Shown here: one piece after another, positions 1-64,000 of the stretch | Numbering within the stretch: the stretch's first letter is position 1 | Layout of the letters: every line of letters begins with the position of its first letter | Assembly (NCBI RefSeq): GCF_018413645.1 | Contig: NZ_JAHCDA010000003.1 | Location: 62,001 to 126,000, forward strand | Direction: 5' to 3' | DNA length: 64,000 nucleotides | Source of the DNA: Roseococcus pinisoli | GTDB lineage: Bacteria > Pseudomonadota > Alphaproteobacteria > Acetobacterales > Acetobacteraceae | Made by a program: the position numbers and the translations under genes | Notes under the pieces: generated by a model | What the model saw: only the letters and a program-made list of their open reading frames with translations | Database searches by the model: none | Told to the model about the DNA's origin: nothing

Positions 1-125
1 TCGCCATCCTCGTCGATGACGGAGCAGCGCCAGTCACCCGCACCGGTCTGCTGGATGTCCCAGCCGTTGCACTGGTAAGCGCCGTTCTGGTCGGGACCGG
101 TCGGCTGGGAAATCTGCTGGCTCAT
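1..125 (-). CDS. Hypothetical protein, N-terminal part only (runs off the left edge)
   Basis: Only the first 41 codons are inside the window. The protein begins MSQQISQPTGPDQNGAYQCN and is polar, with two cysteines and no membrane segment in the visible part. The start at 125 is supported by a strong ribosome site (AAGGAG, 9 bases upstream) displayed in the loop of a GGCC/GGTC stem, the same arrangement used by many first-in-cluster genes here. The leader and start region (121-144) is identical to that of the gene starting at 1440. Function unknown. Confidence 0.7.
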   Translation of the reverse strand, partial: MSQQISQPTGPDQNGAYQCNGWDIQQTGAGDWRCSVIDEDG

Positions 126-130
126 CGTTC

Positions 131-144
131 GACCCTCCTTGGCC
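131..144 (-). promoter_or_regulatory. SD-in-loop hairpin for the gene starting at 125
   Basis: Read on the minus strand: arm GGCC, loop AAGGAG, arm GGTC (one G-U pair), then five bases to the ATG. One of about 19 such structures in the window. Confidence 0.5.
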
Positions 145-386
145 ATGTGGTCGCCTTCGTGCCTGGTCTATCGAAGTGTGCAAGATGAAATACGCAGGCG
201 CTTGCTTTAGCCTGATAACGACGCAACGAATCTGCTGTCGAACGTCTATGCGCTGCACCCCAACAGATTGATTCGGCTTTCTAAAATTTCTGGGGTTTCT
301 GAGGATGTCGGGGGCAACGGACACTTCGCCTATTGCAGCTAAACCCAGAATCGGCCTCTAATTGGGGCTCTCAGGGGCGACCGGAT

Positions 387-406
387 CTTCCTGCTTTTTT
401 AGGAAG
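387..406 (+). promoter_or_regulatory. Hairpin that can mask the ribosome site of the plus-strand membrane gene
   Basis: CTTCCT (387-392) and AGGAAG (401-406) are complementary across an 8-base T-rich loop. The 3' arm is the start of the ribosome site of the gene at 419, so the hairpin could hide it. Confidence 0.35.
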
Positions 407-418
407 GAGTCCGCTTGC

Positions 419-601
419 ATGTCGCCCCTCATCCACTTCATCGCCTACTTTTTGCTTCTGGCCGGCTACAGCGTGTTCGCCGTGCATTACGCCGTGGAGG
501 CCTTTCACCAGGCTTTCCCCCAGCACCAAGCTCGTGACGAGACGCCGGCGCCTTCCGAGCCGGAACCGCCCGTGATCAGCATCCGTCATCATGTGGATTG
601 A
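419..601 (+). CDS. Small single-pass membrane protein on the plus strand
   Basis: A 60-residue protein with one hydrophobic segment near the N-terminus (about residues 4-27, including FIAYFLLLAGYSVFAV), followed by a polar, proline- and histidine-containing tail that ends RHHVD. The start is chosen because AGGAAGGAG lies 9 bases upstream of the ATG; the longer upstream start at 362 has no such site. It is one of only two plus-strand genes I accept and it converges on the minus-strand gene ending at 576, overlapping it by 26 bp. Its ribosome site can pair with CTTCCT at 387-392, which may limit translation. Function unknown; a small membrane cargo gene (possibly superinfection-related) is an inference only. 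Confidence 0.6.
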   Translation: MSPLIHFIAYFLLLAGYSVFAVHYAVEAFHQAFPQHQARDETPAPSEPEPPVISIRHHVD

Positions 602-797
602 GTGGCCTCGGGAAGGCGGCCCGTATGTGCTCTGGGCCTCCCCACACAGCGACAGTCCGCTCTTTGCCGAAGATCACGCACTTGCGCGGGGTCGGCCGGG
701 AGCCGTCCGCCCAGCCCTCCTTCTGGTAGAGCGTCAGCAGCTTGTGGGCGAGCAGCAGGTCGTCGCTGTCTTTCGCGTGATAGATGGTGATCTTCAT
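576..797 (-). CDS. Hypothetical protein (73 aa)
   Basis: Begins MKITIYHAKDSDDLLLAHKL. The start at 797 follows AAGGAG with a 9-12 base gap, inside a CCGACC-AAGGAG-GGCCGG stem with one mismatch. The protein is mixed alpha/beta in character, basic in the middle (RPTPRKC), and has no transmembrane segment. It is the last minus-strand gene before the small plus-strand gene and overlaps its 3' end by 26 bp. No family recognised. Confidence 0.7.
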   Translation of the reverse strand: MKITIYHAKDSDDLLLAHKLLTLYQKEGWADGSRPTPRKCVIFGKERTVAVWGGPEHIRAAFPRPLNPHDDGC

Positions 798-799
798 GG

Positions 800-817
800 C
801 CGGCCCTCCTTGGTCGG
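800..817 (-). promoter_or_regulatory. SD-in-loop hairpin for the gene starting at 797
   Basis: Minus strand: CCGACC-AAGGAG-GGCCGG. Five of six pairs form, with one A-C mismatch. This is the least perfect member of the set. Confidence 0.35.
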
Positions 818-825
818 TTCGATTG

Positions 826-1440
826 TCAGGACCACCACGTGCAAACGTAGGGGCGGAGCTGCTTCCAGTCTCCGAAGCGGAGCTCCTCGGCGATAAGCAG
901 GATGACCTCGGGTGGCAGCGGCACGGGCGCGTGGCCATGATCTTCGACGTAGCGCTTGCGGTCGCTGATGTTCGAGTAGTGCTCCAGCTTCTCGCCGGTC
1001 ACCGGGTCCATCCAGTTGAGGTAAGGGTAGATCGGGACGGGCAGCTCCTTGACCACGGTCACCAGCGGATCTTCCAGGCGCTGGGCCTGGACCTCCGTGT
1101 AATCGAGGATGTCATCGAACCGGAACCAATAGGTGGCCTGGCTGGGCGGTATGATCAGGCTCAGCCCCCCATCCGTGTCGGTGTACTCGGCGTACCGCAC
1201 CGTCTCCGAGAAGGTCTTGGGGTAGCGCTCCCGATCCTTCTCGCTCATGTGCTGGTGGAGGCAATCGAAGCCGAGCTGTGACCAGCCCCTCTCCTTGCTG
1301 TCGGCCTGGCGCCTGTAGTGCCCTCTCACGAAGGCATCGACCTCACCCGGCTTGTCGTCCGTGTACAGGCGCTGGTCGAGCCAGGGCCGGTCCGGATGCA
1401 CCATGCCGTAGCCCATTGCCTTGTGAATTCGTGTGCTCAT
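826..1440 (-). CDS. Hypothetical protein (204 aa)
   Basis: Begins MSTRIHKAMGYGMVHPDRPW. A longer upstream reading frame exists, but the start at 1440 has the canonical AAGGAG hairpin leader and a palindrome (1468-1483) 27 bases further up, so I start it there. The protein is soluble, acidic, and rich in aromatic residues (YWFRFDDILDY; C-terminal TWWS). I recognise no family or catalytic motif. First gene of its unit, downstream of the gene ending at 1488. Confidence 0.75.
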   Translation of the reverse strand: MSTRIHKAMGYGMVHPDRPWLDQRLYTDDKPGEVDAFVRGHYRRQADSKERGWSQLGFDCLHQHMSEKDRERYPKTFSETVRYAEYTDTDGGLSLIIPPSQATYWFRFDDILDYTEVQAQRLEDPLVTVVKELPVPIYPYLNWMDPVTGEKLEHYSNISDRKRYVEDHGHAPVPLPPEVILLIAEELRFGDWKQLRPYVCTWWS

Positions 1441-1445
1441 CGTTC

Positions 1446-1459
1446 GACCCTCCTTGGCC
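1446..1459 (-). promoter_or_regulatory. SD-in-loop hairpin for the gene starting at 1440
   Basis: Minus strand: GGCC-AAGGAG-GGTC with one G-U pair, five bases before the ATG. The 24 bp at 1436-1459 are identical to 121-144. Confidence 0.5.
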
Positions 1460-1467
1460 GTGGTTTC

Positions 1468-1483
1468 GTGCACCCAGGTGCAC
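1468..1483. promoter_or_regulatory. 16-bp palindrome (perfect copy), putative operator
   Basis: GTGCACCCAGGTGCAC, 27 bases upstream of the start codon at 1440. Confidence 0.7.
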
Positions 1484-1487
1484 AGTC

Positions 1488-1733
1488 TTAATTTCCTTGC
1501 CGTGACCTCAGCCAGGCCCGGCCAATGTCTGTCAGACCCCATCCTGATGCGGTCGTCCGACTGGCGACCAGAGGGCCGCGCCAAGCCACCAGGCCATCGA
1601 CGGCCAGGTCGTTGAGAAGGCTCAGCTCGGTCGGATCGTCCGTGCGGAACAGTTCGGCTGCGGCCGCAAGTCGGGTGAGCATCGGGCGGATCTCCCCCTC
1701 AGTTCGTAGGAAGTCGTCATTCGCGGGCTTCAC
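1488..1733 (-). CDS. Hypothetical protein, possibly winged-helix (81 aa)
   Basis: Starts with GTG at 1733, which overlaps the stop codon of the HD-domain gene (GTGA joint), so translation is probably coupled. The protein starts VKPANDDFLR, then has a helical stretch (LTRLAAAAELF), a second helix (TELSLLNDLAVDGLVAWRG) and a C-terminal segment GWGLTDIGRAWLRSR that resembles the wing end of winged-helix proteins. Assignment as DNA-binding is weak. Last gene of the cluster before the palindrome at 1468. Confidence 0.6.
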   Translation of the reverse strand: MKPANDDFLRTEGEIRPMLTRLAAAAELFRTDDPTELSLLNDLAVDGLVAWRGPLVASRTTASGWGLTDIGRAWLRSRQGN

Positions 1734-2365
1734 GCGAGTTCCTTCGAAATATTCTCTCGGGCCTTTTGCTCCCACTGACGAACTCGGGCCATGTCGGTTC
1801 GGAAAATGCAGTCAGCCGCCAAGAAGGTCCCCAGAAACGCCTTGCGGCCGGCATTGAACTTCTCCGGTGACAAGTGGCTGTACTCCTCCCGCAGACGCTC
1901 CGTGTTGCGGTCGAAATAGGGGCTGGCAAGCGGCTCGAGGTCGAGGTCGAGGAACCAGGAGCCCCATCGGTTCATCATGGGCCGGACGGTTCGCATTCCG
2001 ACGCCGATGTGATCTGCCGAAGCGAGGATCGCAGCCGTGATGTGCTGCGTCTGCTGGTGCGTGAGGCCGAGGTTCGGGGCCGCCCGGAGGAACACGCCGG
2101 TCGACTGCTCCTCGTTCTGCTTCTTCGGTGCCTGCGGGTCGTAGACGATATCGTGATAGGCGATCAGGAGCGCCATCTCGAGGTCGCCGTCGCCCTGGAA
2201 GACCTCCCGGTGCAGGCGCCACATGCGGCCGAGATGCTCCTTGCCATGATACGGCGTGCCGGGTCGGCCCATAGCCGTTCTTACCGTACCTCTGCAGTCC
2301 TCCGGCAGCGCGAGCAGCAGGTCCTCGTATCCGGCTAGGTCGTCCTGGTTGATGTCTTCGGTCAT
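1730..2365 (-). CDS. HD-domain phosphohydrolase
   Basis: A 211-residue protein of the HD superfamily, metal-dependent phosphohydrolases that usually act on nucleotides or phosphoesters. The visible metal ligands are H40 and H44 in YHGKEHL and the H71-D72 pair in YHDIVYDP, followed by QNEEQST, as in the subgroup of soluble HD proteins with an HDIVY signature. Downstream 'ADHIGVG' and 'ADCIFRTD' could supply the remaining ligands. The start at 2365 overlaps the stop of the preceding gene by four bases (ATGA). In this nucleotide-processing neighbourhood (MazG-like and SLOG genes further upstream) a role in nucleotide metabolism is plausible; the substrate cannot be told. Confidence 0.75.
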   Translation of the reverse strand: MTEDINQDDLAGYEDLLLALPEDCRGTVRTAMGRPGTPYHGKEHLGRMWRLHREVFQGDGDLEMALLIAYHDIVYDPQAPKKQNEEQSTGVFLRAAPNLGLTHQQTQHITAAILASADHIGVGMRTVRPMMNRWGSWFLDLDLEPLASPYFDRNTERLREEYSHLSPEKFNAGRKAFLGTFLAADCIFRTDMARVRQWEQKARENISKELA

Positions 2366-2679
2366 GTCGTAAACCCCCTGGTGGCCAGGCTGATGGCATC
2401 GAGCGCGTTTCGATTGCGCTCGGCCTCGGTCAGCGTGCCGGACTGGTAGCCGTGGACGAATTCCTTGAGCGCGTCGAGCAGGTGGAGGGACGCGGCCATT
2501 ATCCGCTGATCGGCGTGGGCCATCTCAGCTTCACCCTTCACGCGGTCGGTGTAGGGGATGTAGGCGATCGCGCCCGTGGGGCAGGTCACCTGCAGCATCT
2601 TCTCGGCCTTCAGCAGGAACTCGCCGTTGATGCGGACGCCGCTGGACTGCCAGGGACCTGGCGAATGGACGGTCTTCAT
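2362..2679 (-). CDS. Conserved phage protein of the 'PGPW' type (105 aa)
   Basis: Begins MKTVHSPGPWQSSGVRING, and later has ADQRIMAASLHLLDALKEF. This combination (a PGPW motif near the start and a helical 'ADxRxxAAxxxLLxALxE' segment near the end) is a pattern I recall from many small phage proteins of unknown function in proteobacterial phages. The start overlaps the upstream stop (ATGA). No enzymatic motif is visible. Confidence 0.7.
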   Translation of the reverse strand: MKTVHSPGPWQSSGVRINGEFLLKAEKMLQVTCPTGAIAYIPYTDRVKGEAEMAHADQRIMAASLHLLDALKEFVHGYQSGTLTEAERNRNALDAISLATRGFTT

Positions 2680-3008
2680 GACGCAGCCTCCTCCTTCAGC
2701 AGGACGGCCTTCGCAGCGGCCCCGAGGAGCTTCTTGGCTTCGCTAAGGGCATCGGCTGGAGGCCTGAGCGTGTCTTTGACGAAGTAGGCTCTCGGGGTGC
2801 CCGGCAAACCGCTGTGCTTCCAGCCTGGGTAAGAGCGGCCCATGACCTCGCGGTTAGGCGTCTCCCAGGAACTGAATGCCGGATTCACAACGCTCGGGTG
2901 CACGTTCATCGGGCCGACCGTCGAGTAGAACTCCTCCTTGGACACCGACCGCATACCGGGCACGCTGTCGGGGATGGGCGGGACGCCCGGGTAGATCACC
3001 GGAGTCAT
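2676..3008 (-). CDS. Hypothetical protein (110 aa)
   Basis: Begins MTPVIYPGVPPIPDSVPG and is proline-rich at the start, ending in a helical lysine/alanine-rich tail (SEAKKLLGAAAKAVLLKEE). The ATG at 3008 overlaps the TGA of the gene upstream, so it is coupled. No membrane segment or recognised domain. Confidence 0.65.
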   Translation of the reverse strand: MTPVIYPGVPPIPDSVPGMRSVSKEEFYSTVGPMNVHPSVVNPAFSSWETPNREVMGRSYPGWKHSGLPGTPRAYFVKDTLRPPADALSEAKKLLGAAAKAVLLKEEAAS

Positions 3009-3421
3009 GCCCCGTCCTCCACGCCGACGACGCGCGCCTTCTCCTTGTCGAGGAGTGCTCGCACATAGGCTAGGCAGACGGCTGCTGCGGACGTATGGCC
3101 GGCCCCGAATCCGACCGGGTTGAACGTGTCCTCCGGCCTCCACAGCGTCGCACTGTGCTTATAGGCGCCGTGCGTCGTGATGATCGGCGCGTTGATCCTC
3201 AGGCTGACGATCCAGTCGTCAGGTAAGAGAGACAGAGCGTCGGGGATCTCCATCATGAAGCTGGGTCGACCGGCGGAACGATAGGCGTACCATGCCGAAT
3301 TACTGAGCGGCACGTCCCAATTGTCGCGCAGGCCGAACAGCGCTTCGTCCAGGTGAGAGCTACCGGTGCCGGCCTTCTCCAAACGATCATTTAGATCTCG
3401 GAGGACATCGAGCCGACTCAT
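3005..3421 (-). CDS. Phage protein with a possible ABA-sandwich domain (138 aa)
   Basis: Begins MSRLDVLRDLNDRLEKAG. The central part reads DALSLLPDDWIVSLRI, followed by a strand-rich stretch and then GHTSAAAVCLAYVRALLD. This order (a predicted DAL..LLP..W segment, then a conserved A-x-C-x-A helix) resembles the small 'phage ABA sandwich' domain often found in accessory phage genes; the match is from memory. Starts by ATGA overlap with the 57-residue gene upstream. Confidence 0.6.
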   Translation of the reverse strand: MSRLDVLRDLNDRLEKAGTGSSHLDEALFGLRDNWDVPLSNSAWYAYRSAGRPSFMMEIPDALSLLPDDWIVSLRINAPIITTHGAYKHSATLWRPEDTFNPVGFGAGHTSAAAVCLAYVRALLDKEKARVVGVEDGA

Positions 3422-3591
3422 GACGCAAGCCTGGCGGCGGCTTCAATGACCGCCTCTAAGGCTGCGTCTTTTGTGCACTGGGCCTGGTAGGTCGGGAGGT
3501 CCCTATCCCAACGGCGCTTATAGTCATCCCGGGCATCGGCCCAGGCTTCGAGCGCTTCTGCGAAAGCGCGTGCACGTTCGGTCGGTGTCAT
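3418..3591 (-). CDS. Small alpha-helical hypothetical protein (57 aa)
   Basis: A short gene: MTPTERARAFAEALEAWADA, ending EAAARLAS. It is predicted fully helical with many charged residues. Support comes from its leader: a palindrome at 3637-3652 and a perfect six-pair AAACCC-AAGGAG-GGGTTT hairpin ending three bases before the ATG. Its stop overlaps the ATG of the next gene (ATGA). It opens the cluster that runs from here to 1488. Function unknown. Confidence 0.65.
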   Translation of the reverse strand: MTPTERARAFAEALEAWADARDDYKRRWDRDLPTYQAQCTKDAALEAVIEAAARLAS

Positions 3592-3594
3592 CTG

Positions 3595-3612
3595 AAACCC
3601 CTCCTTGGGTTT
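3595..3612 (-). promoter_or_regulatory. SD-in-loop hairpin for the gene starting at 3591
   Basis: Minus strand: AAACCC-AAGGAG-GGGTTT, six perfect pairs, three bases before the ATG. Confidence 0.55.
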
Positions 3613-3636
3613 GGCTGATGGCTACTTCGATACCCT

Positions 3637-3652
3637 GTGCACCTGGGTGCAC
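3637..3652. promoter_or_regulatory. 16-bp palindrome (perfect copy), putative operator
   Basis: GTGCACCTGGGTGCAC, 45 bases upstream of the start at 3591. Confidence 0.7.
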
Positions 3653-3682
3653 AAGAGGAAAATCACTTAGCGCGGGGAAAAT

Positions 3683-3886
3683 TTATCCCGGCAAGACAAG
3701 CACATTGAACTCGCCGTTCGCCTCGTAAGTTTGAACGACGTGACCTCGCATGGACCTGACCTTTTCGTCCCCTATTCGCTTCAGGAGAGCTAACCATTCG
3801 CTCTGCGGCCGGGTGACCTTGGCGGCCTGAAAGGCCTTCATGATCTCCTGTTCAACGATCTCGCGATCCTTGTCATCATAGATCAC
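3683..3886 (-). CDS. Hypothetical protein (67 aa)
   Basis: GTG start at 3886 overlapping the upstream stop (GTGA), with GAGG a few bases before. Reads VIYDDKDREIVEQEIMKAFQ and ends in a strand-like segment (GEFNVLVLPG). Small, soluble, charged. Last gene of the cluster that begins with the RHH gene at 4615. No family recognised. Confidence 0.6.
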   Translation of the reverse strand: MIYDDKDREIVEQEIMKAFQAAKVTRPQSEWLALLKRIGDEKVRSMRGHVVQTYEANGEFNVLVLPG

Positions 3887-4125
3887 TCCAGGGCCTCCGG
3901 CTTCGGGGCGAGCATCAACTTGGCAGTGTTGCCGGACTTGTAGAGGACATGCCATTCCCAGCGGTCATCACCCCTCAGATGCTTGCGGGTGATCGCCTCG
4001 AGCATAGGCTTAGGGTCCTCGTCGGGTGCGAGCGCGTGCTCGTAATCGTACTCGCGCTCAATCCGTACGCGAAGATCAATCATCTCATCCCGAAGTGCAG
4101 GACTCATCGGTGGCGGTCGGGCCAA
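3883..4125 (-). CDS. Hypothetical protein with probable TTG start (80 aa)
   Basis: The first in-frame ATG is at 4107, but CAGGAG stands 8 bases before a TTG at 4125, so I take the TTG (the mature start would read MARPPPMSPALRDEM). The protein is helical and charged (IDLRVRIEREYDYEHAL) and ends in WEWHVLYKSGNTAKLMLAP, which looks like two strands. Stop overlaps the next gene's GTG. Function unknown. Confidence 0.6.
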   Translation of the reverse strand: MARPPPMSPALRDEMIDLRVRIEREYDYEHALAPDEDPKPMLEAITRKHLRGDDRWEWHVLYKSGNTAKLMLAPKPEALE

Positions 4126-4130
4126 TGTCG

Positions 4131-4442
4131 TTACTCCTGGGGTTCATCCAGCATGGTGATCAGCAAGGTGCAGCCGTCGATGCCGCCTTGGAAATTGGCG
4201 GTGCCTGGCTTGTCTCCATACTTCTCGATCTTCTGTGAGAAGTCTTCTCTCTGGGACACGAGCATGGCTCGGACCGATGCATGAAGGGGTAGGGGGAGCA
4301 GGCGCAGCAGGTGGCCGGCCATGGAGCCGTAGACCGAGCATTCGCCTTGGATCTTGCCCCATTCGACAGCCTGCAGGGACTGCTGGTGCGACAGCTTGTC
4401 GACGAACTCTTCGAGGTCTTTCAGACGCTGTTCGGTGGACAT
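4131..4442 (-). CDS. Hypothetical protein with coiled-coil start (103 aa)
   Basis: Begins MSTEQRLKDLEEFVDKLSHQ, a short predicted coiled coil, and continues with GSMAGHLLRLLPLPLHASVR. The ATG overlaps the TGA of the ribbon-helix-helix gene (TGATG joint), so the two are probably translated together. No catalytic motif; no membrane segment of convincing length. Confidence 0.65.
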   Translation of the reverse strand: MSTEQRLKDLEEFVDKLSHQQSLQAVEWGKIQGECSVYGSMAGHLLRLLPLPLHASVRAMLVSQREDFSQKIEKYGDKPGTANFQGGIDGCTLLITMLDEPQE

Positions 4443-4615
4443 CAGATTTCCTTGGTCGAATCGGTTGAGGCATCCTTTCTAAGGGTGCGAAGAACGGCGC
4501 GAATCATTTCCGATCGGGATTTGCACCCCCGGGCCTCGCCCCAATTATCTAGTGCTTCGAGGTCCTCAGGGGACAGGCGCAGGCTAAGCCTCTCACCCAG
4601 GCGTCGGTTCTTCAT
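4442..4615 (-). CDS. Ribbon-helix-helix DNA-binding protein (57 aa)
   Basis: MKNRRLGERLSLRLSPEDLE opens a short basic protein. RLSLRLS is the beta ribbon, the next stretch is helix A (EDLEALDNWGEARG), and SRSEMIRAVLRTL is the turn and helix B of the RHH (Arc/MetJ/CopG) fold. RHH proteins bind short palindromes as dimers of dimers. GGGAG lies 8 bases before the ATG. It sits two genes from the integrase, in the position of a lysogeny or copy-control regulator, so it is one candidate for binding the 16-bp palindromes repeated across the window. That link is inference. Confidence 0.8.
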   Translation of the reverse strand: MKNRRLGERLSLRLSPEDLEALDNWGEARGCKSRSEMIRAVLRTLRKDASTDSTKEI

Positions 4616-4643
4616 TCAACGTTCTCCCGATGACCTGCCGGGC

Positions 4644-5270
4644 TCAGATACCGAAATAGGACGCCAGCAGCGGGCGAAGAATGTCCCAAGCCTCGGACAA
4701 AGACACCAGGCCCCCGGCCGCCGTTGCCAGGCTCGTCAGCGTCGCCTTAATCACGCCGGGCTTCCGGTCTTTTGCCGCTGCCACCGCCTGGTCACTCAAG
4801 AACGACACCTGGTCCACCATCTCGGCCCGTTGCTGATCCTGGAGCTGTTGGCTCTTCAAGATTGCTTCGGTGAAAGCGGCCAGGGCCTGGCCAAGCTTGG
4901 CGTTTCCGCCTTGCTTCATGATCGTCATGTTGACGTCCATGGACTGCACCTGGCCGGTGTTAACGACACCAACGGTGCTGTTGTCGATCTTGATGTTGTG
5001 CAGGTGCATGGGAGGCCTTGGGAGAGGGGGGATTTGGATCTGCGGTGTAGGCAGGCCGTACTGTGAGGATGCGTCGATCAGTGCGGCGGCATTGTTTGCC
5101 TTGGCAGCAGATCTCGAGAACTCCAGATGGTGGGCGACCTGGAATTCGTAATAGCAGCTCACGCACAGCGGGGTTCTATTGATCGCGACGACCGAAGTCT
5201 TTGAGCACTGGCTGCAAGGCGCGGGCACAAGGACGGCTTTGCCGGTCGACGGCTTGGTCTCATCGGGCAT
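4644..5270 (-). CDS. Zinc-ribbon protein of unknown function next to the integrase (208 aa)
   Basis: Starts MPDETKPSTG. C19-x2-C22 and C36-x2-C39 form a likely zinc ribbon. A proline-rich linker (about 76-88) leads to a beta-rich stretch KIDNSTVGVVNTGQVQSMDV that looks like a short parallel-beta repeat, then a long helix (about 122-175), and a hydrophobic glycine-containing C-terminus (SLATAAGGLVSLSEAW, ending ILRPLLASYFGI). I recall similar 'N-x-VG-x-NTG' plus helix proteins scattered in proteobacteria without known function. The gene lies immediately downstream of the integrase (4-base gap), a usual place for cargo genes, so an accessory or host-interaction role is possible but unproven. 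Confidence 0.7.
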   Translation of the reverse strand: MPDETKPSTGKAVLVPAPCSQCSKTSVVAINRTPLCVSCYYEFQVAHHLEFSRSAAKANNAAALIDASSQYGLPTPQIQIPPLPRPPMHLHNIKIDNSTVGVVNTGQVQSMDVNMTIMKQGGNAKLGQALAAFTEAILKSQQLQDQQRAEMVDQVSFLSDQAVAAAKDRKPGVIKATLTSLATAAGGLVSLSEAWDILRPLLASYFGI

Positions 5271-5274
5271 GGAG

Positions 5275-6489
5275 CTAACCCTTGGGCTTGAAGGGGAGGG
5301 TGGTAACCGGCAAGCCGACAGCACCCATCAGGGCGGCTTCACGCTTGGCGACGTTGATCGTCTTCAGATAGCCTTCGGTCACCTTGATCGAGCTGTGCCC
5401 CATGTGCTGCTGAAGCAGGAATAAATCGGCCCCCTCCTCGAGTTTGCGATGAGCAAAGCGGTGCCGCAGGGCGTGCGCGCCGAAGTGCCGATAGCCAGGG
5501 ACCGCGCCTTCGATGCGCTTGCCGTACTGGGCGATGTTCGATGAGGCATTCTGAAAGGGCAGCGGGTCTTCGGGCCGGCCATGCCAGAACACCGGGATGC
5601 CCTTCATCGCCTTGCCCGTTGCCGTCTCCTTCGGAAACTCCACGGTCTTCGTCGTGCGAGGCAGCTCTCGCAGCCAGGCGGCGGTGTCGGGGTGCACGCG
5701 CAGCATGCGGGGCTGATTGCTCTTCGTGTGGCGCACCATGACGAAGGGATGGGCCCCTTCCAAGCTCTGATCGGGCATCTGTGCGCAGACACCTTCAAGT
5801 AGCCGGCATCCGGTCTCGACAAGGAATCGGACCAGGTTGGCGAACTCCGGGGAGGCTTGTTTCAGGAACGTGGCGATGTCTTCGTCCGAGGGAATCTCCT
5901 TCGGATCTCGGACCTCCTTCGTCACCTTCTTGCGGCTGATCAGACGGGCGTGATTCACGTCGACCAAGCCCTCCATGACGGCGTACTCCAGAACCAGCGA
6001 CACCGCGCTCAGGTCCCGGTTGATCGTCGCATTCGTGGGTGTGTCGAAACCTTTTTCCTTGCCCGCGACCATCACGACGCGCGGCTGTCTGCGCTCCTTC
6101 ACAAGACGGTGGAGCCGCTTCATCGTGATCGTGTCGACGCGCTCACCTCGCAGCAGCGGGTCGATGGTATCCAGCGAGCTGCGGTAGCGCTTCAGGGTGG
6201 CCGGCTTCAGACCCGATCCTTCTGCGTGACCAATAGCCGCCTCGACCACGTCCTCCCACAACACCGAGGGGCCGGCCTTGAGCGCTTTAGCCTGGGCGGC
6301 AACGCTCTTGGCGGCCTTCTTTCTCAGACTGTTTGCCCAGGCGTCGCGCTCTTCTTTTGCTTGTTCGACTTCCATAGCGCGTAGGCCGACTGTCCGAAGA
6401 GCACCGTCGATCCGGACCCGTCCGTACAGACCTTCACGGTTGGGTCTGCGGTATAGGCCTTCAGGGAGCTTTTCATCGGTGGCGGACAT
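5275..6489 (-). CDS. int: Tyrosine recombinase integrase
   Basis: A 404-residue phage integrase. The catalytic residues are all visible: R229 in ETGCRLLE, a beta-hairpin lysine near K256, H339-A-L-R342 in HALRHRFAHR, H365 in GHSS and the nucleophile Y374 in VTEGYL. The N-terminal 75 residues look like an arm-type DNA-binding domain (GLYGRVRIDGALRTVGLRAM), and residues about 75-180 the core-binding domain. It catalyses site-specific integration of the phage into the host chromosome, which makes this a temperate phage. The start at 6489 lacks a clear ribosome site and lies 166 bp inside the upstream excisionase-like gene, so it may depend on translation of that gene. Confidence 0.95.
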   Translation of the reverse strand: MSATDEKLPEGLYRRPNREGLYGRVRIDGALRTVGLRAMEVEQAKEERDAWANSLRKKAAKSVAAQAKALKAGPSVLWEDVVEAAIGHAEGSGLKPATLKRYRSSLDTIDPLLRGERVDTITMKRLHRLVKERRQPRVVMVAGKEKGFDTPTNATINRDLSAVSLVLEYAVMEGLVDVNHARLISRKKVTKEVRDPKEIPSDEDIATFLKQASPEFANLVRFLVETGCRLLEGVCAQMPDQSLEGAHPFVMVRHTKSNQPRMLRVHPDTAAWLRELPRTTKTVEFPKETATGKAMKGIPVFWHGRPEDPLPFQNASSNIAQYGKRIEGAVPGYRHFGAHALRHRFAHRKLEEGADLFLLQQHMGHSSIKVTEGYLKTINVAKREAALMGAVGLPVTTLPFKPKG

Positions 6490-6728
6490 TTGGGGAGGCC
6501 TGCTGCAGAGGGCTGCTTGGTTGCCGAAATAGAGGCTGCCGCGCGCATCTGGGTCAAGGCTTCTTGCTCAGCAATATGGTCTCTCAATGCCTGCTCTCTG
6601 AACGTCCAGCGGCCGGACAGTTTCATCGCTCCAGGAATCTTTCCGAGGACTGCATAATAGGTCAGCGTCCGCACGGTGCAGCCCATGATTGAAGCTGCCT
6701 TGTGGGGGTTTATTCTCTCGAGCTCCAT
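6324..6728 (-). CDS. Excisionase-like / MerR-type helix-turn-helix protein
   Basis: A 134-residue protein whose first 55 residues (INPHKAASIMGCTVRTLTYY, then GKIPGAMKLSGRWTFREQAL) match the compact winged helix-turn-helix of excisionases and MerR/AlpA-like regulators, where a 'RWTF' wing follows the recognition helix. The gene precedes and overlaps the integrase by 166 bp, the usual place of a recombination directionality factor. The last 55 codons overlap integrase codons in another frame, and this tail is low in recognisable structure. The start at 6728 is supported by a GACC-AAGGAG-GGTC leader two bases before the ATG. Role in excision is inferred from fold and position. Confidence 0.75.
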   Translation of the reverse strand: MELERINPHKAASIMGCTVRTLTYYAVLGKIPGAMKLSGRWTFREQALRDHIAEQEALTQMRAAASISATKQPSAAGLPKCPPPMKSSLKAYTADPTVKVCTDGSGSTVLFGQSAYALWKSNKQKKSATPGQTV

Positions 6729-6730
6729 GT

Positions 6731-6744
6731 GACCCTCCTTGGTC
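6731..6744 (-). promoter_or_regulatory. SD-in-loop hairpin for the excisionase-like gene
   Basis: Minus strand: GACC-AAGGAG-GGTC, four perfect pairs, two bases before the ATG at 6728. Confidence 0.5.
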
Positions 6745-6758
6745 GCGCTTGGGGCTGG

Positions 6759-8105
6759 CTAAAGCTTGTCTTTCCAGAAGCCATCGTCCTTGAGCAGGCT
6801 CTTCACGGCTTCGTTGAAATCATCCAACAGAGGTGTGCTCACCTCCTCCGTCGCGTTGTCATAGCCGTTTGCAGGGTCGGCAAACGAGAAGATCGCCTTC
6901 ATCGGCTTACTGCCTCCTGGTCCGGCCACGATGTCGCCGTTCGACTTCATGGCGAAGCTTGGCTTCTCAACGGGCACGTAGTCGTCGTAGATCGAGGGCA
7001 GCGGCTCCATCTTCGGAACCCACCAAGGCTCCTTGTCGGCCTCGGTCATCGGCTCGGCTTCGTAGGCCTGATGTGCAAGCCCGTGCATGTCCATGGCCAA
7101 GGCCTGCTGCGGATCGGCCATCAGCGCCACGCGGGCGGCGTACTTCGCGCCCTCCTTTTGGCCATGCGAGACGCTCGCATGCATTCCTTGTTGGTACGGC
7201 AGATTGCACACCACGCCGATCTTCAGGGAGCGGCTGTCGATCAAATTATCGAGCGCCTTCAGGATCAATTTGCAGCGGGGCTTCTCCATACCCTTGCCGA
7301 TCTTCATCGCCAGATAGACGTCCTGGGCATAAAGGGCTGGCACATCGACGATGATCGGCAGGTCGGCCGAGATTGGCTTGGCGTGTGTGACTTTCCTCAA
7401 GGCCTCAACGATGCTCAGCACAAGGGCTTCGACCGGCCCATTGAAGTGGCCCCCGAGCATGATACCCGTCCCGACCTTGTGATTTCCATTCCGCGTCCAA
7501 TGCCAGGAGGCTGAGGCTCGGTGTGTGGCCTCGCTCCAGAACGACGCGACGAAGAGCTTCTCCACGGCACCGTCGTGGGGCAGGTGCTCGACGAGCTGCA
7601 TGTTTCGGACCGTCGCGGGGACCTGGCCGCCGCTGTACAGCATACCCATGGTCGCGGTCTTACTCAGATTGTGCGGTAGGCCGAAGCCGTAGTGCTCAAC
7701 CGGCTCGTCGTTGATGTACATGCCCGGGTCCAACATCGCGGCGATAGTCTTTTTGCCAGGCCACACTTTCTTGCCGGCGACGTTGGGGTTCGCCGCAACC
7801 GCGTTCGCCGCGATATCGCTGGTCGCAATCTCACCGTGGTCGACGAGCGTGTGCTTAGGCTCCTTGAACCAGGTGTCTGCGATCTCCTGGTTCAAAGTGG
7901 TGATGGTCTCTTCGTGGTCCGTCAGATAGCCGCCGTCGGTGGTCACGATCTTCGTGCCGAACTCGGGCGAGAGCACCTTCACGTGCGGGAAGACGAGGCG
8001 GACCCAATCGAGAAGAGCTTCCGGGGTCATCGTGACGGGCTTGTTGTTCCACAGGTTTGGAACTCCCTCCGGAAGCTGTGCACCCGGGTGCAGACGGATC
8101 ACCAT
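6759..8105 (-). CDS. Large hypothetical protein, possible divergent RNase H-like core (448 aa)
   Basis: No family recognised with confidence. The ATG at 8105 overlaps the stop of the RNase H-like gene (TAATG). Codons 5-10 are the palindrome at 8078-8093, read as LHPGAQ, followed by an SD-like GGAGGG inside the frame, so the N-terminal 25 residues may be translated regulatory DNA; the next ATG (TPEALLDW after it) has no good ribosome site. In the middle, SASWHWTRNG, PVEALVLSIVEAL, PIIVDVPALYAQD and HASVSHGQKEGAKYAARVAL follow in an order loosely like an RNase H-type fold. The protein has no membrane segment. Confidence 0.65.
   Translation of the reverse strand: MVIRLHPGAQLPEGVPNLWNNKPVTMTPEALLDWVRLVFPHVKVLSPEFGTKIVTTDGGYLTDHEETITTLNQEIADTWFKEPKHTLVDHGEIATSDIAANAVAANPNVAGKKVWPGKKTIAAMLDPGMYINDEPVEHYGFGLPHNLSKTATMGMLYSGGQVPATVRNMQLVEHLPHDGAVEKLFVASFWSEATHRASASWHWTRNGNHKVGTGIMLGGHFNGPVEALVLSIVEALRKVTHAKPISADLPIIVDVPALYAQDVYLAMKIGKGMEKPRCKLILKALDNLIDSRSLKIGVVCNLPYQQGMHASVSHGQKEGAKYAARVALMADPQQALAMDMHGLAHQAYEAEPMTEADKEPWWVPKMEPLPSIYDDYVPVEKPSFAMKSNGDIVAGPGGSKPMKAIFSFADPANGYDNATEEVSTPLLDDFNEAVKSLLKDDGFWKDKL
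8078..8093. promoter_or_regulatory. 16-bp palindrome (one mismatch) inside a start region
   Basis: GTGCACCCGGGTGCAG. It is translated in frame as LHPGAQ near the start of the 448-residue protein that begins at 8105. Confidence 0.6.
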
Positions 8106-8620
8106 TACGCAGCGCCCTTCAGCTCGTGCCGGCGGAGGCGCATCTGGAAGCGGGCTTCTTGGTCGAGCATGTCGTGCACCCAGGTGCGCGGCGTGTCGGT
8201 GCCGCTGTGCGCCTTGATGTGCCGAAAGGTGACGCGCGCGCCGGTGTGTGTGGAGACGCTACAGAACCTCTCCCATACCATCAGGGCGTCGGCGCCGCTG
8301 GCCGGCTTCGGCTTGTCGCGTAGCAGGCTGATCGCCGACAGACAGTCGGTTTGGACCAGCACCTGAGCACCCTGGGCATCGGCGCGGTGCAGTCCATTCA
8401 CGATCGCGGCGGCTTCGGCGATGTACGACTTGGCGAAGGGGGTGTTGAAGAAACCGGAGGCTTTGCCGGACTTCGCACTCGACTTCCACCAGATGGCCCA
8501 CCCGCCCGCGTTGGTCGTCGGGCACCAAGAGGCGTCACAGATCAACGTGATTAGAGGTGGCCGGATATCGGCCTTTACACGATGCTCGGCCAGCTTGGCC
8601 TGAGCAATCTTGATAGTCAT
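8105..8620 (-). CDS. RNase HI-like protein
   Basis: A 171-residue RNase H-fold protein. The expected metal-binding residues occur in order: D29 in LICDASW, E69 in SYIAEAAA, D92 in LVQTDC and D150 or D153 in WVHDMLDQEAR, preceded by HIKAHSG. GGWAIWW after the first aspartate is the second strand. RNase HI cleaves RNA in RNA-DNA hybrids, for example primers. The start at 8620 has an SD hairpin leader; the stop overlaps the ATG of the next gene. GTGCACCCAGGTGCGC at 8174-8189 resembles the palindrome but lies in the conserved WVHD codons and is probably chance. Confidence 0.85.
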   Translation of the reverse strand: MTIKIAQAKLAEHRVKADIRPPLITLICDASWCPTTNAGGWAIWWKSSAKSGKASGFFNTPFAKSYIAEAAAIVNGLHRADAQGAQVLVQTDCLSAISLLRDKPKPASGADALMVWERFCSVSTHTGARVTFRHIKAHSGTDTPRTWVHDMLDQEARFQMRLRRHELKGAA

Positions 8621-8625
8621 GCAGC

Positions 8626-8639
8626 GACCCTCCTTGGCC
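8626..8639 (-). promoter_or_regulatory. SD-in-loop hairpin for the RNase H-like gene
   Basis: Minus strand: GGCC-AAGGAG-GGTC with one G-U pair, five bases before the ATG at 8620. Confidence 0.5.
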
Positions 8640-8650
8640 ACGAACAGCTT

Positions 8651-9028
8651 CTACTTCGTAGTCGTGGGCGCAGTTTCTGTCACGGGGTTTTCTTCTTCTA
8701 ATATCGCCGCTTCGACTTCTTCATTCGACGCCTCGGGCGAAATGATCCTTCCCGTGTCCATGTCCTGCACCACCAGGCGATAACCGAGCGCGCCGAGAGC
8801 TGCTTCGACAGGAGCGAGCAGCGCTGTGCTGTGACCTTGCCAGCGATGCAGGGTCTTTCGTTCCAGACCAGACGCCCGCGCGACCTCGGATAGGGAAACC
8901 CGTTTGGCGTTGGCAGCAGTGAAAACAAACCGAACCAGGGGCGAGCCAAGAGTCGGCTGGCGGATACGACGGCGCCAAGGAACGATCTTGGGGCGCGGCC
9001 GGCGGCCATCAGTGCTGTGTCCCGACAT
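8651..9028 (-). CDS. Helix-turn-helix regulator, XRE-like (125 aa)
   Basis: Begins MSGHSTDGRRPRPKIVPWRR with a strongly basic first 25 residues, then ANAKRVSLSEVARASGLERK and TLHRWQGH, which reads as helices 1-4 of an XRE/Cro-type HTH with the recognition helix around ERKTLHRW. The acidic C-terminal tail (about residues 90-125) ends TETAPTTTK. It is a candidate repressor for the repeated palindrome, together with the RHH protein at 4442. It overlaps the end of the upstream gene by 20 bp, and GGAAG lies close before the ATG. Which operator it binds is unknown. Confidence 0.7.
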   Translation of the reverse strand: MSGHSTDGRRPRPKIVPWRRRIRQPTLGSPLVRFVFTAANAKRVSLSEVARASGLERKTLHRWQGHSTALLAPVEAALGALGYRLVVQDMDTGRIISPEASNEEVEAAILEEENPVTETAPTTTK

Positions 9029-9392
9029 GGTCTTCCAGCACCCCTTCTTCCGGATCTTCTGCGTCACCGCCGTCGGTGAAGCGCTCATACGAGCCGTCCC
9101 TCTCGGCGAACTCCTCCGTGGACATCGCGCCCAGGTCGATCACCAGATCAGCGGCCACGCACAGTTCGGCCAAACCCTGCAGCGTCATGTGCTGTCCCAT
9201 CGAACCTTCCAGCAGGCCCAGCATGGCGACCCGAACTTCGATCTCGGGCACCTGCAGGGTCACCGCCATGCTCCCGAACGACTGACCGGTGCGCCTGAGC
9301 TGGTCCATCATCGACAAGCCGATGCGCATCGAGAGGTCCCTCGCAGCGAGGTTGATCTCTTCTTCCCTGGTGGGGATTTTTGCGGGAGGCAT
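9009..9392 (-). CDS. Small protein, possibly regulatory (127 aa)
   Basis: Begins MPPAKIPTREEEINLAARDL. The centre (VTLQVPEIEVRVAMLGLLEG and TLQGLAELCVAADLVIDLGA) is helical and has the spacing of an HTH followed by a dimerisation helix. The last 30 residues are very acidic. I recall similar short phage proteins called XRE-like, but no residue makes this certain. It is followed by the HTH gene at 9028 with a 20 bp overlap, so they may act together. AAGGA precedes the ATG at 9392. Confidence 0.55.
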   Translation of the reverse strand: MPPAKIPTREEEINLAARDLSMRIGLSMMDQLRRTGQSFGSMAVTLQVPEIEVRVAMLGLLEGSMGQHMTLQGLAELCVAADLVIDLGAMSTEEFAERDGSYERFTDGGDAEDPEEGVLEDHVGTQH

Positions 9393-9502
9393 CGGCTATC
9401 CTTGGCTATCGTTCGGAAGCACTTTTTCGGCACTTTCTATCCAGCCATTCTGATCATCTCGATGCTCGGTGCTGGGCGTATCTCCGGAGGCATGATCGCG
9501 TC

Positions 9503-9811
9503 TCAGCCGGCCCTCTGCGTCCGAATCTGGGTGATCTGTTCGAGCTTCGCCTCATCACCTTTCTGGCGAGCCAGGTGTTCCAAGGGGCCGTACTTATCCG
9601 TCAGAACAGCTCCGAGTTTCAGAGCCTGAGCCTTCTTCGACAGGGCTATGTCGAAATGCACCCAACTCGCTTTCGGAGGCACCTGCAGCCATTTGCGCTG
9701 GACCCCTATGGCGTCTGCCATGACCAGCAGTTCCTCCAGGGAATCCGCCCACATGTGGCACATGACCATCCGGCCGAACTGATGCCGCACGTCGTCGACG
9801 TAGACCGTCAT
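9503..9811 (-). CDS. DUF4031-type protein (102 aa)
   Basis: Begins MTVYVDDVRHQFGRMVMCHM, continues WADSLEELLVMADAIGVQ and SWVHFDIALSKKAQALKLGA. The order YVDD, then CHMWADS, then HFDI is the signature I recall for DUF4031, a short conserved family common in phages, function unknown; the conserved D, C, H and D residues suggest metal binding. AAGGAG lies 7 bases before the ATG at 9811; an overlapping GTG six bases earlier is too close to that site. Confidence 0.75.
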   Translation of the reverse strand: MTVYVDDVRHQFGRMVMCHMWADSLEELLVMADAIGVQRKWLQVPPKASWVHFDIALSKKAQALKLGAVLTDKYGPLEHLARQKGDEAKLEQITQIRTQRAG

Positions 9812-9813
9812 AG

Positions 9814-10302
9814 TCACGCTCCTTGCAGGATGATGTTCTGGCGCATCACCGTGGCCCGCTTCTGCTTAGGGGGCCGCTTGGTGCAGGACGCGAAGAAGGG
9901 GAGGCACACAAACATCCCAGCCAGTGCGCAGTCGATCGCCGCCTGCAGTGCTGGGGAGTGAAACCACACAGCGGTCATTGAGCCGGCCATCGTCGGGATG
10001 AGGAAGATGGTTAGTCTTCTCCAGAGCCAGTAGCGGAGCCGCAGCGGATTCATGGCGGGGCCGGCTGGCTTGTCGTCTATCGCCGCGATCAGGCGATAGT
10101 GTCCGGCCAGAACCACCACGACGACACCTACGAGGAAGTGCGTCGCATTAACGGTGCCCTCCCAGCGGAGCACCTCGTACAGGATGCTGAAGGCGATGCA
10201 GCCCATACAGAGTTGGGCTGCGATTTTGAGTGGGGATATGCCCAGGGCATCAGCAGCATCCTGGGCCCGCTCGATCAGGTGTTCGTCGATCTTGCCGATC
10301 AT
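9814..10302 (-). CDS. Membrane protein, 3-4 transmembrane segments (162 aa)
   Basis: Begins MIGKIDEHLIERAQDAADAL. Hydrophobic segments occur around residues 28-45 (LCMGCIAFSILYEVL), 52-68 (FLVGVVVVVLAGHY), 98-115 (LTIFLIPTMAGSM) and 120-140 (AIDCALAGMFVCLPFFA). The C-terminus is basic (KRPPKQKR). It is the last gene of a cluster of very small membrane proteins (10550-10955), coupled by ATGA overlaps. Function unknown. Confidence 0.7.
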   Translation of the reverse strand: MIGKIDEHLIERAQDAADALGISPLKIAAQLCMGCIAFSILYEVLRWEGTVNATHFLVGVVVVVLAGHYRLIAAIDDKPAGPAMNPLRLRYWLWRRLTIFLIPTMAGSMTAVWFHSPALQAAIDCALAGMFVCLPFFASCTKRPPKQKRATVMRQNIILQGA

Positions 10303-10553
10303 GGGGTGCCGCCAAGAGACACAACGAGCGCTCTTAGCCGCTTGACCTCCTCCACCAGGATACCTGGGCCCGGATCTTGGCCGGCCAGACCTCGGATCAT
10401 GCTGCGCCGCTGCTCTGCGCGGTGAAGGGCTTGGTCGACGGGAGATAGCCCGTCGAACCACTCCTTGGCCTTGCGGAGCATCTCTTCGAACTGCGCCCGC
10501 TTGTGGGGATCGGCTGGGCCGAACTCGATGCGACCTACCTGCATGTCGTTCAT
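10299..10553 (-). CDS. Hypothetical protein (84 aa)
   Basis: Begins MNDMQVGRIEFGPADPHKRA. Soluble and helical: FEEMLRKAKEWFDGL and DQALHRAEQRRSMIRG. The ATG overlaps the stop of the 25-residue membrane peptide gene. No known family; the coupling shows it belongs to the same small-gene cluster. Confidence 0.65.
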   Translation of the reverse strand: MNDMQVGRIEFGPADPHKRAQFEEMLRKAKEWFDGLSPVDQALHRAEQRRSMIRGLAGQDPGPGILVEEVKRLRALVVSLGGTP

Positions 10554-10627
10554 GAGCCGATCACCAGATTCACGGCTGCGATGATCAGCACCCACAGGAG
10601 GAGACTGATGCCGATGGCATATCTCAT
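10550..10627 (-). CDS. Tiny membrane peptide (25 aa)
   Basis: A complete 25-codon frame starting MRYAIGISLLLWVLIIAAVN and ending LVIGS: essentially one transmembrane helix. It is accepted because its ATG overlaps the TGA of the gene upstream and its TGA overlaps the ATG of the gene downstream, as for its larger neighbours, which is unlikely by chance. Possibly a membrane-modulating peptide. Confidence 0.55.
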   Translation of the reverse strand: MRYAIGISLLLWVLIIAAVNLVIGS

Positions 10628-10794
10628 GTCAGGGTCACCTTGAGCGTGATGATGCCGGCCCCGATCAGGGAGAGCAGGGCGAGCATCCAGAAGGCGACGG
10701 ATACGTCGGACCGGCCGGTCTTGATCTGGGCATAGACGGACACGACCGAGAGCAGGGCGGTGAGGGCGAGGAAGCCCTGTCCGAGGGCGATCAT
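10624..10794 (-). CDS. Small membrane protein, two transmembrane segments (56 aa)
   Basis: Begins MIALGQGFLALTALLSVVSV, then YAQIKTGRSDVSV and a second hydrophobic segment AFWMLALLSLIGAGIIT. ATGA overlaps at both ends place it in the coupled cluster 9814-11464. Hairpin-like topology, as in small holin-like proteins, but the lysis genes are elsewhere (32.1-33.5 kb). Function unknown. Confidence 0.6.
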   Translation of the reverse strand: MIALGQGFLALTALLSVVSVYAQIKTGRSDVSVAFWMLALLSLIGAGIITLKVTLT

Positions 10795-10955
10795 GCTCCC
10801 CACCTGTTACCAGCAGCGGCGCCGGCCAGAGCGAGAGCAATGACAGCGAGCACCCATAGGCCGGCTGCCATTCCTTCTTGATTGTGTCTCACCTGAACAT
10901 AGGCGGCGGTGCCGCCGAACAGGGGCGAGGCTTGGAGGAATCCGACCCAGATCAT
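10791..10955 (-). CDS. Small membrane protein (54 aa)
   Basis: Begins MIWVGFLQASPLFGGTAAYV and has a clear C-terminal transmembrane segment GLWVLAVIALALAGAAAG followed by NRWGA. ATG overlaps the stop of the gene upstream; stop overlaps the next ATG. Third member of a run of tiny membrane proteins. Function unknown. Confidence 0.6.
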   Translation of the reverse strand: MIWVGFLQASPLFGGTAAYVQVRHNQEGMAAGLWVLAVIALALAGAAAGNRWGA

Positions 10956-11464
10956 GGCGTCCAGCCCTCCAAGCGTTTCAGGGCGTAGAGCTCGTCGAGC
11001 ATTCGACCGCGCTCCTCGGTCAGCCTCTGGATGCCTTCCTGGTGCGCGGCGATGGAGCGCCGGATCTGCTCCATTCGAGCGGCGTGACATGCGCGCAGGG
11101 CCTTCTCAGCCTCGGACATCTCTGGGCCGGCCCATGGTTCGTCGGGGCGGCTGTCAAGCTTGACCATCGGCGGCGTCCCGACGGAGTGATGATCCGGCTG
11201 AACCACACGGGCCTGTTCCTCGAGTGCGACCCGAACCATTTTGCTGACGGTCTCTCGGAACCCAGTGGAATCGAACGCGCGGGCGTCGATGTGAACCCCG
11301 GCCTCCACCGTCGTCTCGGCAGGCGAGTGCTTACGGAACCAGACGTAGGTCTCCGCTCCGTGCGGGCAGACAGCGAAAGGCTCCCAGCCTTCGGACAAGG
11401 CCCCCTCGATCGCAGCCTTGTGCAGGCCGTCGACAAGGCGTTGGGTCTTCCAGGTGCCGGGCAT
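10952..11464 (-). CDS. Hypothetical protein with C-terminal coiled coil (170 aa)
   Basis: Begins MPGTWKTQRLVDGLHKAAIE. The first half is mixed (EGWEPFAVCPHGAETYVWFR), the second half strongly helical and charged (EAEKALRACHAARMEQIRRS, then RLTEERGRMLDELYALKRLE), probably a coiled coil. Starts by TGATG overlap with the lipoprotein gene. No family recognised. Confidence 0.65.
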   Translation of the reverse strand: MPGTWKTQRLVDGLHKAAIEGALSEGWEPFAVCPHGAETYVWFRKHSPAETTVEAGVHIDARAFDSTGFRETVSKMVRVALEEQARVVQPDHHSVGTPPMVKLDSRPDEPWAGPEMSEAEKALRACHAARMEQIRRSIAAHQEGIQRLTEERGRMLDELYALKRLEGWTP

Positions 11465-11724
11465 CAGTCGAGCCTCAGCGTGTTGGTCTTGCCGAACCCG
11501 AAGAACGAGCTGCTGCAGACCACGCCGGAGACGCGGCGCCCATTCGGAGACAGAGCCCGGAAGCCGGTGCGGTAGCTGTCTTGCTCGCCGCAGCCGCTCC
11601 AGCGATAGCCCGTCGTTTCGACCTGGGTGAAACCCTGGTCTTCTGCGACCCGTTTGGCGGTGGGTCCATCGGAGCATGCCGCCAGGGTGAGGGCGGCGGT
11701 GAGGGTGAGGATGGTCTTCTTCAT
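11464..11724 (-). CDS. Small lipoprotein (86 aa)
   Basis: MKKTILTLTAALTLAACSDG is a lipoprotein signal peptide with lipobox LAAC, so the mature protein of about 70 residues should be lipid-anchored. The mature part contains three further cysteines (GCGEQDS, VVCSSS). Strong leader: GGCTCC-AAGGAG-GGAGCT hairpin before the ATG. Phage lipoproteins of this kind can act in superinfection exclusion or host envelope change; that is a general possibility, not a finding here. Confidence 0.8.
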   Translation of the reverse strand: MKKTILTLTAALTLAACSDGPTAKRVAEDQGFTQVETTGYRWSGCGEQDSYRTGFRALSPNGRRVSGVVCSSSFFGFGKTNTLRLD

Positions 11725-11728
11725 GTTG

Positions 11729-11746
11729 AGCTCCCTCCTTGGAGCC
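11729..11746 (-). promoter_or_regulatory. SD-in-loop hairpin for the lipoprotein gene
   Basis: Minus strand: GGCTCC-AAGGAG-GGAGCT, five Watson-Crick pairs plus one G-U pair, four bases before the ATG at 11724. Confidence 0.5.
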
Positions 11747-11784
11747 GGGACTTGTTCAGTGACTTGTTCGGTCAGGGCCAGCCG

Positions 11785-12006
11785 TCAGTGGGGAACCACG
11801 TACTCGGACTGCTTGGTCGGCCAGTCGTGAAGGGTGTTCATAACGGGCTCACCTCCGTGAACCCGGCTCTTGAAGCGCCAGATGAACAAGGTCGTGTCGC
11901 CCTCGTCCGGTTTGATCCAGCACAGGTTGCCTTCGACGCTGGACACGATCCCAGCGGGCTCACCTCGATAGGTGACCGGGTCTCCAACTCTGGGCCGGGT
12001 GCTCAT
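11785..12006 (-). CDS. Small protein with SH3/KOW-like beta start (73 aa)
   Basis: Begins MSTRPRVGDPVTYRGEPAGI, VSSVEGNLCWIKPDEG: the pattern of a small beta-barrel (VGDPV..., G-I-V...) like SH3 or KOW modules. Ends LHDWPTKQSEYVVPH. ATG overlaps the upstream stop. Function unknown. Confidence 0.6.
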   Translation of the reverse strand: MSTRPRVGDPVTYRGEPAGIVSSVEGNLCWIKPDEGDTTLFIWRFKSRVHGGEPVMNTLHDWPTKQSEYVVPH

Positions 12007-12236
12007 GCCGGGGCCACCCCGCAGGCCTGCTCTAGCTTCGCCTTGAGGGCGCGAACATCGACATCCGCATCATCGGCGGCCGAGATGAAGAGGGTCTTGC
12101 CTATGTGCCGCTCGATGATCAGGACCGGCAGCCCGTTGCTGTACGAGGTGCTACGGACGATCTTGATCAGCGATACGCTCTCCGGGTCGATCGTGACGTC
12201 ATCCGTCAGGCGCAGCATGCCCTTGGCGCGGCTCAC
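12003..12236 (-). CDS. Hypothetical protein (77 aa)
   Basis: GTG start at 12236 overlapping the upstream stop (GTGA). Reads VSRAKGMLRLTDDVTIDPES, then strands (VSLIKIVR, LPVLIIERH) and a C-terminal helix (VRALKAKLEQACG). Small soluble alpha/beta protein. Function unknown. Confidence 0.6.
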   Translation of the reverse strand: MSRAKGMLRLTDDVTIDPESVSLIKIVRSTSYSNGLPVLIIERHIGKTLFISAADDADVDVRALKAKLEQACGVAPA

Positions 12237-12628
12237 GGCACGACCTCGACTTCAGCCTTGATCTCAGGCGCTTTGGGAATGGGGAGCACGGCGGTCAGCC
12301 AGTACCGAGCCTCTCCGTCACTGACGCCTTCGATGGCGTTGTCCATTGCGGCACTGCCCTCGGCGTCCTTCCAGCCGTTCGAGTTCCAGTTTCCTGTTGG
12401 ATCGACAGCTATGGCAACGCGGACCTCGACATGTCCTTGCGGGACTTTCGAAGGCTTGCTGCGTTCGACCTGCAGGCCGGGCTGCGCCACCTTCGCATAC
12501 TCCTCCAGCATGTCGGTGGCCTTACAGATCAGGTCGAGCGCGTCCGGAAGAATGGCCAGCTCGAGCCCGAGCTTGTTGGCCACATCGTCGAGAGAGCGGA
12601 TGAGGCCCAGAAGAGCTTGTGTGCTCAC
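12233..12628 (-). CDS. Hypothetical protein (131 aa)
   Basis: GTG start at 12628 preceded by GGAGG with a 7-base gap, and overlapping the TGA of the gene upstream. Begins VSTQALLGLIRSLDDVANKL. The N-terminal 60 residues are helical; the C-terminal half is strand-rich (HVEVRVAIAVDPTGNW, ARYWLTAVLPIPKAPEI) and ends EIKAEVEVVP. No known domain. Confidence 0.65.
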   Translation of the reverse strand: MSTQALLGLIRSLDDVANKLGLELAILPDALDLICKATDMLEEYAKVAQPGLQVERSKPSKVPQGHVEVRVAIAVDPTGNWNSNGWKDAEGSAAMDNAIEGVSDGEARYWLTAVLPIPKAPEIKAEVEVVP

Positions 12629-12867
12629 CGGCTGGCCTCCAGCCACTCTTCCCACTCGCCCTGGGCGCATTCGTCGGGCGGGTCGTTCTTGAAGACGTCG
12701 TAGCTGCCATTGCCGGCGATGCGGGCGAACAGCCGGAGCTCATCCTCGGTGATGGGGGGCTCCACCTTGCCCGTGGCGAGCTCAACGAAGCGGTCGACGA
12801 AAGCATCGACCCAGGCCTTCTGGACGGTGTCGATCGGCGCGGCGTTGAGGACTGCGGTCTCGTTCAT
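12625..12867 (-). CDS. Hypothetical acidic protein (80 aa)
   Basis: Begins MNETAVLNAAPIDTVQKAWV and is helical (DAFVDRFVELATGKVE), with an acidic C-terminus (CAQGEWEEWLEASR). First gene of its cluster; its leader has an AACCC-AAGGAG-GGGTT hairpin and, just upstream, the larger hairpin at 12894-12927. Function unknown. Confidence 0.65.
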   Translation of the reverse strand: MNETAVLNAAPIDTVQKAWVDAFVDRFVELATGKVEPPITEDELRLFARIAGNGSYDVFKNDPPDECAQGEWEEWLEASR

Positions 12868-12870
12868 ATG

Positions 12871-12886
12871 AACCCCTCCTTGGGTT
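12871..12886 (-). promoter_or_regulatory. SD-in-loop hairpin for the gene starting at 12867
   Basis: Minus strand: AACCC-AAGGAG-GGGTT, five perfect pairs, three bases before the ATG. Confidence 0.5.
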
Positions 12887-12893
12887 TGGGTAG

Positions 12894-12927
12894 TGCACCG
12901 AGGCTGCCTGGAGCCGGCCTCGGTGCA
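12894..12927. promoter_or_regulatory. Long inverted repeat carrying separated palindrome half-sites
   Basis: TGCACCGAGGC (12894-12904) and GCCTCGGTGCA (12917-12927) are perfect 11-bp inverted arms with a 12-base spacer. The outer TGCACC and GGTGCA are the half-sites of the 16-bp palindrome set apart. No T-run follows on either strand, so it is not a standard terminator. It occupies the position where other clusters have the palindrome. Confidence 0.55.
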
Positions 12928-12934
12928 ATAGGAA

Positions 12935-13360
12935 TTACGCAGCGCCGGCGAGAAAGTAGACGGGCAGCCCCACTCGGCGGGCCTGCTTGACCATATCTTC
13001 GGTGCCCTTGTGTCCAGGAAGAGCGAGGACCGCGTCAGGCTTGCCCTCCACGAGCATCTGCCTGTTGCGGATCGGGCCGGCGGACTTCGGGTGAGCCTTC
13101 CAATCGGCGGGGAAACCACGGCAAGGGATCTTGTTGGCGGCAGCCCAGGCCTTGGCCATGGCGTCACCACCCGGTGCCTCGCCTTGGATCAGCAGTCGCA
13201 CGGGGGTTTGCTGGTGCACCTTGTCCATGCCAGCCCAGCCGGCCACCCACTCGAGTCGGGCCTTCTCCATTAGGGCGGCCTTGTCACGGCGGTTGTAGAC
13301 TTCGGGCATACGCCCGTAGCCCCGGCCCCCGCAGACCAGCAGGACGATACTCATGGTCAT
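12935..13360 (-). CDS. SLOG-superfamily protein (DUF2493/YspA-like)
   Basis: A 141-residue protein starting MTMSIVLLVCGGRGYGRMPE. The motifs VCGGRGY, LIQGEAPGGDAMAKAWA and AGPIRNRQML..., then AVLALPGHKGTEDMV, are in the order of the YspA/DUF2493 group of the SLOG (Rossmannoid nucleotide-binding) superfamily, whose glycine-rich loops bind nucleotides or NAD-derived ligands. Small phage members are common in nucleotide-metabolism neighbourhoods; some SLOG proteins act as sensors in bacterial immunity. The ATG overlaps the upstream stop (ATGA). Ligand unknown. Confidence 0.8.
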   Translation of the reverse strand: MTMSIVLLVCGGRGYGRMPEVYNRRDKAALMEKARLEWVAGWAGMDKVHQQTPVRLLIQGEAPGGDAMAKAWAAANKIPCRGFPADWKAHPKSAGPIRNRQMLVEGKPDAVLALPGHKGTEDMVKQARRVGLPVYFLAGAA

Positions 13361-13575
13361 GCGACTCGCGAGAAACCGGTGCGCCTCTCTTTGTCGTCGA
13401 GGTAGATGCGGCTGAGCGGCACCTTCACGTTTCGGGCACCGGTCTTGCAGAGGACCATCGGGATGCCGGAGACGTTCTCGAAGCCGGTGACCGTGAGCAC
13501 GCGGCCAGGGCTGCGCGGGTCGTTGTCCTTGATCCGGTCGTCGAGCGAGATCGGTCGGACGGGCGAGGTGTTCAT
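13357..13575 (-). CDS. Hypothetical protein (72 aa)
   Basis: Begins MNTSPVRPISLDDRIKDNDP and is strand-rich after it (GRVLTVTGFENVSGIPMVLC, KVPLSRIYLD), suggesting a small beta-barrel. Its palindrome (13605-13620) and SD hairpin lie inside the 3' end of the upstream HNH gene. ATG overlaps the TGA of that gene. Function unknown. Confidence 0.65.
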   Translation of the reverse strand: MNTSPVRPISLDDRIKDNDPRSPGRVLTVTGFENVSGIPMVLCKTGARNVKVPLSRIYLDDKERRTGFSRVA

Positions 13576-14048
13576 GCGGGGTCAGGCCCTCCTTGGCCTT
13601 CAGCGTGCACCTGGGTGCACAAATTGCCGGTCGTCTTGCTGCGCTCGAGGTACTCGATTGCCTTAGCCAGGGTGTCTGTTCGATCCTTCGAGAGGCCAAT
13701 CATCAAATTGCACGGCTGACACAAGATGCCTCGAACACGCCCGTCTTGATGGTCGTGATCTACGTTCCACCCCTTGTTCCAGCCTGGATGTTCAGAATGG
13801 CAGATGGCACATCCATTCTGCTTTAGGAGCATCACCTCGATCTGCTCGATGGTGATCCCGTACTTTTTCATGACCGACCACGCCCGGTACTTCTCCTTGT
13901 GCCCGCTTTTGGCGCGTCGGGCTTTCTGCTTCGTCCTGTCGCTTAGCCTCATCCGTGCGGCCAAGCAGGGCTCACAGAACTTCCTTTTGCCTGCCGGCGA
14001 AGGAGGCCGAGCTCCTCCACACTCCCTGCATGGACCTGTGAAGAACAC
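13572..14048 (-). CDS. HNH endonuclease, endonuclease VII-like
   Basis: A 158-residue protein with GTG start at 14048 preceded by GGAGG. It carries paired cysteines C7-x2-C10 and C25-x2-C28 near the start, and the nuclease core C80-x2-C83, D97-H98-D99-H100 (VDHDH), then GRVRGILC and C110-x2-C113-N114, the signature of the recombination endonuclease VII family, which resolves branched DNA in T4 and also occurs as free-standing homing nucleases. The last codons run across the palindrome and the SD hairpin of the next gene (reading CTQVHAEGQGGPDPA), so the gene may have been inserted there, or its true end shifted. A homing role is possible. Confidence 0.85.
   Translation of the reverse strand: MFFTGPCRECGGARPPSPAGKRKFCEPCLAARMRLSDRTKQKARRAKSGHKEKYRAWSVMKKYGITIEQIEVMLLKQNGCAICHSEHPGWNKGWNVDHDHQDGRVRGILCQPCNLMIGLSKDRTDTLAKAIEYLERSKTTGNLCTQVHAEGQGGPDPA
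13584..13599 (-). promoter_or_regulatory. SD-in-loop hairpin for the gene starting at 13575
   Basis: Minus strand: AGGCC-AAGGAG-GGCCT, five perfect pairs, eight bases before the ATG. Lies inside the coding end of the HNH gene. Confidence 0.5.
13605..13620. promoter_or_regulatory. 16-bp palindrome (perfect copy), putative operator
   Basis: GTGCACCTGGGTGCAC, 29 bases upstream of the start at 13575 and within the last codons of the HNH gene. Confidence 0.7.
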
Positions 14049-14062
14049 CCGACCTCCCCTGA

Positions 14063-14452
14063 TCAGGAGGCGTCGGCGGCGAGCGTCTCGTGGATCTCGA
14101 GAACACCAGCAATATCGGGGGCCGTCCATCCGGCCGGTTTGAGGACTTTTCCATCCTCACGCCTCGTCACCTTCCCGTCGGGACCGATCTTGGCCATGTT
14201 CGAGCGCAGAACCTCGTCCCACAGCGCCTGCATCGGCAGCCCGAGGCTCAGTCCGAGGTTCGTCCAGACGACGATGGAGTCGATGATCGCGTCGGCCATC
14301 TCGATGCGGTCGCCCGCCTCCCAGGCCTCGTCGAATTCCTTCTTCTCCTCCTCGGTGAGCTTCTTGTAGAGCTCGGCCTGCTTGATGTTCAGCACCGTCG
14401 TGGTCTGGCCCATGGCCTCCACGAAGACGCGCTCTTGCTCGAAAATCGACAT
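14063..14452 (-). CDS. MazG/PRA-PH-like nucleotide pyrophosphohydrolase
   Basis: A 129-residue all-helical protein: MSIFEQERVFVEAMGQTTTV, then LTEEEKKEFDEAWEAGDRIE and MADAIIDSIVVWTNLGLSLG. The E-x2-E...E-x2-D arrangement (KEFDEAW..., then EMADAIIDS) is the metal-binding pattern of the MazG/HisE superfamily, which cleaves (d)NTPs to monophosphates. The C-terminal NMAKIGPDGKV and DGKVLKPAGWTAPDI is a tail I recall from phage members. The start is supported by a perfect GCGAAA-AAGGAG-TTTCGC hairpin directly abutting the ATG. Probably adjusts nucleotide pools. Confidence 0.85.
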   Translation of the reverse strand: MSIFEQERVFVEAMGQTTTVLNIKQAELYKKLTEEEKKEFDEAWEAGDRIEMADAIIDSIVVWTNLGLSLGLPMQALWDEVLRSNMAKIGPDGKVTRREDGKVLKPAGWTAPDIAGVLEIHETLAADAS

Positions 14453-14470
14453 GCGAAACTCCTTTTTCGC
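14453..14470 (-). promoter_or_regulatory. SD-in-loop hairpin for the MazG-like gene
   Basis: Minus strand: GCGAAA-AAGGAG-TTTCGC, six perfect pairs ending directly at the ATG at 14452. This arm pair shares no sequence with the common CC/GG arms, so it is strong covariation evidence. Confidence 0.6.
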
Positions 14471-14487
14471 GGGTGAAGTGGTGGTGG

Positions 14488-15273
14488 CTACCAGACGCAC
14501 TCCGAGAACAGGACGTCCTCGGGGCCGGTCTTGTGGAGGATCTGGCCGGCGGATCGCGCGATCACGCACGCCTCCTCACGGCCGACGAAGTGGTCGTTGT
14601 TGGTGACGAACCCCTGCTGCTCCAGGCCGCCGGTGCCTTGCGGCAGCAGCTTGCGCATGAGCTCCAGCACGTCGCCATGCCGCGCCGGCGGCGGGAGCCG
14701 GTAGGTCACGTTGTCGTAGCGGCACGCGGCGGCCACGATGTGCACCTGGCGTCGCTCCATGGCCCTGCCGCAGCTCAGCCAGTGGTTGCGAAGGCTGGCC
14801 CGGTTGGCCTCCTCCTGCTGGGCGGTGCGCGCCGGCGGCGTGGGGGCGAGGCTCCAGCCATGGTGCCAGGCGAAGGCGCAGTAGGCGGCCACGTCGCGCG
14901 GGTCGCCCTTGTCGACATGCAGCAGCAGTTCGGCGCGCAGCTCCGCGAGCCATCCGTCGCGGCGCCAGTGGCCCTTCCAGCGGTGCTTAGCCTCGGAGAT
15001 CACCAGCTTGGCCCGCAGGGCCTCGGAGAAGCGCTGGACTAGGTCCTCGATGTCCTGCTGGGGGGTGAGGGTGGGCGCGACCTCGGCCACGCCCGTGGCA
15101 GCAGCCTGGCGGGCCAGGGCCTGCTCGGCGCAGGGGCGGCAGCGCCAGGCGCGCTTGTCACCCGTGGGCAGGTCCTTGATGCTGGCGCCGACGGGTGTGC
15201 AGTCCTGGCAGTGGAAGCTGTAGCCTCCGGGTGCCCAGCCGAAGGGGCGCAGGTGCAGGTCGACGTCGCTCAT
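14488..15273 (-). CDS. Zinc-ribbon phage protein of unknown function (261 aa)
   Basis: Begins MSDVDLHLRPFGWAPGGYSF. C22-x2-C25 (HCQDC) and CRPC (about residue 45) form a likely zinc ribbon. The centre reads HRWKGHWRRDGWLAELRAEL then KGDPRDVAAYCAFAWHHGWS, a pattern I recall from a phage protein family in which 'GDP-x-DVA-x-(Y/F)C' precedes a tryptophan-histidine pair. The C-terminal part (GFVTNNDHFVGREEACVIAR, ending ILHKTGPEDVLFSECVW) matches another small conserved phage module ending in 'LxSExxW', here fused on. ATGA overlap with the gene upstream. No reaction can be assigned. Confidence 0.65.
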   Translation of the reverse strand: MSDVDLHLRPFGWAPGGYSFHCQDCTPVGASIKDLPTGDKRAWRCRPCAEQALARQAAATGVAEVAPTLTPQQDIEDLVQRFSEALRAKLVISEAKHRWKGHWRRDGWLAELRAELLLHVDKGDPRDVAAYCAFAWHHGWSLAPTPPARTAQQEEANRASLRNHWLSCGRAMERRQVHIVAAACRYDNVTYRLPPPARHGDVLELMRKLLPQGTGGLEQQGFVTNNDHFVGREEACVIARSAGQILHKTGPEDVLFSECVW

Positions 15274-15689
15274 GCCGGGTCGACCTTCACAAAGCGGCCG
15301 TCGTGGAACTCGCCGGTCTCGCGGAACCAGATCTTGCCGTCGTCGCCCCGGTAGATCACGAGCTCGGCTCCATCAACCAGGTCGGCTGACATCTGCAGCT
15401 CGCCTTGACCGAGGACCGTGTACTCGGTGCCGCGCTTCACGTGGCGGTAGACAGGGAAGCCGAGGCTGTCGTTCGAGCCTGTGGCCAGGGCCAAGGCCGC
15501 TTCTAGCCGTTCGATGTAGGCAGCGGCCTCATGCTGGATCGGTACAGTCTCGAAGGTGTGGACGTGCTCGAGAGGATTGTCGGGCTCCTCGCCGCCGGCC
15601 GGGCCCAGCCCATCGGTGATGGGAGTGCGGTAGATGCCGCGTAGCCGGTTCTTCAGAGTGGCGGGTTCATAGAACGGGGCGCGGGGCAT
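15270..15689 (-). CDS. DUF1653-like protein (139 aa)
   Basis: Begins MPRAPFYEPATLKNRLRGIY. The C-terminal 65 residues (FPVYRHVKRGTEYTVLGQGE, ELVIYRGDDGKIWFRETGEF, HDGRFVKVD) have the layout of DUF1653 modules: Y-x-H-x-K-x-G-x-x-Y-x-V, then VIY and W-x-R-x-x-x-E-F. The function of that family is unknown. ATG overlaps the stop of the 41-residue membrane peptide (TAATG). Confidence 0.7.
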   Translation of the reverse strand: MPRAPFYEPATLKNRLRGIYRTPITDGLGPAGGEEPDNPLEHVHTFETVPIQHEAAAYIERLEAALALATGSNDSLGFPVYRHVKRGTEYTVLGQGELQMSADLVDGAELVIYRGDDGKIWFRETGEFHDGRFVKVDPA

Positions 15690-15814
15690 TAGAGGCCGCC
15701 GTTCGCGAGGTTCATCGACCAATGGGCGGGCGGGGCGATGAAGATGGCGGCATAGAGCGCACCTGATGTCACGACCAGTAGAGCCGTGACGACTGGAAGC
15801 ATAAACTCGCGCAT
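15689..15814 (-). CDS. Small membrane protein (41 aa)
   Basis: MREFMLPVVTALLVVTSGAL continues as a single hydrophobic helix to about residue 28 and ends HWSMNLANGGL. It is the first cistron after an intergenic gap, with an AACCC-AAGGAG-GGGTT hairpin one base before the ATG, and its TAA overlaps the next ATG. Function unknown. Confidence 0.65.
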   Translation of the reverse strand: MREFMLPVVTALLVVTSGALYAAIFIAPPAHWSMNLANGGL

Positions 15815-15815
15815 A

Positions 15816-15831
15816 AACCCCTCCTTGGGTT
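15816..15831 (-). promoter_or_regulatory. SD-in-loop hairpin for the gene starting at 15814
   Basis: Minus strand: AACCC-AAGGAG-GGGTT, five perfect pairs, one base before the ATG. Confidence 0.5.
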
Positions 15832-15897
15832 CGATGAACCATAAAGCTACGAGAGCATCTGGCTCAAGGCAAGGATTTTGTTCGGTTAATGCAAGTA

Positions 15898-16611
15898 TTA
15901 GTTGGGAGAATGGCCAGTTGCCGACCAGCCCAGGGCGACATCTCGGTCAACTTCCCGGAATAGAGACTTCTTTTGGCCAGGGGGTATCCAAATGGTTCTG
16001 GTTTGGTCGCCCTGCAGCAGGCGTGACCACACGATCCAGGAATAGGCAGTGGCCGTGCTGGCATCCGGGTCGTAGCGGCCCAATACCATCGGCACCCGCT
16101 CGCAGAAGACCATGTTGGCGGTCGGGCGAGTCTTGGGGTTGCCGAAGATCTTGTCGTATCGGCCCACACCCTCGAGCCAGGAGTTGCGAACCAGCATGGC
16201 GAAGACGAGAGGCGGGCGCTCCCACTCGGTCAGCACGCGGTGGGCGTACCTAGCAGCGAAGGGAAATGGTGGGTTCGTGATGACGAGATCATGCTCCTCG
16301 TTCTGGGAGGTCAGCATGTCTTGGTAGGCGTAGCCGAAGCCGTAGTCGTGGATGTCAGTGCCCTGGGCCTCGACATGCTTGAAGGCCTTTGACGAGGCGG
16401 CCCCATAGATCAGGTGGCCGGCCCCTGCGCTGGGGTCTTTCATCGTGATCGTGGTGGGCAGGTAGGGGGCCAGGAACGGCATCACGGCGCGGACGGCCCA
16501 AGGAGGGGTGGGGAAGAAGTCGAGCTTTCGAAACAGTGGGTCGGCGTCGGGGGTCGACGTCTTATCCTGCCCCCGTTGCTCCACCACAGCCCTATTCACG
16601 AACTTTAGCAT
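15898..16611 (-). CDS. Adenine-specific DNA methyltransferase (orphan)
   Basis: A 237-residue class I S-adenosylmethionine-dependent methyltransferase. DPSAGAGHLI (from residue 59) is the SAM-binding loop, VITNPPFPF (around 111-119) is the catalytic NPPF motif of N6-adenine methyltransferases, and DFFPTPP at 31-37 is the start motif common in phage enzymes. No cognate restriction gene is adjacent, so it probably protects phage DNA. The start at 16611 follows a CAACC-AAGGAG-GGTTG hairpin that directly abuts a palindrome (16630-16645). Confidence 0.85.
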   Translation of the reverse strand: MLKFVNRAVVEQRGQDKTSTPDADPLFRKLDFFPTPPWAVRAVMPFLAPYLPTTITMKDPSAGAGHLIYGAASSKAFKHVEAQGTDIHDYGFGYAYQDMLTSQNEEHDLVITNPPFPFAARYAHRVLTEWERPPLVFAMLVRNSWLEGVGRYDKIFGNPKTRPTANMVFCERVPMVLGRYDPDASTATAYSWIVWSRLLQGDQTRTIWIPPGQKKSLFREVDRDVALGWSATGHSPN

Positions 16612-16613
16612 CC

Positions 16614-16629
16614 CAACCCTCCTTGGTTG
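16614..16629 (-). promoter_or_regulatory. SD-in-loop hairpin for the methyltransferase gene
   Basis: Minus strand: CAACC-AAGGAG-GGTTG, five perfect pairs, two bases before the ATG at 16611, and directly adjoining the palindrome at 16630. Confidence 0.55.
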
Positions 16630-16645
16630 ATGCACCTGGGTGCAC
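16630..16645. promoter_or_regulatory. 16-bp palindrome (one mismatch), putative operator
   Basis: ATGCACCTGGGTGCAC, 18 bases upstream of the methyltransferase start at 16611. Confidence 0.65.
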
Positions 16646-16647
16646 AG

Positions 16648-17067
16648 TTACGCCGCGAGAGGTTCCGGCTCTGGCATCGGGCCCCAGATGCGCCGAAGAG
16701 CCCGCTCGAGGCCTGCCACGACACCGGCGATCTTGGTGATCCGGCTCTCGTCCGGCGGAATTAGCGCCGCGTATCCGAGGTCTCGCCCGCACTCCAGGAT
16801 CTCCGCCACAGAGAGGAGCATCGCGGTGTCGTCTCGGTAAGGAGCATGTCGCGTCGCGATCGGGAGCTCCGTCATCCGAAGCCGGTTGACGATACGCTCC
16901 AGCTCCATGCCGGCACCGGTGACCAGGTCGCGGCGTGTCTGGTCGTCGTTGGTCTGGATCGAGAAGCTTAGCTTCCGGCCGACCTCGAAGAGCTGGACCA
17001 TCGAGAGCATCAGCTTGCGCGCCTGGACCGGCGGGGCCGGTAGGTTGTCGTTATGCTGTTGGGGCAT
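16648..17067 (-). CDS. Hypothetical helical protein (139 aa)
   Basis: Begins MPQQHNDNLPAPPVQARKLM. Helical throughout (MVQLFEVGRKLSFSIQ, AGMELERIVNRLRMTE, LLSVAEILECGRDLGYA, VAGLERALRRIWG). GAGG precedes the ATG, which lies 16 bp inside the gene upstream. Function unknown. Confidence 0.65.
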   Translation of the reverse strand: MPQQHNDNLPAPPVQARKLMLSMVQLFEVGRKLSFSIQTNDDQTRRDLVTGAGMELERIVNRLRMTELPIATRHAPYRDDTAMLLSVAEILECGRDLGYAALIPPDESRITKIAGVVAGLERALRRIWGPMPEPEPLAA

Positions 17068-17359
17068 AGTGCCGGGCCTCCACTGACTCGATCTGATCGA
17101 CACGCACGACGAGTGGGCCGACGTTGTACGTTGCCCGATCGCCGTCGAAGGCTGCAGCCTTGTCCAGGTTGGCTTTCACCTGCTCAGCCATGCCCGCCAA
17201 GTCCAGGCCGGGCAGAACATGCGCAGCGACCTCGTAATGGCGACCGTTGATGGTGGTGAAGTGCAGGACGCAGATGTCGGGCATCTCGGTCATGATCTTC
17301 GGTGGAGGGGGTGGGGGCTGGATGGTCGGACGACCTTCTGGGGTAAATTCGGCGAGCAC
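17051..17359 (-). CDS. Hypothetical protein (102 aa)
   Basis: GTG start at 17359 with a GTCTC-AAGGAG-GAGAC leader three bases before. Starts VLAEFTPEGRPTIQ, then a run of six prolines, then a folded region (DICVLHFTTINGRHYEVAAH, LDLAGMAEQVKANLDKAAAF, VGPLVVRVDQIESVEA), predicted alpha/beta. No family recognised. Confidence 0.65.
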   Translation of the reverse strand: MLAEFTPEGRPTIQPPPPPPKIMTEMPDICVLHFTTINGRHYEVAAHVLPGLDLAGMAEQVKANLDKAAAFDGDRATYNVGPLVVRVDQIESVEARHYAPTA

Positions 17360-17362
17360 GTG

Positions 17363-17378
17363 GTCTCCTCCTTGAGAC
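17363..17378 (-). promoter_or_regulatory. SD-in-loop hairpin for the gene starting at 17359
   Basis: Minus strand: GTCTC-AAGGAG-GAGAC, five perfect pairs, three bases before the GTG. Confidence 0.55.
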
Positions 17379-17390
17379 AGTGGTGAGTGG

Positions 17391-17777
17391 TTAGGTGGCA
17401 GGTGGCGGCGTGAGCAATTCGGCCCAGATCGACGCATAGCCCACGGCATTGAGAGCCCGCTCGCGCGAAAACATGCCGTGTTCGGCCTGCACGAAATTCT
17501 GCAGAACCATGAGGATGGCGACGTCGCCCGAGCTGATTTGACGGGCAGGGTCGCGGCGAGCGCCGAGGTAGGCGTTCCACACCGAGGCTGTGGCCGAAAA
17601 GCTGGCCTCCTTCTCGCCGTGGGTGATGTTGCGGACACCCTTCACCAGTTCGGCGGCCTGCAACAGGAACTCCGCAGCGACGGTGCCGCTCACATGTCGA
17701 GGTGGCATATTGCGGTTTCCGAACCCAGGGGGCTCGGCAGGCCGAGCGTCCTCGGCCACATCGGAATTCTGAGTCAT
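17391..17777 (-). CDS. DUF6378-like phage protein (128 aa)
   Basis: Begins MTQNSDVAEDARPAEPPGFG. The segment GEKEASFSATASVWNAYLGA, then ISSGDVAILMVLQNFVQAEH, follows a pattern I recall as DUF6378 in phages (an 'F-x-x-x-A-x-x-W-N-x-Y' stretch followed by 'DVA-x-x-M-x-L'), function unknown. Helical. The leader pairs GTGGAC-ATGGAG-GTTCAC directly at the ATG. The upstream codons of the longer frame are not supported by a ribosome site. Confidence 0.75.
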   Translation of the reverse strand: MTQNSDVAEDARPAEPPGFGNRNMPPRHVSGTVAAEFLLQAAELVKGVRNITHGEKEASFSATASVWNAYLGARRDPARQISSGDVAILMVLQNFVQAEHGMFSRERALNAVGYASIWAELLTPPPAT

Positions 17778-17795
17778 GTGAACCTCCATGTCCAC
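17778..17795 (-). promoter_or_regulatory. SD-in-loop hairpin for the DUF6378-like gene
   Basis: Minus strand: GTGGAC-ATGGAG-GTTCAC, six pairs including one G-U, directly at the ATG at 17777. Both loop and arms differ from the common version. Confidence 0.5.
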
Positions 17796-17830
17796 GAAGT
17801 GATCGTTCTCTGCGGCGGTGAGGCCGCTGC

Positions 17831-18088
17831 TCAACTCTTGGTCTTGCCGTGAGAAATCCGGATGGCTTCGAGCAGGTGCATAGTCGGAACCGCGAAGCAG
17901 TTCGTGCCACCTAGCAGACTCTTCCTGCTCGTCCTGGCAGCGGCCAGGCTGTCGTATTTCAGAAGTGTGAGCTTGCCCTTCTGAAGGAGTGAGAAGGACC
18001 ATTGCAGTCCTTCATCCTTCGGCGCCTTGGACCTAACAGGGCCCAGAAAGAGCGGCGCCATCCTGGTGAGCCCAGCGTGGCGGCTCAT
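17831..18088 (-). CDS. Hypothetical protein (85 aa)
   Basis: Begins MSRHAGLTRMAPLFLGPVRS. Basic, mixed composition; LLKYDSLAAARTSRKSLLGG and TMHLLEAIRISHGKTKS follow. ATGA overlap with the periplasmic-protein gene upstream. No family recognised; overlap and size fit the local gene style. Confidence 0.55.
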   Translation of the reverse strand: MSRHAGLTRMAPLFLGPVRSKAPKDEGLQWSFSLLQKGKLTLLKYDSLAAARTSRKSLLGGTNCFAVPTMHLLEAIRISHGKTKS

Positions 18089-18381
18089 CTCGGTCGAGCG
18101 GTGCCTACACGGGCGCCGTTCCGGTCATAGACAGTTGACCCCCATGAGTGTGTCTCGATGGAGCCTGCCCTTGCCCCGTTCCGATCGTAGATCGTCGAGG
18201 GCAAGACGGAGGGCAGGGATGGAGCGGAGAGGGGGCGCTGCTCGGGCGGGCGTGGTCCTGGATTGGAGGGGGCTGATCCCCAGCCCGTCCCCCATCCTTG
18301 CTGCTGAGCGAATGCCGGGGTGGTAGCCAGGCTTGCCAGGAGCAAGCCGTGGGCCAGGCGAATATGCAGGGCGATCTTCAT
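18085..18381 (-). CDS. Secreted protein with DRNGARxG repeats (98 aa)
   Basis: MKIALHIRLAHGLLLASLAT opens a classical signal peptide ending TPAFAQ. After a glycine/proline-rich stretch come two near-identical repeats: STIYDRNGARAGSIETHSWG and STVYDRNGARVGTARPR. YDRNG-x-R repeats are common in short exported bacterial proteins, usually of unknown role. A perfect AGCTC-AAGGAG-GAGCT leader supports the start. It may be a lysogeny-expressed envelope protein, which is a guess. Confidence 0.75.
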   Translation of the reverse strand: MKIALHIRLAHGLLLASLATTPAFAQQQGWGTGWGSAPSNPGPRPPEQRPLSAPSLPSVLPSTIYDRNGARAGSIETHSWGSTVYDRNGARVGTARPR

Positions 18382-18386
18382 TGGGT

Positions 18387-18402
18387 AGCTCCTCCTTGAG
18401 CT
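18387..18402 (-). promoter_or_regulatory. SD-in-loop hairpin for the secreted repeat protein
   Basis: Minus strand: AGCTC-AAGGAG-GAGCT, five perfect pairs, five bases before the ATG at 18381. Confidence 0.55.
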
Positions 18403-18459
18403 GTTCATTGGTCGCCTGCGGACGGTAGCTGTAAAGGCCGGGCAGGCAAGAGGATTCCT

Positions 18460-18783
18460 CTATTCGAGAGCCGCCGCCAGAGAGTCCGAATAGCGATCAA
18501 CCTCGGCCGCCAGACGTGAATGCAGTGTGTCGAGATGCAGATCTTCCGTAGTGAAGACCACCGCCATTCCTCGCAACGCTATGGCGGGGTAGCTGGCCTC
18601 GATCATCCAGCCCGGACCATCGGCGTAAATGCACGCGGTCCAGTAGTTACTGCCGACCCGAATGCCGACGCTGTCTTCGATGGCGAAGCTCTCAACCGGA
18701 AGCGGTTGGGCGTGCATGATGCTCATATGTGCTGAGGCCTGATGGGGTTCGAGGGGGTAACGAAGGGGCTCCTGGTCCAGCAT
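18460..18783 (-). CDS. Hypothetical protein (107 aa; start uncertain)
   Basis: The frame could start at ATG 18783 (MLDQEPLRYPLEPHQASAHM) or at ATG 18726 (MSIMHAQPLPVESF, 88 aa). Neither has a clear ribosome site. The body reads SVGIRVGSNYWTACIYADGP, then AIALRGMAVVFTTEDLHLDT and a C-terminal helix ending SDSLAAALE. Soluble alpha/beta. No family recognised. Confidence 0.5.
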   Translation of the reverse strand: MLDQEPLRYPLEPHQASAHMSIMHAQPLPVESFAIEDSVGIRVGSNYWTACIYADGPGWMIEASYPAIALRGMAVVFTTEDLHLDTLHSRLAAEVDRYSDSLAAALE

Positions 18784-18821
18784 AACCGGACCAGGGGCAG
18801 GCGTTGTCTTATCGAATGGCC

Positions 18822-19721
18822 TTAGCTGGGGAGCTCGACCGTCAGGCCGATGTCCGGGAACACCTTGTCGAAGGCCTCCAAGGTCTTCTCCCAGCCGAAC
18901 GTCTTCATGGTCTCGATGAAGCCGTCGGCAGTCACGGGGCCGGCCACGGGGGGCGGGGTCGGCTTCCCCAGGTACTCCAGGCAGATGAACTCGAAAGCAG
19001 CGCTCGGGCTCTCGCTGCCGGAGACCGACATCGCCTTCTCGATCGCGCTCTTCACGGTGCTGATCTGGTCTCCCTGCAGCTTGAACTTGACGTTGTCGGT
19101 GGGGGTGGGGTCCGACGGACCGCCGAGGGCCTTCTGGGCCTGGATCTGCTTCGCGAGCTCGTCCTTCGACATCGACTGGGCCTTCTCCAGCCAGTCGTCC
19201 ACGTTCTCGGCCGTCAGCAGGGGATTGTCCGGCATCAGCAGGATGCGCAGCTTCGTCCAGCCGAACGCCTTCACCTGGTCGGCGGAGAGGCCGGCGCTGA
19301 TCACGCCCGAATAGATGCCGATCAGGTAGTAGGCCTTGCGCTTGCGGAAATCGAAAGTCGCCTCGACGTAGGCGCCGAAGTCGTCGAAGCCCCACTCGGG
19401 GAACCAGTTGTTCTCGAGCACGCGCTTGAGCAGGCCGCCCTGCTCGAACTCGAGGAACCCGTCGTCTTCGGGAAGGGCGGACAGGCGCGCCTTCACCTGA
19501 TCTTGTGAGAGGGTTTCGACCTTCTTGACGATCTTCGCGATCGCGTCGCCCGGGATGATTTCGCCCTCGAGGGCCTTGGGCTTCTTGGTCTTGGGCTTCG
19601 TCAGCGTGACCGCCGTCGGGCCGGCTTCCTGCGTGGGGGTCTCACCGAGATGCTCATCGGCGGAAGCAGGAACCGGGAACGTGGTTCCCTGCATGAGCTC
19701 GAGGCTCGCGTCACCAGACAT
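18822..19721 (-). CDS. Hypothetical protein, possibly DNA-binding (299 aa)
   Basis: Begins MSGDASLELMQGTTFPVPAS. After a lysine/threonine/proline-rich linker (TLTKPKTKKPKALEGEIIPG) comes a helical region (WGFDDFGAYVEATFDFRKRK, AYYLIGIYSGVISAGLSADQ, VKAFGWTKLRILLMPDN) whose 'F-x-F-x-x-x-x-A-Y-x-L-I-x-I' arrangement resembles phage and plasmid proteins with a partition- or DUF3102-like HTH. The rest (about 200-299) is helical. GGAGGG precedes the ATG. It closes the recombination cluster. Function unknown. Confidence 0.6.
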   Translation of the reverse strand: MSGDASLELMQGTTFPVPASADEHLGETPTQEAGPTAVTLTKPKTKKPKALEGEIIPGDAIAKIVKKVETLSQDQVKARLSALPEDDGFLEFEQGGLLKRVLENNWFPEWGFDDFGAYVEATFDFRKRKAYYLIGIYSGVISAGLSADQVKAFGWTKLRILLMPDNPLLTAENVDDWLEKAQSMSKDELAKQIQAQKALGGPSDPTPTDNVKFKLQGDQISTVKSAIEKAMSVSGSESPSAAFEFICLEYLGKPTPPPVAGPVTADGFIETMKTFGWEKTLEAFDKVFPDIGLTVELPS

Positions 19722-19724
19722 ATT

Positions 19725-20338
19725 TCAGCCCTCCATGGCCGTGGGATACAAACTCCTCTGTAGCTTGATTACTTCTGCTGACAAAGGGTTTTTTGCAATC
19801 GTTTGAACGACCTGCTTCTGGATAGAATTTTCAGTCGGAGTGAGTTCTAGGAGACACAGTCCGACCCTCCCCAGAACGTAGGCGTCGGCAATATCGTTTC
19901 CTGGGGAATCAAAACCCCAGCGTTTGTAGACGTCCTTCATCACCTCCTCCTTCTTCGCGTTTGCTTTTCCTGTGGCAAACTGCTTCAGAGAATTAGGAGA
20001 AACACTTAGGTACGGTACTCCGTACATAGCCATCGCGAGGCGCAGAACGCCTCCCACTTCGGCCAAGGTGGCTAGGGTGTTGACGTTCCCGTAGGCGTAG
20101 CCTTCGAGGATCACTAGACCCACAGCGTGCTTGGTTAGGAGCACCCTGAATGCCTCGTGAATTTCACGCAATCGCGCAGCGCCGTTTATTTTCGGTTGGA
20201 GGCGATACGTCGCCAGAAGCGATCCATTCCGGCTAAAAATCGTGATGCCGGTGCTGGTCGCTGATCCATCAAGACCCATAATGGATGTCGTCTGTGCACC
20301 CGGGTGCACAGAGATTTTCTTTTTGAAATGCACGGCCA
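19725..20338 (-). CDS. RuvC-like Holliday junction resolvase
   Basis: With the start at 20338 (TGATG overlap) the protein has 204 residues. D24 in IMGLDGSATSTG, E79 in VILEGYAYG and the C-terminal D in GNDIADAYVLG form the RuvC/RNase H-type active site that cuts four-way DNA junctions. Residues 10-16 (SVHPGAQ) are the in-frame translation of the palindrome at 20294-20309. A shorter start (ATG 20279, MGLDGS) would remove the first residues of the active-site strand and has no ribosome site, so I prefer the long start. Confidence 0.8.
20294..20309. promoter_or_regulatory. 16-bp palindrome (perfect copy) inside the RuvC-like gene start
   Basis: GTGCACCCGGGTGCAC, translated in frame as VHPGAQ near the N-terminus of the RuvC-like protein. 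Confidence 0.65.
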
Positions 20339-21247
20339 TCAGGGAGCGGCCGGCAGCATGAAACCCGCAGGAAACTGCCCCGAAAAGCATTCTTTGGCGA
20401 CCTCGCACGTCTTCGCGCGGGGACAGAACGCATTGGGGCAAGTTTCATTCTCAGGCATCGCTTGCGTGCGATCGCGATAGCCCTTCACCTGCTTTGCTCT
20501 GCTGAACGGCCCCATAACCGCCTTGGGATTAGGGGTTACTACGTACTCTCGATACGGCGAGAATTTTTCCAGGACGCCTTCCTTCGGGAGGCCTTCATCC
20601 ATGGCACCAAATCCGCCCTTGGACACGTAAAAGACGATCGCTCGGGTGGTGTCTATCTTCCCGTGCAGGGGGTCGCTGGCCGGAATGCGCGCCGCGAGGT
20701 CCAAATAGAGTTGGGTCCGGAGAGTGTGCTCTGGAAGAGGTTTGTCCAACTTCTTGAAGTCCTCCGGTCGGATCGACTTCGTCTCAATGATGACTGGACG
20801 AAGACCTCCTAGGTCGGCGCAGACGTCGAGTCCTCCGGACAATCCCGTGTCGGGGCACACTAGGCGAGGCTCTTCCGGGTCGATCAGATTGTGACCGCAG
20901 ACCGTGCAGGCGATCGGCCGCTTCGTGAACCTCCACTTCGCCTTGCAGACGAGGCACTTCCAATCCGACACGGCGGTGCCGGCATCCACCATCTTATTGA
21001 TGACGACGCGCTGGATCGCGTGCCCAAAGGCAAACGTGAGCACGTGGGCCGTGGTCAGATACTCATCTCGCGGCTTCTTGCCGGTGGTGTCCATGATGCT
21101 GATGCGCCGGGCGCAGAAGTCGGGCTTCACATACTCCGAGGCATGCAGGGTCCGAATAGACCGTGCCGGTACGGGACCGGCGCTGGCCTTATGCATCTTC
21201 GCGCGCAGCGTGGTGCTCTTCGGGGCGAGGGCCTTGAAGTTGATCAT
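20339..21247 (-). CDS. RecB/Cas4-like PD-(D/E)XK nuclease with cysteine clusters
   Basis: A 302-residue protein. GGLDVCADL followed by VIIETKS (about residues 138-157) gives the D...E-x-K core of PD-(D/E)XK nucleases, and TQLYLDL matches the downstream motif of the RecB/Cas4 branch. A zinc ribbon lies before it (CLVCKAKW and CTVCGHN), and CPNAFCPRAKTCEVAKECF near the C-terminus resembles the cysteine cluster of iron-sulfur-bound Cas4/AddB nucleases. It probably processes DNA ends together with the neighbouring RecA and resolvases. ATGA overlap with the upstream gene. Confidence 0.75.
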   Translation of the reverse strand: MINFKALAPKSTTLRAKMHKASAGPVPARSIRTLHASEYVKPDFCARRISIMDTTGKKPRDEYLTTAHVLTFAFGHAIQRVVINKMVDAGTAVSDWKCLVCKAKWRFTKRPIACTVCGHNLIDPEEPRLVCPDTGLSGGLDVCADLGGLRPVIIETKSIRPEDFKKLDKPLPEHTLRTQLYLDLAARIPASDPLHGKIDTTRAIVFYVSKGGFGAMDEGLPKEGVLEKFSPYREYVVTPNPKAVMGPFSRAKQVKGYRDRTQAMPENETCPNAFCPRAKTCEVAKECFSGQFPAGFMLPAAP

Positions 21248-21609
21248 ACCTCCGGCCCCGCCCTGGCAACGAGGCTTTGGAAGTCAGCTTCACGCAACAT
21301 CACCCATGCCCCGGAAGGGCGGGGCGCGGACGCAGCGGTGGTGTAGGTGATGGCGAGTGCGGGCAACTTCGCGAGCGCCGTGGCCTCCAGCTCGATCTTG
21401 ATCAGCCACTCGAGAGGTAGACTCATGCTCCCGCGCAACGTGGCCTTGTGTTCGAAGAGGAAAGACCCCGAGCTGAAATCCCCCTTCGCATTCGCGGCCC
21501 CGGAGCCAGGCACCAGCCGGGCCGAATGTCGCTTGGCGGTGAGCGCTTCTGCGCGCCTGCCGCTCTTCATAGGATTGGCCTTCTGCCGATCGAGATAGGA
21601 GTTTTTCAT
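21244..21609 (-). CDS. Holliday junction resolvase-like PD-(D/E)XK nuclease
   Basis: A 121-residue protein, MKNSYLDRQKANPMKSGRRA, with a basic start, R31 in ARLVPGSGAA, D44 in AKGDFSS and E53-x-K55 in FLFEHKAT. This E...GD...ExK order is the active site of the archaeal Hjc/phage resolvase group. GAGGA lies just before the ATG, which overlaps the RecA stop. A second resolvase in the same operon (RuvC-like, 19725) would be redundant or specialised for another junction. Confidence 0.75.
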   Translation of the reverse strand: MKNSYLDRQKANPMKSGRRAEALTAKRHSARLVPGSGAANAKGDFSSGSFLFEHKATLRGSMSLPLEWLIKIELEATALAKLPALAITYTTAASAPRPSGAWVMLREADFQSLVARAGPEV

Positions 21610-22652
21610 TCCTCGACGCTCCCGGGCAGAGCGCCTTGCTCGAGCATCGCTTTGATCAGGGTCGAACGGATTCCGGCTGCCCACTCTCGCTCAGCGGCCA
21701 GGCGGGACTGGATCTGGTCCAGCGTCTTGTAGGCGTCGCCGTCGAGCACCCAGCCGGCCTTCTCGCCCTTCGCCAGCCGACCGGTGTGCCGCAGGTACTG
21801 GTCGAGCGTCCCCCAATCATGACACTCGCCAGGCACTAACCCCTTGTGGGGGAAGGTCACGAGGCGAAACACGCCGTTGACGGAGAGAATCGGGCACTTC
21901 CACTTCTGCAGCGAGAAATGCACCTCCTTTTGGATAGGCACATTCTTGCTGATCTTGGTATCGGTGATGTTCTTGCCGTAGCAGCGGACGGTCATGCTCG
22001 AGGCGAATTTCGGGGCGTTGCCTCCCGACATCGTCTCTGGATTACCCATCATCTGACCAATCTTGAACCTGGTCTGATTTATGGCGATGAAGGTCGGGCG
22101 CCGCCCCTGCTTCTTGGCCTGGGACTGAGAGTGCACGACCTTGCGGGTCATGCGGCCAACGATGTTCGACACGCCGCCGACAGGCACCTTCTCGGCCGAG
22201 GAGTCGATTTCGTTCTGCCCCATGAGAGCAGCGAGACTGTCGACGACAACGATCCCGCAGTCCTTTGCGTCCAGGAACCCGTCGAGCATATCGACGGCCT
22301 GCTCCGCGTAGTCGGGCTTCATCACGATCAGCCGGCTGGTGTCGACGCCCTGTTTCGTGGCCCAGGCCAGATCAAGCGCGTCTTCGATGTCGAAGAAGAT
22401 GTTGACCTCTTCCGGGTGCACCACCTGGTTCACCGCGATCGCCTTGAGCGCCAGCGTAGTTTTAGCCGAGCTCTCAGGTCCGTAGATCACCGAGTAGTGG
22501 CCGCGCGGAAACCCGCCGCCGGAAGCCAAGTCGAATTCGAAGACGCCAGTGGCCACGCGCTCGACTTCCAGCAAGCCCGTGCCACCCTGCGCCCCCACCA
22601 TGACGCCATAATCCTTCTGGTAGGCTTTCAGCAGCGTCGAAATATCGGCCAT
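21606..22652 (-). CDS. recA: RecA-like recombinase
   Basis: A 348-residue ATP-dependent strand-exchange protein. Walker A GPESSAKTT (residues 58-66), Walker B GIVVVDSLAAL, the DNA-binding loop region GGVSNIVGRMTRK and the INQTRFKIG motif are all visible. FASSMTVRCYG and the C-terminal region follow the usual order, though the protein is shorter and more divergent than bacterial RecA. The start at 22652 has an ACACC-AAGGAG-GGTGT hairpin that adjoins the palindrome at 22670-22685. It heads the recombination operon (nuclease, resolvases). Confidence 0.9.
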   Translation of the reverse strand: MADISTLLKAYQKDYGVMVGAQGGTGLLEVERVATGVFEFDLASGGGFPRGHYSVIYGPESSAKTTLALKAIAVNQVVHPEEVNIFFDIEDALDLAWATKQGVDTSRLIVMKPDYAEQAVDMLDGFLDAKDCGIVVVDSLAALMGQNEIDSSAEKVPVGGVSNIVGRMTRKVVHSQSQAKKQGRRPTFIAINQTRFKIGQMMGNPETMSGGNAPKFASSMTVRCYGKNITDTKISKNVPIQKEVHFSLQKWKCPILSVNGVFRLVTFPHKGLVPGECHDWGTLDQYLRHTGRLAKGEKAGWVLDGDAYKTLDQIQSRLAAEREWAAGIRSTLIKAMLEQGALPGSVEE

Positions 22653-22653
22653 C

Positions 22654-22669
22654 ACACCCTCCTTGGTGT
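22654..22669 (-). promoter_or_regulatory. SD-in-loop hairpin for the RecA-like gene
   Basis: Minus strand: ACACC-AAGGAG-GGTGT, five perfect pairs, one base before the ATG, adjoining the palindrome. Confidence 0.55.
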
Positions 22670-22685
22670 TTGCACCCGGGTGCAC
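22670..22685. promoter_or_regulatory. 16-bp palindrome (one mismatch), putative operator
   Basis: TTGCACCCGGGTGCAC, 17 bases upstream of the RecA-like start and directly adjoining its SD hairpin. Confidence 0.65.
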
Positions 22686-22688
22686 AGA

Positions 22689-23045
22689 TCAGGTGGTCGG
22701 GGCCATGCTCGCTGCGAGCTCGGAGCTGACCGTCTCCATCCGGTCTTCGACCCACTTCTTCGCGAAATCGTAGACCTTGTTGATCTCACCGTGCCCGCAG
22801 GGCACCGACAGACTGACCTCGGCGCGGCCTGACGTGTACGGGGCAAGGGGGATGGTGCAGCCGAGCGTGAACCCCACAGTACAAGGCGGTTCCTTGAACA
22901 ACTTGGCGCCGCCCACGGGCTCGTCTTTGGTCGTAGTGGACCCGTCAGGATGCTTCACCTCAATCGAGGCCTTGGCTGCTGCCGAATGCAGGACGGCCTC
23001 TTCGTTGGGCTCGTCCGAGGTCTTGATTTTCTTCGTTATGGCCAT
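22689..23045 (-). CDS. Conserved phage protein near RecA (118 aa)
   Basis: Begins MAITKKIKTSDEPNEEAVLH. The C-terminal half (TVGFTLGCTIPLAPYTSGRA, EVSLSVPCGHGEI, DFAKKWVEDRM) alternates strands and ends in a helix; conserved-looking features are GCT-x-P and a cysteine in VPCGHGE. I recall related short proteins in phage replication modules without an assigned role. A GGACCC-AACGGAG-GGGTCC leader supports the start. Possibly an accessory factor for the helicase upstream or RecA downstream. Confidence 0.6.
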   Translation of the reverse strand: MAITKKIKTSDEPNEEAVLHSAAAKASIEVKHPDGSTTTKDEPVGGAKLFKEPPCTVGFTLGCTIPLAPYTSGRAEVSLSVPCGHGEINKVYDFAKKWVEDRMETVSSELAASMAPTT

Positions 23046-23050
23046 GTTGT

Positions 23051-23069
23051 GGACCCCTCCGTTGGGTCC
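23051..23069 (-). promoter_or_regulatory. SD-in-loop hairpin for the gene starting at 23045
   Basis: Minus strand: GGACCC, loop AACGGAG, GGGTCC: six perfect pairs with a 7-base loop, five bases before the ATG. Confidence 0.5.
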
Positions 23070-23081
23070 GAAAAGTCTGAG

Positions 23082-24458
23082 TTAGAGGAAGACGATCTCG
23101 GCGCCCGTGTTCTTGTAGAAAGCCATCCGTTTGGCTGCGTAGCCTTTGAGCACCGGGCTATCGAGGTCCTGAACGTCGATGATCACAGGCTGCTTCTTGT
23201 CACCGTGCTCGCGCAGTACGCGGCCCGCCATCTGCTCCACATCCGATCGGGGCGCGGCGAAGATCGCAGTGTCGGCTCGGGGGATGTCGGTCCCCTCCTT
23301 CATGGCGCCAGTTGTCGAGACGATGATCCTCTTCGTCTTCGCTATGGCGCGCTCAGCCTTCGTCATGCCGCCGATGTAGTGGGTGATGTCGCCTTTCGGG
23401 ATACCGCTCTTCTCCAGAAGGATCAGCAGTCGCTCAACGTGGTCGATGAGGTCGCAAAAGAAGATGACGACGCGGTTCTTCGCGTAGGACATCTTCGCCA
23501 GCTCGGTCATCTGGCCATTGCGGTTGTCATCCTCCGCGAGGGAGCTCATCACCCAGCCCAGGCGTCCGGGACTATGAGGCTTGGGGACCAGCTTGATCTT
23601 GCCCGTCAACTCACACGTCCGCGTCACCTTCGGGCAATGCCAGTTGGTACGCAGAACGAGGATCTTCGGCTTCATCACAGGGGCGTGGGCCTTTGCCACG
23701 ACCGGCCCGAAATGCATGCTGATCAGAACGTGCTTTCCGTCCGACCGTCTCGGCGTGGCGGTGACAGCCAGTCGGCGTCGTGCGGGGATCATGAAGAGGG
23801 CATTCGACATCTGGTCGGCTGGGCAGCGATGCGCCTCGTCGACGATCAGAAGGCCCGCCCAATCGTAGACGCTCTGCTGGTAGCGTCCGATGATCGACAG
23901 CGATTGTAGCATGCCGATGGCAACCTTCTTGCCCAGCAGCTTCACGGTGTCGCCCTGGATGTGGCCAATCTGCGAAGGCTCAAGGCCCAGGAAGTCGATG
24001 AAGGTCTGGTGCCACTGCTCGACCAAGTCCTGCTTGGGGACGAGGACGAGGGCGGTCACACCGGCGGTCGCGATGGCGACGGACCCACCCAAGGTTTTAC
24101 CACCGCCCGTAGCTGCGATGTACTGACCGGACCGTCCTTCGCCCATGGCTTCAGCGATCTGCTTCCACGAGGACAGTTGGTCCTCCGTGCGTGGGGTCGC
24201 CGTGAATTTTACGTCTATCTCGGCGCCATCACTCATCCGATCGTGAGTGGCGGGACCGGCTAAACCAGAGTTGCGCGGCACCAGGATCTGGCTGCCGGCT
24301 TTCCGGTAGGCCATGTACGGCTCGTCGAACTGGGACGTGAAAACGAACCTCTTCGCTGTCATGTCGTCCCAGGGGTACGCCGCCGCAGCCCCCACCGACA
24401 TCGCCGGTGAGGACATACGGGGGAACTGCGTCACCGTTTGGGCGGTGGTCGCGATCAT
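23082..24458 (-). CDS. SF2 DNA helicase (UvsW/RadD-like)
   Basis: A 458-residue superfamily 2 helicase. Motif I YIAATGGGKTLGG, motif II VDEAHRCPAD, motif III VTATPRRSDG, and the C-terminal SSTTGAMKEGTDIPR and VEQMAGRVLREHG (motif VI) are all present. The first 80 residues are an added domain. Such helicases branch-migrate or unwind recombination intermediates in phages, which fits the RecA, resolvase and nuclease genes just downstream. The ATG at 24458 has only a weak ribosome site; a shorter start is possible. Confidence 0.9.
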   Translation of the reverse strand: MIATTAQTVTQFPRMSSPAMSVGAAAAYPWDDMTAKRFVFTSQFDEPYMAYRKAGSQILVPRNSGLAGPATHDRMSDGAEIDVKFTATPRTEDQLSSWKQIAEAMGEGRSGQYIAATGGGKTLGGSVAIATAGVTALVLVPKQDLVEQWHQTFIDFLGLEPSQIGHIQGDTVKLLGKKVAIGMLQSLSIIGRYQQSVYDWAGLLIVDEAHRCPADQMSNALFMIPARRRLAVTATPRRSDGKHVLISMHFGPVVAKAHAPVMKPKILVLRTNWHCPKVTRTCELTGKIKLVPKPHSPGRLGWVMSSLAEDDNRNGQMTELAKMSYAKNRVVIFFCDLIDHVERLLILLEKSGIPKGDITHYIGGMTKAERAIAKTKRIIVSTTGAMKEGTDIPRADTAIFAAPRSDVEQMAGRVLREHGDKKQPVIIDVQDLDSPVLKGYAAKRMAFYKNTGAEIVFL

Positions 24459-24467
24459 CGCCTAGGC

Positions 24468-25274
24468 CTAGAGCGCTTCGGCGGCGGCGCCGGCGTTGAA
24501 GTTGGACGGGCCGGAGTAGCCAGGGCCCTTCGGGGCGGCGGACACGCCCATGCCGATCAGCTCCTTCGCAGTGAAGCGCGGCAGCTCCTTCGCATAATCG
24601 AGCGGCTGCAGGTCCTCCGGCGTCGTCTCGAGCTGCACCGCGAGATCGGGGAGCTCGGTCTTGCCCACCGGGATGAAGTTGCCGCCGATCGCCGGGTCCT
24701 TGTCGGTCAGGCGGGAGGCGTCGATCGTCTGGCCGATCAGGCCGCCGAACTTCGTTGCGATCATCTGCAGCTTCTTCACGGAACCCGCCTTCGCGATCAG
24801 CAGCTTGCGCTGGAAGGGAATGACGGTGCCGGCCTTGTCGCCCTTCTGAATCGTGTAGGGCGTGTGATCCAGGATGGTGAACGCGGCCACGGGGGTCGAC
24901 TGGTCCCCGGCCATGCACAGCGGGCACGGATCGCCGTTCTCGTCGCCCGCCTCTAGGCAGACGAAGTTGTGCCACTTCCCGTTCACCTGCACCGAGTGCT
25001 CGAAGTACGACAGCAGGGCGAGGCGCCCGTCAGCCAGCAGGCTGCCGTCGAGGAACGTGATCCGCTTCTCCTCGTTGACCTGCATGCGGAACCGCCATGC
25101 CCGGTCCAGCATCGCCTTCTTGGCCTCCTGCTGAGCGGCCTGCTCGGCGAAGGCCGCATGCGAGTCACCCCCGGTCTTGAGCCAGGAGGGCGTCGCTGGT
25201 GCTGGCTGGGCCCCGGTGCCGAAGCTCGGCTTTGCGGCAGGCTTCGCGAGGGTCTTTCCGAAGGTGATAGCCAT
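24468..25274 (-). CDS. Putative single-stranded DNA-binding protein (268 aa)
   Basis: Begins MAITFGKTLAKPAAKPSFGT with a low-complexity alanine/proline linker, then a strand-rich core (RITFLDGSLLADGRLALLSY, FEHSVQVNGKWHNFVCLEAG) and DPCPLCMAGDQSTPVAAFTI, a cysteine pair I recall from gp32-like and related phage ssDNA-binding proteins. The C-terminus is glycine/alanine/asparagine-rich and ends AAAEAL rather than strongly acidic, which is unusual for an SSB. AAAGGAG precedes the ATG. It sits between primase and helicase, where an SSB is expected. Identity is probable, not certain. Confidence 0.55.
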   Translation of the reverse strand: MAITFGKTLAKPAAKPSFGTGAQPAPATPSWLKTGGDSHAAFAEQAAQQEAKKAMLDRAWRFRMQVNEEKRITFLDGSLLADGRLALLSYFEHSVQVNGKWHNFVCLEAGDENGDPCPLCMAGDQSTPVAAFTILDHTPYTIQKGDKAGTVIPFQRKLLIAKAGSVKKLQMIATKFGGLIGQTIDASRLTDKDPAIGGNFIPVGKTELPDLAVQLETTPEDLQPLDYAKELPRFTAKELIGMGVSAAPKGPGYSGPSNFNAGAAAEAL

Positions 25275-25318
25275 GAGGACTCCTTTCCATCTTGCTATAC
25301 GGGTGAACAGACCAGTTT

Positions 25319-26329
25319 CTAGCTGTATTCATCAAGTAATGCCAATGATTTTACGGCTGGAATGGCTGTTAACAGTAAATTTTCTAGTTCTTGGATTTTA
25401 GCTTCGCCGGCGTCCTTGACCCCCTCGGGCAACATCAAGTGCTGGCACGTATTGCCGAGATGCTTGCTGAAGGTTTTCCGAGCTGCGGACCCGGCCTTGT
25501 CGTTGTCGAATAGGGTGACGACGCGCTGCACCCCATCGAACCGCGCCATCATGCTTGTCGGGAACGTTGCGGCCGTAGGGCTCACCACGTTGGGCCAGAT
25601 CGGAAAGCAGGCCAGCAGGTCGAAGACGCTCTCGACCACGAGCACCGGAAGGTGCGGGGTGAACTTGTGCTCCCCCAGCAGGATATGTCGGTTCGTGGCG
25701 CCCTTCTGAGCTGGGTGCTCGTAGGCCAGCCATCGGAGCGAGTTGCTCGCGTGAACTGCTCGCCCGTGTAACCCCATCAGTGTGCCGCCGAAGTCGCGGA
25801 TAGGGGTCACGATCCGCATTCTTTTAGCGTCGTAACGGAGGTCCCAAAGCCGGGCCGTCTGAGCCGATACGCCACGTAGCGCCAAGTAGGGGTGGACCTC
25901 ATCCTCGTGCCAGGCCGGGTCCATCGCGAGACGCATCTCCTCCGGGTAAGCCAGGCCTACCTTGGGTGGTGTGATGTCGGCATCAGGATCGAGAACAGGT
26001 GGGGCTGCCTCCTCCTCGTTGCAGGCGATCTGCCGAGCGGCGGCGAACTGCCAGTCCTTGGCGGGATGATGCTCATGCAGCGTCTCCATGGACATCAGGA
26101 GAGGTAAGAGTCCTCCCCTGAAGCCGCATGAAAAGCAGCTCGCGACCGCTTCCTTGCCCTCGCATATTGCGATGGAGAAGGATGGCTTGCTGTCGATGGC
26201 TTTCTCGTGCCGCCAAGGGGCCAGCGGGCATCGGGCGAGCACATGGGTGCGACCGTCACCTGCTGTCCTGCTTCCCTGCGGCATCGAGCCTAGAGCCTTG
26301 AGAAAGGCCCTGGCCGTTGCCTCGTCCAT
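25319..26329 (-). CDS. DNA primase with zinc ribbon and TOPRIM domain
   Basis: A 336-residue protein. C34 and H41 with C65-x2-C68 (CFSCGF) form a CHC2-type zinc ribbon that recognises template; PVLVVESVFDLLA and VVTLFDNDKAGSAARK are the TOPRIM acidic motifs (E and D-x-D) of DnaG-type primases. It makes RNA primers, probably with the DnaB-like helicase upstream. It starts by TAATG overlap with the preceding gene. Shorter than bacterial DnaG: the C-terminal helicase-binding domain is absent. Confidence 0.85.
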   Translation of the reverse strand: MDEATARAFLKALGSMPQGSRTAGDGRTHVLARCPLAPWRHEKAIDSKPSFSIAICEGKEAVASCFSCGFRGGLLPLLMSMETLHEHHPAKDWQFAAARQIACNEEEAAPPVLDPDADITPPKVGLAYPEEMRLAMDPAWHEDEVHPYLALRGVSAQTARLWDLRYDAKRMRIVTPIRDFGGTLMGLHGRAVHASNSLRWLAYEHPAQKGATNRHILLGEHKFTPHLPVLVVESVFDLLACFPIWPNVVSPTAATFPTSMMARFDGVQRVVTLFDNDKAGSAARKTFSKHLGNTCQHLMLPEGVKDAGEAKIQELENLLLTAIPAVKSLALLDEYS

Positions 26330-26865
26330 TAGCTGGCTCGGGGCAGCGGCTTCATGGCGCGGGAGCCGGATCGGCCCTCGGAGACGAGCTTCAGCTTGGT
26401 CTGATCGACCTTCGACACGTGCACGTCGAGCACGCCGAGCGGGAAGGTGCAGTTCTGGTAGAAGGCCTCGTCGCCGAGTTTCTCGTGCAGCCCCTGCATG
26501 TCGACGATCTTGCGACCCAGCGACTTCGCAGAGAGCGTGATGCGATCACCGTTCGCGCTCTCGAACATCAGGTCCTCCTCCGCGAGGAACCCGTCGCCGG
26601 CCTCCATGACGGTCTTCTGCAGCTCACCGGCCTTCTTCAGCAGCGCCTTGGCGGCCGCGAGCTCAGGAGCAAGCTTGTTCAGCTCCTCAAGGGCGGCAGA
26701 CTGTTGGGCTTCGAGCTTGTGGAAGATGGGGCCGGTTTCGGCCGGGGCCGTTTCTGGCGCTGTCTCGACAGGGACGCTGCCCTTGATCTCGACCTCGGGG
26801 CTCAGCGCTTGTGTGGGCGCCTTAGTGGCCGCCGCCTTGCTGGGCTTCGCGAACTTGATTGCCAT
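26329..26865 (-). CDS. Replication-module protein of unknown function (178 aa)
   Basis: Begins MAIKFAKPSKAAATKAPTQA, a lysine/alanine-rich, probably disordered start, then a long helix (IFHKLEAQQSAALEELNKLA, PELAAAKALLKKAGELQK) and a compact region (GDRITLSAKSLGRKIVDMQG, NCTFPLGVLDVHVSKVDQTK). It ends SRAMKPLPRAS. The longer upstream frame is rejected because AGACC-AAGGAG-GGTCT lies just before ATG 26865. Position between helicase and primase suggests a replication accessory role. Confidence 0.65.
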   Translation of the reverse strand: MAIKFAKPSKAAATKAPTQALSPEVEIKGSVPVETAPETAPAETGPIFHKLEAQQSAALEELNKLAPELAAAKALLKKAGELQKTVMEAGDGFLAEEDLMFESANGDRITLSAKSLGRKIVDMQGLHEKLGDEAFYQNCTFPLGVLDVHVSKVDQTKLKLVSEGRSGSRAMKPLPRAS

Positions 26866-26869
26866 ATTC

Positions 26870-26885
26870 AGACCCTCCTTGGTCT
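26870..26885 (-). promoter_or_regulatory. SD-in-loop hairpin for the gene starting at 26865
   Basis: Minus strand: AGACC-AAGGAG-GGTCT, five perfect pairs, four bases before the ATG. Confidence 0.55.
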
Positions 26886-26938
26886 CATCTGTTGAGCTAA
26901 ATGAACTGATAGAATTCATCAAGTATAAATACGAGAAT
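26886..26938 (-). promoter_or_regulatory. AT-rich leader with a possible promoter
   Basis: This stretch is distinctly AT-rich compared with its surroundings. On the minus strand TATACT stands 11 bases after the palindrome at 26939-26954 and could be a -10 box; the palindrome would then overlap the -35 region, as for a repressor site. No clear -35 hexamer is seen. Confidence 0.35.
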
Positions 26939-26954
26939 GTGCACCTGGGTGCAC
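26939..26954. promoter_or_regulatory. 16-bp palindrome (perfect copy), putative operator
   Basis: GTGCACCTGGGTGCAC, 73 bases upstream of the start at 26865. Confidence 0.7.
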
Positions 26955-26960
26955 GAGTTG

Positions 26961-28214
26961 TCAGACGTCGAGTTGACCGGTGGCCATTGGGTCGTGCTCT
27001 ACAAATTCCGAGAAGTCCGTCGTCCAAGCAAAATTCCAATTGACCCGAAACGATCCTACTTGGCCGCCGCGCCCCTTCACAATCGCCACTTCCCGAGTGT
27101 TCGACGTCTCCGTACTGTCGTCTTCCATGATGGCCATCACAATGGAGGACACCTGTGGAATCACATCCGAGTACGCAATATCCTCCATCCCTGGCTTTTC
27201 ACCTTTGGGCTTCTTCTTGGCGGTCCTGGCGAACTGCCAGGAGGCGACGACGGGGCCTCGCTTGGCGAGCTTCTGCTTGATCAGGTTCGCGTTCAGGGCG
27301 ACCCGTTTGTAGATGTCGGACTCCTTCGGGTGCGTCAGCATGTAGGCGCCGTCGATGAGGGTCGCGTCTGGCTGCAGCATGGCCTGCAAGGCCGCCACAT
27401 CGTCGACGGTGCCGGCCAGGTTTGCGTCAAGCACCCAGAAGGGGACTTCCTCATCCTCCAGCCCGCTCAGAGTGACGCGGAAGGCATTGTAGGTCTTGGT
27501 CGAAAGCTGCCCGCTGACGACCTGTCCGGCTGCGACCTGGCCGTAGATACCAGATAGCCGCTGCATCACGGCCAATTGGTCGAGCTCCATCGAGACGAAC
27601 AGGATGCAGAGCTTGTGCCTCCGCCACATGTAGAGCGCGATCCAGAGGAGCAGCCAGGACTTGCCGGCTGCGGGGCGTCCGACAATGGAGATGACGTCGC
27701 CCTGGCGGAGCCCTGCGGCCTGCTTATCAAAAGACGGCCAGCCCGATGAAAAGCCCACCGCGCCGCCGACCTGAGCGAGATTGTGGGCTTTGAGGATGGC
27801 GGGTGCCGCGTGCCTGAAGTCGTGCAGGTTGCGCTGCATTTGCACCTTGAGGATGCCATTCATGGCCTCCTGCGCGGCGGCGAGCAGTTCTTGCGCAGCG
27901 GCGGCGCCTATGTGCTCCTGGATGCCCGTCGCCATGGTCCCCAGAGACGAACGGACGAAAAACTCGGTGAGCTTTTCCTGGTAGAAGCTGGCCGGCTCCA
28001 GAGCCTGCGGCAGGTCAATCTTCATGACTGCAGCTATGGTCGATCGATGCGGTAGCTTGCCGTGCGTCGTCAGGTGCCCGGACACGAACGACCAGAGTTT
28101 CTGGTCGGGCTCGGTGACGAAGAGCGGAGCCGGATCTCCGACTTCAAGAAGCAGCTCAAGCCCCTTCGGGGAGTCGACAATCGAGGCCACGAAGGACTGG
28201 GCAAGTAGGCTCAT
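26961..28214 (-). CDS. DnaB-like replicative helicase
   Basis: A 417-residue RecA-fold helicase. The N-terminal 130 residues are helical (HLTTHGKLPHRSTIAAVMK), as in DnaB N-domains. SIVGRPAAGKSWLLLWIALY is the Walker A region and ILFVSMELDQLAVMQRL matches the DnaB motif in which a glutamate follows 'SMEL'; DATLIDGAYML is the Walker B strand. GRGGQVGSFRVNWNF near the end is the arginine-finger region. It unwinds DNA at the fork. ATGA overlap with the gene upstream. Confidence 0.85.
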   Translation of the reverse strand: MSLLAQSFVASIVDSPKGLELLLEVGDPAPLFVTEPDQKLWSFVSGHLTTHGKLPHRSTIAAVMKIDLPQALEPASFYQEKLTEFFVRSSLGTMATGIQEHIGAAAAQELLAAAQEAMNGILKVQMQRNLHDFRHAAPAILKAHNLAQVGGAVGFSSGWPSFDKQAAGLRQGDVISIVGRPAAGKSWLLLWIALYMWRRHKLCILFVSMELDQLAVMQRLSGIYGQVAAGQVVSGQLSTKTYNAFRVTLSGLEDEEVPFWVLDANLAGTVDDVAALQAMLQPDATLIDGAYMLTHPKESDIYKRVALNANLIKQKLAKRGPVVASWQFARTAKKKPKGEKPGMEDIAYSDVIPQVSSIVMAIMEDDSTETSNTREVAIVKGRGGQVGSFRVNWNFAWTTDFSEFVEHDPMATGQLDV

Positions 28215-28828
28215 GCGGGCTGCCCCTGCAGGACGGGGTCTGACCCATCGGGGTGAATTTGGGTGTAGTGCGCCTCGACATGCGACCGGACGAATGGGCC
28301 GTAGGCCTTGCTGATCGCGTCCATGCTGGGCGCGGCGAGGACGGTCTGCGCCTTCGGGTCCCGGAACCTCGACAGCAACAGATCGGACATCAGGTCCTTA
28401 CGCGGCCCGCCTCGTGTGAACTTCGACTTTTCGCCTGGTTCGTCGTCGACGAAATTCGGGATCACGAGGCACGTCGCCCGCAGCTCATCCATCTGCCAAG
28501 CCTCGATCGCCTCGGCGAGCGTGAAGAAGCGGCCCCGGATTCGGTTTCGCGTGAGGCTGCCAACCAGGGCCATGCAGCGCTCCTCGACCGAGGGCGAAAA
28601 GTCGGCGCCGAGGTAAATCATGCCGGCGATACCCTCGGCTCGAAGTCTGGGGAATCGCTGGGCCCATTCGAGCTCTTGCTGGCCGACATAGCGGCCGAAC
28701 TTCGCCCAGATGAAGCCCTCGGGTACGCGGCAGTCGTTCACGATGGTGTCCATCATGTGCACGATGCTGGCGTGCTTTTCGACATCGTAGGTGTCGGACA
28801 CCTCCTTGCTAATTGGCAGAGGAATCAT
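28211..28828 (-). CDS. Replication-module protein of unknown function (205 aa)
   Basis: Begins MIPLPISKEVSDTYDVEKHA. Helical segments (WAKFGRYVGQQELEWAQRFP) alternate with strand-like ones (GIAGMIYLGADFSPS, ELRATCLVIPNFVDDE). Its ATG overlaps the stop of the gene upstream and its stop overlaps the helicase ATG. Between a replication initiator-like gene and the helicase, a helicase loader is conceivable, but no Walker motif is present, so I give no function. Confidence 0.6.
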   Translation of the reverse strand: MIPLPISKEVSDTYDVEKHASIVHMMDTIVNDCRVPEGFIWAKFGRYVGQQELEWAQRFPRLRAEGIAGMIYLGADFSPSVEERCMALVGSLTRNRIRGRFFTLAEAIEAWQMDELRATCLVIPNFVDDEPGEKSKFTRGGPRKDLMSDLLLSRFRDPKAQTVLAAPSMDAISKAYGPFVRSHVEAHYTQIHPDGSDPVLQGQPA

Positions 28829-29505
28829 GCGTCGGTGGCCTTCTTGGCCTTCAAGGCGGCGAAGGGGTCGAACGTCTTCTTCTTCCCGAACGAGGTGAAG
28901 GCATGTGGGGCGGCCTCGATCTCCTCTGGGGTGATCGGTACGTGCTTCTCCGCCACAACCTTCGGGGTAACCGCCGCCGGGGCAGCAAGCGGTTTGAGTT
29001 GCTTCAGCGACGTGGCCATCTTGGCGGCAGCGGCCTTGGCGGCAGCGGCGGCCTTCAGCTCCTCGCGCTTGGCTTCGGCCTGAAACCAGTTCACGGCAGC
29101 GTCGATCTGCAGGGCCATCACGTCGGCGACCGGCTTTTCAGAGAGCTTCCAGCCTTCATAGTTCTCCTTCGCGAAGGCCCGGAAGCCGGGCCAGTCGGCG
29201 AGGCAGGAGGCCATCACGGCCGAGGCATCCGTCTTCGGTGGCATATGCGCGATGAAGCGCTTCATCAGCGTCTTCGTCTTGGGCGACCATGCAGCGGTGA
29301 AACCTGGCGTGCCGGCCCTCCAGACAGCCTCCAGGCTGGCCAGTGGGCTCTTGCCCCCCGAGGCAGCGGCCACGGCCGCCAGCGGTCCCTTGGTGAGCTG
29401 CTGGGCCTTCCACCCCTGGGCCAGGGCGGCAACGCCACCGCCTGACGCCTTGGCCTCGTCCTGGGCGGGCTGAGAGCCTTTCGGCGGGGGTGTGGTGGTC
29501 GCCAT
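28825..29505 (-). CDS. Nested in-frame product of the replication initiator-like gene (226 aa)
   Basis: ATG 29505 (MATTTPPPKGSQPAQDEAKA) is preceded by GGCC-AAGGAG-GGCC and by a palindrome at 29547-29562. All are features of first-in-cluster gene starts elsewhere in the window, but here they lie within an open frame. The product contains WKAQQLTKGPLAAVAAASGG, ASLEAVWRAGTPGFTAAW and a helical C-terminus. No family recognised. Confidence 0.5.
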   Translation of the reverse strand: MATTTPPPKGSQPAQDEAKASGGGVAALAQGWKAQQLTKGPLAAVAAASGGKSPLASLEAVWRAGTPGFTAAWSPKTKTLMKRFIAHMPPKTDASAVMASCLADWPGFRAFAKENYEGWKLSEKPVADVMALQIDAAVNWFQAEAKREELKAAAAAKAAAAKMATSLKQLKPLAAPAAVTPKVVAEKHVPITPEEIEAAPHAFTSFGKKKTFDPFAALKAKKATDA

Positions 29506-30237
29506 GGCTTTAAGGCCCTCCTTGGCCATCTGAGCGAGCGCGTGCTGCGCACCCGGGTGCACGGCGCTATCGACCTGCATGGCCATAGCGGGCTTCGAGA
29601 TCACGATCGGGGCAGGAAAGGGGGGCTGGGGAGATTGGACAGGGGGGGAGCTTTGAGCGGTAGAGGACGCCTGGCTGACTTCCCCTGCTTCTGCCTTCGA
29701 CACGAACCCCGGAGGCAGGGCGCCGGGCGCCGCAGGCGGCTGGCCATCTTCCTTGCTGTAGTTTGGCTGTAGTTCAGGAACTAAGAAGAAAGAATCGGTG
29801 TCTGCCACACCTTCGATCGTGTGCTCCGCACCGATTTGATTTTGTGAATCGAGCTCAAAAATGGGTTTGCCTATGGCGATCCAGCCCTCGGTCCGGACCC
29901 GCTTGGACGGCCGAACGAAGGACAGGCATCGGTTATTCCAAAGCCCACGAGCCCGCTCGATCAGTCCTCTGGTCTCGAGCTCCCCGACCGCTTTTCGCCA
30001 CTCCCAGGCGGTGAAGTCGAGTTCCGTGAACCAGATCTTCGACGACCGTGCGATCCACGGCGTCGGATCTCCGGGGCGTAGGGCCTTCGCGCTCGGATAC
30101 CATGCAGCGATGCGGGCGAAGAGGAAGGCAGCATCCTTCGACAGGCCCATGGCCTGGATGCCCTGCTGAGGTAGCGGCGCCAGCTTCTTGGTGTAGGCCA
30201 AATTGTTGGCCTTCGACGTGGTCATCATTTCGTGCAT
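28825..30237 (-). CDS. Replication initiator-like protein with probable nested second product (470 aa)
   Basis: Start at 30237 preceded by GGAGGAG. The N-terminal 130 residues (LSKDAAFLFARIAAWYPSAK, IWFTELDFTAWEWRKAVGEL, RGLIERARGLWNNRCLSFVR) form a winged-helix pattern like phage replication organiser proteins. A proline/serine-rich linker follows. In the middle the frame runs through a palindrome (read VHPGAQ) and through an SD hairpin followed by ATG 29505, exactly the leader of a separate gene. Downstream is an alanine/lysine-rich helical region ending ALKAKKATDA. I infer one long protein and a shorter one (226 aa) from the internal start; the two halves may be a fusion of once separate genes. 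Confidence 0.7.
   Translation of the reverse strand: MHEMMTTSKANNLAYTKKLAPLPQQGIQAMGLSKDAAFLFARIAAWYPSAKALRPGDPTPWIARSSKIWFTELDFTAWEWRKAVGELETRGLIERARGLWNNRCLSFVRPSKRVRTEGWIAIGKPIFELDSQNQIGAEHTIEGVADTDSFFLVPELQPNYSKEDGQPPAAPGALPPGFVSKAEAGEVSQASSTAQSSPPVQSPQPPFPAPIVISKPAMAMQVDSAVHPGAQHALAQMAKEGLKAMATTTPPPKGSQPAQDEAKASGGGVAALAQGWKAQQLTKGPLAAVAAASGGKSPLASLEAVWRAGTPGFTAAWSPKTKTLMKRFIAHMPPKTDASAVMASCLADWPGFRAFAKENYEGWKLSEKPVADVMALQIDAAVNWFQAEAKREELKAAAAAKAAAAKMATSLKQLKPLAAPAAVTPKVVAEKHVPITPEEIEAAPHAFTSFGKKKTFDPFAALKAKKATDA
29514..29527 (-). promoter_or_regulatory. SD-in-loop hairpin at the internal start 29505
   Basis: Minus strand: GGCC-AAGGAG-GGCC, four perfect pairs, eight bases before the ATG. 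Inside an open reading frame. Confidence 0.45.
29547..29562. promoter_or_regulatory. 16-bp palindrome (one mismatch) inside a reading frame
   Basis: GCGCACCCGGGTGCAC, 41 bases upstream of the internal start at 29505; read in frame as VHPGAQ. Confidence 0.6.
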
Positions 30238-30269
30238 GCGCTCCTCCATGAGCGGGTGATCGGCAGCCT

Positions 30270-30809
30270 CTAGGCGATGGGTGGCGGCTCGGGCTTCTTC
30301 TTCAGGACAGCATCGAGGTCGATCAGGGGTTTGCCGGCGAAGTCATCCGGAAGCTCGCCTTCGTCGGGGGCCTTCAGAAGTTTGATCCACTCGGCTTGGA
30401 GCAGGGCCGCCAGCTCCGACGGCGAGTAGATCGACGTCTTGCCTAGGCCAAGGGACAGCCGGTTGGCGACGATGCTCGCGATATCGACCTTCTTGATCTC
30501 GTGAAGCATCACGGCGGGCAGGGCGTTCTGCAGTTGGCAAATCGCCAAACCGGTGGAGTGTTTGGAGCCGTGCTTGACCCACGTCAGGCCGGTCCAGTGC
30601 GAGTGCCACCCGGACTTCGGGCGGGGGGCTCCAGGTGTGTTGGGGTGGGCGGAGGCCCTGAACCGGCACCCCACAAAGCTGCCCTCATCAACCGAGCAAC
30701 CGGCCAGAGCCTTGAGGCCCAAGGCGTAGTCACCACAGACATCGACCACAAAATAATCATGAAATCCGGAGGTCCCTGCCATCCGGAGGGACTTGAGATC
30801 GTCGGTCAT
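30270..30809 (-). CDS. Hypothetical protein (179 aa)
   Basis: Begins MTDDLKSLRMAGTSGFHDYF. Mixed alpha/beta; a possible central feature is SGWHSHWTGLTWVKHGSKHS, rich in histidine and tryptophan. The C-terminus is a lysine/proline tail (VLKKKPEPPPIA). It follows an AT-rich gap and would be the first gene of the replication transcript. No family recognised. Confidence 0.6.
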   Translation of the reverse strand: MTDDLKSLRMAGTSGFHDYFVVDVCGDYALGLKALAGCSVDEGSFVGCRFRASAHPNTPGAPRPKSGWHSHWTGLTWVKHGSKHSTGLAICQLQNALPAVMLHEIKKVDIASIVANRLSLGLGKTSIYSPSELAALLQAEWIKLLKAPDEGELPDDFAGKPLIDLDAVLKKKPEPPPIA

Positions 30810-30886
30810 TAATCGGCCTCTGCTGAATGAGAGACATCATCTATTGGGGTCGGCTATGTAGCAATAGTTTAAATACTTAGAAAGTA
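30810..30886. promoter_or_regulatory. AT-rich intergenic region with small inverted repeat
   Basis: About 77 bp, strongly AT-rich for this genome. AATACTT and AAGTATT (7-bp arms, 3-base loop) lie just after the stop of the gene at 30887. On the plus strand the hairpin is followed by ATTTTT, terminator-like; on the minus strand there is no T-run. It is a likely place for the promoter of the replication operon, but I cannot define the boxes. Confidence 0.4.
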
Positions 30887-31411
30887 TTATTTTTGATCTA
30901 GGATGAGTCCGTCAATGGAGCGGAATAACTCCTTCAATCCCTTGCCATTGTAGACGGACCGATCTTCTTCAATGCCGTCCATGTTTGCTTCTTCACGGGC
31001 GTTTCGCGCGTGACGCTTCGGGTGGTTGACCCGCCAGACCTTTCCACCCAAGGCGCGGATGGCGGTGGCCTCGTCTGCTCGCCCTATATCGTCGACCACG
31101 ATGTTCGCCCGGGGCGGCAAAGTCCCAACTCGCGCCTCCCACCGGCTCAACCAGAACCGATCGTCGAGGCAGAGGCGGCCCCAAGACTCCATCAAGGTCT
31201 CGATCGCCTTCGCGGGTGTGACCGGGAGGTCATCGCAACGGCAATGCTGCCGCTGCGGGGAGAAGTAGTCCTCGGCAATTCCGAGGGCTTGCATCATGGC
31301 TACGGCGGGCGCCCGGAGAGGTACGAGTCGGAAGCCCCAACGGCGCTCTAGGTAGCGAGCGATTTCGGTCTTGCCGGTTTGCTGGTAGCCCGTGAGCGCG
31401 ACGATCCGCAT
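30887..31411 (-). CDS. P-loop kinase, deoxynucleoside monophosphate kinase-like (174 aa)
   Basis: Begins MRIVALTGYQQTGKTEIARY with P-loop GYQQTGKTE (residues 8-16). RWGFRLVPLRAPAVAMMQAL follows at the substrate-lid position and IETLMESWGRLCLDDRFWLS resembles the 'LLQ-x-x-G-x-x-x-R' region of phage dNMP kinases; NIVVDDIGRADEATAI is the Walker B strand. It probably phosphorylates dNMPs for phage DNA synthesis. It is a distant relative of the next gene (31570), giving two such proteins. AAGGA precedes the ATG. Confidence 0.65.
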   Translation of the reverse strand: MRIVALTGYQQTGKTEIARYLERRWGFRLVPLRAPAVAMMQALGIAEDYFSPQRQHCRCDDLPVTPAKAIETLMESWGRLCLDDRFWLSRWEARVGTLPPRANIVVDDIGRADEATAIRALGGKVWRVNHPKRHARNAREEANMDGIEEDRSVYNGKGLKELFRSIDGLILDQK

Positions 31412-31569
31412 TGGTGTTTTCCTTGACGCGCCTCCGTGCGCGAGCGACGCCCGGACACCCCGGACTGCTCTGTCCCTAACCGCCTAAATCGCTGTTTAGA
31501 AGAGACATTCCGACTTTGTTGCGCACCTGGGTGCACAGATCATCCAGTCACCCGGGGACGGCCAGGATT
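31412..31569 (-). promoter_or_regulatory. Leader region between the two kinase-like genes
   Basis: About 160 bp without a supported gene. It contains the palindrome at 31521-31536 (one mismatch) and then 109 bases of leader before the ATG at 31411. No SD-in-loop hairpin is present at this start. Confidence 0.4.
31521..31536. promoter_or_regulatory. 16-bp palindrome (one mismatch), putative operator
   Basis: GCGCACCTGGGTGCAC, 109 bases upstream of the start at 31411. Confidence 0.65.
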
Positions 31570-32109
31570 TCAGCGCAAGCCGGTGTGCGCAGCGAGGGCA
31601 TTGGCTGCTTTGATGGTCCAAGCCGTCGGGCTGTCGGTGTCGTTATGGAGCACCAGGTCGAACTCCCGATCCTCGAGGAGGCCGTCCATGCCCCGAGGCT
31701 TGGCTCCATCTCGGACGACTTTCACGAGTAGTGCACCCTCCGATCGGAACCGATCGAACTCATTCGGCTGGCGAAGATCGTCGCAGACCACCGGCCGCAC
31801 CGCGCGCTTACGGCGGGCGACAAGGTTGTCGAGCCAGACATCGTTGTAGAAGCGGTCGCGAATGCCTTGGCCGAGAGCGATCAGAAGATCTGTGGGCGTC
31901 TTGCCATGGAGCTCAGGAACCGGGACGTTCTTCACTTCCGGCGAGAACCAGTCGCGGTAGGGGGCAATCGGCCCCAGCACCACCAGCGCCATCTCCCTGA
32001 TGGGGTCGGCGAGCGACAGTCGGACGAAGCCGACCTCGGTCAGGCTGTTGGCTAGAGTCGATTTTCCGCTGCCACTTGCTGGGCTGTAGAGGGCAATGAA
32101 CGAGTTCAT
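31570..32109 (-). CDS. Deoxynucleoside monophosphate kinase
   Basis: A 179-residue P-loop kinase: MNSFIALYSPASGSGKSTLA has the Walker A loop SPASGSGKST (9-18). VRLSLADPIREMALVVLG is the segment after the first helix in phage dNMP kinases, KTPTDLLIALGQGIRDRFYN carries the 'L-x-x-x-G-x-x-x-R' motif and PVVCDDLRQPNEFDRF the Walker B strand with the arginine that binds nucleotide. It supplies dNDPs for replication. GAAGG lies upstream of the ATG. It follows the spanin genes. Confidence 0.8.
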   Translation of the reverse strand: MNSFIALYSPASGSGKSTLANSLTEVGFVRLSLADPIREMALVVLGPIAPYRDWFSPEVKNVPVPELHGKTPTDLLIALGQGIRDRFYNDVWLDNLVARRKRAVRPVVCDDLRQPNEFDRFRSEGALLVKVVRDGAKPRGMDGLLEDREFDLVLHNDTDSPTAWTIKAANALAAHTGLR

Positions 32110-32132
32110 GGGAGGGCCTTCACGTCGTTGCT

Positions 32133-32318
32133 CTACCAGCCGCAGAGCCGGCGACCTGTCTCGTTGTGGGCGAGCACATCAGTCGCGGTGGGTCGGGTCA
32201 GCACGTCAGCGTCGGCGATCAGAATGGGACGCCAGGCTGCGCAGCTAATTGGGGCGACGCCACTTGCGGCGCAGCTCATCAAGGGGATCGTCAGAGCGAG
32301 CAACCTCAGCGTCCACAT
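32133..32318 (-). CDS. Outer-membrane spanin lipoprotein (Rz1-like)
   Basis: A 61-residue lipoprotein: MWTLRLLALTIPLMSCAASG has the lipobox LMSC. The mature part (CAAWRPILIADADVLTRPTA, then HNETGRRLCGW) matches a pattern I recall for o-spanins of alphaproteobacterial phages, 'W-x-P-I...D-x-L-T...T-A...N-x-x-G-x-x-x-C-x-W'. AGGAG lies 9 bases before ATG 32318; the longer frame is not supported. It overlaps the 3' end of the inner spanin gene by 74 bp in another frame, as in classical Rz/Rz1 pairs. It joins the inner spanin to disrupt the outer membrane. Confidence 0.8.
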   Translation of the reverse strand: MWTLRLLALTIPLMSCAASGVAPISCAAWRPILIADADVLTRPTATDVLAHNETGRRLCGW

Positions 32319-32508
32319 GGGACCTAACTCCTGCTTGTCGGACTGTGGATTCCGCCTTTTCGAGCGCGTCCGCTTGCGTGGCGCTCTTGCGGCCGGAGCG
32401 GTAGACGGTGGCGAGCACGGCCAAGACGGCAACCACCGCAACCATGAAGCCCGTGACACGGGACTTGAGCGCCGCAACGATGATCGCGATCACGGGACCA
32501 CATCCCAT
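32245..32508 (-). CDS. Inner-membrane spanin (Rz-like)
   Basis: An 87-residue type II membrane protein. The N-terminal hydrophobic helix (TGFMVAVVAVLAVLATVY, about residues 19-36) is followed by a charged periplasmic helix (KSATQADALEKAESTVRQAG) and a DPLDELRRKWRR end. This layout and the overlapping lipoprotein gene identify it as the inner spanin. The exact start is uncertain: ATG 32508 or a nearby GTG; no strong ribosome site is visible. Confidence 0.75.
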   Translation of the reverse strand: MGCGPVIAIIVAALKSRVTGFMVAVVAVLAVLATVYRSGRKSATQADALEKAESTVRQAGVRSHVDAEVARSDDPLDELRRKWRRPN

Positions 32509-33188
32509 GTTGGCGTCTCTCCGGAGGCCGTCCGACCCTTCACGCGAGAAAGGATCGACCAGACCACGCCCACCAAAGCGAGGATGCCGAATGTGATTGC
32601 GATCCAGCCGCCCTCAGCGATCCAGGATCTCGCCTTGTCGACGGTGTCGGCACTGCCCACTAGACCTGCACCCAGCGAGCCTACGGTGGCGAGGCCAGTG
32701 ACCACATTGCCTCGAATGACCCCCGACGTGCTCAGTGGGGCGATGGCATTGGGGAGGGGGACTCCCGCCGGCCAGCGAATGGCAATCAGCTTCTCCAGAC
32801 CGTACCGCTCGATGCAGACCTGGTTGCCCTGGTTACCCCCAAGGATGAGCCATTTGCCCTTGTCCTCACCCATGTAGAAGCCGACGTGGTTCCCGCCGAC
32901 GCGGGAGAACACGACGATCGCCCCGAGGACGGGCTTCTCGAGTTTGGTGCCGTATGTCGCGAAGTCGGCGGCGCGGGCCGACCCACGGCCATTCGAGAGC
33001 ACCGACGGCAGGGCGGCTTCCTTGAGCACCCAGGAGACGAAGGAGGCACACCAAGCGACCTCATCGGACTTGGCGCCGAGGGTCGTCACTGCATGGTACT
33101 GCAGGATGCGGGGGTTCGAGGCCGGACCGGCGATTTCCTTCTGGCCCATCTCGGCCAGCGCAATGGTCACCCACTTCGGATTGCTCAT
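32490..33188 (-). CDS. Endolysin, TIGR02594/CHAP-like with C-terminal membrane segment
   Basis: A 232-residue protein starting MSNPKWVTIALAEMGQKEIA. VAWCASFVSWVLKEAALPS has the catalytic cysteine (C47) of NlpC/P60-CHAP-type peptidoglycan hydrolases and GGNHVGFYMGED the catalytic histidine, with the typical 'W-x-x-x-A...LGAIVVFSR' between. The C-terminal 60 residues contain a hydrophobic helix (GWIAITFGILALVGVVWSIL), unusual for a soluble endolysin and suggesting membrane tethering. CGGAG lies 6 bases before the ATG. It cleaves the cell wall at lysis, between holin and spanins. Confidence 0.85.
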   Translation of the reverse strand: MSNPKWVTIALAEMGQKEIAGPASNPRILQYHAVTTLGAKSDEVAWCASFVSWVLKEAALPSVLSNGRGSARAADFATYGTKLEKPVLGAIVVFSRVGGNHVGFYMGEDKGKWLILGGNQGNQVCIERYGLEKLIAIRWPAGVPLPNAIAPLSTSGVIRGNVVTGLATVGSLGAGLVGSADTVDKARSWIAEGGWIAITFGILALVGVVWSILSRVKGRTASGETPTWDVVP

Positions 33189-33270
33189 GGCCAACTCCGC
33201 ATCGACTGTGTCAGCACCTCATGGCGGAAGGGCTGTCAGCCGGGGGCGATGAGTCGGGTGAGCGGTTGGT

Positions 33271-33486
33271 CTACGACCCGGTGAAGATGCGGCTTAACGC
33301 CTGCATAACGGGGTTGCCGGCGGCGGCCGCCCCTAGTGTCGCGACAAACAATGCGACCAGAATATTCAGGCGCCAGGTGATGCCCCTGTAACGCTCGGCA
33401 CAAACGGCTTCGTGAACGGCTGTGGCCAACCGCAGAGCCGAATCACTCTGCTCTAGTTCACGAATTCGATCGTTAACGTCGGCCAT
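33271..33486 (-). CDS. Holin-like XhlA-type protein (71 aa)
   Basis: MADVNDRIRELEQSDSALRL opens an acidic coiled coil, followed by a single hydrophobic segment LNILVALFVATLGAAAAG near residues 41-58. This is the layout of the XhlA/haemolysin-type holin partners and it lies directly before the endolysin. Its ribosome site AGGAG can pair with CTCCT just upstream, so its translation may be held down. It probably helps permeabilise the membrane at lysis. Confidence 0.7.
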   Translation of the reverse strand: MADVNDRIRELEQSDSALRLATAVHEAVCAERYRGITWRLNILVALFVATLGAAAAGNPVMQALSRIFTGS

Positions 33487-33492
33487 CGAGCT

Positions 33493-33520
33493 CTCCTACA
33501 AGGAGGGGCCAAGAGGCCCC
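33493..33520 (-). promoter_or_regulatory. Two adjoining hairpins before the holin gene
   Basis: On the minus strand GGGGCC-TCTT-GGCCCC (33505-33520) is followed by CTCCT-TGT-AGGAG (33493-33505). The second covers the ribosome site of the holin-like gene (start 33486). The first could be a weak terminator or attenuator (it is followed by TCCTTGT). Together they may time lysis; this is a structural reading only. Confidence 0.4.
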
Positions 33521-33587
33521 GAGCAATCAGAGAGCTATGCCGCTGCATTCATTGGCGGGCGACGACCAGTAAGAGGCCGGTCGACCT

Positions 33588-33603
33588 GTGCACCCAGGTG
33601 CAC
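33588..33603. promoter_or_regulatory. 16-bp palindrome (perfect copy), putative operator
   Basis: GTGCACCCAGGTGCAC, 101 bases upstream of the holin-like gene start at 33486. Confidence 0.7.
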
Positions 33604-33614
33604 GGCCAAGAGGT

Positions 33615-34142
33615 TCAGTTCACACTAACCCAGAAGAGCGCGGCAGCCACCAGGAAGCCCGCGCCCCACTCCCCCCACTCGGTCGGTCCAGAGGCGAAAG
33701 CCTCCACATGAGGGAGCCGGTCCCTCCACCACCAACAGGCCGCATAGACCAATCCGAAGAGACCCCCGGCAACGATCAACGGCCACCAGAGATAACCACC
33801 CCACCAAGCGAGAGCGGCCAAAGGGGCAACCGTGACCAGCCCCCAACCCGTCATCTTCATGGTGTCGAGGAGCCGGCTGCCTTCGATCCGACCAATGTCC
33901 ATTGCATCGCCCCAACGGGCGAAGACTAGGCCAAGCATCAGGCAGATCGCGACGCCTGCCGCGTGCCAACTCAGAAGTGGCACCAGAGGGATTGCGAAGG
34001 CGATGGAGCATGCCAGGCGTGCTTTGGTCGTGCCGCGCGGGAGGCGTAGCAACGTCTCCCAAGCCCCCCCTCTGATCCGCCAACAGAAGGCACCCCAGAT
34101 CGCATACAGGACTGCCGACTTCATCAGAAGGACTAGCGCCAC
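33615..34142 (-). CDS. Multi-pass membrane protein before the lysis genes (175 aa)
   Basis: GTG start at 34142 with CAGGAG 9 bases upstream; the long frame before it overlaps the fibre gene and is discarded. Five or six hydrophobic segments: LVLLMKSAVLYAIWGAFCW, SIAFAIPLVPLLSWHAAGVA, GLVTVAPLAALAWWGGYLWW, PLIVAGGLFGLVYAACWWW and WGAGFLVAAALFWVSVN. RIRGG after the first segment is notable. It lies between tail fibre and holin; a role in lysis or envelope change is possible but no family is recognised. Confidence 0.65.
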   Translation of the reverse strand: MALVLLMKSAVLYAIWGAFCWRIRGGAWETLLRLPRGTTKARLACSIAFAIPLVPLLSWHAAGVAICLMLGLVFARWGDAMDIGRIEGSRLLDTMKMTGWGLVTVAPLAALAWWGGYLWWPLIVAGGLFGLVYAACWWWRDRLPHVEAFASGPTEWGEWGAGFLVAAALFWVSVN

Positions 34143-34218
34143 GTGTGAGATCTCCTGCTCTTCAGACGGTCTGAAAGTCGGTGCGTCTGGTCGAGGCCAA
34201 TTTGCTGGATGTTCGGCT

Positions 34219-36441
34219 CTATGCCTCGAGCGCTTCGATGCGCGCCTCCAGCGCGGCAATGCGCGCCAGAAGAACATCCTCCACGGAGTCAGCCTTATCG
34301 GCCATCTGCTGGAGAGCACGGATGAGGCGCGGCACGGCCCGCTCCGGGTGGAAGGTGATGCGGTAGGCGGTCGATCCATCAGTCAGGGTCGTGGGCCCCG
34401 CCTCGAACATCTCCGAGGCATGCTCGATGGCTTGCTGACCGATGACCCCAAGGGGGACGTGCTTCAGTTCGCGGCGGATGTTGCCGACGTAGAGGCCGTC
34501 GTCGTTCCAGTCGTACTGCACCATCTCCAGAGCACGGAGGGCAGACAGAGCATCGACGGAGGTGGGACTTACGTTTTCCTTGAAGGCGGAGTCAGACCAA
34601 GCCGTAGGAAAGTAGATGGCGTTCTGACCATCGTTCGAGTTGATCGCGAGCGCCCAGGTTCCGCCCCAGTCCAGCATCGACATCCAGCGAAGATGGGCGG
34701 AATGCAGCAGGAACTCGGAGGACGATCCGCTCAGGGAGTACTTGAGCGAGCTCTCGGTGTAGCCGAAGTCGATGTACCCCGGGCCGCCGCTCTCCCACAG
34801 TTGAACCTTGCGGGCCAGGATGGAATTGCCTTCGTTCTGGGCCCAGCCTCGGGTCGCAAGAACACCGAGGTCAGTGAAATCCACCTGAGCACGCAGACCA
34901 CTGGAGTCAGTAGACCACCCAAGTCGGACGATATTATCCCCCTGACCCGTGCCGCCGCCTTGGCGGACCGGGGTAAAGCCTAAGTTGGCTTGTTTGCCCG
35001 CTAGCCCAGTGTCCACATAATCCTTGCGGGTCAAATGATCGGCGGCGGTGGGCGCCGAAGAGGTCTTCACCGGGCCTGTGAAGGCCGCGCCGCTCAGCCG
35101 TGCGACGACCGAACTATCCATGGGGAGATAGTCGGCCCAGCCGTTGGCAGTCGTTCTGATCCGGAGAGCCGAAAGAGTCGTATCGAAGTAGAGGTTCCCC
35201 GTCTGAAGAGCCCCGCCCAGAGGATTCGTCGTCGGCGGACCAGAAAGTGCTCCCAGATATTGGGAACGAAACTCATCCCAGCGCGTCTGAGAGGCCGCTG
35301 CCGAGGTCGCCGCATCGGTGGCCTTGGTGCTGGCGGTGGCGGCGCTTCCGGCCGCCGCCGTCGCTGAGGCTGCGGCGTCGTTGGCCTTCGTCGTCGCATC
35401 GGTGGCCTTTTGACCTGCGAGCGTCGCGCTGCCGGCCGCTGCAGTCGCCGACGTGGCGGCGTTACCTGCCCTGGTGGCGGCGCTGTTGGCACTGGCCTCT
35501 GAAGCGGTGGCCCAGTTCGCCGATTCACCTGCGCTCGTCCCGGCGTTGCTGGCGCTGTTAGCGGCTGACGTTGCGGAGGCCGCCGCCGCATTCGCCTTCG
35601 TTGTCGCCGTGGTGGCGCTGCCGGCCGCTGCGGTCGCGGAGGTGGCGGCGTCGACAGCCTTTGTCCCGGCCGTTGCCGCACTGCCGGCAGCGGCGGTAGC
35701 GGAGGACGCCGCCTCGGTTGCCTTCGTGCTGGCTGTGCCTGCGCTATTGGAGGCGGCAGTAGCTGATGCTGCGGCCTCGCCTGCCCTGGTGCTCGCCGTG
35801 CTTGCACTTCCAGCAGCCGACGTGACCGACGTGGTGGCCTCGCTTGCCTTGGCGATGGCTGTGGCCGCGCTGGTGGCGGCCGCTGCGGCTGACGTCGCGG
35901 AATCGCCAGCCGTCGTGGTGGCCTCAGCGGCCCTCTGAGCGGCGAGAGACGCGCTGGCGGCGGCCGCCGTAGCTGAGGCCGCAGCGTCGTCCAATTGGTT
36001 GTCGATGCTGTCGGCGCTGGCTGCCGCCGAGCTTGCAGAGGCTGCGGCTGCTGCTGCTTTGGTAGTGGCCAAGGCGGCGTCAGCATGAGCGGCGAGGGCG
36101 CTGTTTGCCGCCGAGACTGCACTGTTCGCCGCCGCATTAGCAGCCGTTTCCGGGCCTCCAGGCACGCTGTTCCCGGGGTCGTCATCGGGGATGGGCGTGT
36201 TTGTCGCGCGGGCCTCCATTTCCCGCTCGGCCGCTCGCGGTGAGGAGCGGGCATTCACAAGGATCGCGGGAGCACTCGGATCGGCTGGCAGCAGCAGGAT
36301 GGGGAAGTTCGTCGAGCTGCTTTGGGTCACCATGTAGGCTTCGCCGCTCGCGGGGACGAAGCGCGTGAAGAGCAGCATCTCGCCGCGAGCGGTTGCGACG
36401 CTCTGAGCGCGGGGGAGAACGTTGTCGATGGCGCTAGGCAT
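34219..36441 (-). CDS. Tail fibre with alanine-rich stalk and S74 intramolecular chaperone
   Basis: A 740-residue fibre. Residues about 100-395 are a repetitive Ala/Ser/Thr-rich stretch (units like [18 protein letters not shown] repeated), expected to form an elongated coiled or helical stalk. A middle part (about 400-600) contains [19 protein letters not shown], a fibre-trimerisation type module. The C-terminal 130 residues hold the Peptidase_S74 domain: [20 protein letters not shown] with the catalytic Ser-Asp and lysine, then YDWNDDG and a final coiled coil ending [16 protein letters not shown]74 domains fold the trimer and then cut themselves off. It binds the host surface. Confidence 0.85.
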
Positions 36442-36818
36442 CAGTCATTCCCCGGCAACGATATGGCCCGCAAGGCGGCGACAGAAGTCGCCGCCCGAGC
36501 CAACGCCTTGGCTGAAAGTCGTTGTGCTTCGATTTTCGTGAGGGCGGTCTTGGTCTCGATCGAAAGCGCCACCACGCGGTCGGCCTTGTCCCTTGTACTG
36601 CCCGGACCTTGGACAAGTTCGAGCAACGGGTACGCGCCGGCCGGCGGGTTGAATTCCGGTATGTCGAGAAGCCTCGTGGCCTCTGCCAGACGCTCGGCGT
36701 CCATGACGGCGAGAGTGCCCGGGCGCACGTTGCTCGCGGCAGAGGCAGCGTAGCTCTCGATCAGAGCCAGAGTCCGATCTCGCACTGCTTCGATGTCGGG
36801 CCCAAGATCAATTCGCAC
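36441..36818 (-). CDS. Hypothetical protein in tail-fibre operon (125 aa)
   Basis: GTG start at 36818, 11 bp inside the gene upstream. Reads [20 protein letters not shown] and is helical throughout, with a [20 protein letters not shown] turn. Its stop codon overlaps the fibre ATG. Possibly a tail-fibre assembly or tail-tip accessory protein by position. Confidence 0.55.
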
Positions 36819-37278
36819 GGATGGTCGCCCCCCAGTTGGACCACGGGATCGGGCACTCGATCCGGATCTTCAGGGTGCCGGTCGCCGAGCTGGTAAGAGC
36901 TACCTCGCCGTCGTCGATCGTTACCCAGGGTTGCTGTACCGCTCCTTCAATGCGTAAGCGGGAGCCCGGGGGGATGCCGGAGACCAGCACCTCCGCCTCG
37001 CCATCGGCGACAAGGGTCGGGGAGGAGATCTCGATCCCAGGAGACTCACGTTTCCACACCAGGCCATCGGCGACGTAGAAGCCCTCGGGTCCGAGCGAGA
37101 GCTGGTCGAGGGTACTCTGGTTGGTCAGTACACGCTGCCGTTCGGCCTGGTCCGGCATGGGGGGTGGCACAAGTCTGATTTCGCCGACGGGGCTATAGCC
37201 GAAGCTTCGGATTATGCCGTCTTCGTGATCCACCCAGCAGTCAGACAGAGGCGTTGCGGGGCCAAAAGTCTCGCTCAT
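36808..37278 (-). CDS. Hypothetical tail-tip region protein (156 aa)
   Basis: Starts at ATG 37278, overlapping the upstream stop (ATGA). MSETFGPATPLSDCWVDHED begins a strand-rich protein (GFYVADGLVWKRESPGIEIS, AEVLVSGIPPGSRLRIEGAV, ATGTLKIRIECPIPWSNWGA), beta-sandwich like. Located between gpJ and the fibre gene, so probably a virion or fibre-related component. No family recognised. Confidence 0.55.
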   Translation of the reverse strand: MSETFGPATPLSDCWVDHEDGIIRSFGYSPVGEIRLVPPPMPDQAERQRVLTNQSTLDQLSLGPEGFYVADGLVWKRESPGIEISSPTLVADGEAEVLVSGIPPGSRLRIEGAVQQPWVTIDDGEVALTSSATGTLKIRIECPIPWSNWGATIRAN

Positions 37279-37514
37279 TTGCGGTACTTGATGGCGTAGA
37301 TGTTGCACCAACCATTGTAGCGCATCGACATCACTTGGACGACGCTACCGCCCAGAATCATCCAGAGCTGAAAGCTGTGGCCACCTTCTCCGAGATCCCG
37401 AACTAGCGCCCGCTTGGTGGACCAACACTCGAAAAACCATTCGCCGGTGCTGTGTTGGTATCGCATCAAAGCGATGCCCCAGTGGGTTTGAAAATACTCG
37501 TATGGAACGGCCAT
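37275..37514 (-). CDS. Small aromatic-rich tail-region protein (79 aa)
   Basis: MAVPYEYFQTHWGIALMRYQ begins a protein with many tryptophans and tyrosines (STGEWFFECWSTKRALVRDL, MRYNGWCNIYAIKYRK). GGGGAG lies upstream, overlapping the end of gpJ. A small beta-barrel is likely. Function unknown; virion association is inferred from position. Confidence 0.55.
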   Translation of the reverse strand: MAVPYEYFQTHWGIALMRYQHSTGEWFFECWSTKRALVRDLGEGGHSFQLWMILGGSVVQVMSMRYNGWCNIYAIKYRK

Positions 37515-37517
37515 GGC

Positions 37518-40500
37518 TTACTCCCCACCCCCGCCACCGCCATCACCACCACCGCCCTCTTCTGAGTAGGTCACCAGCGTGATGCTCCCGGCGGAGTACA
37601 TATTGTCGTCGAAAACCAACAGGACCCGGCCCTGCTCACCGGCGTTCACCTGGAGAAACAGATCGGCGATCGGGCGGGTGGCGACATTCCCGTAGCCGGG
37701 GAAATTCAGGAGCACGTCGCCGGGTGAATTTGCCACGCCATAAGCCGTCGACATCGACCCGGGGCCGATCTTCTCGGTGCCAATGATCAAATTCGCGACT
37801 TGGATCGTCTGCGCGATGATCATCTCCGACGCGAGGTGGTAGGCCCTGATCTGGTAGGCGGCCAACTCGCGCGCGGAGATCGCTCCGGCGGCGATCTTGC
37901 CTGCGACGACACTGTCTGCGGCGAGTTCCGTTGCGGAGATCGAGGCCGCGACGATGCGGTCGGCCTGGATTGACCGAGCCCGGACCATACCGCCCTCGAT
38001 CGTGGTGACCCCGCCAGCCACCCAGAGGCCCACCTCGACCGCGTTTTTCGGAGCTTCCGAGAGCATCGTCTTCGTGAAGAAGACATAAGCATCGGTTTCG
38101 CCGGTGCCGATGCCGGCAATAGCGAGCCGCCCAAAAACCGCCCCGGGCGGCGCCACACCGAGAACCGTCGCCCGCGCATAGCGGAAGTCGTACAAAGCCT
38201 CGGTTGTCTGGTTGGTGGGCACCTCTTGGCTCGAGGCTGCACCTAGCCAAGTGCCGTTGCCGTCTCGCCACTCGATATCGATCCTGCTCCGGCAACGGTG
38301 ATTCTGCAGGAGGGCCGCTGCCTGGTAGGTGCGACCTTCAATGACCGTGAATCCGAAGGTCGCGTCGGTTGAGAAAATAGCGCTGAAGGCCCCCCCAACA
38401 GGCACATAGCCGGGGGCGAAAAGCTGCCCGCTGCCGTATCCAAGAAGCCTCCATGGGTACGCCGCAGGGCTAAGCGTCGCGGCGCCTGCATAAGCCCCCC
38501 CGGACCATACATTCCAACCCGACGTGGCGACGTCGCAGGTGCTGTTCCAGACCAGATTTCCGGAGCCCACCGCGAGCTTTTCGGCGGTGATCGCGCCGGC
38601 CGCGATTTTGTTCGCGGTAACGGCACCAGCGGCGATCTTGTTGGCTGTGACAGCCTCGGCGGAAATCTTGCCTGCGACGATGCTATTGGCAGCGAGCTCG
38701 TCGGCCGTGATCGAGGCCGCGACGATGCGGTCGGCCTGGATCGTCCGGGCCCGAACCATACCGCCCTCGATCGAGGTCATCCCACCGGCGGTCCAGGGCC
38801 CTACCTCGACCGCGTTGCTCGGAGCTTCCGAGAACAAGGTCTTGGTGAAATAGACGTAGGCGTCGGAAGCGCCGGTCCCGTGACCGGTGATGGCCAGCAT
38901 GCCGTAAGCAGCGAGCAGCGGCGCCACACCAAGCACCATCGCCCGAGCGTAGCGATCGTCGAACCGCCCATCGGCAGCCTGATTGGTAGGCACCTCGTCG
39001 CTTGATGTAGCGCCTATCCAGGCGCCGCTACTGTCTCGCCATTGGATTTCGAGATGGCCCCGGCAACGGTGATTCTGCAGGAGGGCAGCGGCCTGGTAGG
39101 TGCGGCCGGGCGTGACCGTGAAGCCGTAGCCGGAATTGGCCAGGAAGTAGGCGCTGAGAACCCCGCCGATTGGCACGATGCCCGGGGCGAATAGCATGCC
39201 GCTGCCATAGCCATCGAGCCTCCAAGGGGGCGCTGCAGGGCCGAGCGTCGCAGTCCCCGTGTAAGTGCCACCAGCCCATGAACCCCAGCCCGTGGCAGCC
39301 ACGTCGCAGGTGCTGTTCCAGATCTGGTTCCCGGAGCCGACGGCAAGCGCCTCGGTGGTGATCGCGCCTGCCGCGACCTTGCTCGCCGTAACGGCACCTG
39401 CAGCGAGCTTCTCGGTGATGATGGAGCCGGCCGCGAGCTTATCCGTGGAGATAGCGTAGGTTGCGAGTTGCCGAGCTGTGATCGCACCATCCACGACCAT
39501 GCTGCCATCAGTGGCTAGGACGACCTGGACGTCACTCACAACTGCCACGCCAGCCCAGGCTGACCCACCCGTGTTGTAAACGACCAGTCGGAAGGAATTG
39601 GCGTTCATCGGTCCAGTGACCTGGACGTCCTTCATCACCCCTCGAGGGTCGCTATCCTCGTCAGACCAGGACAGAACGGCTCCGCTAATGTAGCCGCCGG
39701 CCACGTCGAAAAATTGAAGTCCTACCGTGACGAGCTGTTCTGGGTTTGAGTTGCGGCCCCGTGCACGCAGCCGCAGGGCTTCCCCAGCAATCGCCTGCGA
39801 CACGGGCGAAGAGACTGGCGTGTTGATCTCGTGTCGAGCGTCCCCTGTGAACGCCGCGTCGGAAAGCACGGCTGCGCGGCTCACCCCCAGAAGGGCCGCT
39901 TCGTTACTGCCTGCAGCCTCTTGGATGGACCAACCATCGGGATCAGCGGCCCAATAGGCCGGGTCGATGAAAAACCTATCGGGGTTGATGCTGCCGGGGC
40001 CAATGTAGAGCTTGGAGGCCGTGACGGAGCCGAGCGCCAGGGCATAGGTGCCGACCGCTGCCTCTGCGATCTTGCTCGCGACGATCGCCCGATCCGCAAT
40101 TTGCTCCGCGCTGAGCTCACCCGCGATCTTCGCTGCATCGAGATCTGCGATCTGCTCGCTCGTAAGCTGGCCGGAGATTTTATCAGCGTCGAGCTTCTCG
40201 ATCTGCTCACTGGTGACCTGGCCAATAAGCTTGGTGGCGTCGAGATCTGCGATCTGCTCATCCGTAAGCTGGCCGGAGATATCGGCGGCTGGAACCTCAG
40301 CGGTCCACGTGCCATTCACCCGTCGGTAGAGCCGGCCGTCTTCCTTGTTGAAGGCGACTGTATTTTCCGGCCGGTCCTCGTCGAGGTTTTCGAGCAATTC
40401 CACCGGCATGATGCCGGCGGCGAACTTCGCCGTGTCGAGGATGCCGTCCCGGATGTCGGCGGCAACGAGATAGGACGTGCGGACACCGAAGGGTCCTACC

Positions 40501-42965
40501 CACGGGCTGAACTGTCCGAACACGTCGACCGAGCGGACCCGGTAGTACCAGACGTGGCTTGCGGCCAACCCTGCATGGGTGAAGTTGGTGCCGGCCGTCT
40601 CTCCGATTTTGGTGAAGGTGCCGTCCAGGGGCGCGCTGGGAAGATTGTCGTAGGGGCCGTCCCCTGCGTTATCGAACCCCAGACCGGATGCCTGCACTTC
40701 AACGGCACGAATGAAGCGACCTGCTGGGTGCGCCCAATTGAGGGTGTTCTGGCGAATGCCTCCGGTGATCGAGATGGCGGTGGGCGTCTGGGGCGGATCG
40801 GTCAGGCCGTCGACATTGATCTGGCTGGTGGAAACCCACCCCGAAACCTGGCCCTCGTCACCGACTGACCGTACTTGGAAGCTGTAGACCGCAGGCGACA
40901 GGGTCTCGAACGTAAAGCTGCTGCCGACCGTACTGCCCTGGGCAAGCACGATACCTTCAGAGATTGCCTGGACCTCAAAGCCCCGCAACCGGTTGTCATT
41001 GAGCGGCGGGCGCCAGGAGAAGATCACCCGAACTAGGGACGTCACGCCCGTACCCGTCACATACTCGTCGACCTGTAGATCGGTCGGGGCGGACAGCATG
41101 CCGCCACGAGGCAGATAGATCGTTGACGGCGGCTGATCGAGGCGGATGCCGAGTTCGACCCACGAGTATTTCCCAGGGTCGTGGTAGAGGCTGATGATCT
41201 CGATGACGTTGGGTTCAACCTCCAGTACCGTGACTACACGGAACTGACGGGGCGCGATCGTCGCGTCAGACACCACCCACATGGCGTCTGGCAGAGGTGT
41301 CTGGGACAGCGCCGTACCCCACGTCAGGGTGGTATGGATGCCGGCCGGGTTGTTCACTACGCGGGATTCAAGCGTGCCGTTGGGCAGCATCACTCGGATG
41401 GTGCCGCCGGCTGCACCCAGGGTGACCGGCGCATCGACCACCATGCTGACCGTGGTCGCGGAGACGACACGACCGCCTTGGCGAATGCCCGCGAGGTTCT
41501 CGTCGGCAACGTAGACGATGTCACCGGGGCGGAGGTCGAACTGGTCGAGCGACGCCTTCCAAGAGCAGGTCTCGGTGCTCTCATTCTCGGTGAACAGGGC
41601 CCACTTGCCCATGCGATGCGCCTGGCCCCGGCTCGTGCAGCCGTAAGCCATCACCTCCGTCTGCCGCACGCCAATCTTGTCGATGTACTCGCCGGCCTCG
41701 ACCGGTTCGATGTCCGGGCCGTAGCCGAGGTCCGGGTTGTTCCACGTCACTAGGGCATAGGTATGCCGCGACTTGAGAGCAGTGCCCTCGTAGGTGAAAT
41801 TACCGGCCAGAACGTTGGCGTTGGTGACCAGCTTCACGGGATCGGCCGGCATATCCGCGACGACCTGGATCGCCCCGGCGCCCCAATAGAGCATCCCCCG
41901 GAACGAGGAGGCGACCGACTGCAGGACCTTGAAGGCATCCTCGCGCGTGTTCAGGATGCCGTTGAAGGTATAGCGCGGCTCGTAACCACCGAAGCCATCG
42001 GGGACAGTGCCATCGCAGTAGACCGCGATGTTGTAGAGGCCCCATTTATCGACATAGGACTCAGGGATATGGCGGCCGAGACCGACGCGCCTGTCGGTCA
42101 GCAGGTCGTAGAGAATCCAGGCCGGGTTATTGGTCCAGGCTTCCTTGAACGAACCATCCCAGACGCCCGAATAGGTCCTGGCGGTCGGGTCGTAGTTGGT
42201 GGGGACCTTGATGAGCCGGCCGTCGATCTCATAGCCCCGCGACGGGATGCTTGAGCCAAACAACTCCGAATCAAAACTGCCCAAGGCATAGGCCGTATCC
42301 GGGTAGATCATCCGGGCCGACGTGATGGCGAAAGCCGGGCCGCAGACCGTCGCGTTGACGAGTTTGCTAGAAGTGCTGTCGTCCGTGATGCGGGTCCAGC
42401 GGACGATCCACGGACCTTCGCCAGGCAGATCGAAGAGATAGTCTTTCTGAAAGACGGATGTCGTCTTCCCGGTGATCGTGTCATCGACCACCATCAGATA
42501 GGTGCCCCCGAAAGGACGGACGTGGCACTGCACCTGGACCGACGTCGGGTCCATGTTGCCGTTGTCCTTGGTAACCACCAGGCCCTGGATCTGAATGGAT
42601 ACCCGAGCCGAGCTGTACTCCCCGTCAGGGATGCTGAAGGAGATTGGCCCTGGGGCGCCCTTCTTGATGGGGGTGCCGGCAGGCGTGCCCATAACCGGGG
42701 TCTCGACGTGGTCGAGGCCGTCGAGTGCGGTTTGAGACGGATTTCCACCCATCACGCTGAATGACACACCCGGGAAATTGGCCGAGCCGTCTTCCTGGTT
42801 CAGCCACGGAGTGCCGTTGAAATAGATCGACTTGCCGTCGCCCTTCGCTAGACCCTTGATTGGGCCTTCGGCGAGAACGTCGAGGATAACGGCGGTCCCC
42901 TTCGCTTGAAGGGTGTTGGCGCTCTCAACGCCGCCGGCCGAGCCCGGGCTACCTCCTTTACTCAC
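37518..42965 (-). CDS. Tail tip / host specificity protein, lambda gpJ-like
   Basis: A 1815-residue tail-tip protein. The N-terminus (VESANTLQAKGTAVILDVLA, EGPIKGLAKGD) and GYEIDGRLIKVPTNYDPTAR are gpJ signatures. Two fibronectin type III-like domains follow (from PTDLQVDEYVTGTGVTSLVR and PPQTPTAISITGG). A repeated segment rich in SEQIADLDAAKIAGELSAEQ units leads to a tandem duplication of 257 residues (IWNSTCDV units at about 39362-38668 and 38591-37897). The C-terminus ends in a glycine-rich tail. It recognises the host receptor and closes the tail tube. It precedes the fibre genes and follows gpI. Confidence 0.9.
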   Translation of the reverse strand: MSKGGSPGSAGGVESANTLQAKGTAVILDVLAEGPIKGLAKGDGKSIYFNGTPWLNQEDGSANFPGVSFSVMGGNPSQTALDGLDHVETPVMGTPAGTPIKKGAPGPISFSIPDGEYSSARVSIQIQGLVVTKDNGNMDPTSVQVQCHVRPFGGTYLMVVDDTITGKTTSVFQKDYLFDLPGEGPWIVRWTRITDDSTSSKLVNATVCGPAFAITSARMIYPDTAYALGSFDSELFGSSIPSRGYEIDGRLIKVPTNYDPTARTYSGVWDGSFKEAWTNNPAWILYDLLTDRRVGLGRHIPESYVDKWGLYNIAVYCDGTVPDGFGGYEPRYTFNGILNTREDAFKVLQSVASSFRGMLYWGAGAIQVVADMPADPVKLVTNANVLAGNFTYEGTALKSRHTYALVTWNNPDLGYGPDIEPVEAGEYIDKIGVRQTEVMAYGCTSRGQAHRMGKWALFTENESTETCSWKASLDQFDLRPGDIVYVADENLAGIRQGGRVVSATTVSMVVDAPVTLGAAGGTIRVMLPNGTLESRVVNNPAGIHTTLTWGTALSQTPLPDAMWVVSDATIAPRQFRVVTVLEVEPNVIEIISLYHDPGKYSWVELGIRLDQPPSTIYLPRGGMLSAPTDLQVDEYVTGTGVTSLVRVIFSWRPPLNDNRLRGFEVQAISEGIVLAQGSTVGSSFTFETLSPAVYSFQVRSVGDEGQVSGWVSTSQINVDGLTDPPQTPTAISITGGIRQNTLNWAHPAGRFIRAVEVQASGLGFDNAGDGPYDNLPSAPLDGTFTKIGETAGTNFTHAGLAASHVWYYRVRSVDVFGQFSPWVGPFGVRTSYLVAADIRDGILDTAKFAAGIMPVELLENLDEDRPENTVAFNKEDGRLYRRVNGTWTAEVPAADISGQLTDEQIADLDATKLIGQVTSEQIEKLDADKISGQLTSEQIADLDAAKIAGELSAEQIADRAIVASKIAEAAVGTYALALGSVTASKLYIGPGSINPDRFFIDPAYWAADPDGWSIQEAAGSNEAALLGVSRAAVLSDAAFTGDARHEINTPVSSPVSQAIAGEALRLRARGRNSNPEQLVTVGLQFFDVAGGYISGAVLSWSDEDSDPRGVMKDVQVTGPMNANSFRLVVYNTGGSAWAGVAVVSDVQVVLATDGSMVVDGAITARQLATYAISTDKLAAGSIITEKLAAGAVTASKVAAGAITTEALAVGSGNQIWNSTCDVAATGWGSWAGGTYTGTATLGPAAPPWRLDGYGSGMLFAPGIVPIGGVLSAYFLANSGYGFTVTPGRTYQAAALLQNHRCRGHLEIQWRDSSGAWIGATSSDEVPTNQAADGRFDDRYARAMVLGVAPLLAAYGMLAITGHGTGASDAYVYFTKTLFSEAPSNAVEVGPWTAGGMTSIEGGMVRARTIQADRIVAASITADELAANSIVAGKISAEAVTANKIAAGAVTANKIAAGAITAEKLAVGSGNLVWNSTCDVATSGWNVWSGGAYAGAATLSPAAYPWRLLGYGSGQLFAPGYVPVGGAFSAIFSTDATFGFTVIEGRTYQAAALLQNHRCRSRIDIEWRDGNGTWLGAASSQEVPTNQTTEALYDFRYARATVLGVAPPGAVFGRLAIAGIGTGETDAYVFFTKTMLSEAPKNAVEVGLWVAGGVTTIEGGMVRARSIQADRIVAASISATELAADSVVAGKIAAGAISARELAAYQIRAYHLASEMIIAQTIQVANLIIGTEKIGPGSMSTAYGVANSPGDVLLNFPGYGNVATRPIADLFLQVNAGEQGRVLLVFDDNMYSAGSITLVTYSEEGGGGDGGGGGGE
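37897..38591 (-). repeat. Second copy of a 257-codon tandem duplication in the gpJ-like gene
   Basis: This unit and 38668-39362 encode closely similar segments (ITAEKLAVGSGN, LLQNHRCRSRIDIEWRDGNG, IEGGMVRARSIQADRIVAAS). The two copies are offset by exactly 771 bases, measured at an identical 20-base string. Confidence 0.8.
38668..39362 (-). repeat. First copy of a 257-codon tandem duplication in the gpJ-like gene
   Basis: First copy in the reading direction: ITTEALAVGSGNQIWNSTCD, LLQNHRCRGHLEIQWRDSSG, IEGGMVRARTIQADRIVAAS. Offset of 771 bases from the second copy. The copies have diverged mildly at the protein level. Confidence 0.8.
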
Positions 42966-43672
42966 GAGAAGCCCGCCCAGATGAAGCCATCTCCGTTGTC
43001 GCCGCCCGTTGGGGAGACCTGCTCAGACCGGATGGAACTGGAGGCGACCACCGAACCAACTCGAAACCGGCCGTAGACGAGAGGCACCGGACAGCCCTGC
43101 ACGGCGGTATTAGTGACGCCTTGGAACAGGAAGCTCGGTCGCCCATCGACGGCCTCATGGGCCTGGGGAGCTTTTGGCGATGGCGAGAGAAGCTGGGATA
43201 CCCCGGCGAAAAGCATCGTCGCGCCGAACAGGGCCACACTCGACATGCTGACGCCCATGACCGAGGTCGCGCCCATCGCGGCGCCGAAGCCAGCTATCGA
43301 CCCGGCCTCCAGAGCAGCAGCACCCGCGAGCGAAGCGCCGGCTGTGAACACCGCAGCGGCAATCAGCACCACACCAAGGACGATCTTCACGCCGGAACTG
43401 CCCCCGCTGCCGCCGCCAGAGCCTTCGACCACCGGCCGCAGATGCAGGGAATGCCGGGGTGCCATAGGCAGCCGTAGGTCAGCCTCACCAAGGCCGTGCC
43501 CTTTCTCGAGCTCGCCCTTCACGATGTGAAACGAGCCTGGCTGCAGGGCGCTGCGAAACTTCGGGAACTGCGAAATGAGGGCGCGCACGGCCTCGGCCGG
43601 GGAGGCGACGTCCAGGCGAAAGTGTGGGCCGAACTCTCGTGCGAGGCGTCCGTGCAGGTAGATGTCACGCAA
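42962..43672 (-). CDS. Tail assembly protein, lambda gpI-like
   Basis: A 236-residue protein: MRDIYLHGRLAREFGPHFRL, then SPAEAVRALISQFPKFRSAL, and a glycine-rich linker (EGSGGGSGGSSG) followed by a hydrophobic stretch (KIVLGVVLIAAAVFTAGASL). These are features of gpI, a small assembly factor for the tail tip that is not in the mature virion in lambda. Its stop overlaps the gpJ ATG and its start the gpK stop, the usual lambda K-I-J order. Confidence 0.8.
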   Translation of the reverse strand: MRDIYLHGRLAREFGPHFRLDVASPAEAVRALISQFPKFRSALQPGSFHIVKGELEKGHGLGEADLRLPMAPRHSLHLRPVVEGSGGGSGGSSGVKIVLGVVLIAAAVFTAGASLAGAAALEAGSIAGFGAAMGATSVMGVSMSSVALFGATMLFAGVSQLLSPSPKAPQAHEAVDGRPSFLFQGVTNTAVQGCPVPLVYGRFRVGSVVASSSIRSEQVSPTGGDNGDGFIWAGFS

Positions 43673-44462
43673 TGGCGGGGGCCCCCTCCAGCCGAGGCCT
43701 CGGAGGCCGGAGGGCGAGCCGCACGCTGTTCGTCCAGCGCGCCAGAGGCTCGCGGTAGGACAGGTGGTTCTCCAGGTGATGCAGGATCAACCCACCCTCA
43801 CCGAGGAAGATAGCCGCGTGGTTCGGGACGTCAGCGCGGATGCAGAGGAAGACGGCATCACCGGGCTGCATGTCGGTCAGCTCGATCTTTTCGAAGCCGG
43901 CGCTCTTCCACCGGGTGCCGTAGGGATCAGCGCCTCGGCGCCAGAAGCCCGACGCACGGGCCACCTCATCCATCAGGAATCCGTGGTGGAGCTGGTAGTA
44001 GTCACGGGCCAGCGAGAAGCAGTCTCCGGCCCCGTCCGTGCCCGTCGGACCCCATCGGAAAGGCCGGGCGATCAGTGGCGGTAGATCGTGGTCCTGCCAG
44101 ACGCCGTCCCCCCACCAAAGCACCGGTAGGGGCGTCAGGCCGTCGACAGGGTCGTGATGCACCGCGCAGATGCCCCAGATGAGATCTCCGTCTATCTGGC
44201 GCTGCTGGTCGAGCTCCGAGGGCGTCAGGCTTCCGCCCGGGTGCGAGTGCACGATGGCGAAAATTGGCCGGTGAAGGGCGAGTTCCTCTTCGGAGATTGC
44301 GAAGTTCTTCAGTGGGTCATCGGCGACGTTTGCGCAGCGGACATACCCCTGCGCGGTGACCACGCCGCACGCCTCCTGCGGGTGCATCTCCACAGCGTGC
44401 TTCTGGATAGCGGCCTCAACGGCAGCGCCAAACGGCTGGGGGCGGACGAAGGAACTGGCCAT
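43665..44462 (-). CDS. Tail protein, lambda gpK-like (JAMM plus NlpC/P60 domains)
   Basis: A 265-residue protein. The N-terminal JAMM/Mov34 domain has E30 in PQEACG and H72-x-H74...D85 in AIVHSHPGGSLTPSELDQ, the metal-binding set. The C-terminal NlpC/P60 domain has the catalytic cysteine in TDGAGDCFSLARDYYQLHHG and a histidine in RADVPNHAAIFLGEGG. gpK-like proteins help build the tail tip and may cut peptidoglycan during DNA entry. ATG at 44462, 59 bp after the gpL-like gene. Confidence 0.9.
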   Translation of the reverse strand: MASSFVRPQPFGAAVEAAIQKHAVEMHPQEACGVVTAQGYVRCANVADDPLKNFAISEEELALHRPIFAIVHSHPGGSLTPSELDQQRQIDGDLIWGICAVHHDPVDGLTPLPVLWWGDGVWQDHDLPPLIARPFRWGPTGTDGAGDCFSLARDYYQLHHGFLMDEVARASGFWRRGADPYGTRWKSAGFEKIELTDMQPGDAVFLCIRADVPNHAAIFLGEGGLILHHLENHLSYREPLARWTNSVRLALRPPRPRLEGAPAIA

Positions 44463-44521
44463 GGAGCCAGTTGTGCGTCCGGAGTCCTCGTTAAGGCCTC
44501 GAGCCTAGCCGGCCTGGTTGT

Positions 44522-45238
44522 TCAGCGACCCAGCACCATGCCTGGGAAGGCTCGCATTGGGAGCTGGCCGTTCTCGCCGAAGCGCTTCTTGCAGTCCGAC
44601 AGCCGGTGCCCGCACTTATCCTGGGCCGGATCACCCGTGGCGTCGCCATTGAGCTTGAAGTAGGCGCCACCAGTGTAGGGGCAGGTCACCTTGGCGTAAG
44701 TGAAGCCGCCGTTGATGAAGCCGCGATAGATATGCGTGCAGGCGCTGGCGAACATCTGTCGACCAGGCAGGTAAGATCCCTGCTGGTCGAAGGCGACGGA
44801 CAATTCCACCTCGAGCTCGTTCTGATCGAGCTTGGACTTCCGTTCGATATGGAAGACTTCGACGGGCCAATGAGCGAATTGGTCCGCGTCGGGCTGCCCG
44901 TCTAGGTACTTCACGAACGTTCGAATGCGCGTAACCGAGGCGCCGACGAGGTCGTCGTAGGCCACGATGTCCCCCACCATGAAACCGCCGACATTGGACA
45001 CACGAAGCGTTGGCCTGGGCAGCGGGCCTTTGCCCGACCACTCAAATCCGGAGGCGACAATGGGCACCGGTTGGTAGCTGTAGCCCTGATAGACCAGGTT
45101 TCCCGAACCAAGTGGCATTGGCGTGAAGCAGAGAAGGGCGTTCGGGTCTCCGCTGATCTCCCTGGCGTCTAACCGGTACATCGTCACGATGGCGTCGGCG
45201 TCCAGGAGCTGGGCGGTCGCGAGATGGTTCGTGCTCAT
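44522..45238 (-). CDS. Minor tail protein, lambda gpL-like
   Basis: A 238-residue protein: MSTNHLATAQLLDADAIVTM, then LPRPTLRVSNVGGFMVGDIV and EVELSVAFDQQG. The cysteines near the C-terminus (ACTHIYRG, VTCPYTGG, DKCGHRLSDCKKRFG) are placed as in gpL, which carries an iron-sulfur cluster in the tail tip. ATG at 45238 directly follows the gpM-like gene. Order M-L-K-I-J is conserved. Confidence 0.85.
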   Translation of the reverse strand: MSTNHLATAQLLDADAIVTMYRLDAREISGDPNALLCFTPMPLGSGNLVYQGYSYQPVPIVASGFEWSGKGPLPRPTLRVSNVGGFMVGDIVAYDDLVGASVTRIRTFVKYLDGQPDADQFAHWPVEVFHIERKSKLDQNELEVELSVAFDQQGSYLPGRQMFASACTHIYRGFINGGFTYAKVTCPYTGGAYFKLNGDATGDPAQDKCGHRLSDCKKRFGENGQLPMRAFPGMVLGR

Positions 45239-45239
45239 G

Positions 45240-45599
45240 TCAGGTCACCAGCGTGAAATCTTGGATGATCACGCACTGAAAGGTGTCCGTGTCGCCCTCG
45301 ACCTGAGTGCGCTCCCATTTCGGCTGGACGGTCCACTTTTTCGTCACCGTGTCGCGGGGCGAGAGCCAGTAGAAGGCCGTTACGCACTTCGTCTCGATCA
45401 TGAAGTTCTCGATCGCGTCGGCCTCGTCCTTGCTCAGGTTCGTCCAGATCAGCGTCCATTTGTCGCGACGGGGGTTCGTGCCATCGAGTGTGCGCTGCTT
45501 GTAGCCGTTGCCGAATTCAGCCTCGAAGATCTTAAAGTCGATCTCGCGCTTGCTCGTCAGCGACGGCGGTGGGTCGGGCAGGAAGGTCGCGAGTGCCAT
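45240..45599 (-). CDS. Minor tail protein, lambda gpM-like
   Basis: A 119-residue protein: MALATFLPDPPPSLTSKREI, then FEAEFGNGYKQRTLDGTNPR, a typical phage minor tail motif ('F-G-D/N-G-Y-x-Q-R'), and VTAFYWLSPRDTVTKKWTVQ. It links tape measure to tail tip. The ATG at 45599 is preceded by only a weak ribosome site, and the palindrome at 45609-45624 lies just 9 bases before it, partly where a ribosome site would be. Confidence 0.8.
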   Translation of the reverse strand: MALATFLPDPPPSLTSKREIDFKIFEAEFGNGYKQRTLDGTNPRRDKWTLIWTNLSKDEADAIENFMIETKCVTAFYWLSPRDTVTKKWTVQPKWERTQVEGDTDTFQCVIIQDFTLVT

Positions 45600-45608
45600 T
45601 TCGATGTT

Positions 45609-45624
45609 GTGCACCTGGGTGCAC
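45609..45624. promoter_or_regulatory. 16-bp palindrome (perfect copy) between divergent genes
   Basis: GTGCACCTGGGTGCAC, 9 bases before the gpM-like start on the minus strand and 83 bases before the plus-strand gene at 45708. Confidence 0.7.
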
Positions 45625-45707
45625 AGACCGAAGTCGAGGGCATGTAAAGGGTGGTTCGCTCTTGCGCCGGCGGGTCGTTTGCCTCACACGCGAAGAAATA
45701 GATTGGG

Positions 45708-45995
45708 ATGGCGGCGATGCGCGGCATGGTTTTGGGGTTTTTTTTGGCTGCCTGCCTCGCAGGCCAGGCACAAGCAGGGTCGGAGTATTGCGTGTCTGGC
45801 TCTAGCACTGTCCAGTCTCCAGGAGACGAAGAGCGAATCGCTCGAGCATGCCAGCCCGGGGACACGATATTTTTACCTGCCGGAGCTGTGCGCTTAGTTG
45901 CGCGCCTCTGCGACTTCACCAAGGCAATCTACAGAGGCCCGAACGAGGTGGTCTGTGTGCTGACAACCCTGCGGCCAATGCGCATCCCTAGCTAG
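45708..45995 (+). CDS. Secreted cysteine-containing protein on the plus strand (moron candidate)
   Basis: A 95-residue protein starting MAAMRGMVLGFFLAACLAGQ with a cleavable signal peptide (AQAG about residues 21-24). The mature part has cysteines in SEYCVSG, IARACQPGDTI, ARLCDFTK and EVVCVLTT, four in total, likely two disulfides. I recall short exported proteins in Rhizobiales with 'CxPGD...VARLCDF' features, function unknown. It lies on the opposite strand, convergent with the tape measure (3 bp apart) and divergent from gpM, with the palindrome between: the layout of an independently expressed cargo gene. The start codon has only a weak ribosome site; ATG 45720 or 45729 are alternatives. 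Confidence 0.65.
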   Translation: MAAMRGMVLGFFLAACLAGQAQAGSEYCVSGSSTVQSPGDEERIARACQPGDTIFLPAGAVRLVARLCDFTKAIYRGPNEVVCVLTTLRPMRIPS

Positions 45996-45998
45996 ACA

Positions 45999-48900
45999 TC
46001 ACATCCCCGAGGAACTCAGCATGCCGCGCGGGCGCATCTGGCGTTGGAGCTCAGTGGCCACGGTAGCCTGCACTATGCGTGCCACATCGTTGGTCATGCG
46101 GGCGGCCTGGTCGGGCGACATGCCACCGCTACCGCCGGTGGAGCCGCCGCCGGCCGGTGCATCCATGTGAAGGTGCACCTCGACATTGCTGCTCATGACA
46201 TTTGTTGAGCTTGGCGGGGCGCTGATCGGTGCAGCCATGGTCACGGGGATCGAACGCCCGTCGGGCAGGGGCACGTAGGCCTCCGGCTGCGCCCCCTCAC
46301 CAAAGAGGGCGAGCTGAGGGTTATTAGCCACGCCGCCGTTGGCGTACTTCCTAAGCTGCACTGGCCCCATGGAAGTCATGATGCCGCCGTCCGCGAAAGC
46401 GCTCTTCGCGCCGCCCCCCATGCCGGTAAGCGAGGACGCTGCCCCGAACAGCGAGCTGAAAAATCCTCCAGCCCCGCCACCAGAAGTGGCACCACCCATA
46501 AGGCTCTTCAGGAAGTTGGCGAGAGGTCCGGTTACCAGCTCCTTCATCAACTCCCGGGACAGGGCATTAGCCATCGTCCGGGCAGCCGAAGACATTCCCT
46601 CCGCAAGCGTCCGAGTGCCGGTCAGAGCTTCGGCTAGGCCGCTGTTCATAGCGTCTAGGCCGGACACCGCTGCATCGGAGTACCGTTCCCAGGCCTCCTT
46701 GCCGTCGTTCCCCACGTATCGTGAGAGCGAGCTCTGCGACAGGGCATTACGGCGTAGCGCAGCAGTACGCTCATCGTCGGCTTCAATTGCCGCCTGACCC
46801 GCTGCGCTACCGAGCGGGATATTTTGTCTCCGAAGACTCTCGGTCAGATCATAGCGCCTAGTGGCGGCCTCCCGCTGTAGGTTCGACATGCCGGACATGT
46901 CGGTTTGGGCATTAATCGCAGCCGTCTGCCTGCGCATCTGAGCTGCCGCTTCAAGGGTGTTCAACTGGTTTTGGACATCACGTTGCCCGCGTAGGCGCGC
47001 GAGCTGTTGATCGAGGATCGCGGTGAAGTCACCGGCGGTCCGGTTCGAGGTTTCTTGGGCAGCCCGGTACGCCTGCTGAAAAAGACCAAGCTCTTCAACC
47101 GTGATCCTGCTGGACGAAAGGTACTCGTAGGACTTACGAATCAGGTCGACCTGACGATCAATGTTGGCGTTCTGGCTGGCAATGGCTGAACTCCGCTGGG
47201 CCTCATTGTCAGCAAGAGCCGTGTTCCCGGCGATACGGGCAGCGTCTAGCGCAGAGTTACTGTTTCGTGGACTACCCTCCGCCACCATCATGCCTCGAAG
47301 GAGACGCCCCCGTGTGGCCGCGTCCCGCAAATTGATCTGGTCGTTCGGCCCAAGCCCAGTCTCTCTCCGGACGGTTTCCGCATAGCTCTCCGGGTTGTTG
47401 CCGTCGGAGCGAGGGGCCCAGCGATTAATCACCGCTAGGGGTGTGCCGAGGTTCCGGTAACCCGGGCCCGCGAGCAGGGAATCGGCAGCCGCCAAACCCT
47501 GTTCTCGTGTGGCAAAGCGCGCCATGCCCCCATTCGGTCGGTCGCCACCCAGATACCCTTCTCGGCCTCGGGCGTAGGAGCCATCCCGGATGTTCAGAGG
47601 ATTGTTATTGCGCTCGCCGCGTGGGGCGTTGGGGTCTATCCCAGCGGCAGCGAGGCGGAGGAACTCCGCGCGTATGATTGCGATTTCGCGCGCGACAGTC
47701 TCTCGGACAGCTTGCTCCGCTCTCGTTCGGGCCGCGCTCTGTTCATAGCTGTTGCCGCCATTGGCAGCGGCGGCCTGATCTCCAGCTCGTCGAATACGAG
47801 CTTCGAACTCGGCGCGCTGTGCGGCAACCAGTCCGTCCGCATCACGAGCCTCGCCAACGGCAACGGCTCCGGCCGCTCCAGAGCCTGGAGGGGCGTTACG
47901 GACGTCCTGTGCCATCTGAAAGGCTGCAGCACCGTCACGCGCGGCGGCGGCCACCTGGCGGAAAGCGTCGGCCTGGGCAAGCAGCTCCGAAACCATGCGC
48001 TGCCCCATAACAGAGTCGCGGGTGCGCAGGAGCGTCAGGAGCTTATCCAGTTCGTTCCTGTAGGCCTCGGTCCCCTCTCGACCAGCCTTGAGAGCCTCGG
48101 TGTGCGCAGCAGCGAAACGAATAGCCTCTTGGTGGGCGGAAGCGCCTCCGCGAACGCCGATGGCTAGGCGAGCCTCAGCGGCTATCTGCTCATTCAATGC
48201 CTGAACATATCGGTTTGACGCCCGAGCTCGGCTCTCGTCTTGATCTGTCTGGGTAGTCGTCTCGAGACGATTGCGCTCAGTGGCTATGGCAGCTTGAAAT
48301 TCGGGCCGGCTCATATTTTCGGCCCCAAACTTCGACACTAAGGCTTGCCGGATCGTGAGCTGGCGATTGGCTTCTTCTTCGGCGGCAGCTCCTTGCATGA
48401 TGGCTTCGGTGATTGCGGTGCGAGCCTCGCGCGTTGAAGCAGAAAGCGTGCTTTCTGCACGCCCTTGCTGCACGATCAACTGAAGAAACTGCCGGACGGC
48501 CTCGATTCTGACCGTGTCCAGTTCACGGGCTTCGGTCGCCGTCACTTGATTGGATGCGATGCCAGCATAGGCAACTGCCACGGCGCGAAGCGTGGTCTCT
48601 AGAGCCTGAGCACCTTGTGTAAGACCCGCCAGACCAGACTGGTCTGCAAAGGCCTGCACGTTCTGCTCCCACGTGGTCTTCAACTCGCGAAGCTGGGTGG
48701 CCAGTATGGCGGCCGCCTCGCGCGCTCGGGAGAGTTGCGTCGCCATCTGCTCTTGGCGCTCGGCTGGCTGTGAGGTGATGAAAGCAGGATTGATACTCTC
48801 CTGCTCAGAGATGCTGAGCTGGGCGCCTCGAAGTCTGTTCGTCAGAGTGGTCTGCTGCTCGCGGTAGGAATCAAGGCCCTCCCACATACGGGAGACGCCG

Positions 48901-50219
48901 TCAGCCCGGTCCTGCTGGGTCTGCGTAAGGCCGGCTAGAGGGCGAGCGGTCAGGCGTGCTGCATCAAGCCCTGAGATCCGCCGGTCAATGCCCGCGCTCT
49001 GTCGGCTGCTGAGCCTTCGAACCTCGCGGTCGTAAATGGCCCTCTGTTCCGGTGTGAGCTCGTCAGGGTTTGCGTCTAGGGACGCCCCCGCGCGTTGAAG
49101 CGCGCTTCGCGAGGCATTTGCTTGTAACGCTGCCCTCTGTCGACGCTGGGCCGCGATCTGATTGTCGATGCGCTCAACCGGATCTTCAGCCCCGGCGACG
49201 TGCGCCCAAAGCGAACGAGAGGTGTCCGTTGCCGAGCGGACCAGATCAGTGAAAAGTCGAATCATCCCAGCGATAGGCGTAGTGACCGTTCCCGTAGCCT
49301 GGTTTAGCTGCAGACCTTCGACGATGAACCGACCGAGACCACGGGTGTGAGCCTCATAGAACTGCCCGACTGCCTCAGTGGCCTTCGCGTAATTTGCGGA
49401 GATGTTGTTCGGGTCAAGCGCATTCGACCCCTGCACGGACTGCTGTACACGGCTGAGCAAGAGCTGGCGCTGTCCTTCGAAATCGAAAGACTCCTCCATC
49501 TGCCTCATACGGTAGGCGTCGGTCTGGTTGGTGTTGCCTAGATCTCGGCGAACCCTTGCCAGTCCACGCATTGGGTCGCTCATAAGGCCGCCAAGTTCAT
49601 TGGCAGCCGTCACGGTGTCCGTGCCTCGAAATGACGCGAGCTGTGGCGCAAGGCCGGTAGCTCTGTTGAAGGCGGCGGAATCCCCACGGGAGAACCTGGC
49701 GAGTCTCTGGCCAGCGGAGACAACGTCTGCGGCACTCGAATTCGTGGTCTGGGAAATCCGTTCTGCTTGGCGATTCAGCTCAGAGAATGAAACGCCAGCG
49801 GCGCTTGCGTTGAAGCGCCCCATTGCGGCGGAGTAAGCGTTCCACTCCCTCGTGCCCGCATTTGCGGCCATGGCCGTTGCGGTTAGGCCGACGACGGCCG
49901 CCCGCGTCACCGGTGATAGGACCATGAAGGCCCGCGCGGCGTTGGTGACGGAGGATGCCACGGTCGATGCGTGGTCGGACACGAAACCCGATGCCTCGCT
50001 GAAGGCCTTCTTGGCGGTTGTCGCGGCGATGATGACCGTCGTCAGCCCAGCCACGTCAGCCTTGACAGCCTTCAGCGCCGTACCCATCAGGCCGGCTGCG
50101 GCGGCAACGGCCGCGTGCTTGGCGCCAGAGGCGGCCAGCTCCTTCGTGTAGCCGGCCAAGACCGCCGAGGCCTCGTCCCGCATCTTCAGCACGAACTGGA
50201 GAACTTGGTCTTCGGTCAT
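45999..50219 (-). CDS. Tail tape measure protein with embedded lysozyme-like domain
   Basis: A 1406-residue protein, the largest helical protein here, determining tail length. MTEDQVLQFVLKMRDEASAV opens the usual coiled start, followed by a hydrophobic region (about 35-70). Residues about 858-980 form a separate module: RGERNNNPLNIRDGSYARGR, NGGMARFATREQGLAAADSL, AVINRWAPRSDGNNPESYAE, a pattern seen in phage virion-associated cell-wall hydrolases ('NNNP-x-NIR'). The C-terminus (RTMANALSRELMKELVTGPL) is typical of tape measures, and the end is proline/methionine rich. At tail release the inserted domain could help the tail cross the peptidoglycan. It follows the tail chaperones. Confidence 0.9.
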   Translation of the reverse strand: MTEDQVLQFVLKMRDEASAVLAGYTKELAASGAKHAAVAAAAGLMGTALKAVKADVAGLTTVIIAATTAKKAFSEASGFVSDHASTVASSVTNAARAFMVLSPVTRAAVVGLTATAMAANAGTREWNAYSAAMGRFNASAAGVSFSELNRQAERISQTTNSSAADVVSAGQRLARFSRGDSAAFNRATGLAPQLASFRGTDTVTAANELGGLMSDPMRGLARVRRDLGNTNQTDAYRMRQMEESFDFEGQRQLLLSRVQQSVQGSNALDPNNISANYAKATEAVGQFYEAHTRGLGRFIVEGLQLNQATGTVTTPIAGMIRLFTDLVRSATDTSRSLWAHVAGAEDPVERIDNQIAAQRRQRAALQANASRSALQRAGASLDANPDELTPEQRAIYDREVRRLSSRQSAGIDRRISGLDAARLTARPLAGLTQTQQDRADGVSRMWEGLDSYREQQTTLTNRLRGAQLSISEQESINPAFITSQPAERQEQMATQLSRAREAAAILATQLRELKTTWEQNVQAFADQSGLAGLTQGAQALETTLRAVAVAYAGIASNQVTATEARELDTVRIEAVRQFLQLIVQQGRAESTLSASTREARTAITEAIMQGAAAEEEANRQLTIRQALVSKFGAENMSRPEFQAAIATERNRLETTTQTDQDESRARASNRYVQALNEQIAAEARLAIGVRGGASAHQEAIRFAAAHTEALKAGREGTEAYRNELDKLLTLLRTRDSVMGQRMVSELLAQADAFRQVAAAARDGAAAFQMAQDVRNAPPGSGAAGAVAVGEARDADGLVAAQRAEFEARIRRAGDQAAAANGGNSYEQSAARTRAEQAVRETVAREIAIIRAEFLRLAAAGIDPNAPRGERNNNPLNIRDGSYARGREGYLGGDRPNGGMARFATREQGLAAADSLLAGPGYRNLGTPLAVINRWAPRSDGNNPESYAETVRRETGLGPNDQINLRDAATRGRLLRGMMVAEGSPRNSNSALDAARIAGNTALADNEAQRSSAIASQNANIDRQVDLIRKSYEYLSSSRITVEELGLFQQAYRAAQETSNRTAGDFTAILDQQLARLRGQRDVQNQLNTLEAAAQMRRQTAAINAQTDMSGMSNLQREAATRRYDLTESLRRQNIPLGSAAGQAAIEADDERTAALRRNALSQSSLSRYVGNDGKEAWERYSDAAVSGLDAMNSGLAEALTGTRTLAEGMSSAARTMANALSRELMKELVTGPLANFLKSLMGGATSGGGAGGFFSSLFGAASSLTGMGGGAKSAFADGGIMTSMGPVQLRKYANGGVANNPQLALFGEGAQPEAYVPLPDGRSIPVTMAAPISAPPSSTNVMSSNVEVHLHMDAPAGGGSTGGSGGMSPDQAARMTNDVARIVQATVATELQRQMRPRGMLSSSGM

Positions 50220-50244
50220 TCCCCGTTCTGGGGGTGTCGAAGGC

Positions 50245-50733
50245 CTAGGTGTCGGTGCCAGGCCCTGGATGGGTCAAACCTGATCCAGCCAACTTTACCC
50301 GAAGCGGGGCTCTCATCGACGCGCCCGACAACATCGTGCCGCCAGCTACCGCTTGAAATCTCGACAGGCCGAGGGGCTCCATAAGCGGCTCCAGGTCTTC
50401 GATGACTAGGTAAATGTTGAACTTAGTGTCAGTTGCGGTCGTGGGTGGGCGCCCTGGTCCGGGATACTTGCCCGTGTGTTCATCGGGTTGGACTAAATCC
50501 CGCAGATAACCTCTGTGCGTAGCTATGGCTCTGGGAAAGGCGAGCTTGGCATCTGGCCCCAAACGAGTGGGGGTCAAAAAAACTGTCTGACCGCAAAGGA
50601 ACCGTTTGGCGTCCTTGGTAAGAAAAACAGCGGCGTTACTACCCAAAATCAAAGGCCGGACGAAATCGTAAGCTTTTATTGCAGACACCAAATGCTCAAG
50701 AGGCACCGGCATCAATAGACCAGTCTCTGTCAT
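50245..50733 (-). CDS. Hypothetical protein between tail chaperones and tape measure (162 aa)
   Basis: MTETGLLMPVPLEHLVSAIK begins a mixed alpha/beta protein (SNAAVFLTKDAKRFLCGQTV, KFNIYLVIEDLEPLMEPLGL). GGGAGA lies upstream but inside the 3' arm of a 7-bp hairpin, so its translation may be restricted. Preceded by a palindrome (50790-50805). The position between the chaperones and the tape measure is unusual; function unknown. Confidence 0.6.
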   Translation of the reverse strand: MTETGLLMPVPLEHLVSAIKAYDFVRPLILGSNAAVFLTKDAKRFLCGQTVFLTPTRLGPDAKLAFPRAIATHRGYLRDLVQPDEHTGKYPGPGRPPTTATDTKFNIYLVIEDLEPLMEPLGLSRFQAVAGGTMLSGASMRAPLRVKLAGSGLTHPGPGTDT

Positions 50734-50739
50734 GTTTCT

Positions 50740-50758
50740 TCTCCCGTGGACCGGGAGA
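50740..50758 (-). promoter_or_regulatory. Hairpin covering the ribosome site of the gene at 50733
   Basis: Minus strand: TCTCCCG, loop GTCCA, CGGGAGA: seven perfect pairs with the ribosome site GGGAGA in the 3' arm, six bases before the ATG. Opposite in design to the SD-in-loop hairpins. Confidence 0.5.
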
Positions 50759-50789
50759 GGCTACACGCAACATTTCAATCCCAGGAAGC

Positions 50790-50805
50790 GTGCACCTGGG
50801 TGCAC
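50790..50805. promoter_or_regulatory. 16-bp palindrome (perfect copy), putative operator
   Basis: GTGCACCTGGGTGCAC, 56 bases upstream of the start at 50733. Confidence 0.7.
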
Positions 50806-50809
50806 GTAG

Positions 50810-51328
50810 TCATCTGATCTGGTTGGCGGTCCGGCACATCGCTAGAAGCGCCAGCGTTTTGGCCGTAGGGCCGTCGCCCTGTGACCAGCCGAAGCGGGCC
50901 AAGAGCTCTCGTAACTCTTCACCTTCGCCCTCGCCGAGAGTGAAGGTGATCGAGGATCGGCATTCGCATCCCGCCTTTACCATCGACTGGTTGTGGACCT
51001 TCTCCTTCGAGGATCGAAGGGCCGATAGGATGTCCGCCTTTGGGACGGGCTTTCCGGTTCGGCGGGCCACCGCGCAGAGGGCCCGCGCTTTTACCCAACC
51101 GATGAGCGCCACGGACGCCTCAGATATCAGGCCGTCGTCGATCGCCCGGCTGATAGCGATGAAGTAGTAGGCGCGACGCCTGGTGAGACCGGACCGCCTG
51201 ATAGCTTCTTGGAGGACCGCTGTGTTCAGCAGCCGCAGGTAGCGACCAATCTCGACGTGATTCTCGGTTTCACCCCGCAGAAGAAGCCGCAGCTTTTTGG
51301 TCGCGGAGGGGACGGATATGGCGGTCAT
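50810..51328 (-). CDS. Helical protein resembling DUF3102-type DNA-binding proteins (172 aa)
   Basis: Starts at ATG 51328 by ATGA overlap: MTAISVPSATKKLRLLLRGE, NHVEIGRYLRLLNTAVLQEA, SGLTRRRAYYFIAISRAIDD. The 'E-I-G-R-Y-L' helix followed by an HTH-like 'LTRRRAYYFIAI' resembles DUF3102 and partition-like proteins. The C-terminal third has EEREL-type helices and a cysteine pair (GCECRSS). It sits oddly inside the tail operon and could be a regulator. Not certain. Confidence 0.5.
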   Translation of the reverse strand: MTAISVPSATKKLRLLLRGETENHVEIGRYLRLLNTAVLQEAIRRSGLTRRRAYYFIAISRAIDDGLISEASVALIGWVKARALCAVARRTGKPVPKADILSALRSSKEKVHNQSMVKAGCECRSSITFTLGEGEGEELRELLARFGWSQGDGPTAKTLALLAMCRTANQIR

Positions 51329-51543
51329 ACGTCGCGGGCCGTCAGCGTCGCCTCGCTCTCGTGGCCGGCGCTTACCAAGACGCATGCAGTGGTATCCCCG
51401 GTGACCTCGGGGTTCATGCTGCCGAAACCGGACGACAGGAGAGCACGTAACGTACCGATCGCACGATCGGCGGCGGCGCGGAACTCATGTTCCGGGACTT
51501 CCACATGGAACGTGAACGCCGGGCGTATTTTGGTGTGAGGCAT
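51325..51543 (-). CDS. Small hypothetical protein (72 aa)
   Basis: I start it at ATG 51543 (MPHTKIRPAFTFHVEVPEHE), since GGAG is 6 bases before; the earlier ATG at 51549 touches that site. EFRAAADRAIGTLRALLSSG is a helix, and the end (VTGDTTACVLVSAGHESEAT) is strand-like. Stop overlaps the next ATG. Function unknown; lies after the tail chaperones. Confidence 0.55.
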   Translation of the reverse strand: MPHTKIRPAFTFHVEVPEHEFRAAADRAIGTLRALLSSGFGSMNPEVTGDTTACVLVSAGHESEATLTARDV

Positions 51544-51631
51544 CGTCATCTCCGTGAACAGTGAACTGTTGGACGGGATGACGCTGGCTGATGCCTCCAC
51601 CTAGGCAAGTAAAAGGCGCCCTTAGCCTGAA

Positions 51632-52425
51632 TTATTTTGGTGCGGTGAGGGTCATCTTTTTGTTCTCAGCCTCGTTCAGGTATGAGTCGAGCAGCTCAAG
51701 CATGCGGGCCAATTTTGCGGCTTGTTGGCTCCATGCTCCATCGTCTGGCAGAATGCCTGCTCGATAGCGCCGGAGATGAGCAAGGAGCTCACCCCACTCT
51801 CTCGGCGCATCCTTGATCGGACGACGGGGGCAGCCCCACCAGCTCGTTCCATCTTGCAGGACAGTGGCGGTGCCGCCCTTCTTCACCCACTTTCCGGAGG
51901 GGCCAATCCGGGCGTCGCAGCCTCGAGAAGTTCGGAGTTTGGTCGTGCACTTCGCGCAATCAAACTCCGGCTTCAGGATCAGTGCTACGGCGCCGAGATG
52001 GAGTTTTTTGCGTCGGCGGCCGTGACGATGTTGAGGCTACGGATCTTCTCGGCGAGCTCCCGGACGAGCTCGATGCCAAGCAGGGCCACCGCCTCGTTGG
52101 AAGCCACGGTGTAGGGCCGGCCGGCCACCTGGCGGATCGTCGAGCTGAAGGCGACCTGCTCGCCTTTTTCGTTCTGGAAGTTGGTCCAGCCCCGGAGCCC
52201 GAAACGCACCTTGTCCAGGTTCATCTGGTTCATCATGAAGCGCGAAGCTTCCACGCCGTCGGCGTCGTCCGTCTTGTACTCGAGCATCCGGTCGAAGATC
52301 TGCGTGTCGCAGAAGACGTCGACGGGACCGAGTTCGAAAGTGGTGGCCTGATCCGTGCCGTAGTCCGGGTCCGACTTGGACTGGTACTTCGTGATGGACG
52401 AGAGGATCTGGACTTTGAGCGACAT
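51632..52425 (-). CDS. Tail assembly chaperone pair with probable -1 programmed frameshift
   Basis: The first frame (52425-51985, 146 aa: MSLKVQILSSITKYQSKSDP...SLNIVTAADAKNSISAP) is a tail chaperone. At 52003-52009 the codons GCA AAA AAC contain the slippery heptamer A AAA AAC in the correct phase. A -1 slip continues without a stop to 51632, adding about 124 residues with CAKCTTKLRTSRGCD and WWGCPRRPIKDAPREWGELL, then GILPDDGAWSQQAAKLARML. Such gpG/gpGT fusions are the rule between tail tube and tape measure in siphophages. The start follows a CGCC-AAGGAG-GGCG leader. Confidence 0.85.
52003..52009 (-). promoter_or_regulatory. Slippery heptamer A AAA AAC for -1 frameshifting
   Basis: Minus strand reading GCA-AAA-AAC in the zero frame, six A residues in a row. 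The zero frame ends six codons later (stop at 51985-51987); the -1 frame stays open for about 124 codons. Confidence 0.8.
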
Positions 52426-52429
52426 GCTG

Positions 52430-52443
52430 CGCCCTCCTTGGCG
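52430..52443 (-). promoter_or_regulatory. SD-in-loop hairpin for the tail chaperone gene
   Basis: Minus strand: CGCC-AAGGAG-GGCG, four perfect pairs, four bases before the ATG at 52425. Confidence 0.5.
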
Positions 52444-52455
52444 ACTGTTGTTCAA

Positions 52456-52635
52456 TCAGGGCCGCTTATCGGCCCAGATAGGTGTGATATTTGCTCCGGG
52501 ATGGAGGGCGGCGAATGTGGAAGCGGCCTCCCGGGAGAGCTTTGCCCCCAGAAGGCCGCCATTCGCGTCCTGCACCACGTAGACCTTCACCGCGAAGGTG
52601 CGGCGCGGCTCAGCAGATGTGGATGAAGTACTCAT
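52456..52635 (-). CDS. Small protein downstream of the tail tube gene (59 aa)
   Basis: MSTSSTSAEPRRTFAVKVYV leads into VQDANGGLLGAKLSREAAST and FAALHPGANITPIWADKRP. The VKVYVVQD...G...A-K-x-S-R-E pattern is a small conserved-looking module I have seen in alphaproteobacterial proteins without known role. It overlaps the tube gene end by 26 bp, with GGGAG before its ATG. Function unknown. Confidence 0.6.
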   Translation of the reverse strand: MSTSSTSAEPRRTFAVKVYVVQDANGGLLGAKLSREAASTFAALHPGANITPIWADKRP

Positions 52636-53857
52636 CGTCTCCCGCACCGGTGAGGCTCGAGAGGGCGAGGGCCATCTCGTGGTTCCGGATGCCGTTCTTG
52701 TCGCGGTACGGCATGCCGGTGACCTGCGCGCCGGGCGTCCAGAAGTGCACGCAATTGCCCAGCGAGTTGCCGATGCGGGTGCTGAACGGGGCGATCATGC
52801 CCTGCTCCGCGAGCTCCCACAGATTGCCTTCCGCGACGGTCTGGGCTTCCGGCGTCAGTCCCATGCGAGGCGCCCGTGAGACGATGCGCATGCCGAGGAA
52901 GCCGTCGTCGGCGTTGACCGAGGACCGTTCGGCCAGGCCGACACCGGCGTCGAAGGTGAAGGCATCGGCTACCGGCTGCATGCCCGCGAGGTTCAGCTTC
53001 GCGTTCTCGAAAATCGGCGGGAGTGGCTGGTCCTCGAAGATGGTCGTCGGGAGGGGGGCGTCCTGGTAGTCGACGTGCCGGCCGGTGAACTCGAAGGACA
53101 TCTTCGCGTCCTCGCCGGCATTCGCCTTCATCGTCATGGTGCCGAAGGAGCCCGTGATCATGTGCTGGCCGCCATCGTAGTAGACGCCCAGCGTGAGGCT
53201 CTCGAAATCGCTCGAGCGGGGCGTGTACGTGACGCCCGCAGGCATGAGGGCCACCACCCAGGCCTGCCCCTCCACGAGGCTACCCGTCCAGGTCGGGGTG
53301 CACTTCAGTCCCTTGGTGCCGACATCGACGGCAGTCCCCGAGGTCGCTGCAACAGCGGTCTGGGGGGCATCGAGGTCAGGGTCGGCAGCGGTGATGTCGA
53401 ACTTGGCCGTGCCGGAAGAACCTCCGGTCGCAACCTTGATGATGTAGACAACCGGAGCGGTGGGCACGAGCGTACCCGACGTCGCCCAGGAAACCCTCGG
53501 CGACGAGGGCATGCCGACCGGCAGAACGGGGCTGGAGGACGGCGCGGCGCGCAGCGTCTCCAGCATTCCGCAGCCCTTGAGCAGACGGGCCCAGCGGGGC
53601 GGGCTCGCGCCTACGAGGCCGTTGCCGGCTACCTCGACGTCGAACTTCACCTTGCCGAGCTTACGCCCCACCCGGATGGGGTTCGGCGACAGCGACGGCT
53701 TGTGGAACTTGCGCTCCAGCGTCTTGAAGTCGGGGTCATAGATGCAGTTGTCGATCAGCAGCGCATCCAGCGCACCGGTCGGGTTCGCCGGCACGTCAAA
53801 CGACGTCTCCAGCTTGGCGAGCAGCGCAGTGCGGCCGACGAGAAGGGCTCCGGACAT
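52610..53857 (-). CDS. Major tail tube protein
   Basis: A 415-residue protein: MSGALLVGRTALLAKLETSF begins the tube domain, with LERKFHKPSLSPNPIRVGRK and GKVKFDVEVAGNG after it; the C-terminal half (SFGTMTMKANAGEDAKMSFE, FTGRHVDYQDAPLPTTIFED) gives the second half of the barrel typical of tube proteins. Longer than lambda gpV, with a middle insertion (about 110-210) rich in Ser/Thr/Ala that may form an exposed Ig-like domain. It polymerises into the tail tube. The terminator-like gene lies upstream and the chaperones downstream. Confidence 0.75.
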   Translation of the reverse strand: MSGALLVGRTALLAKLETSFDVPANPTGALDALLIDNCIYDPDFKTLERKFHKPSLSPNPIRVGRKLGKVKFDVEVAGNGLVGASPPRWARLLKGCGMLETLRAAPSSSPVLPVGMPSSPRVSWATSGTLVPTAPVVYIIKVATGGSSGTAKFDITAADPDLDAPQTAVAATSGTAVDVGTKGLKCTPTWTGSLVEGQAWVVALMPAGVTYTPRSSDFESLTLGVYYDGGQHMITGSFGTMTMKANAGEDAKMSFEFTGRHVDYQDAPLPTTIFEDQPLPPIFENAKLNLAGMQPVADAFTFDAGVGLAERSSVNADDGFLGMRIVSRAPRMGLTPEAQTVAEGNLWELAEQGMIAPFSTRIGNSLGNCVHFWTPGAQVTGMPYRDKNGIRNHEMALALSSLTGAGDDEYFIHIC

Positions 53858-53881
53858 GGGTATTCTCCCTCAAGTCGCCGC

Positions 53882-54661
53882 TTAGGCGACCGCTACCGTG
53901 TTGACGACGAGGTAGCCGGCAGAATTGCTCACCATCGCATTGAGCTTGGTGGCGACCTCCTTCACGGAAGCGGCGAGCGCCACCAGCCGGAGGTTCATGT
54001 CCGCAACCTTCACGACGGCGTTCGCGTCGGACGTATCCGCACCAGACGACGCAGTGATGGCGGCAATCTGCGGCATGGCCGCCAGAGCGACGGCCGCGCC
54101 AGGCAGTCCACGCTCCGGGGTGCCACCCGAATTGTCGACCATGGGCGCGATGCCGGTGGCCACGCAGAGACGGTTCACGAAGGTCACCACCGTGGAGACC
54201 CGGTCGGTCATCACGGACAGCGCGGCGTTGACCTTCGCGGCGTTCGCCGTCGAGGCGCCGACACCGGTCAGGGCCGTGGTGATGGCGGCGATGGTGCCAC
54301 TGGGGGCGGCGCCGCCCATGCTGTTGGAGAGCGTGCCGACCGGCACCTTCGCAGCGATGGCGTTGGCCTGAGCCACCAGCTCCCCGAGGGCATTGGTCAC
54401 GGTGCCGAGCGCAGCGATCGTCGCAGCGGCCTGGGCGGCGTCGGTCGTCCCCAGAACGGCCTTGGTGGCGAGCCCGATAGCGTCGACCTTGCCATCAGCG
54501 GCCCCGCCGCCAGAACTGTCGGTGATGGCGGGAACGGCCGTCGCCGCAACCCGGGCGAGGTCGATCGACACGCCACGAACAATGGCGGCCAGTCCCTTGG
54601 GACCGGTTTCATGAACACGACCGGCACCCGAGAAATGCTTGGGCGAAACGAAAGCGGGCAT
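53882..54661 (-). CDS. Virion-region protein of unknown function, alanine/valine-rich (259 aa)
   Basis: Starts MPAFVSPKHFSGAGRVHETG at ATG 54661 (AAGGAG 8 bases upstream; an earlier GTG touches the site). Very rich in Ala, Val, Gly and Thr, with repeated segments like AITDSSGGGAADGKVDAIG and APMVDNSGGTPERG, and ending YLVVNTVAVA. Composition suggests an extended or fibrous, all-alpha/turn protein; it lies between tail terminator and tail tube. Possibly a decoration or tail component. Palindrome 63 bases upstream. Confidence 0.6.
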   Translation of the reverse strand: MPAFVSPKHFSGAGRVHETGPKGLAAIVRGVSIDLARVAATAVPAITDSSGGGAADGKVDAIGLATKAVLGTTDAAQAAATIAALGTVTNALGELVAQANAIAAKVPVGTLSNSMGGAAPSGTIAAITTALTGVGASTANAAKVNAALSVMTDRVSTVVTFVNRLCVATGIAPMVDNSGGTPERGLPGAAVALAAMPQIAAITASSGADTSDANAVVKVADMNLRLVALAASVKEVATKLNAMVSNSAGYLVVNTVAVA

Positions 54662-54724
54662 GAGGAGCACTCCTTGAGGGTGCGCGGCAACACGCCGCTC
54701 CTGGAATGCCCGAACCTAGAAACT

Positions 54725-54740
54725 GTGCACCCGGGTGCAC
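54725..54740. promoter_or_regulatory. 16-bp palindrome (perfect copy), putative operator
   Basis: GTGCACCCGGGTGCAC, 63 bases upstream of the start at 54661. Confidence 0.7.
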
Positions 54741-54766
54741 GGCGCCCGCTTAGCCCTGGACGGGAA

Positions 54767-55240
54767 TCACACCCGCAGCCACGGATCTCCGCGTCGATAT
54801 CGGTAGAGTACGCGGACGAAGATCGCGCCTGACAGGCGCTTCTGTTCGGCTTCCTCGACGTAGAGCTCGTTGCGGTGCGAGACGCAGTTGATGCACAGGC
54901 CTCCGAGGGTGCGATCCTGGTAGAGCCTGTACTTTAACCAGTTCGTGATGAGGTTTCCTCGCTGGGAGGGCTTCTCCCCTGCGGACAAGGTGGCGCGCCA
55001 TTCGAGGACGACACTGAGCATACAGTAAATGACGTCCGCCTTCTCCTCCTCCTCTTCGGCCGTGTCGTGCACTCCGAGAGAGAAGGCCTTCTTCCAGGAC
55101 TCCTCGGTCAGCGGCGTGCGAGTGACGAGGCTGAACTGAAAGGGGAACGGTCGCTCGACTGGCTGACCTTCGACAATGGACGCAAAGAGGTCGGTGAGTT
55201 TCTCCAGGATCTTGTCCCGGACTGAGAGGGTCTCGGTCAT
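54767..55240 (-). CDS. Tail terminator-like protein (157 aa)
   Basis: MTETLSVRDKILEKLTDLFA; SIVEGQPVERPFPFQFSLVT; the C-terminal part LSGAIFVRVLYRYRRGDPWL is strand-rich. Size, alpha/beta character and position (after the gp10-like gene, before the tube gene) match tail terminators (gpU type), which cap the tail tube. GAAGG is 7 bases before ATG 55240; an in-frame TTG six bases earlier is too close. Moderate confidence. Confidence 0.6.
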   Translation of the reverse strand: MTETLSVRDKILEKLTDLFASIVEGQPVERPFPFQFSLVTRTPLTEESWKKAFSLGVHDTAEEEEEKADVIYCMLSVVLEWRATLSAGEKPSQRGNLITNWLKYRLYQDRTLGGLCINCVSHRNELYVEEAEQKRLSGAIFVRVLYRYRRGDPWLRV

Positions 55241-55242
55241 GC

Positions 55243-55899
55243 TCAAGCCTTCGCGATGTCGAGACGGAGCTGCTCGAGGAGGCGGCTCCCGAGCCGATCG
55301 ACGAAGAAGCTGAGGTTGGACTCCAACGTGGCACGAAGACCGAGGCGTGGGGGCACGTAGACCTTGCTCTTCAGCACATAGAGCGGGATCACCTGTGTTC
55401 CCTCCCTACGGAAGATGATGAGGTTGCCAGCCTTACTCTTGGCCACGAACGTATGGTCCCAGGATCGGGGCGAGGGCTTCAGCGGGACTCCCCTCGAGTC
55501 CATGGCTGCCGGCAGAGGGATGGCGAGGTACTTGGAGTGCTTCGGGACGATCGTGGCGCCGTTTTCCTGCGTCTTGGCGTAGATCAGGTTCGATCCGATG
55601 ACGCCCCGCAGGTTGTTCAAGGTCGTGCCCTCTACGGACACGCTGTCCTGGATGGACTTCACCAAGTTGCCCGTTCGCTTGCTGAGGGTCTTGGGGCCTG
55701 TTGCCGTGGGCCAAGCGCCCCCGTGCCGCGTCGCCAAGGCCTTTCCGGCGGCTCCCAGGTAGGCGGTTAGCTCTTCCCGAGCGGTAGGCACTCCCACAGT
55801 CTCCAGACTGCGCCCCATGCGGACTGCGAGTAGATTGAGGCCGGCTGCCGCGTCCGTGTACCGCTTGGTCCGGAAGTCGAACTCAATCTCGGTGGACAT
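55243..55899 (-). CDS. Neck/tail completion protein, HK97 gp10-like (218 aa)
   Basis: MSTEIEFDFRTKRYTDAAAG, then the signature TLSKRTGNLVKSIQDSVSVE, RGVIGSNLIYAKTQENGATI and YLAIPLPAAM. The order 'R-T-G-N-L-x-x-S-I' then 'Y-A-x-x-x-E-x-G-x-x-I' is that of HK97 gp10-like tail-completion proteins that join head and tail. ATG overlaps the upstream stop. The last 60 residues are helical. Confidence 0.75.
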   Translation of the reverse strand: MSTEIEFDFRTKRYTDAAAGLNLLAVRMGRSLETVGVPTAREELTAYLGAAGKALATRHGGAWPTATGPKTLSKRTGNLVKSIQDSVSVEGTTLNNLRGVIGSNLIYAKTQENGATIVPKHSKYLAIPLPAAMDSRGVPLKPSPRSWDHTFVAKSKAGNLIIFRREGTQVIPLYVLKSKVYVPPRLGLRATLESNLSFFVDRLGSRLLEQLRLDIAKA

Positions 55900-56498
55900 C
55901 AGAGGACCCGGTGGGCGAACGGTAGTATCGAGCTTGGGGCGTAACGGGCCTTCTGGGCGAGGGTGTCGGCCAGCGCGCGCTCGAGGACCTCATTGTTGTT
56001 CGCGATACCGGCCTCCTTGAGCGCCGGATTATTCGTCATCAGGATGCGTGCGAGCATGCTCGCGGCCTCGGCCAGCCAAGGCGGGATACCCGTCTGGGGC
56101 GTGCCAGCGTCGGCCGCTACAAAACCCGCGTCGTAGACGAATCTGTAGACGCCAGGGGAGGGGCGGGTCGTGCGCATGCCTATGCCGCGCTCGAGGTCCC
56201 AAATCCAGGGTCGCCGATCTTCCAAGGGAGACGCCTCGAACGCATCGGCTGATGCACCCCAGAAGACGACAGGGGGTTCCGTGATGAAGCCAGCGGATAG
56301 GCGAAACTGTCGGCGATCGTCCCAGGTGGCCACCTCGAAGGTGTCCTCATGGGTTGCGCGATCGATGGGGGTCCGGAGCCGAGCGGAGAGCTGCGTGGTG
56401 GCGGCTAGGATCGCGGCCTCGGTGGCGATGACATAGTCCGTGATGGCGTCCATGCCCAGGTCCGCGCGAACGGACGCCTCATCAATGAGCCTGAGCAT
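55899..56498 (-). CDS. Head-tail connector (gp6-like) protein (199 aa)
   Basis: MLRLIDEASVRADLGMDAIT begins a helical N-terminus, as in head-tail adaptors (gp6/gp15 type). RQFRLSAGFITEPPVVFWGA and GVYRFVYDAGFVAADAGTPQ are strand-rich; PPWLAEAASMLARILMTNNP is the C-terminal helix. Position directly after the capsid-associated genes fits a connector. Exact subtype not determined. Confidence 0.65.
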   Translation of the reverse strand: MLRLIDEASVRADLGMDAITDYVIATEAAILAATTQLSARLRTPIDRATHEDTFEVATWDDRRQFRLSAGFITEPPVVFWGASADAFEASPLEDRRPWIWDLERGIGMRTTRPSPGVYRFVYDAGFVAADAGTPQTGIPPWLAEAASMLARILMTNNPALKEAGIANNNEVLERALADTLAQKARYAPSSILPFAHRVL

Positions 56499-56525
56499 GG
56501 ATCTTACCTCTTGTTCGGACTGGCC

Positions 56526-56966
56526 TCAGACCGGGACGGCGGGGTCTTCGTCCTTGGCCTCAGCGGGGGCGGGGGCGGGGATGGGGGGCTTGATGATCTT
56601 CACGCGACTGCCAGGAGTGGCCGGGGACGGCTCGGCGACGGGGGGCAGAGCGACGGGGGGCGTCGGCGCCTCCGGCACGGCGATGGTGGCCGAAGCGGTG
56701 GATTCGGGGGCCGGAGCGGCGGGGGCCGGCTCGGAGACAGGCTCGAAGACAGCGGGACGCGGGGCGTTGATCGGCTCGGCCGCAATGGTGAAGTAGCCGG
56801 AGAGTTCGAGCTCTTCCGCCAGCTTCTCGTCGACGACACGGCCCACGGCCGGCTCACCGGTGGGCGAGGTGAACACCCCGCGCGGGCCTTCCTTGGCCGG
56901 CCCATTGGCCCAGATCATATGGCCACGGGCGAAGGTGGCGGCGGCGGTCAGGTACGCGATGGGCAT
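56526..56966 (-). CDS. Proline/alanine-rich head-region protein (146 aa)
   Basis: MPIAYLTAAATFARGHMIWA, then AVGRVVDEKLAEELELSGYF, a small folded start of about 65 residues. The rest (ASATIAVPEAPTPPVALPPV, VKIIKPPIPAPAPAEAKDED) is an extended Pro/Ala-rich tail. It follows the major capsid gene; capsid decoration or a small connector-associated role is possible. No family recognised. Confidence 0.6.
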   Translation of the reverse strand: MPIAYLTAAATFARGHMIWANGPAKEGPRGVFTSPTGEPAVGRVVDEKLAEELELSGYFTIAAEPINAPRPAVFEPVSEPAPAAPAPESTASATIAVPEAPTPPVALPPVAEPSPATPGSRVKIIKPPIPAPAPAEAKDEDPAVPV

Positions 56967-57026
56967 TGGAGGTGGCTCCGTCTGGAGTGGGGGAAGAGGC
57001 CGGGCCGAAGCCCGACCTCAGTCGGC

Positions 57027-58010
57027 TCAGCCGTTGACTTCGACGCCGTAGCCGTAGGCGGTCGCGTCGAGCTCCTCGATCTGGACCGCCACACGGCAGG
57101 TCACGACCATGATGTAGACGCGCTCGGAGATGTTCTTGTCGAACTCCATCGACACCTTCCGCTGGATGCCGAAGATCAGGTTCTGCGGGTTGGTCAGCAG
57201 CACCTTCGGGTCGGGCATCATGTGGACGGCCTCCACGGGGACGCCGTAGGCCGGAACGGGCGAGGAGCCCGTCAGCGTGGCGTCACCCAGCGCCGTGCCA
57301 CGGTTGGCCAGGCTGTCGCGCCACATCGTCTCGGCGTTCACCGAGGTGAAGTAGCGCATCAGCGGCAGGTTCCGCAGATACGGGATCGGGAGCTGCATCT
57401 TGATGTTGCGGAACAGCTCCTTCGTCACGCCGGCGCCAGCGTGATCGTAGATGTGGCCACCCGGGCCGGCCGCGTTCTTCAGGTAGCCGTCGAAGAGCGT
57501 CATGTAGGCTTGGTCGTCGGCGTCTGCCGACGTGTAGGACGTGCTGGAGAGGAGGGCGAGCTCTTCCAGATCAGTCGCGGTGCGCTCGGCGATCATCGAG
57601 AGCAGCGTGTCCTGCAGACCGCCGCGCGAGGCCGCGTTGACCGGATCGTTGGTCGCGGAGGTGGCGCGCTCGATGTTGTCCTCGAGCACGTCGTAGGGCA
57701 GCCGGACCTCGGCGATGACCTCCTTCGTGTTCAGCTCGATCTGGCTGGTCGTCGCCTTGGCACGCTGGGCCTGCGTCAGGGCGACGCTGGATTGTGCCGC
57801 GCGCAGGATGCGCGTGCCGAAGCCGATCTTGTTGATCTTGCGGCTGGGCGAGAGCATCTCGACCACGCGCGCCTGGCGCAGGATCGTCGGCTCCTTGATC
57901 AGCTTCCGGATGAAGGAGTTGCCCTGCTCGGGGAGCAGGGTGCCGCCGTTGGAGGCGAGGTCCGCGATGGCCATGTCGGCCTTACGCAGCAGTTCCTGAT
58001 TGCTCGGCAT
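57027..58010 (-). CDS. Major capsid protein
   Basis: A 327-residue capsid protein: MPSNQELLRKADMAIADLAS, PTILRQARVVEMLSPSRKIN, VRLPYDVLEDNIERATSATN, PLMRYFTSVNAETMWRDSLA and AYGVPVEAVHMMPDPKVLLT. The layout (N-terminal arm, then an E-loop-like 'K-I-N-K-I-G-F-G' strand, then the spine helix) fits the HK97 fold. It comes straight after the protease and scaffold genes. AAGAAGGAC precedes the ATG. Confidence 0.85.
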   Translation of the reverse strand: MPSNQELLRKADMAIADLASNGGTLLPEQGNSFIRKLIKEPTILRQARVVEMLSPSRKINKIGFGTRILRAAQSSVALTQAQRAKATTSQIELNTKEVIAEVRLPYDVLEDNIERATSATNDPVNAASRGGLQDTLLSMIAERTATDLEELALLSSTSYTSADADDQAYMTLFDGYLKNAAGPGGHIYDHAGAGVTKELFRNIKMQLPIPYLRNLPLMRYFTSVNAETMWRDSLANRGTALGDATLTGSSPVPAYGVPVEAVHMMPDPKVLLTNPQNLIFGIQRKVSMEFDKNISERVYIMVVTCRVAVQIEELDATAYGYGVEVNG

Positions 58011-58031
58011 GATGTGCGAAGTCCTTCTTGG

Positions 58032-58811
58032 TCAGACGCGCGCGTAGGCGGTGTCGATGGGGGGCAGGGAGGAACCCGACTCGCTCTTCAGCGTGCGGGA
58101 GGCGGGGTCTCCGTTCGCGTGCCCGGGGACGAAGCCAGAGATGGCGGCATCCTGCTTGCTCACGGCGGTCTCGGCCTTGGCGAGACGATCGCCGAGGTCC
58201 GAAAGCTTGTTCCCCATCTCGCCGAACTGAGCGGAGAGGGGTTGGATGGCGGCCGCGATCGCGGCGGCGAGGGAAGTCTCCAGATCGGCCTTGGTCAGGC
58301 CTTCGGGCTTTGCAGCCGGCTCCTCGGCCTTCTTCGCTTCGTCGGCGACCCGTTCGGCCTCGGCATCCTCTTCGGCCTCGGCATCCTCTTCGGCCTTCTT
58401 GTCTTCGGCGGCCTTGGCCTCTTCGGCGGCGAGTTCCTCGGCGGTCTTCTCGCCGTCCTTGCCGTCGTCCTTGGACAGCGCGGCAAGGCGGGCCTCTTCC
58501 TCGGCGCGGGCGGCAGCACCGCCATCGGACGGCGGCTCGGCCTTCTTCGTGACGGTGAAGCCCTGGCTCTCCATGAGAGCGGTCGCATCCTCGATCGATT
58601 TCTGGAGGGCCTCCGCCTTCTGGGCGGCCTCCGCCGTCACGACAGCGCGGGCGTCCTCCTGCTTACGAAGCGAGGTGCTGAGGTCGATTCCCATCTGGGT
58701 GTCTCCTTTGGTGATCCGGAAGGGCAGTCGGCTCGCACCGCGCTTCACGAGGCTGACGAAGCTGAGCTTCACGCCGCGCAACTCGGTCGCGGGGACGTCA
58801 ATGGTTGGCAC
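58032..58811 (-). CDS. Scaffold-type protein with probable nested start (259 aa)
   Basis: GTG start at 58811 overlaps the protease gene end by 14 bp. The first 39 residues (GVKLSFVSLVKRGASRLPFR) are the short segment often found next to prohead proteases. From M40 (ATG 58694) the protein is charged and helical, with long Ala/Glu/Lys runs (EELAAEEAKAAEDKKAEEDA), as in phage scaffold proteins, ending in GLTKADLETSLAAAIAAAIQ and a helical tail. ATG 58694 has AAAGGAG just upstream and would give a 220-residue product (MGIDLSTSLRKQEDARAVVT), comparable to lambda C/Nu3 nesting. It directs capsid assembly. Confidence 0.75.
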   Translation of the reverse strand: MPTIDVPATELRGVKLSFVSLVKRGASRLPFRITKGDTQMGIDLSTSLRKQEDARAVVTAEAAQKAEALQKSIEDATALMESQGFTVTKKAEPPSDGGAAARAEEEARLAALSKDDGKDGEKTAEELAAEEAKAAEDKKAEEDAEAEEDAEAERVADEAKKAEEPAAKPEGLTKADLETSLAAAIAAAIQPLSAQFGEMGNKLSDLGDRLAKAETAVSKQDAAISGFVPGHANGDPASRTLKSESGSSLPPIDTAYARV

Positions 58812-59409
58812 TGATGGCCTCCACGAAGCTGAAGCGGTGGGCGTGCGGGGCGGCGCCAGATGTCTCAGTCACCGTGCCGCGCTTGATGATGTGCCAGTGG
58901 CCGTCGACCTCATCGGTCTGACCGCCAAGGAACACGCCGTCCTTGTCGTACTTCACGACGAAGGTGTGCTCATGCTCGTGGTTCTTGGTGGTCTGGCCAC
59001 TGAGTCGGTCGGGAATGTCCATGGTCACGATCGTCGGGTGCCGCTCGCCGAACCCATCGAAGGAGAAGCCATTCAGCTCACCCTTCTCGACACGCTCCCA
59101 GACATCCTGCGGGCAACGTACACCCAAGACCCAGGCGCCCTCGATGAAGTCGGGGTCGCCCTTCCGAGCAATGAAGCTCTCGACAACGACCGTCCCGGAC
59201 TCGGTCTGGTTGTGCTCTTCGTCGATGGCGTTCACGAGGCCGGCGCTGACGAAGCCGTGCGCCATCTTGCGGATCTCTTCCGCCGTCATGACGTCGCCCT
59301 GGCTGTCGGGGACGCCGGGTGCGTAGACCTCGCCATAGACCAGGCGCAGCACGGCATCGGCCTTCTTGACGGCCACCTCTCGCGCGACTGGATTTTCGGT
59401 CTGGCTCAT
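58798..59409 (-). CDS. XkdF-like prohead protease (203 aa)
   Basis: MSQTENPVAREVAVKKADAV, then VYGEVYAPGVPDSQGDVMTA, EEHNQTESGTVVVESFIARK and FIEGAWVLGVRCPQDVWERV, then ELNGFSFDGF. This is the XkdF putative serine-protease region of PBSX-type heads. The C-terminal part is histidine-rich (NHEHEHTFVVKYDKDGVFLG, DGHWHIIKRGT, PHAHRF), probably metal binding. It follows a palindrome (59434-59449) 24 bases before ATG 59409, but has no clear SD hairpin. Stop overlaps the next gene. Confidence 0.8.
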   Translation of the reverse strand: MSQTENPVAREVAVKKADAVLRLVYGEVYAPGVPDSQGDVMTAEEIRKMAHGFVSAGLVNAIDEEHNQTESGTVVVESFIARKGDPDFIEGAWVLGVRCPQDVWERVEKGELNGFSFDGFGERHPTIVTMDIPDRLSGQTTKNHEHEHTFVVKYDKDGVFLGGQTDEVDGHWHIIKRGTVTETSGAAPHAHRFSFVEAISANH

Positions 59410-59433
59410 GCGGGGAAAATGACGAGATTTTCC

Positions 59434-59449
59434 GTGCACCCGGGTGCAC
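59434..59449. promoter_or_regulatory. 16-bp palindrome (perfect copy), putative operator
   Basis: GTGCACCCGGGTGCAC, 24 bases upstream of the protease start at 59409. Confidence 0.7.
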
Positions 59450-59478
59450 AAATCTGAGCCGGTAGTGGATGTGAGCCG

Positions 59479-60501
59479 CTACGGCGCCGGCGGGTTCTTC
59501 TTGAGTATCTCGGCGAGTTTCGACCAGAAGCTCTCGGCCTCGGAATCGTGGACCGTAAACGACTGCAGTCCGTCGTTATTTCCTGCGGGAGGCACAGCAG
59601 GCGGGGCGGCTTTGGCGTCACCATCGGCCACGATCAAGCAGCGGCAGCCCGGGTGCCAGGGCGGTAGATTCCACCCCCGAGCTATCAGTTCCTGATTTTC
59701 TAGGCTCTCGAACTCCGCGATGCCGGCCTTGTTCTGGCGTGGAAACGGAGCGGCCGACTTCAGATCCTCGGGATCATCGAGCAGGAGCAAACGCTCGACC
59801 TTTCCCAGCGTGTCCCGCACGGGAAAACGCCTGCCGTTCATGTGGGCGCATATCGGGCAGATGCGGTCGTCCAGCGTTGAGTCGATCTGGTAGTGCGTTT
59901 GGTTGCGCGCCTCTGCCTCCCCCAGCGCCCCAAATGCAACGAGCCGGCTGGTGGTCAGATTGGCGGCGATATCCTTCATCGCCCGACCAGTCCCCATAAC
60001 GACGGCGTTCATCGCGTCGGCCATATCGGCATAAGGATCGTCGGCCTTAAGCAGCCCCTTGGGGGAGCAGCAGAGGTCTCCCTTGATCAGGCCGGGCGTA
60101 CCTTCGGGCAGGGGGGCTCCAGCTCGATAGGCGATGGCGAAGGACGTCACCTGCTTCACCAGCAATTTGCGCATCGAGCGCGTGGCCATCATCTCGGCCT
60201 GGTGGATCGCAGTCTTGATCTGGAGATGCGGCAGAGCCTGCATGTAGCGGCTCTCCTGTATCGGGCCCATGCGGGAGGCCCCGAAGAGGATGGCCGACAC
60301 GGCGAGTTCGCCGAGCTTGGCACGGGTCTCCTGGGAGAACACCGGTGGCGCCCATTTATCGAGGACACCGAGGGCGTTCTCGGGGTGTGCGTGGCTCGCA
60401 GCCTCGTCTGCTACCGCTTGGAGATCGGGCTGGACAGCAGCACCGATGGCGGCAGCGAACGAGGTCTCGACCGCGACGTAGGTCTGGAGCTTAGGCCTCA
60501 C
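59479..60501 (-). CDS. Head morphogenesis protein, MuF/SPP1 gp7-like
   Basis: A 340-residue protein. GTG start at 60501, overlapping the Acb1-like gene by 11 bp. THYQIDSTLDDRICPICAHM, then NGRRFPV and GWNLPPWHPGCRCLIVADGD carry the 'D-x-R-x-C-x-x-C...P-W-H-P-x-C-R-C' zinc-binding core of MuF domains. The N-terminal 200 residues are helical. MuF-type proteins sit in the capsid near the portal; some carry toxin domains, but no C-terminal toxin is attached here. Ends in a proline-rich tail. Confidence 0.85.
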   Translation of the reverse strand: MRPKLQTYVAVETSFAAAIGAAVQPDLQAVADEAASHAHPENALGVLDKWAPPVFSQETRAKLGELAVSAILFGASRMGPIQESRYMQALPHLQIKTAIHQAEMMATRSMRKLLVKQVTSFAIAYRAGAPLPEGTPGLIKGDLCCSPKGLLKADDPYADMADAMNAVVMGTGRAMKDIAANLTTSRLVAFGALGEAEARNQTHYQIDSTLDDRICPICAHMNGRRFPVRDTLGKVERLLLLDDPEDLKSAAPFPRQNKAGIAEFESLENQELIARGWNLPPWHPGCRCLIVADGDAKAAPPAVPPAGNNDGLQSFTVHDSEAESFWSKLAEILKKNPPAP

Positions 60502-60985
60502 GCTTCTCGACCAGAGTGGCCTGGTAGTTGTTCGAGATGGGCGCGAAGATTTCGGGGCCGAATTCGAGAGGACCGGAATATGCGGTCAGGCTGGCGAGAT
60601 CGGCGGGTCCGCTTTCGTAGCTGAGGGTCACATGGGGCTGGTAGGTCTCATGGTCCCAGGACGCGCCGGCGTTCCGGAAGGCCTCGAAACGCCATTGGAG
60701 GCCTTCGCTCTGGAAGCGCAGCACTCGAGCCCCCTTGTCGCCGAGTATCTCGACCATACGAGCGCCGCCCGCCTCAACATAGGCATAGCCATTCCAATCC
60801 GGGTCCACGGCGAACCAATCGATCGGCGTCTTGGAGTAGCAGCAGGTGACGTGCATCTCCTCCTGGGGGACGGTCTTCTCGAAACCGTTCTCCTTCGCCC
60901 ACTTGATCAGGTCATAGGCGTTGAGTAGCCGGCGGCTAACGTAGAGCGGGCGCGGCTCGGACTTCCGGAAGAGGAAGTGGTTCAT
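60491..60985 (-). CDS. acb1: Anti-CBASS protein Acb1-like (2H phosphodiesterase)
   Basis: A 164-residue protein: LYVSRRLLNAYDLIKWAKEN, then HVTCCYSKTPIDW (H45-x-T47), GARVLRFQSEGLQWRFEAFR, NAGASWDHETYQPHVTLSYE (H118-x-T120). The paired H-x-T motifs are the 2H-phosphodiesterase active site, and the flanking residues match the Acb1 family I recall, in which phage enzymes degrade cyclic nucleotide signals of CBASS immunity. Lambda-like heads with Acb1-like genes beside MuF/portal genes are known to me from phage sequences. ATGA overlap with the ADP-ribosyltransferase-like gene. The short start 60985 replaces a longer unsupported frame. Confidence 0.85.
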   Translation of the reverse strand: MNHFLFRKSEPRPLYVSRRLLNAYDLIKWAKENGFEKTVPQEEMHVTCCYSKTPIDWFAVDPDWNGYAYVEAGGARMVEILGDKGARVLRFQSEGLQWRFEAFRNAGASWDHETYQPHVTLSYESGPADLASLTAYSGPLEFGPEIFAPISNNYQATLVEKREA

Positions 60986-61563
60986 GATGTGCCCCCTGAC
61001 TTTCGGAAGACCTTCCCGAGAGCCGTCTGGTTGAAAATTGCGACGACGAGCGCCTTGCCCGAGGCCGCGTCGGTCTCGACCAGGCTGTCGTAGCCTTCGG
61101 CCATCCACGCCTCTCGAAGGGCCGCGTTCTCCGTCTGCTCCTCGTTCCACAGCCGCAGGGGCTGCCCATCCAGGCCCGGGACGGTGAGGCCACCAGGCAG
61201 ATTGAAGATCGGTGGCACGAGCTTCGCCTTCAGCTTCGAGACCTTGGCCTCGACTTCGGTGGTGGTCCCCACGAAAGGGGCCTTGATGGCGTGTTCCGCT
61301 GTCAGCTTCACCTCACCGAAGTCCGCCTTCTCCGGACCCTCGCCTGGGAAGAAGTAGAGGCCCGCCCCCTGCCACGATCTGGCACTGCTTCGCGATAAAT
61401 CATGCGTACCGGCCTCGATCGAGGCGGCTCGCTCCTTGGTCGTGAAGTGCGAGATGACTCCCCCAACGAGGCCAGATGCTTTCGCCGCGAAGCGCCCTAT
61501 CCCGTCTCGGGGCTGATCATCGTCCTTGAGGAGGAGACTGGTCCGTCGGGTGAAGTAGGTCAC
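60982..61563 (-). CDS. Candidate ADP-ribosyltransferase-fold protein (193 aa)
   Basis: GTG start at 61563, with AGGAGA before it and two bases after the portal stop. DDDQPRDGIGRFAAKASG (about 14-31) is a segment common before fused domains in phage head proteins. Residues 36-72 (VISHFTTKERAASIEAGTHD...SWQGAGLYFFPGEG) and the C-terminal EGYDSLVETDA then KALVVAIFNQ follow the order 'H-F/T...G-x-G-x-Y-F...G-Y-D-x-L-V...I-V-x-F-N' of ADP-ribosyltransferase-like folds attached to phage heads. The catalytic glutamate is not obvious, so activity is uncertain. It lies between portal and Acb1-like genes. Confidence 0.45.
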   Translation of the reverse strand: MTYFTRRTSLLLKDDDQPRDGIGRFAAKASGLVGGVISHFTTKERAASIEAGTHDLSRSSARSWQGAGLYFFPGEGPEKADFGEVKLTAEHAIKAPFVGTTTEVEAKVSKLKAKLVPPIFNLPGGLTVPGLDGQPLRLWNEEQTENAALREAWMAEGYDSLVETDAASGKALVVAIFNQTALGKVFRKSGGTS

Positions 61564-61565
61564 GA

Positions 61566-63413
61566 TCAGGCTTCTCCTGCTGTGCGCATTGCAGCGATGG
61601 TGCAGCCGGCAAGGAGGCTGGTGCCCTCCGGGTCGATGGACGGGTCCATGTACTGGCGCACGGCCAGGGCCGCCCGGAGCTTCGCCTTATTGCCCTCGGA
61701 CAGGCTTTCGGCGGCAGTAATGGTCTTGGTGAGCCCGACATAATCTCGTCGTCGGAGCCCAATCATCACCTCGTCGGCGAGGCCCAGCACGCCTATCGGC
61801 GTGTCGTGCTTTGAGACGGGCTTCGGCTGAAGGCCACTGCTTTCAGGGGCCACTGCCAATCTTGGGTTGCCGGGCGGGGAGCTGTTCTGAGCTTCGTCTG
61901 TGGCATCGCCACTCACCTCGAGGGTTTGAGGTGGCGGCGGTTCAGGAGCCGCAACCACGGTGAGGTTGAGGGCCGCGATCTCATTGACGTTCGTCACTAC
62001 TTCGGCGAGGTCGACGCGCTGTGTGGCCATGGCGAGCTGGAGGCCGGCCATCTTGGTCGCAGTGTCCACCACGGCCATGGGCTTTGAGCGGAAGACGCAG
62101 CACTTCACGTTGAGGCGGGGGAGCACCCGTCGAGTGATGACGTTGTCGAACTCGTCCCGTTCAGGCCGGAAAACCTGGCTCTCGGCGAGCAGAACGGCGG
62201 CATAGGCAGTGGCGAAGGACACGCCTTCGTAGTCACCCGTGAACATTCCAGACAGACGGAACGAGCGCCGGATCTTTTTCTCGCAGGCGACGTCGTAGCT
62301 CTGGAACATGCCGTCCTTCTGTTGGTCGGCGCCAAAACGTTCGACCTTGATGTCGACGCCGCTGGCCTTGTCCAGCGAGCCGCCGGCGGACTGCACTTCC
62401 ACGATAGCGGCACGGTGTTGGCCGCCTTGCTTCGGCGCGAACTTCTGCTCAAGAGCGGCCCGAGTTTCCTCAGTCGCGATGCCGCCTCCAACGATCAGGA
62501 GGATCGGGGGCATGCCGCCGCTGTCGAAGAACTCGAGGTTGTGCTCCTCGGCCCGGCGCTGACCGATCACCGACGGGATCTGACCCTCCCAACGGGGCAC
62601 GCCATAGGGCGACCCTGCATCCGGGTTCAGTTTGAAATGGAGGATCTCCGTCGCGCGCTTATCGAGCGGTACGGGGGCCTCGGCCGTCTCCCACATACCG
62701 GTTTCACAGTTGAGGTGCCGGGTGGCGCCGAACTCACGGAAATAGAGTAGCTTCCCAGCGACAATCTGGGCGAAGCGCCGCTCCCGTATGTAGGTGCTCA
62801 TCGTTACTTCGACGCCGTTGCGCTCGATTTTAACAGGCGCCAGAACGGGGGCATCTAGCCGCAGCAGGCGGATGTTGCGCGATGGCGCATGGCGCATGAA
62901 CACCAGCTCGCCCTTCACGTTGGACAAGCACTCCATGTAGCCGTTGCCGGTGTTCTCTAGGTCGCGGCGGACCTTCTTGCGGAGAGAGAGGAAGGACTCT
63001 CCCGGCCATGTCTCTTCGAAGAAGCTCTTCGCCCGTTGAATGTGGCCCTGATGTTCAGCGGCCTCCTCTTTGTCGGGGTCAGCCCCGCCGACTGAACCGT
63101 CGGTTTCCTTCTCGCCGTCATCACCCTTCTCGAACTCAATGACGTGACCAGTCCCGTCGACGTTGGTCTCCATTGAATCAATGCACGGCCCGAGAGAGGG
63201 GTTCGCCTGCACCAGGCGCTCCAAGGTCGTGGGTGGGTAGGGTGGGGCAAGCAGCGAGAGGCTTGCCCCTGTGGGTGTTCCTTCCCCGGAATAGAACTCT
63301 CGGAATTCGTCCTCGACCTCGAGGGCACGGGGAGTGATCGCAGACGTCGACCCACTGGCTGCGCCAACGAGGGTGACCTTCAGTTTGCTCTCGTCGACAG
63401 ACGCTTCGGCCAC
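61566..63413 (-). CDS. Portal protein (PBSX/SPP1-type)
   Basis: A 615-residue portal. The preferred start is GTG 63413, preceded by AGGAG and the palindrome at 63425-63440 eleven bases further up; the longer frame reads through the palindrome (HPGAQ). LVQANPSLGPCIDSMETNVD, RKKVRRDLENTGNGYMECLS, HFKLNPDAGSPYGVPRWEGQ, NLEFFDSGGMPPILLIVGGG and EKKIRRSFRLSGMFTGDYEG are portal features (clip and stem regions, then the RRSFRL wing). It forms the dodecameric DNA entry channel. It heads the capsid gene series here; the gene upstream is the DNA polymerase, and no terminase gene is visible. Confidence 0.9.
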   Translation of the reverse strand: MAEASVDESKLKVTLVGAASGSTSAITPRALEVEDEFREFYSGEGTPTGASLSLLAPPYPPTTLERLVQANPSLGPCIDSMETNVDGTGHVIEFEKGDDGEKETDGSVGGADPDKEEAAEHQGHIQRAKSFFEETWPGESFLSLRKKVRRDLENTGNGYMECLSNVKGELVFMRHAPSRNIRLLRLDAPVLAPVKIERNGVEVTMSTYIRERRFAQIVAGKLLYFREFGATRHLNCETGMWETAEAPVPLDKRATEILHFKLNPDAGSPYGVPRWEGQIPSVIGQRRAEEHNLEFFDSGGMPPILLIVGGGIATEETRAALEQKFAPKQGGQHRAAIVEVQSAGGSLDKASGVDIKVERFGADQQKDGMFQSYDVACEKKIRRSFRLSGMFTGDYEGVSFATAYAAVLLAESQVFRPERDEFDNVITRRVLPRLNVKCCVFRSKPMAVVDTATKMAGLQLAMATQRVDLAEVVTNVNEIAALNLTVVAAPEPPPPQTLEVSGDATDEAQNSSPPGNPRLAVAPESSGLQPKPVSKHDTPIGVLGLADEVMIGLRRRDYVGLTKTITAAESLSEGNKAKLRAALAVRQYMDPSIDPEGTSLLAGCTIAAMRTAGEA

Positions 63414-63424
63414 GGGGTTCTCCT

Positions 63425-63440
63425 GTGCACCCGGGTGCAC
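63425..63440. promoter_or_regulatory. 16-bp palindrome (perfect copy), putative operator
   Basis: GTGCACCCGGGTGCAC, 11 bases upstream of the portal GTG start, close to its ribosome site (AGGAGA). Confidence 0.7.
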
Positions 63441-63520
63441 GAGCCCCTCTCTGGCCCCTTAGGTATGGCCTTTGGCCGCTGCCTTGGAGGCCTGGCCGGC
63501 TTCTGCAACCGCAGTGCCGG

Positions 63521-64000
63521 TCAGGCTGCGAACTTCATCTTCTTCATGGTGCCCAGGGTCTGACCGATCTCAGCGTCGGCCGTGAAGACGAGCTGCGGCT
63601 TCCACCCGAAATCCTTCTCGAACGGCAGACTGGCCATCAAGTCGGTCATCTTCTTGGCCACATCCAGGGCGTGATCCTCCTTCACCACGGCGATGGACTG
63701 GTCGTGGATGGTCGCGACGGGGGTGTAGTGGGGGATGGTGAGTCGGGCGGCGGTGACGGCCAGCACCAGCATGTCCGAGAGCGTGCTCTGCGGCTCGGCG
63801 TTGATGGCCTGGCGCTCGGCCGCGTTCCGCACGTTTGACAGCGGGCTGTAGATCTGGGGCAGGTGTCGTCGGCGGCCGAGGGGCGACTGCACGAACCCGT
63901 CCCGCTTCACCTGGGCGACCTTCGCCTTGTACCAGGCGAGCAGGCCCGGGTACGTCGCAAAGAAAGCGTTCCGCTGCTCCTCCGCCTCCTGCAGCGACAG
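63521..64000 (-). CDS. Family A DNA polymerase, C-terminal part (runs off the right edge)
   Basis: The last 159 codons are inside the window, in frame to the edge. SLQEAEEQRNAFFATYPGLL, then QSPLGRRRHLPQIYSPLSN (motif B/O-helix region with R-R-x-L-P), RQAINAEPQSTLSDMLVLAV, and TPVATIHDQSIAVVKEDHAL with the motif C HD pair. These are the palm and finger elements of Pol I-type (family A) phage polymerases. The C-terminal end is GWKPQLVFTADAEIGQTLGT then KMKFAA. It copies phage DNA. The N-terminal part lies outside the window. Confidence 0.9.
   Translation of the reverse strand: MSLQEAEEQRNAFFATYPGLLAWYKAKVAQVKRDGFVQSPLGRRRHLPQIYSPLSNVRNAAERQAINAEPQSTLSDMLVLAVTAARLTIPHYTPVATIHDQSIAVVKEDHALDVAKKMTDLMASLPFEKDFGWKPQLVFTADAEIGQTLGTMKKMKFAA

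Follow-up and report, generated by a model that had tools for sequence, protein, structure and literature searches.

Large temperate phage genomes are known to carry dispersed control sites, as in the C1 operators of P1 and the dispersed centromeres of N15; the C1 sites of P1 are asymmetric, and those of N15 are few in number. For neither P1 C1 nor N15 do we know of sites that were respelled together while staying in place. A close counterpart of the element described here occurs in the Cluster O mycobacteriophages (Corndog). In the part of PMC4351075 that deals with them, these phages carry more than 30 perfect dyads of a 17-bp repeat, TGTTCGGNNNCCGAACA, with a variable centre and unknown function; many are intergenic, about a third lie in genes, most are not linked to promoters, and the authors suppose that a dimeric protein binds them. 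The same part of that paper describes the stoperators of cluster A as asymmetric and oriented with transcription, and the relevant section of PMC9283540 describes them as bound by a known repressor and terminating elongation. Cluster K phages, in the account of these elements in PMC3203893, combine a fixed 13-mer, the SAS (GGGATAGGAGCCC), 3-7 nt before starts, with the ESAS, imperfect 17-bp inverted repeats with a spacer that precede roughly every second SAS, differ in consensus by subcluster and are interpreted by the authors as DNA sites. The Nostoc phage motifs are asymmetric, as presented in that portion of PMC4916379.

The window, the whole 64,000-nucleotide stretch analysed here, carries many copies of a palindrome, GTGCACCYRGGTGCAC, that the sequence-only reading called unfamiliar. 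That wording was too strong, since the published description of the Cluster O repeats likewise has many dispersed perfect inverted repeats, variable in the centre and in many cases intergenic. The two differ in their arms (a TGTTCGG 7-bp repeat with a 3-nt spacer there, GTGCACC with a 2-nt centre here) and in their distribution: as far as that description goes, TGTTCGGNNNCCGAACA is one spelling in one cluster of mycobacteriophages and mostly promoter-free, whereas GTGCACCYRGGTGCAC belongs to a proteobacterial family whose lineages differ in core while keeping the positions, and which taken as a whole shows promoter proximity. Dispersed phage palindromes are already known from Corndog, and the present ones are a variant with a core respelled by lineage at kept places. 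With the stoperators, our sites share their dispersal over the genome. The likeness to Cluster K, on the published account, lies in two linked layers, a Shine-Dalgarno (SD) element at starts and an inverted repeat upstream; an SD core with complementary flanks before starts is found here too, but instead of the fixed GGGATAGGAGCCC it has a CCAAGGAGGG core whose outer stem varies with compensation, and instead of an imperfect repeat with a spacer the upstream element is a compact, spacer-free palindrome. A ParB/parS centromere would have its ParB protein wherever the sites are, and here the ParB domain was not found in some genomes having sites.

The window is part of a 98-kb prophage integrated at tRNA-Ser, bordered by a 67-bp exact repeat containing the end of tRNA-Ser(GCT). 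The prophage encodes an integrase as well as RecA-like, RuvC-like and Cas4-type homologues. A genome scan found 23 copies of the 16-letter palindrome in the prophage (15 exact, eight with one mismatch), of which 17 lie in the window. All 16 start coordinates reported earlier were recovered on rescanning, and so were the eleven perfect matches to GTGCACCYRGGTGCAC; the five one-mismatch sites become six with 8174 (GTGCACCCAGGTGCGC), which had been overlooked. With up to three mismatches allowed, the window holds 19 matches against a shuffle mean of 1.22, and none of 100 shuffles reached 19. The palindrome is confined to the prophage: in the 4.79-Mb genome, all 15 exact copies and eight of the nine one-mismatch copies lie inside C6:58286-153046, the ninth being C5:381740 with a GC centre. 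No exact copy was found in 99 other genomes of the same genus, family or class, and an exact-motif scan of IMG/VR gave 14 stretches on 13 contigs, none of which has more than two exact copies. The copies in the window are as follows.

1468-1483, unstranded: exact palindrome, GTGCACCCAGGTGCAC, 4 nt past the upstream stop and 27 nt before the called start
3637-3652, unstranded: exact palindrome, followed by the SD hairpin at 3596-3611
8078-8093, unstranded: palindrome with one mismatch, at the start of a called gene
8174-8189, unstranded: palindrome with one mismatch, GTGCACCCAGGTGCGC, within an RNase H-like gene
13605-13620, unstranded: exact palindrome, from the motif scan
16630-16645, unstranded: palindrome with one mismatch, adjoining the SD hairpin at 16614-16629
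20294-20309, unstranded: exact palindrome, upstream of the RuvC-like gene and the universal-protein gene behind it
22670-22685, unstranded: palindrome with one mismatch, 17 nt before the RecA-like gene and adjoining the SD hairpin at 22654-22669
26939-26954, unstranded: exact palindrome, after the DnaB-like gene
29547-29562, unstranded: palindrome with one mismatch, ahead of an SD hairpin and of what is probably the true start, near 29505
31521-31536, unstranded: palindrome with one mismatch, from the motif scan
33588-33603, unstranded: exact palindrome, from the motif scan
45609-45624, unstranded: exact palindrome, with a 6-nt overlap into a called start that was probably placed too far upstream
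50790-50805, unstranded: exact palindrome, from the motif scan
54725-54740, unstranded: exact palindrome, from the motif scan
59434-59449, unstranded: exact palindrome, 24 nt ahead of the gene for the capsid maturation protease, where 13 of 16 genomes have a site
63425-63440, unstranded: exact palindrome, at the start of the portal gene

The sites are placed mostly between genes. By gene calls from our own script, some of whose starts are wrong, 12 of the 15 exact sites lie entirely between genes, where only 10.4% of random positions fall (p about 5e-10), and 16 of 23 do so when the one-mismatch copies are included. The three remaining exact sites comprise 45609 and 63425, which overlap called starts that probably lie too far upstream, and one at window coordinate 69528, outside the window, in the 3' end of a called gene. 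The one-mismatch copies 8078, 8174 and 77871 fall within called genes, while 29547 probably stands before a start that was mis-called. The statement that nearly all copies stand upstream of cluster-heading genes is fair for the exact copies; a distance of 9 to 109 bases before start codons describes 14 of the 23 sites (17-109 nt before a called start), the rest being farther away or overlapping by the calls. The sequence-only reading did not note that nine of the 23 sites begin 2-7 nt past the stop codon of the called gene before them.

A second element was seen beside the palindromes, an SD hairpin with the core CCAAGGAGGG, complementary flanks and covarying stems. It lies 4-11 nt before a called start in 27 of 32 copies, its outer stem pairs are Watson-Crick in 26, 31 and 25 of the 32, and 12 of the 23 palindromes have such a hairpin within 120 nt downstream. 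Those in the window, each CCAAGGAGGG with complementary flanks, are listed below.

130-145, minus strand: SD hairpin
801-816, minus strand: SD hairpin
1445-1460, minus strand: SD hairpin
3596-3611, minus strand: SD hairpin, near palindrome 3637
6730-6745, minus strand: SD hairpin
8625-8640, minus strand: SD hairpin
11730-11745, minus strand: SD hairpin
12871-12886, minus strand: SD hairpin
13584-13599, minus strand: SD hairpin
15816-15831, minus strand: SD hairpin
16614-16629, minus strand: SD hairpin, abutting palindrome 16630
22654-22669, minus strand: SD hairpin, abutting palindrome 22670
26870-26885, minus strand: SD hairpin
29513-29528, minus strand: SD hairpin
52429-52444, minus strand: SD hairpin

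A dispersed 14-bp palindrome is present in all 16 genomes compared, this prophage and 15 relatives (G114, G123, G124, G125, RcZahn and TM16 being represented by their first 100 kb). The frame TGCA-N6-TGCA is used in 15 of the 16, and it clearly exceeds the Markov mean in 15 of the 16 whole or nearly whole genomes; the weakest excesses are 10 vs 2.0 in G124 and 6 vs 1.4 in G125, both mostly of half-degenerate forms. The core within this frame depends on the lineage: CCYRGG in this prophage, and near-uniform ATTAAT in G118 (26/28), GACATC in G114 (26/27), ACTAGT in G113 (14/15) and ATCAAT in G115 (47/52). The spelling of G122, TGAWCTYRAGWTCA, has 36 copies against none in each of 10 Markov sequences; the relaxed patterns for G122, G124 and G125 were composed after inspecting their k-mers. 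Among 80 IMG/VR loci recruited by the capsid protein, 69 have at least one TGCA-N6-TGCA (expected 0.03-0.32 per locus), and all five further named isolates carry 6-37 frame copies against 0-1 for the reversed pattern. There are about eight spellings across cultured and uncultured phages, part of them at homologous positions. A site precedes the capsid protease gene in 13 of 16 genomes, G122 included, compared with a mean of 123/753 over gene starts (binomial 2e-8; among 49 families that have at least five members, this one scores best). The gene of the universal protein is preceded by a site in 9/16 or 8/16 genomes by the pattern set used, since the relaxed patterns of G124 and G125 differed between scans and G124 was counted only in the first. 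Sites had been expected at equivalent starts in relatives, and they do sit at equivalent places, with other letters in each lineage.

Across the family, strict sigma-70 promoters begin 0-19 nt downstream of a site much more often than chance would give. On the gene strand, assigned by ORF length in agreement with all homologue matches of this phage's proteins, 69 strict matches lie within 200 nt of 473 family sites and 32 of them begin 0-19 nt downstream, vs two of 19 on the opposite strand. These 32 pairs are unevenly spread: ten come from G119 alone, five of the 16 genomes give none, and none of the 23 sites in this prophage is followed by a strict sigma-70 promoter. Several sites in the prophage and in Agrobacterium phage JP1 lie 15-29 nt before a start codon, leaving no room for an intervening promoter. 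In JP1, 22 of 33 sites are intergenic vs 6.4% (p 6e-19; counted on the deposited plus-strand genes, leaving out the minus-strand JP1_010, which has no site inside) and 11 touch annotated genes; intragenic sites are also present in DLP5 and G115.

We consider it likely that the palindromes serve as operators, dispersed over the prophage and bound by a dimeric protein that the phage encodes, that regulates gene blocks and that has evolved together with its sites. This is the best supported of the readings and the one to which the sequence-only reading had pointed. From the observations above, we infer a single dimeric binder, its phage origin, its regulation of transcription and the sign of that effect. 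Such a protein would bind prophage-wide, mostly between genes and often just past a stop codon. Because some of the family sites immediately precede the -35 box of a sigma-70 promoter, the binder most likely controls the expression of gene blocks, and at promoter-linked sites it would act on the promoters, while at sites without one it may hinder elongation. Each lineage having its own core in a 14-bp frame, with positions largely kept, would mean that the operator letters and the regulator changed together. Besides the uneven promoter linkage, the sites too close to a start codon for a promoter and the intragenic sites described above, two further observations count against this operator reading. 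A purely symmetric operator predicts a strand-neutral centre, and the centre on the gene strand is CA rather than TG by 74:35 over four genomes (p 2e-4) and by 9:0 in JP1. In addition, RcZahn, described as virulent, carries sites, and the corresponding passage by its authors states that no evidence of lysogeny was found (PMC8601537).

RcZahn also weighs against the possible but doubtful alternative that the sites are stoperators, at which the prophage repressor would block elongating RNA polymerase and silence the genome in lysogeny. This would agree with the position of the sites between co-directional genes, often directly past a stop codon, with the intragenic copies, the lack of a recognisable promoter at most sites and the 2:1 orientation bias, and with the phage being an integrated prophage and DLP5 temperate (in the lysogeny part of PMC5834331). 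However, our sites are symmetric and occur in both centre orientations, unlike the stoperators as PMC4351075 describes them there, and their family-wide clustering upstream of -35 boxes points to initiation. An unlikely explanation is that they are dispersed centromere-like sites, as in N15, of a plasmid-prophage partition system or a DNA-organising protein, gene control being secondary. DLP5 replicates as a phagemid in its lysogen according to the same part of PMC5834331, and many family members have a ParB-like protein; the weak NF033725 match of the universal protein and the histone-H1-like lysine-rich stretch of one member would also fit. On the other hand, the phage studied here is an integrated one with its own integrase, ParB_N was not found in G114, G116 and G124, which all have sites, the NF033725 match reaches 16 bits vs a cut-off of 60, the universal protein has no significant solved relative by Foldseek (best E 0.87), and centromeres would not predict intergenic placement or promoter proximity.

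It is very improbable that each copy acts in mRNA as a 6-bp hairpin, the RNA stem raised earlier, that processes, stabilises or terminates transcripts, for all that the copies lie between stop and start codons with a centre biased to CA. RNA pairing would give an excess of G-U, and among the non-Watson-Crick arm pairs on the gene strand A-C exceeds G-U (105 vs 70, p 0.01); no sign of RNA pairing is thus seen, and both orientations of the centre occur. We give just as little credence to the palindromes being linkers that homologous recombination between modules has preserved, or signals used by a phage recombinase: their location at gene borders and the RecA-like, RuvC-like and Cas4-type homologues would suit it, but in several genomes a single core occupies every site or almost every one, and relatives have a different core at the homologous positions; moreover, recombination requires neither dyad symmetry nor promoter proximity.

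If the sites are operators, a candidate, unproven DNA-binding partner is an uncharacterised protein of which homologues occur in all 16 genomes of the comparison as well as in JP1; it has a probable paralogue in the window.

18822-19721, minus strand: 299-aa universal protein, uncharacterised
50810-51328, minus strand: probable paralogue of the 299-aa protein; iterated profiles from both retrieve the same matches

Its predicted structure is all helical (mean pLDDT 76, pTM 0.50). Foldseek gave no significant solved relative, the best hit of its sequence profile in the PDB had E 0.13, and its four matches at E <=0.001 in a viral library are all uncharacterised or unnamed phage proteins. The similarity to the replication/partitioning family NF033725 is weak (E 0.012 here) and appears in 3 of 20 members of the protein family; the lysine-rich stretch of one member resembles histone-H1-like models, with an E of about 1e-5 that does not reach the Pfam cut-off. 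The profile has no similarity to this phage's ParB-like protein. The E-values of part of the homologue matches (the universal protein; Xre and MerR-like in JP1) refer to small databases.

Other proteins were rejected as the universal binder. Xre-type repressors have 14-bp, 434-like operators; an Xre homologue is present in 9/16 genomes only, with none in six-frame JP1 (best 4.9 bits), and the helix VNRSTLRR is identical in G113 (ACTAGT) and the L036 phage (mostly ATTAAT). Xre is possible as a binder within its own clade, where this prophage has both a diverged recognition helix and a diverged core. The MerR-like protein (DLP5 gp059) is confined to six genomes of the other clade, with no match in JP1 and a weak one in TM16 (E 0.003). 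PF02195 of the ParB-like protein was not found in G114, G116, G124 and RcZahn, though sites are present; a homologue of this phage's ParB-like protein is present in RcZahn and in none of G114, G116 and G124, and a single-protein scan with it as query gave no matches. The late activator Ogr/Delta, whose sites are TGT-N12-ACA, exceeds the PF04606 cut-off in none of 16 genomes or records, RcZahn gp96, annotated as Ogr/Delta-like, matching below it. The HTH protein of the RcZahn gp51 type is conserved, but with its start taken to be the one marked by the SD hairpin, the copy here is without the N-terminal part. Of the two candidate binders raised earlier for the window, the RHH protein at 4442-4615 and the HTH ORF 8651-9088, the HTH ORF matches Pfam only below threshold, and the gene 22689-23045 beside RecA, which by position resembled a DLP5 'transcriptional regulator', aligns with the neighbouring gene instead.

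We tentatively propose, as a speculative extension, that this family of ~80-100 kb siphophages has a single set of operators spanning the genome, spelled in each lineage as its own password for a fast-evolving phage DNA-binding protein, perhaps of the universal 18822-19721 family. Sites (about 15-60 in most genomes) and protein would be respelled together in place, giving mutually blind regulons, with the covarying SD hairpins as a second, translational layer in part of the family. This bears on how tens of operators per genome could change sequence jointly without loss of regulation. With about eight spellings and one candidate protein in every genome compared, operator-regulator co-evolution and the grouping of phage immunity become directly testable, and the motif frame provides a handle for grouping large proteobacterial siphophages.

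The palindromes belong to a prophage. The stretch between two exact 67-bp repeats with the 3' part of tRNA-Ser(GCT), at C6:55816-55882 and C6:154011-154077 (C6 is contig NZ_JAHCDA010000003.1), is a prophage, because these repeats flank it, the G+C content is lower between them, and the genes inside include those for a tape-measure protein, a lambda J-like fibre, a portal, an integrase and a DnaB-like helicase. Its genes lie nearly all on the minus strand, and it contains the entire window (C6:62001-126000). One gene on the opposite strand, near attR (C6:152254-152487, plus strand), encodes a 77-aa protein, which we take to resemble the exonuclease VII small subunit.

All 16 start coordinates listed in the sequence-only reading are correct, as is its count of 11 exact copies of GTGCACCYRGGTGCAC in the window; the one-mismatch copies number six rather than five, the one at 8174 having been overlooked. 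The genome as a whole (12 contigs, 4.79 Mb) has 15 exact copies of GTGCACCNNGGTGCAC, each of them within C6:58286-153046. The same interval has 8 of the 9 one-mismatch copies and none of the 15 two-mismatch matches; a reversed control pattern gave 11 genome-wide matches at up to two mismatches. None of the 99 other genomes examined holds an exact copy. Judged from our own gene calls, 12 of the 15 exact palindromes and 16 of all 23 copies in the prophage are fully intergenic, against 10.4% of random positions. Nine of the 23 begin 2-7 nt past the stop codon of a called gene; a called start follows 17-109 nt downstream of 14. Only 14 of the 57 intergenic gaps of at least 40 nt hold a palindrome, so that some gene borders are marked and others are not. 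The bases flanking the 16-mer tend to lengthen the dyad: read in the direction of the genes, C or T precedes it in 23/23 copies and A or G follows it in 21/23.

Relatives were recruited with the capsid protein (57027-58010) as query. It matched 198 phage records, and the 30 listed include RcZahn (Rhodobacter), RHph_TM16 and Y1_11 (Rhizobium), DLP_5, DLP_3 and Summit (Stenotrophomonas), JP1 (Agrobacterium) and Vibrio siphophages of about 80 kb. GTDB genomes gave five loci; IMG/VR gave 131, and the analysis covered the best 80 of these. Gene order and many proteins are common to the prophage, RcZahn and TM16. The prophage genes at window coordinates 67502-68386, 69469-70131 and 70891-73011, between the terminase and polymerase genes, are homologous to the tyrosine phosphatases and the pyruvate phosphate dikinase of RcZahn, each family being matched in 16/16 genomes.

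The palindromes found by de novo counting of k-mers and dyads were TGCAATYRATTGCA in RcZahn, GTGCAACATATTGCAC in TM16 and TGCAATTAATTGCA in a Hyphomicrobium locus. The frame TGCA-N6-TGCA occurs at least once in 69 of these best 80 IMG/VR loci, and in 15 of 16 genomes that are complete or almost so it reaches 6-64 copies, against Markov means (n=5) of 0.6-3.8. The sixteenth genome, G122, has three copies of the frame and carries instead the palindrome TGAWCTYRAGWTCA, with 36 copies against none in 10 Markov sequences. The six core letters follow the lineage: ATTAAT prevails in G117 (25/30) and G118 (26/28), GACATC in G114 (26/27), ACTAGT in G113 (14/15), and ATCAAT in G115 (47/52) and DLP5 (26/38), while ACATAT makes up 8/17 in TM16. 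Cores are looser in RcZahn, G116, G119 and G123, and mostly half-degenerate in G124 and G125. Among further isolates, TGCAAAYRTTTGCA makes up 33 of 35 frame matches in JP1 and TGCAATCAATTGCA, in either orientation, 26 of 37 in Summit; for three others the analysis covered copy numbers and a few of the matches. The uniform cores named above have a pyrimidine-purine middle step, unlike those of TM16 and G120. A 41.9-kb viral contig, IMGVR_UViG_2708742465_000002, has two exact copies of the prophage palindrome, one of them about 30 nt ahead of an ATG.

The places of the sites are largely kept. With genome-specific site definitions and a site counted from -220 to +60 of a gene start, a site accompanies the capsid protease in 13 of the 16 genomes, the portal in 7 and a 299-aa protein with a homologue in every one of them in 9, against 123 of 753 over all compared gene starts. 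The protease is the top of 49 families, and its binomial tail of 2e-8 holds despite that choice; in JP1 a site ends 16 nt ahead of the serine protease. The sequence-only reading would have been refuted had relatives lacked sites at equivalent starts; they have sites there, spelled with other letters. This retention of place implies that the sites are ancient, with a concerted turnover of their spelling.

A link to promoters is seen as well. Strict sigma-70 promoters (TTG at -35, TA...T at -10, a spacer of 16-18 and at least 8/12 consensus matches) were paired with 473 sites within 200 nt: on the gene strand, 32 of 69 begin 0-19 nt past the site and 10 more begin in the 20 nt ahead of it, against 2 of 19 in the 0-19 nt bin on the opposite strand. 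G119 supplies 10 of the 32 pairs, and G122 supplies 4, which supports the equivalence of its differently spelled palindrome. The prophage, TM16, DLP5, G124 and G125 have no promoter 0-19 nt past a site, the prophage having only three strict promoters on the gene strand altogether. The linkage is thus a property of the family, shown for a minority of sites.

It had been suggested that each copy could also form a hairpin in RNA. A dyad acting in mRNA predicts that deviating pairs on the gene strand are G-U rather than A-C; over the 16 genomes there are 70 G-U and 105 A-C pairs (p 0.01), contradicting this expectation. The centre is used in both orientations, CA:TG on the gene strand being 8:2, 32:15, 18:8 and 16:10 in four genomes (pooled 74:35, p 2e-4) and 9:0 in JP1; this bias toward CA counts against a perfectly symmetric role.

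The prophage has a second repeated element:

1445-1460 and 22654-22669, minus strand: Shine-Dalgarno hairpins, in which the flanks of CCAAGGAGGG are complementary and covary (examples of 15 copies in the window and 32 in the prophage)

CCAAGGAGGG is the commonest 10-mer on the prophage gene strand, with 32 copies against 2 on both strands of about 106 kb of host flanks, and 27 of the 32 lie 4-11 nt ahead of a called start. At the outer three positions, Watson-Crick pairs occur in 26, 31 and 25 copies, against 10.2, 13.2 and 9.0 after shuffling; none of 2000 shuffles reaches these values, and several different pairs occur. Such a covarying stem would allow the 6-nt loop above it (AAGGAG) to present a perfect Shine-Dalgarno sequence. 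The flanks pair likewise, at two or three pairs, in RcZahn, G117, G118 and G125; in each of the remaining eleven genomes the core occurs 0-3 times. Twelve of the 23 palindromes have a hairpin at most 120 nt downstream. In G122 (loci L180-L184), a separate repeat with a Shine-Dalgarno core, TTAAGGAGTG, has 26 copies over both strands, besides that genome's own palindrome.

Which protein may bind the palindromes? A midpoint-rooted tree of six concatenated proteins divides the 16 genomes into two sides, one with an Xre protein of about 100 aa (nine genomes, including the prophage, C6:153054-153413) and the other with a MerR-like protein (six genomes); neither protein was found in G122. Since sites occur on both sides, a single ancestral binder can be neither of the two. 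As for sites near the Xre gene, G113 has one at the called start, one or two lie 435-801 nt ahead of it in G117, G120 and G123, and in TM16 one is found where the acetyltransferase gene that precedes it begins; RcZahn, G118, G125 and the prophage have no site that close upstream. In annotated records, an acetyltransferase gene directly precedes Xre in RcZahn (92316-93071) and TM16 (69103-69865). A ParB-like protein as the shared binder is rejected, ParB_N being absent from three genomes that have sites. Among families present in all 16 genomes, the best unassigned candidate is the 299-aa protein (18822-19721, minus strand), a lead rather than an identification. A site ends at most 120 nt upstream of its gene in 8 of the 16 genomes and in JP1, whose homologue, JP1_074, scores 67.5 bits; in the prophage, the closest one upstream is 573 nt off, ahead of the RuvC-like gene that comes before it. 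Below threshold, the protein family matches replication/partitioning and LmbU-type regulator models and, for one member, lysine-rich histone-H1-like models. The predicted structure is all helical, and a PDB structure search gave no significant match. A probable shorter paralogue lies at 50810-51328, near the tape-measure gene.

Comparable elements have been described in mycobacteriophages. In Cluster O, Corndog has 34 copies of TGTTCGGNNNCCGAACA, a dispersed and partly intergenic dyad of no known function whose copies the authors read as sites for a dimeric protein (PMC4351075). Cluster K phages have SAS and ESAS, the latter with a subcluster-specific consensus and taken as DNA sites (PMC3203893), much as the core varies by lineage here; according to a 2025 paper, the SAS/ESAS role still awaits experimental verification (PMC12699233). 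The RcZahn main text (PMC8601537), the DLP5 announcement (PMC5834331) and the DLP3 paper (PMC7326821) do not mention palindromes, repeats, and operators or promoters, respectively, and we found no report of these palindromes among the listed results of searches in open-licence literature, those for Delepquintavirus and six spellings included, the latter giving one unrelated paper. The dispersed palindromes are a real, family-wide system, and most likely they are operators through which a putative phage dimer controls transcription. Dispersed phage palindromes as a kind were already known; what is new in this phage family is that spelling has changed in concert at sites whose places are kept, and that sites are linked to promoters.
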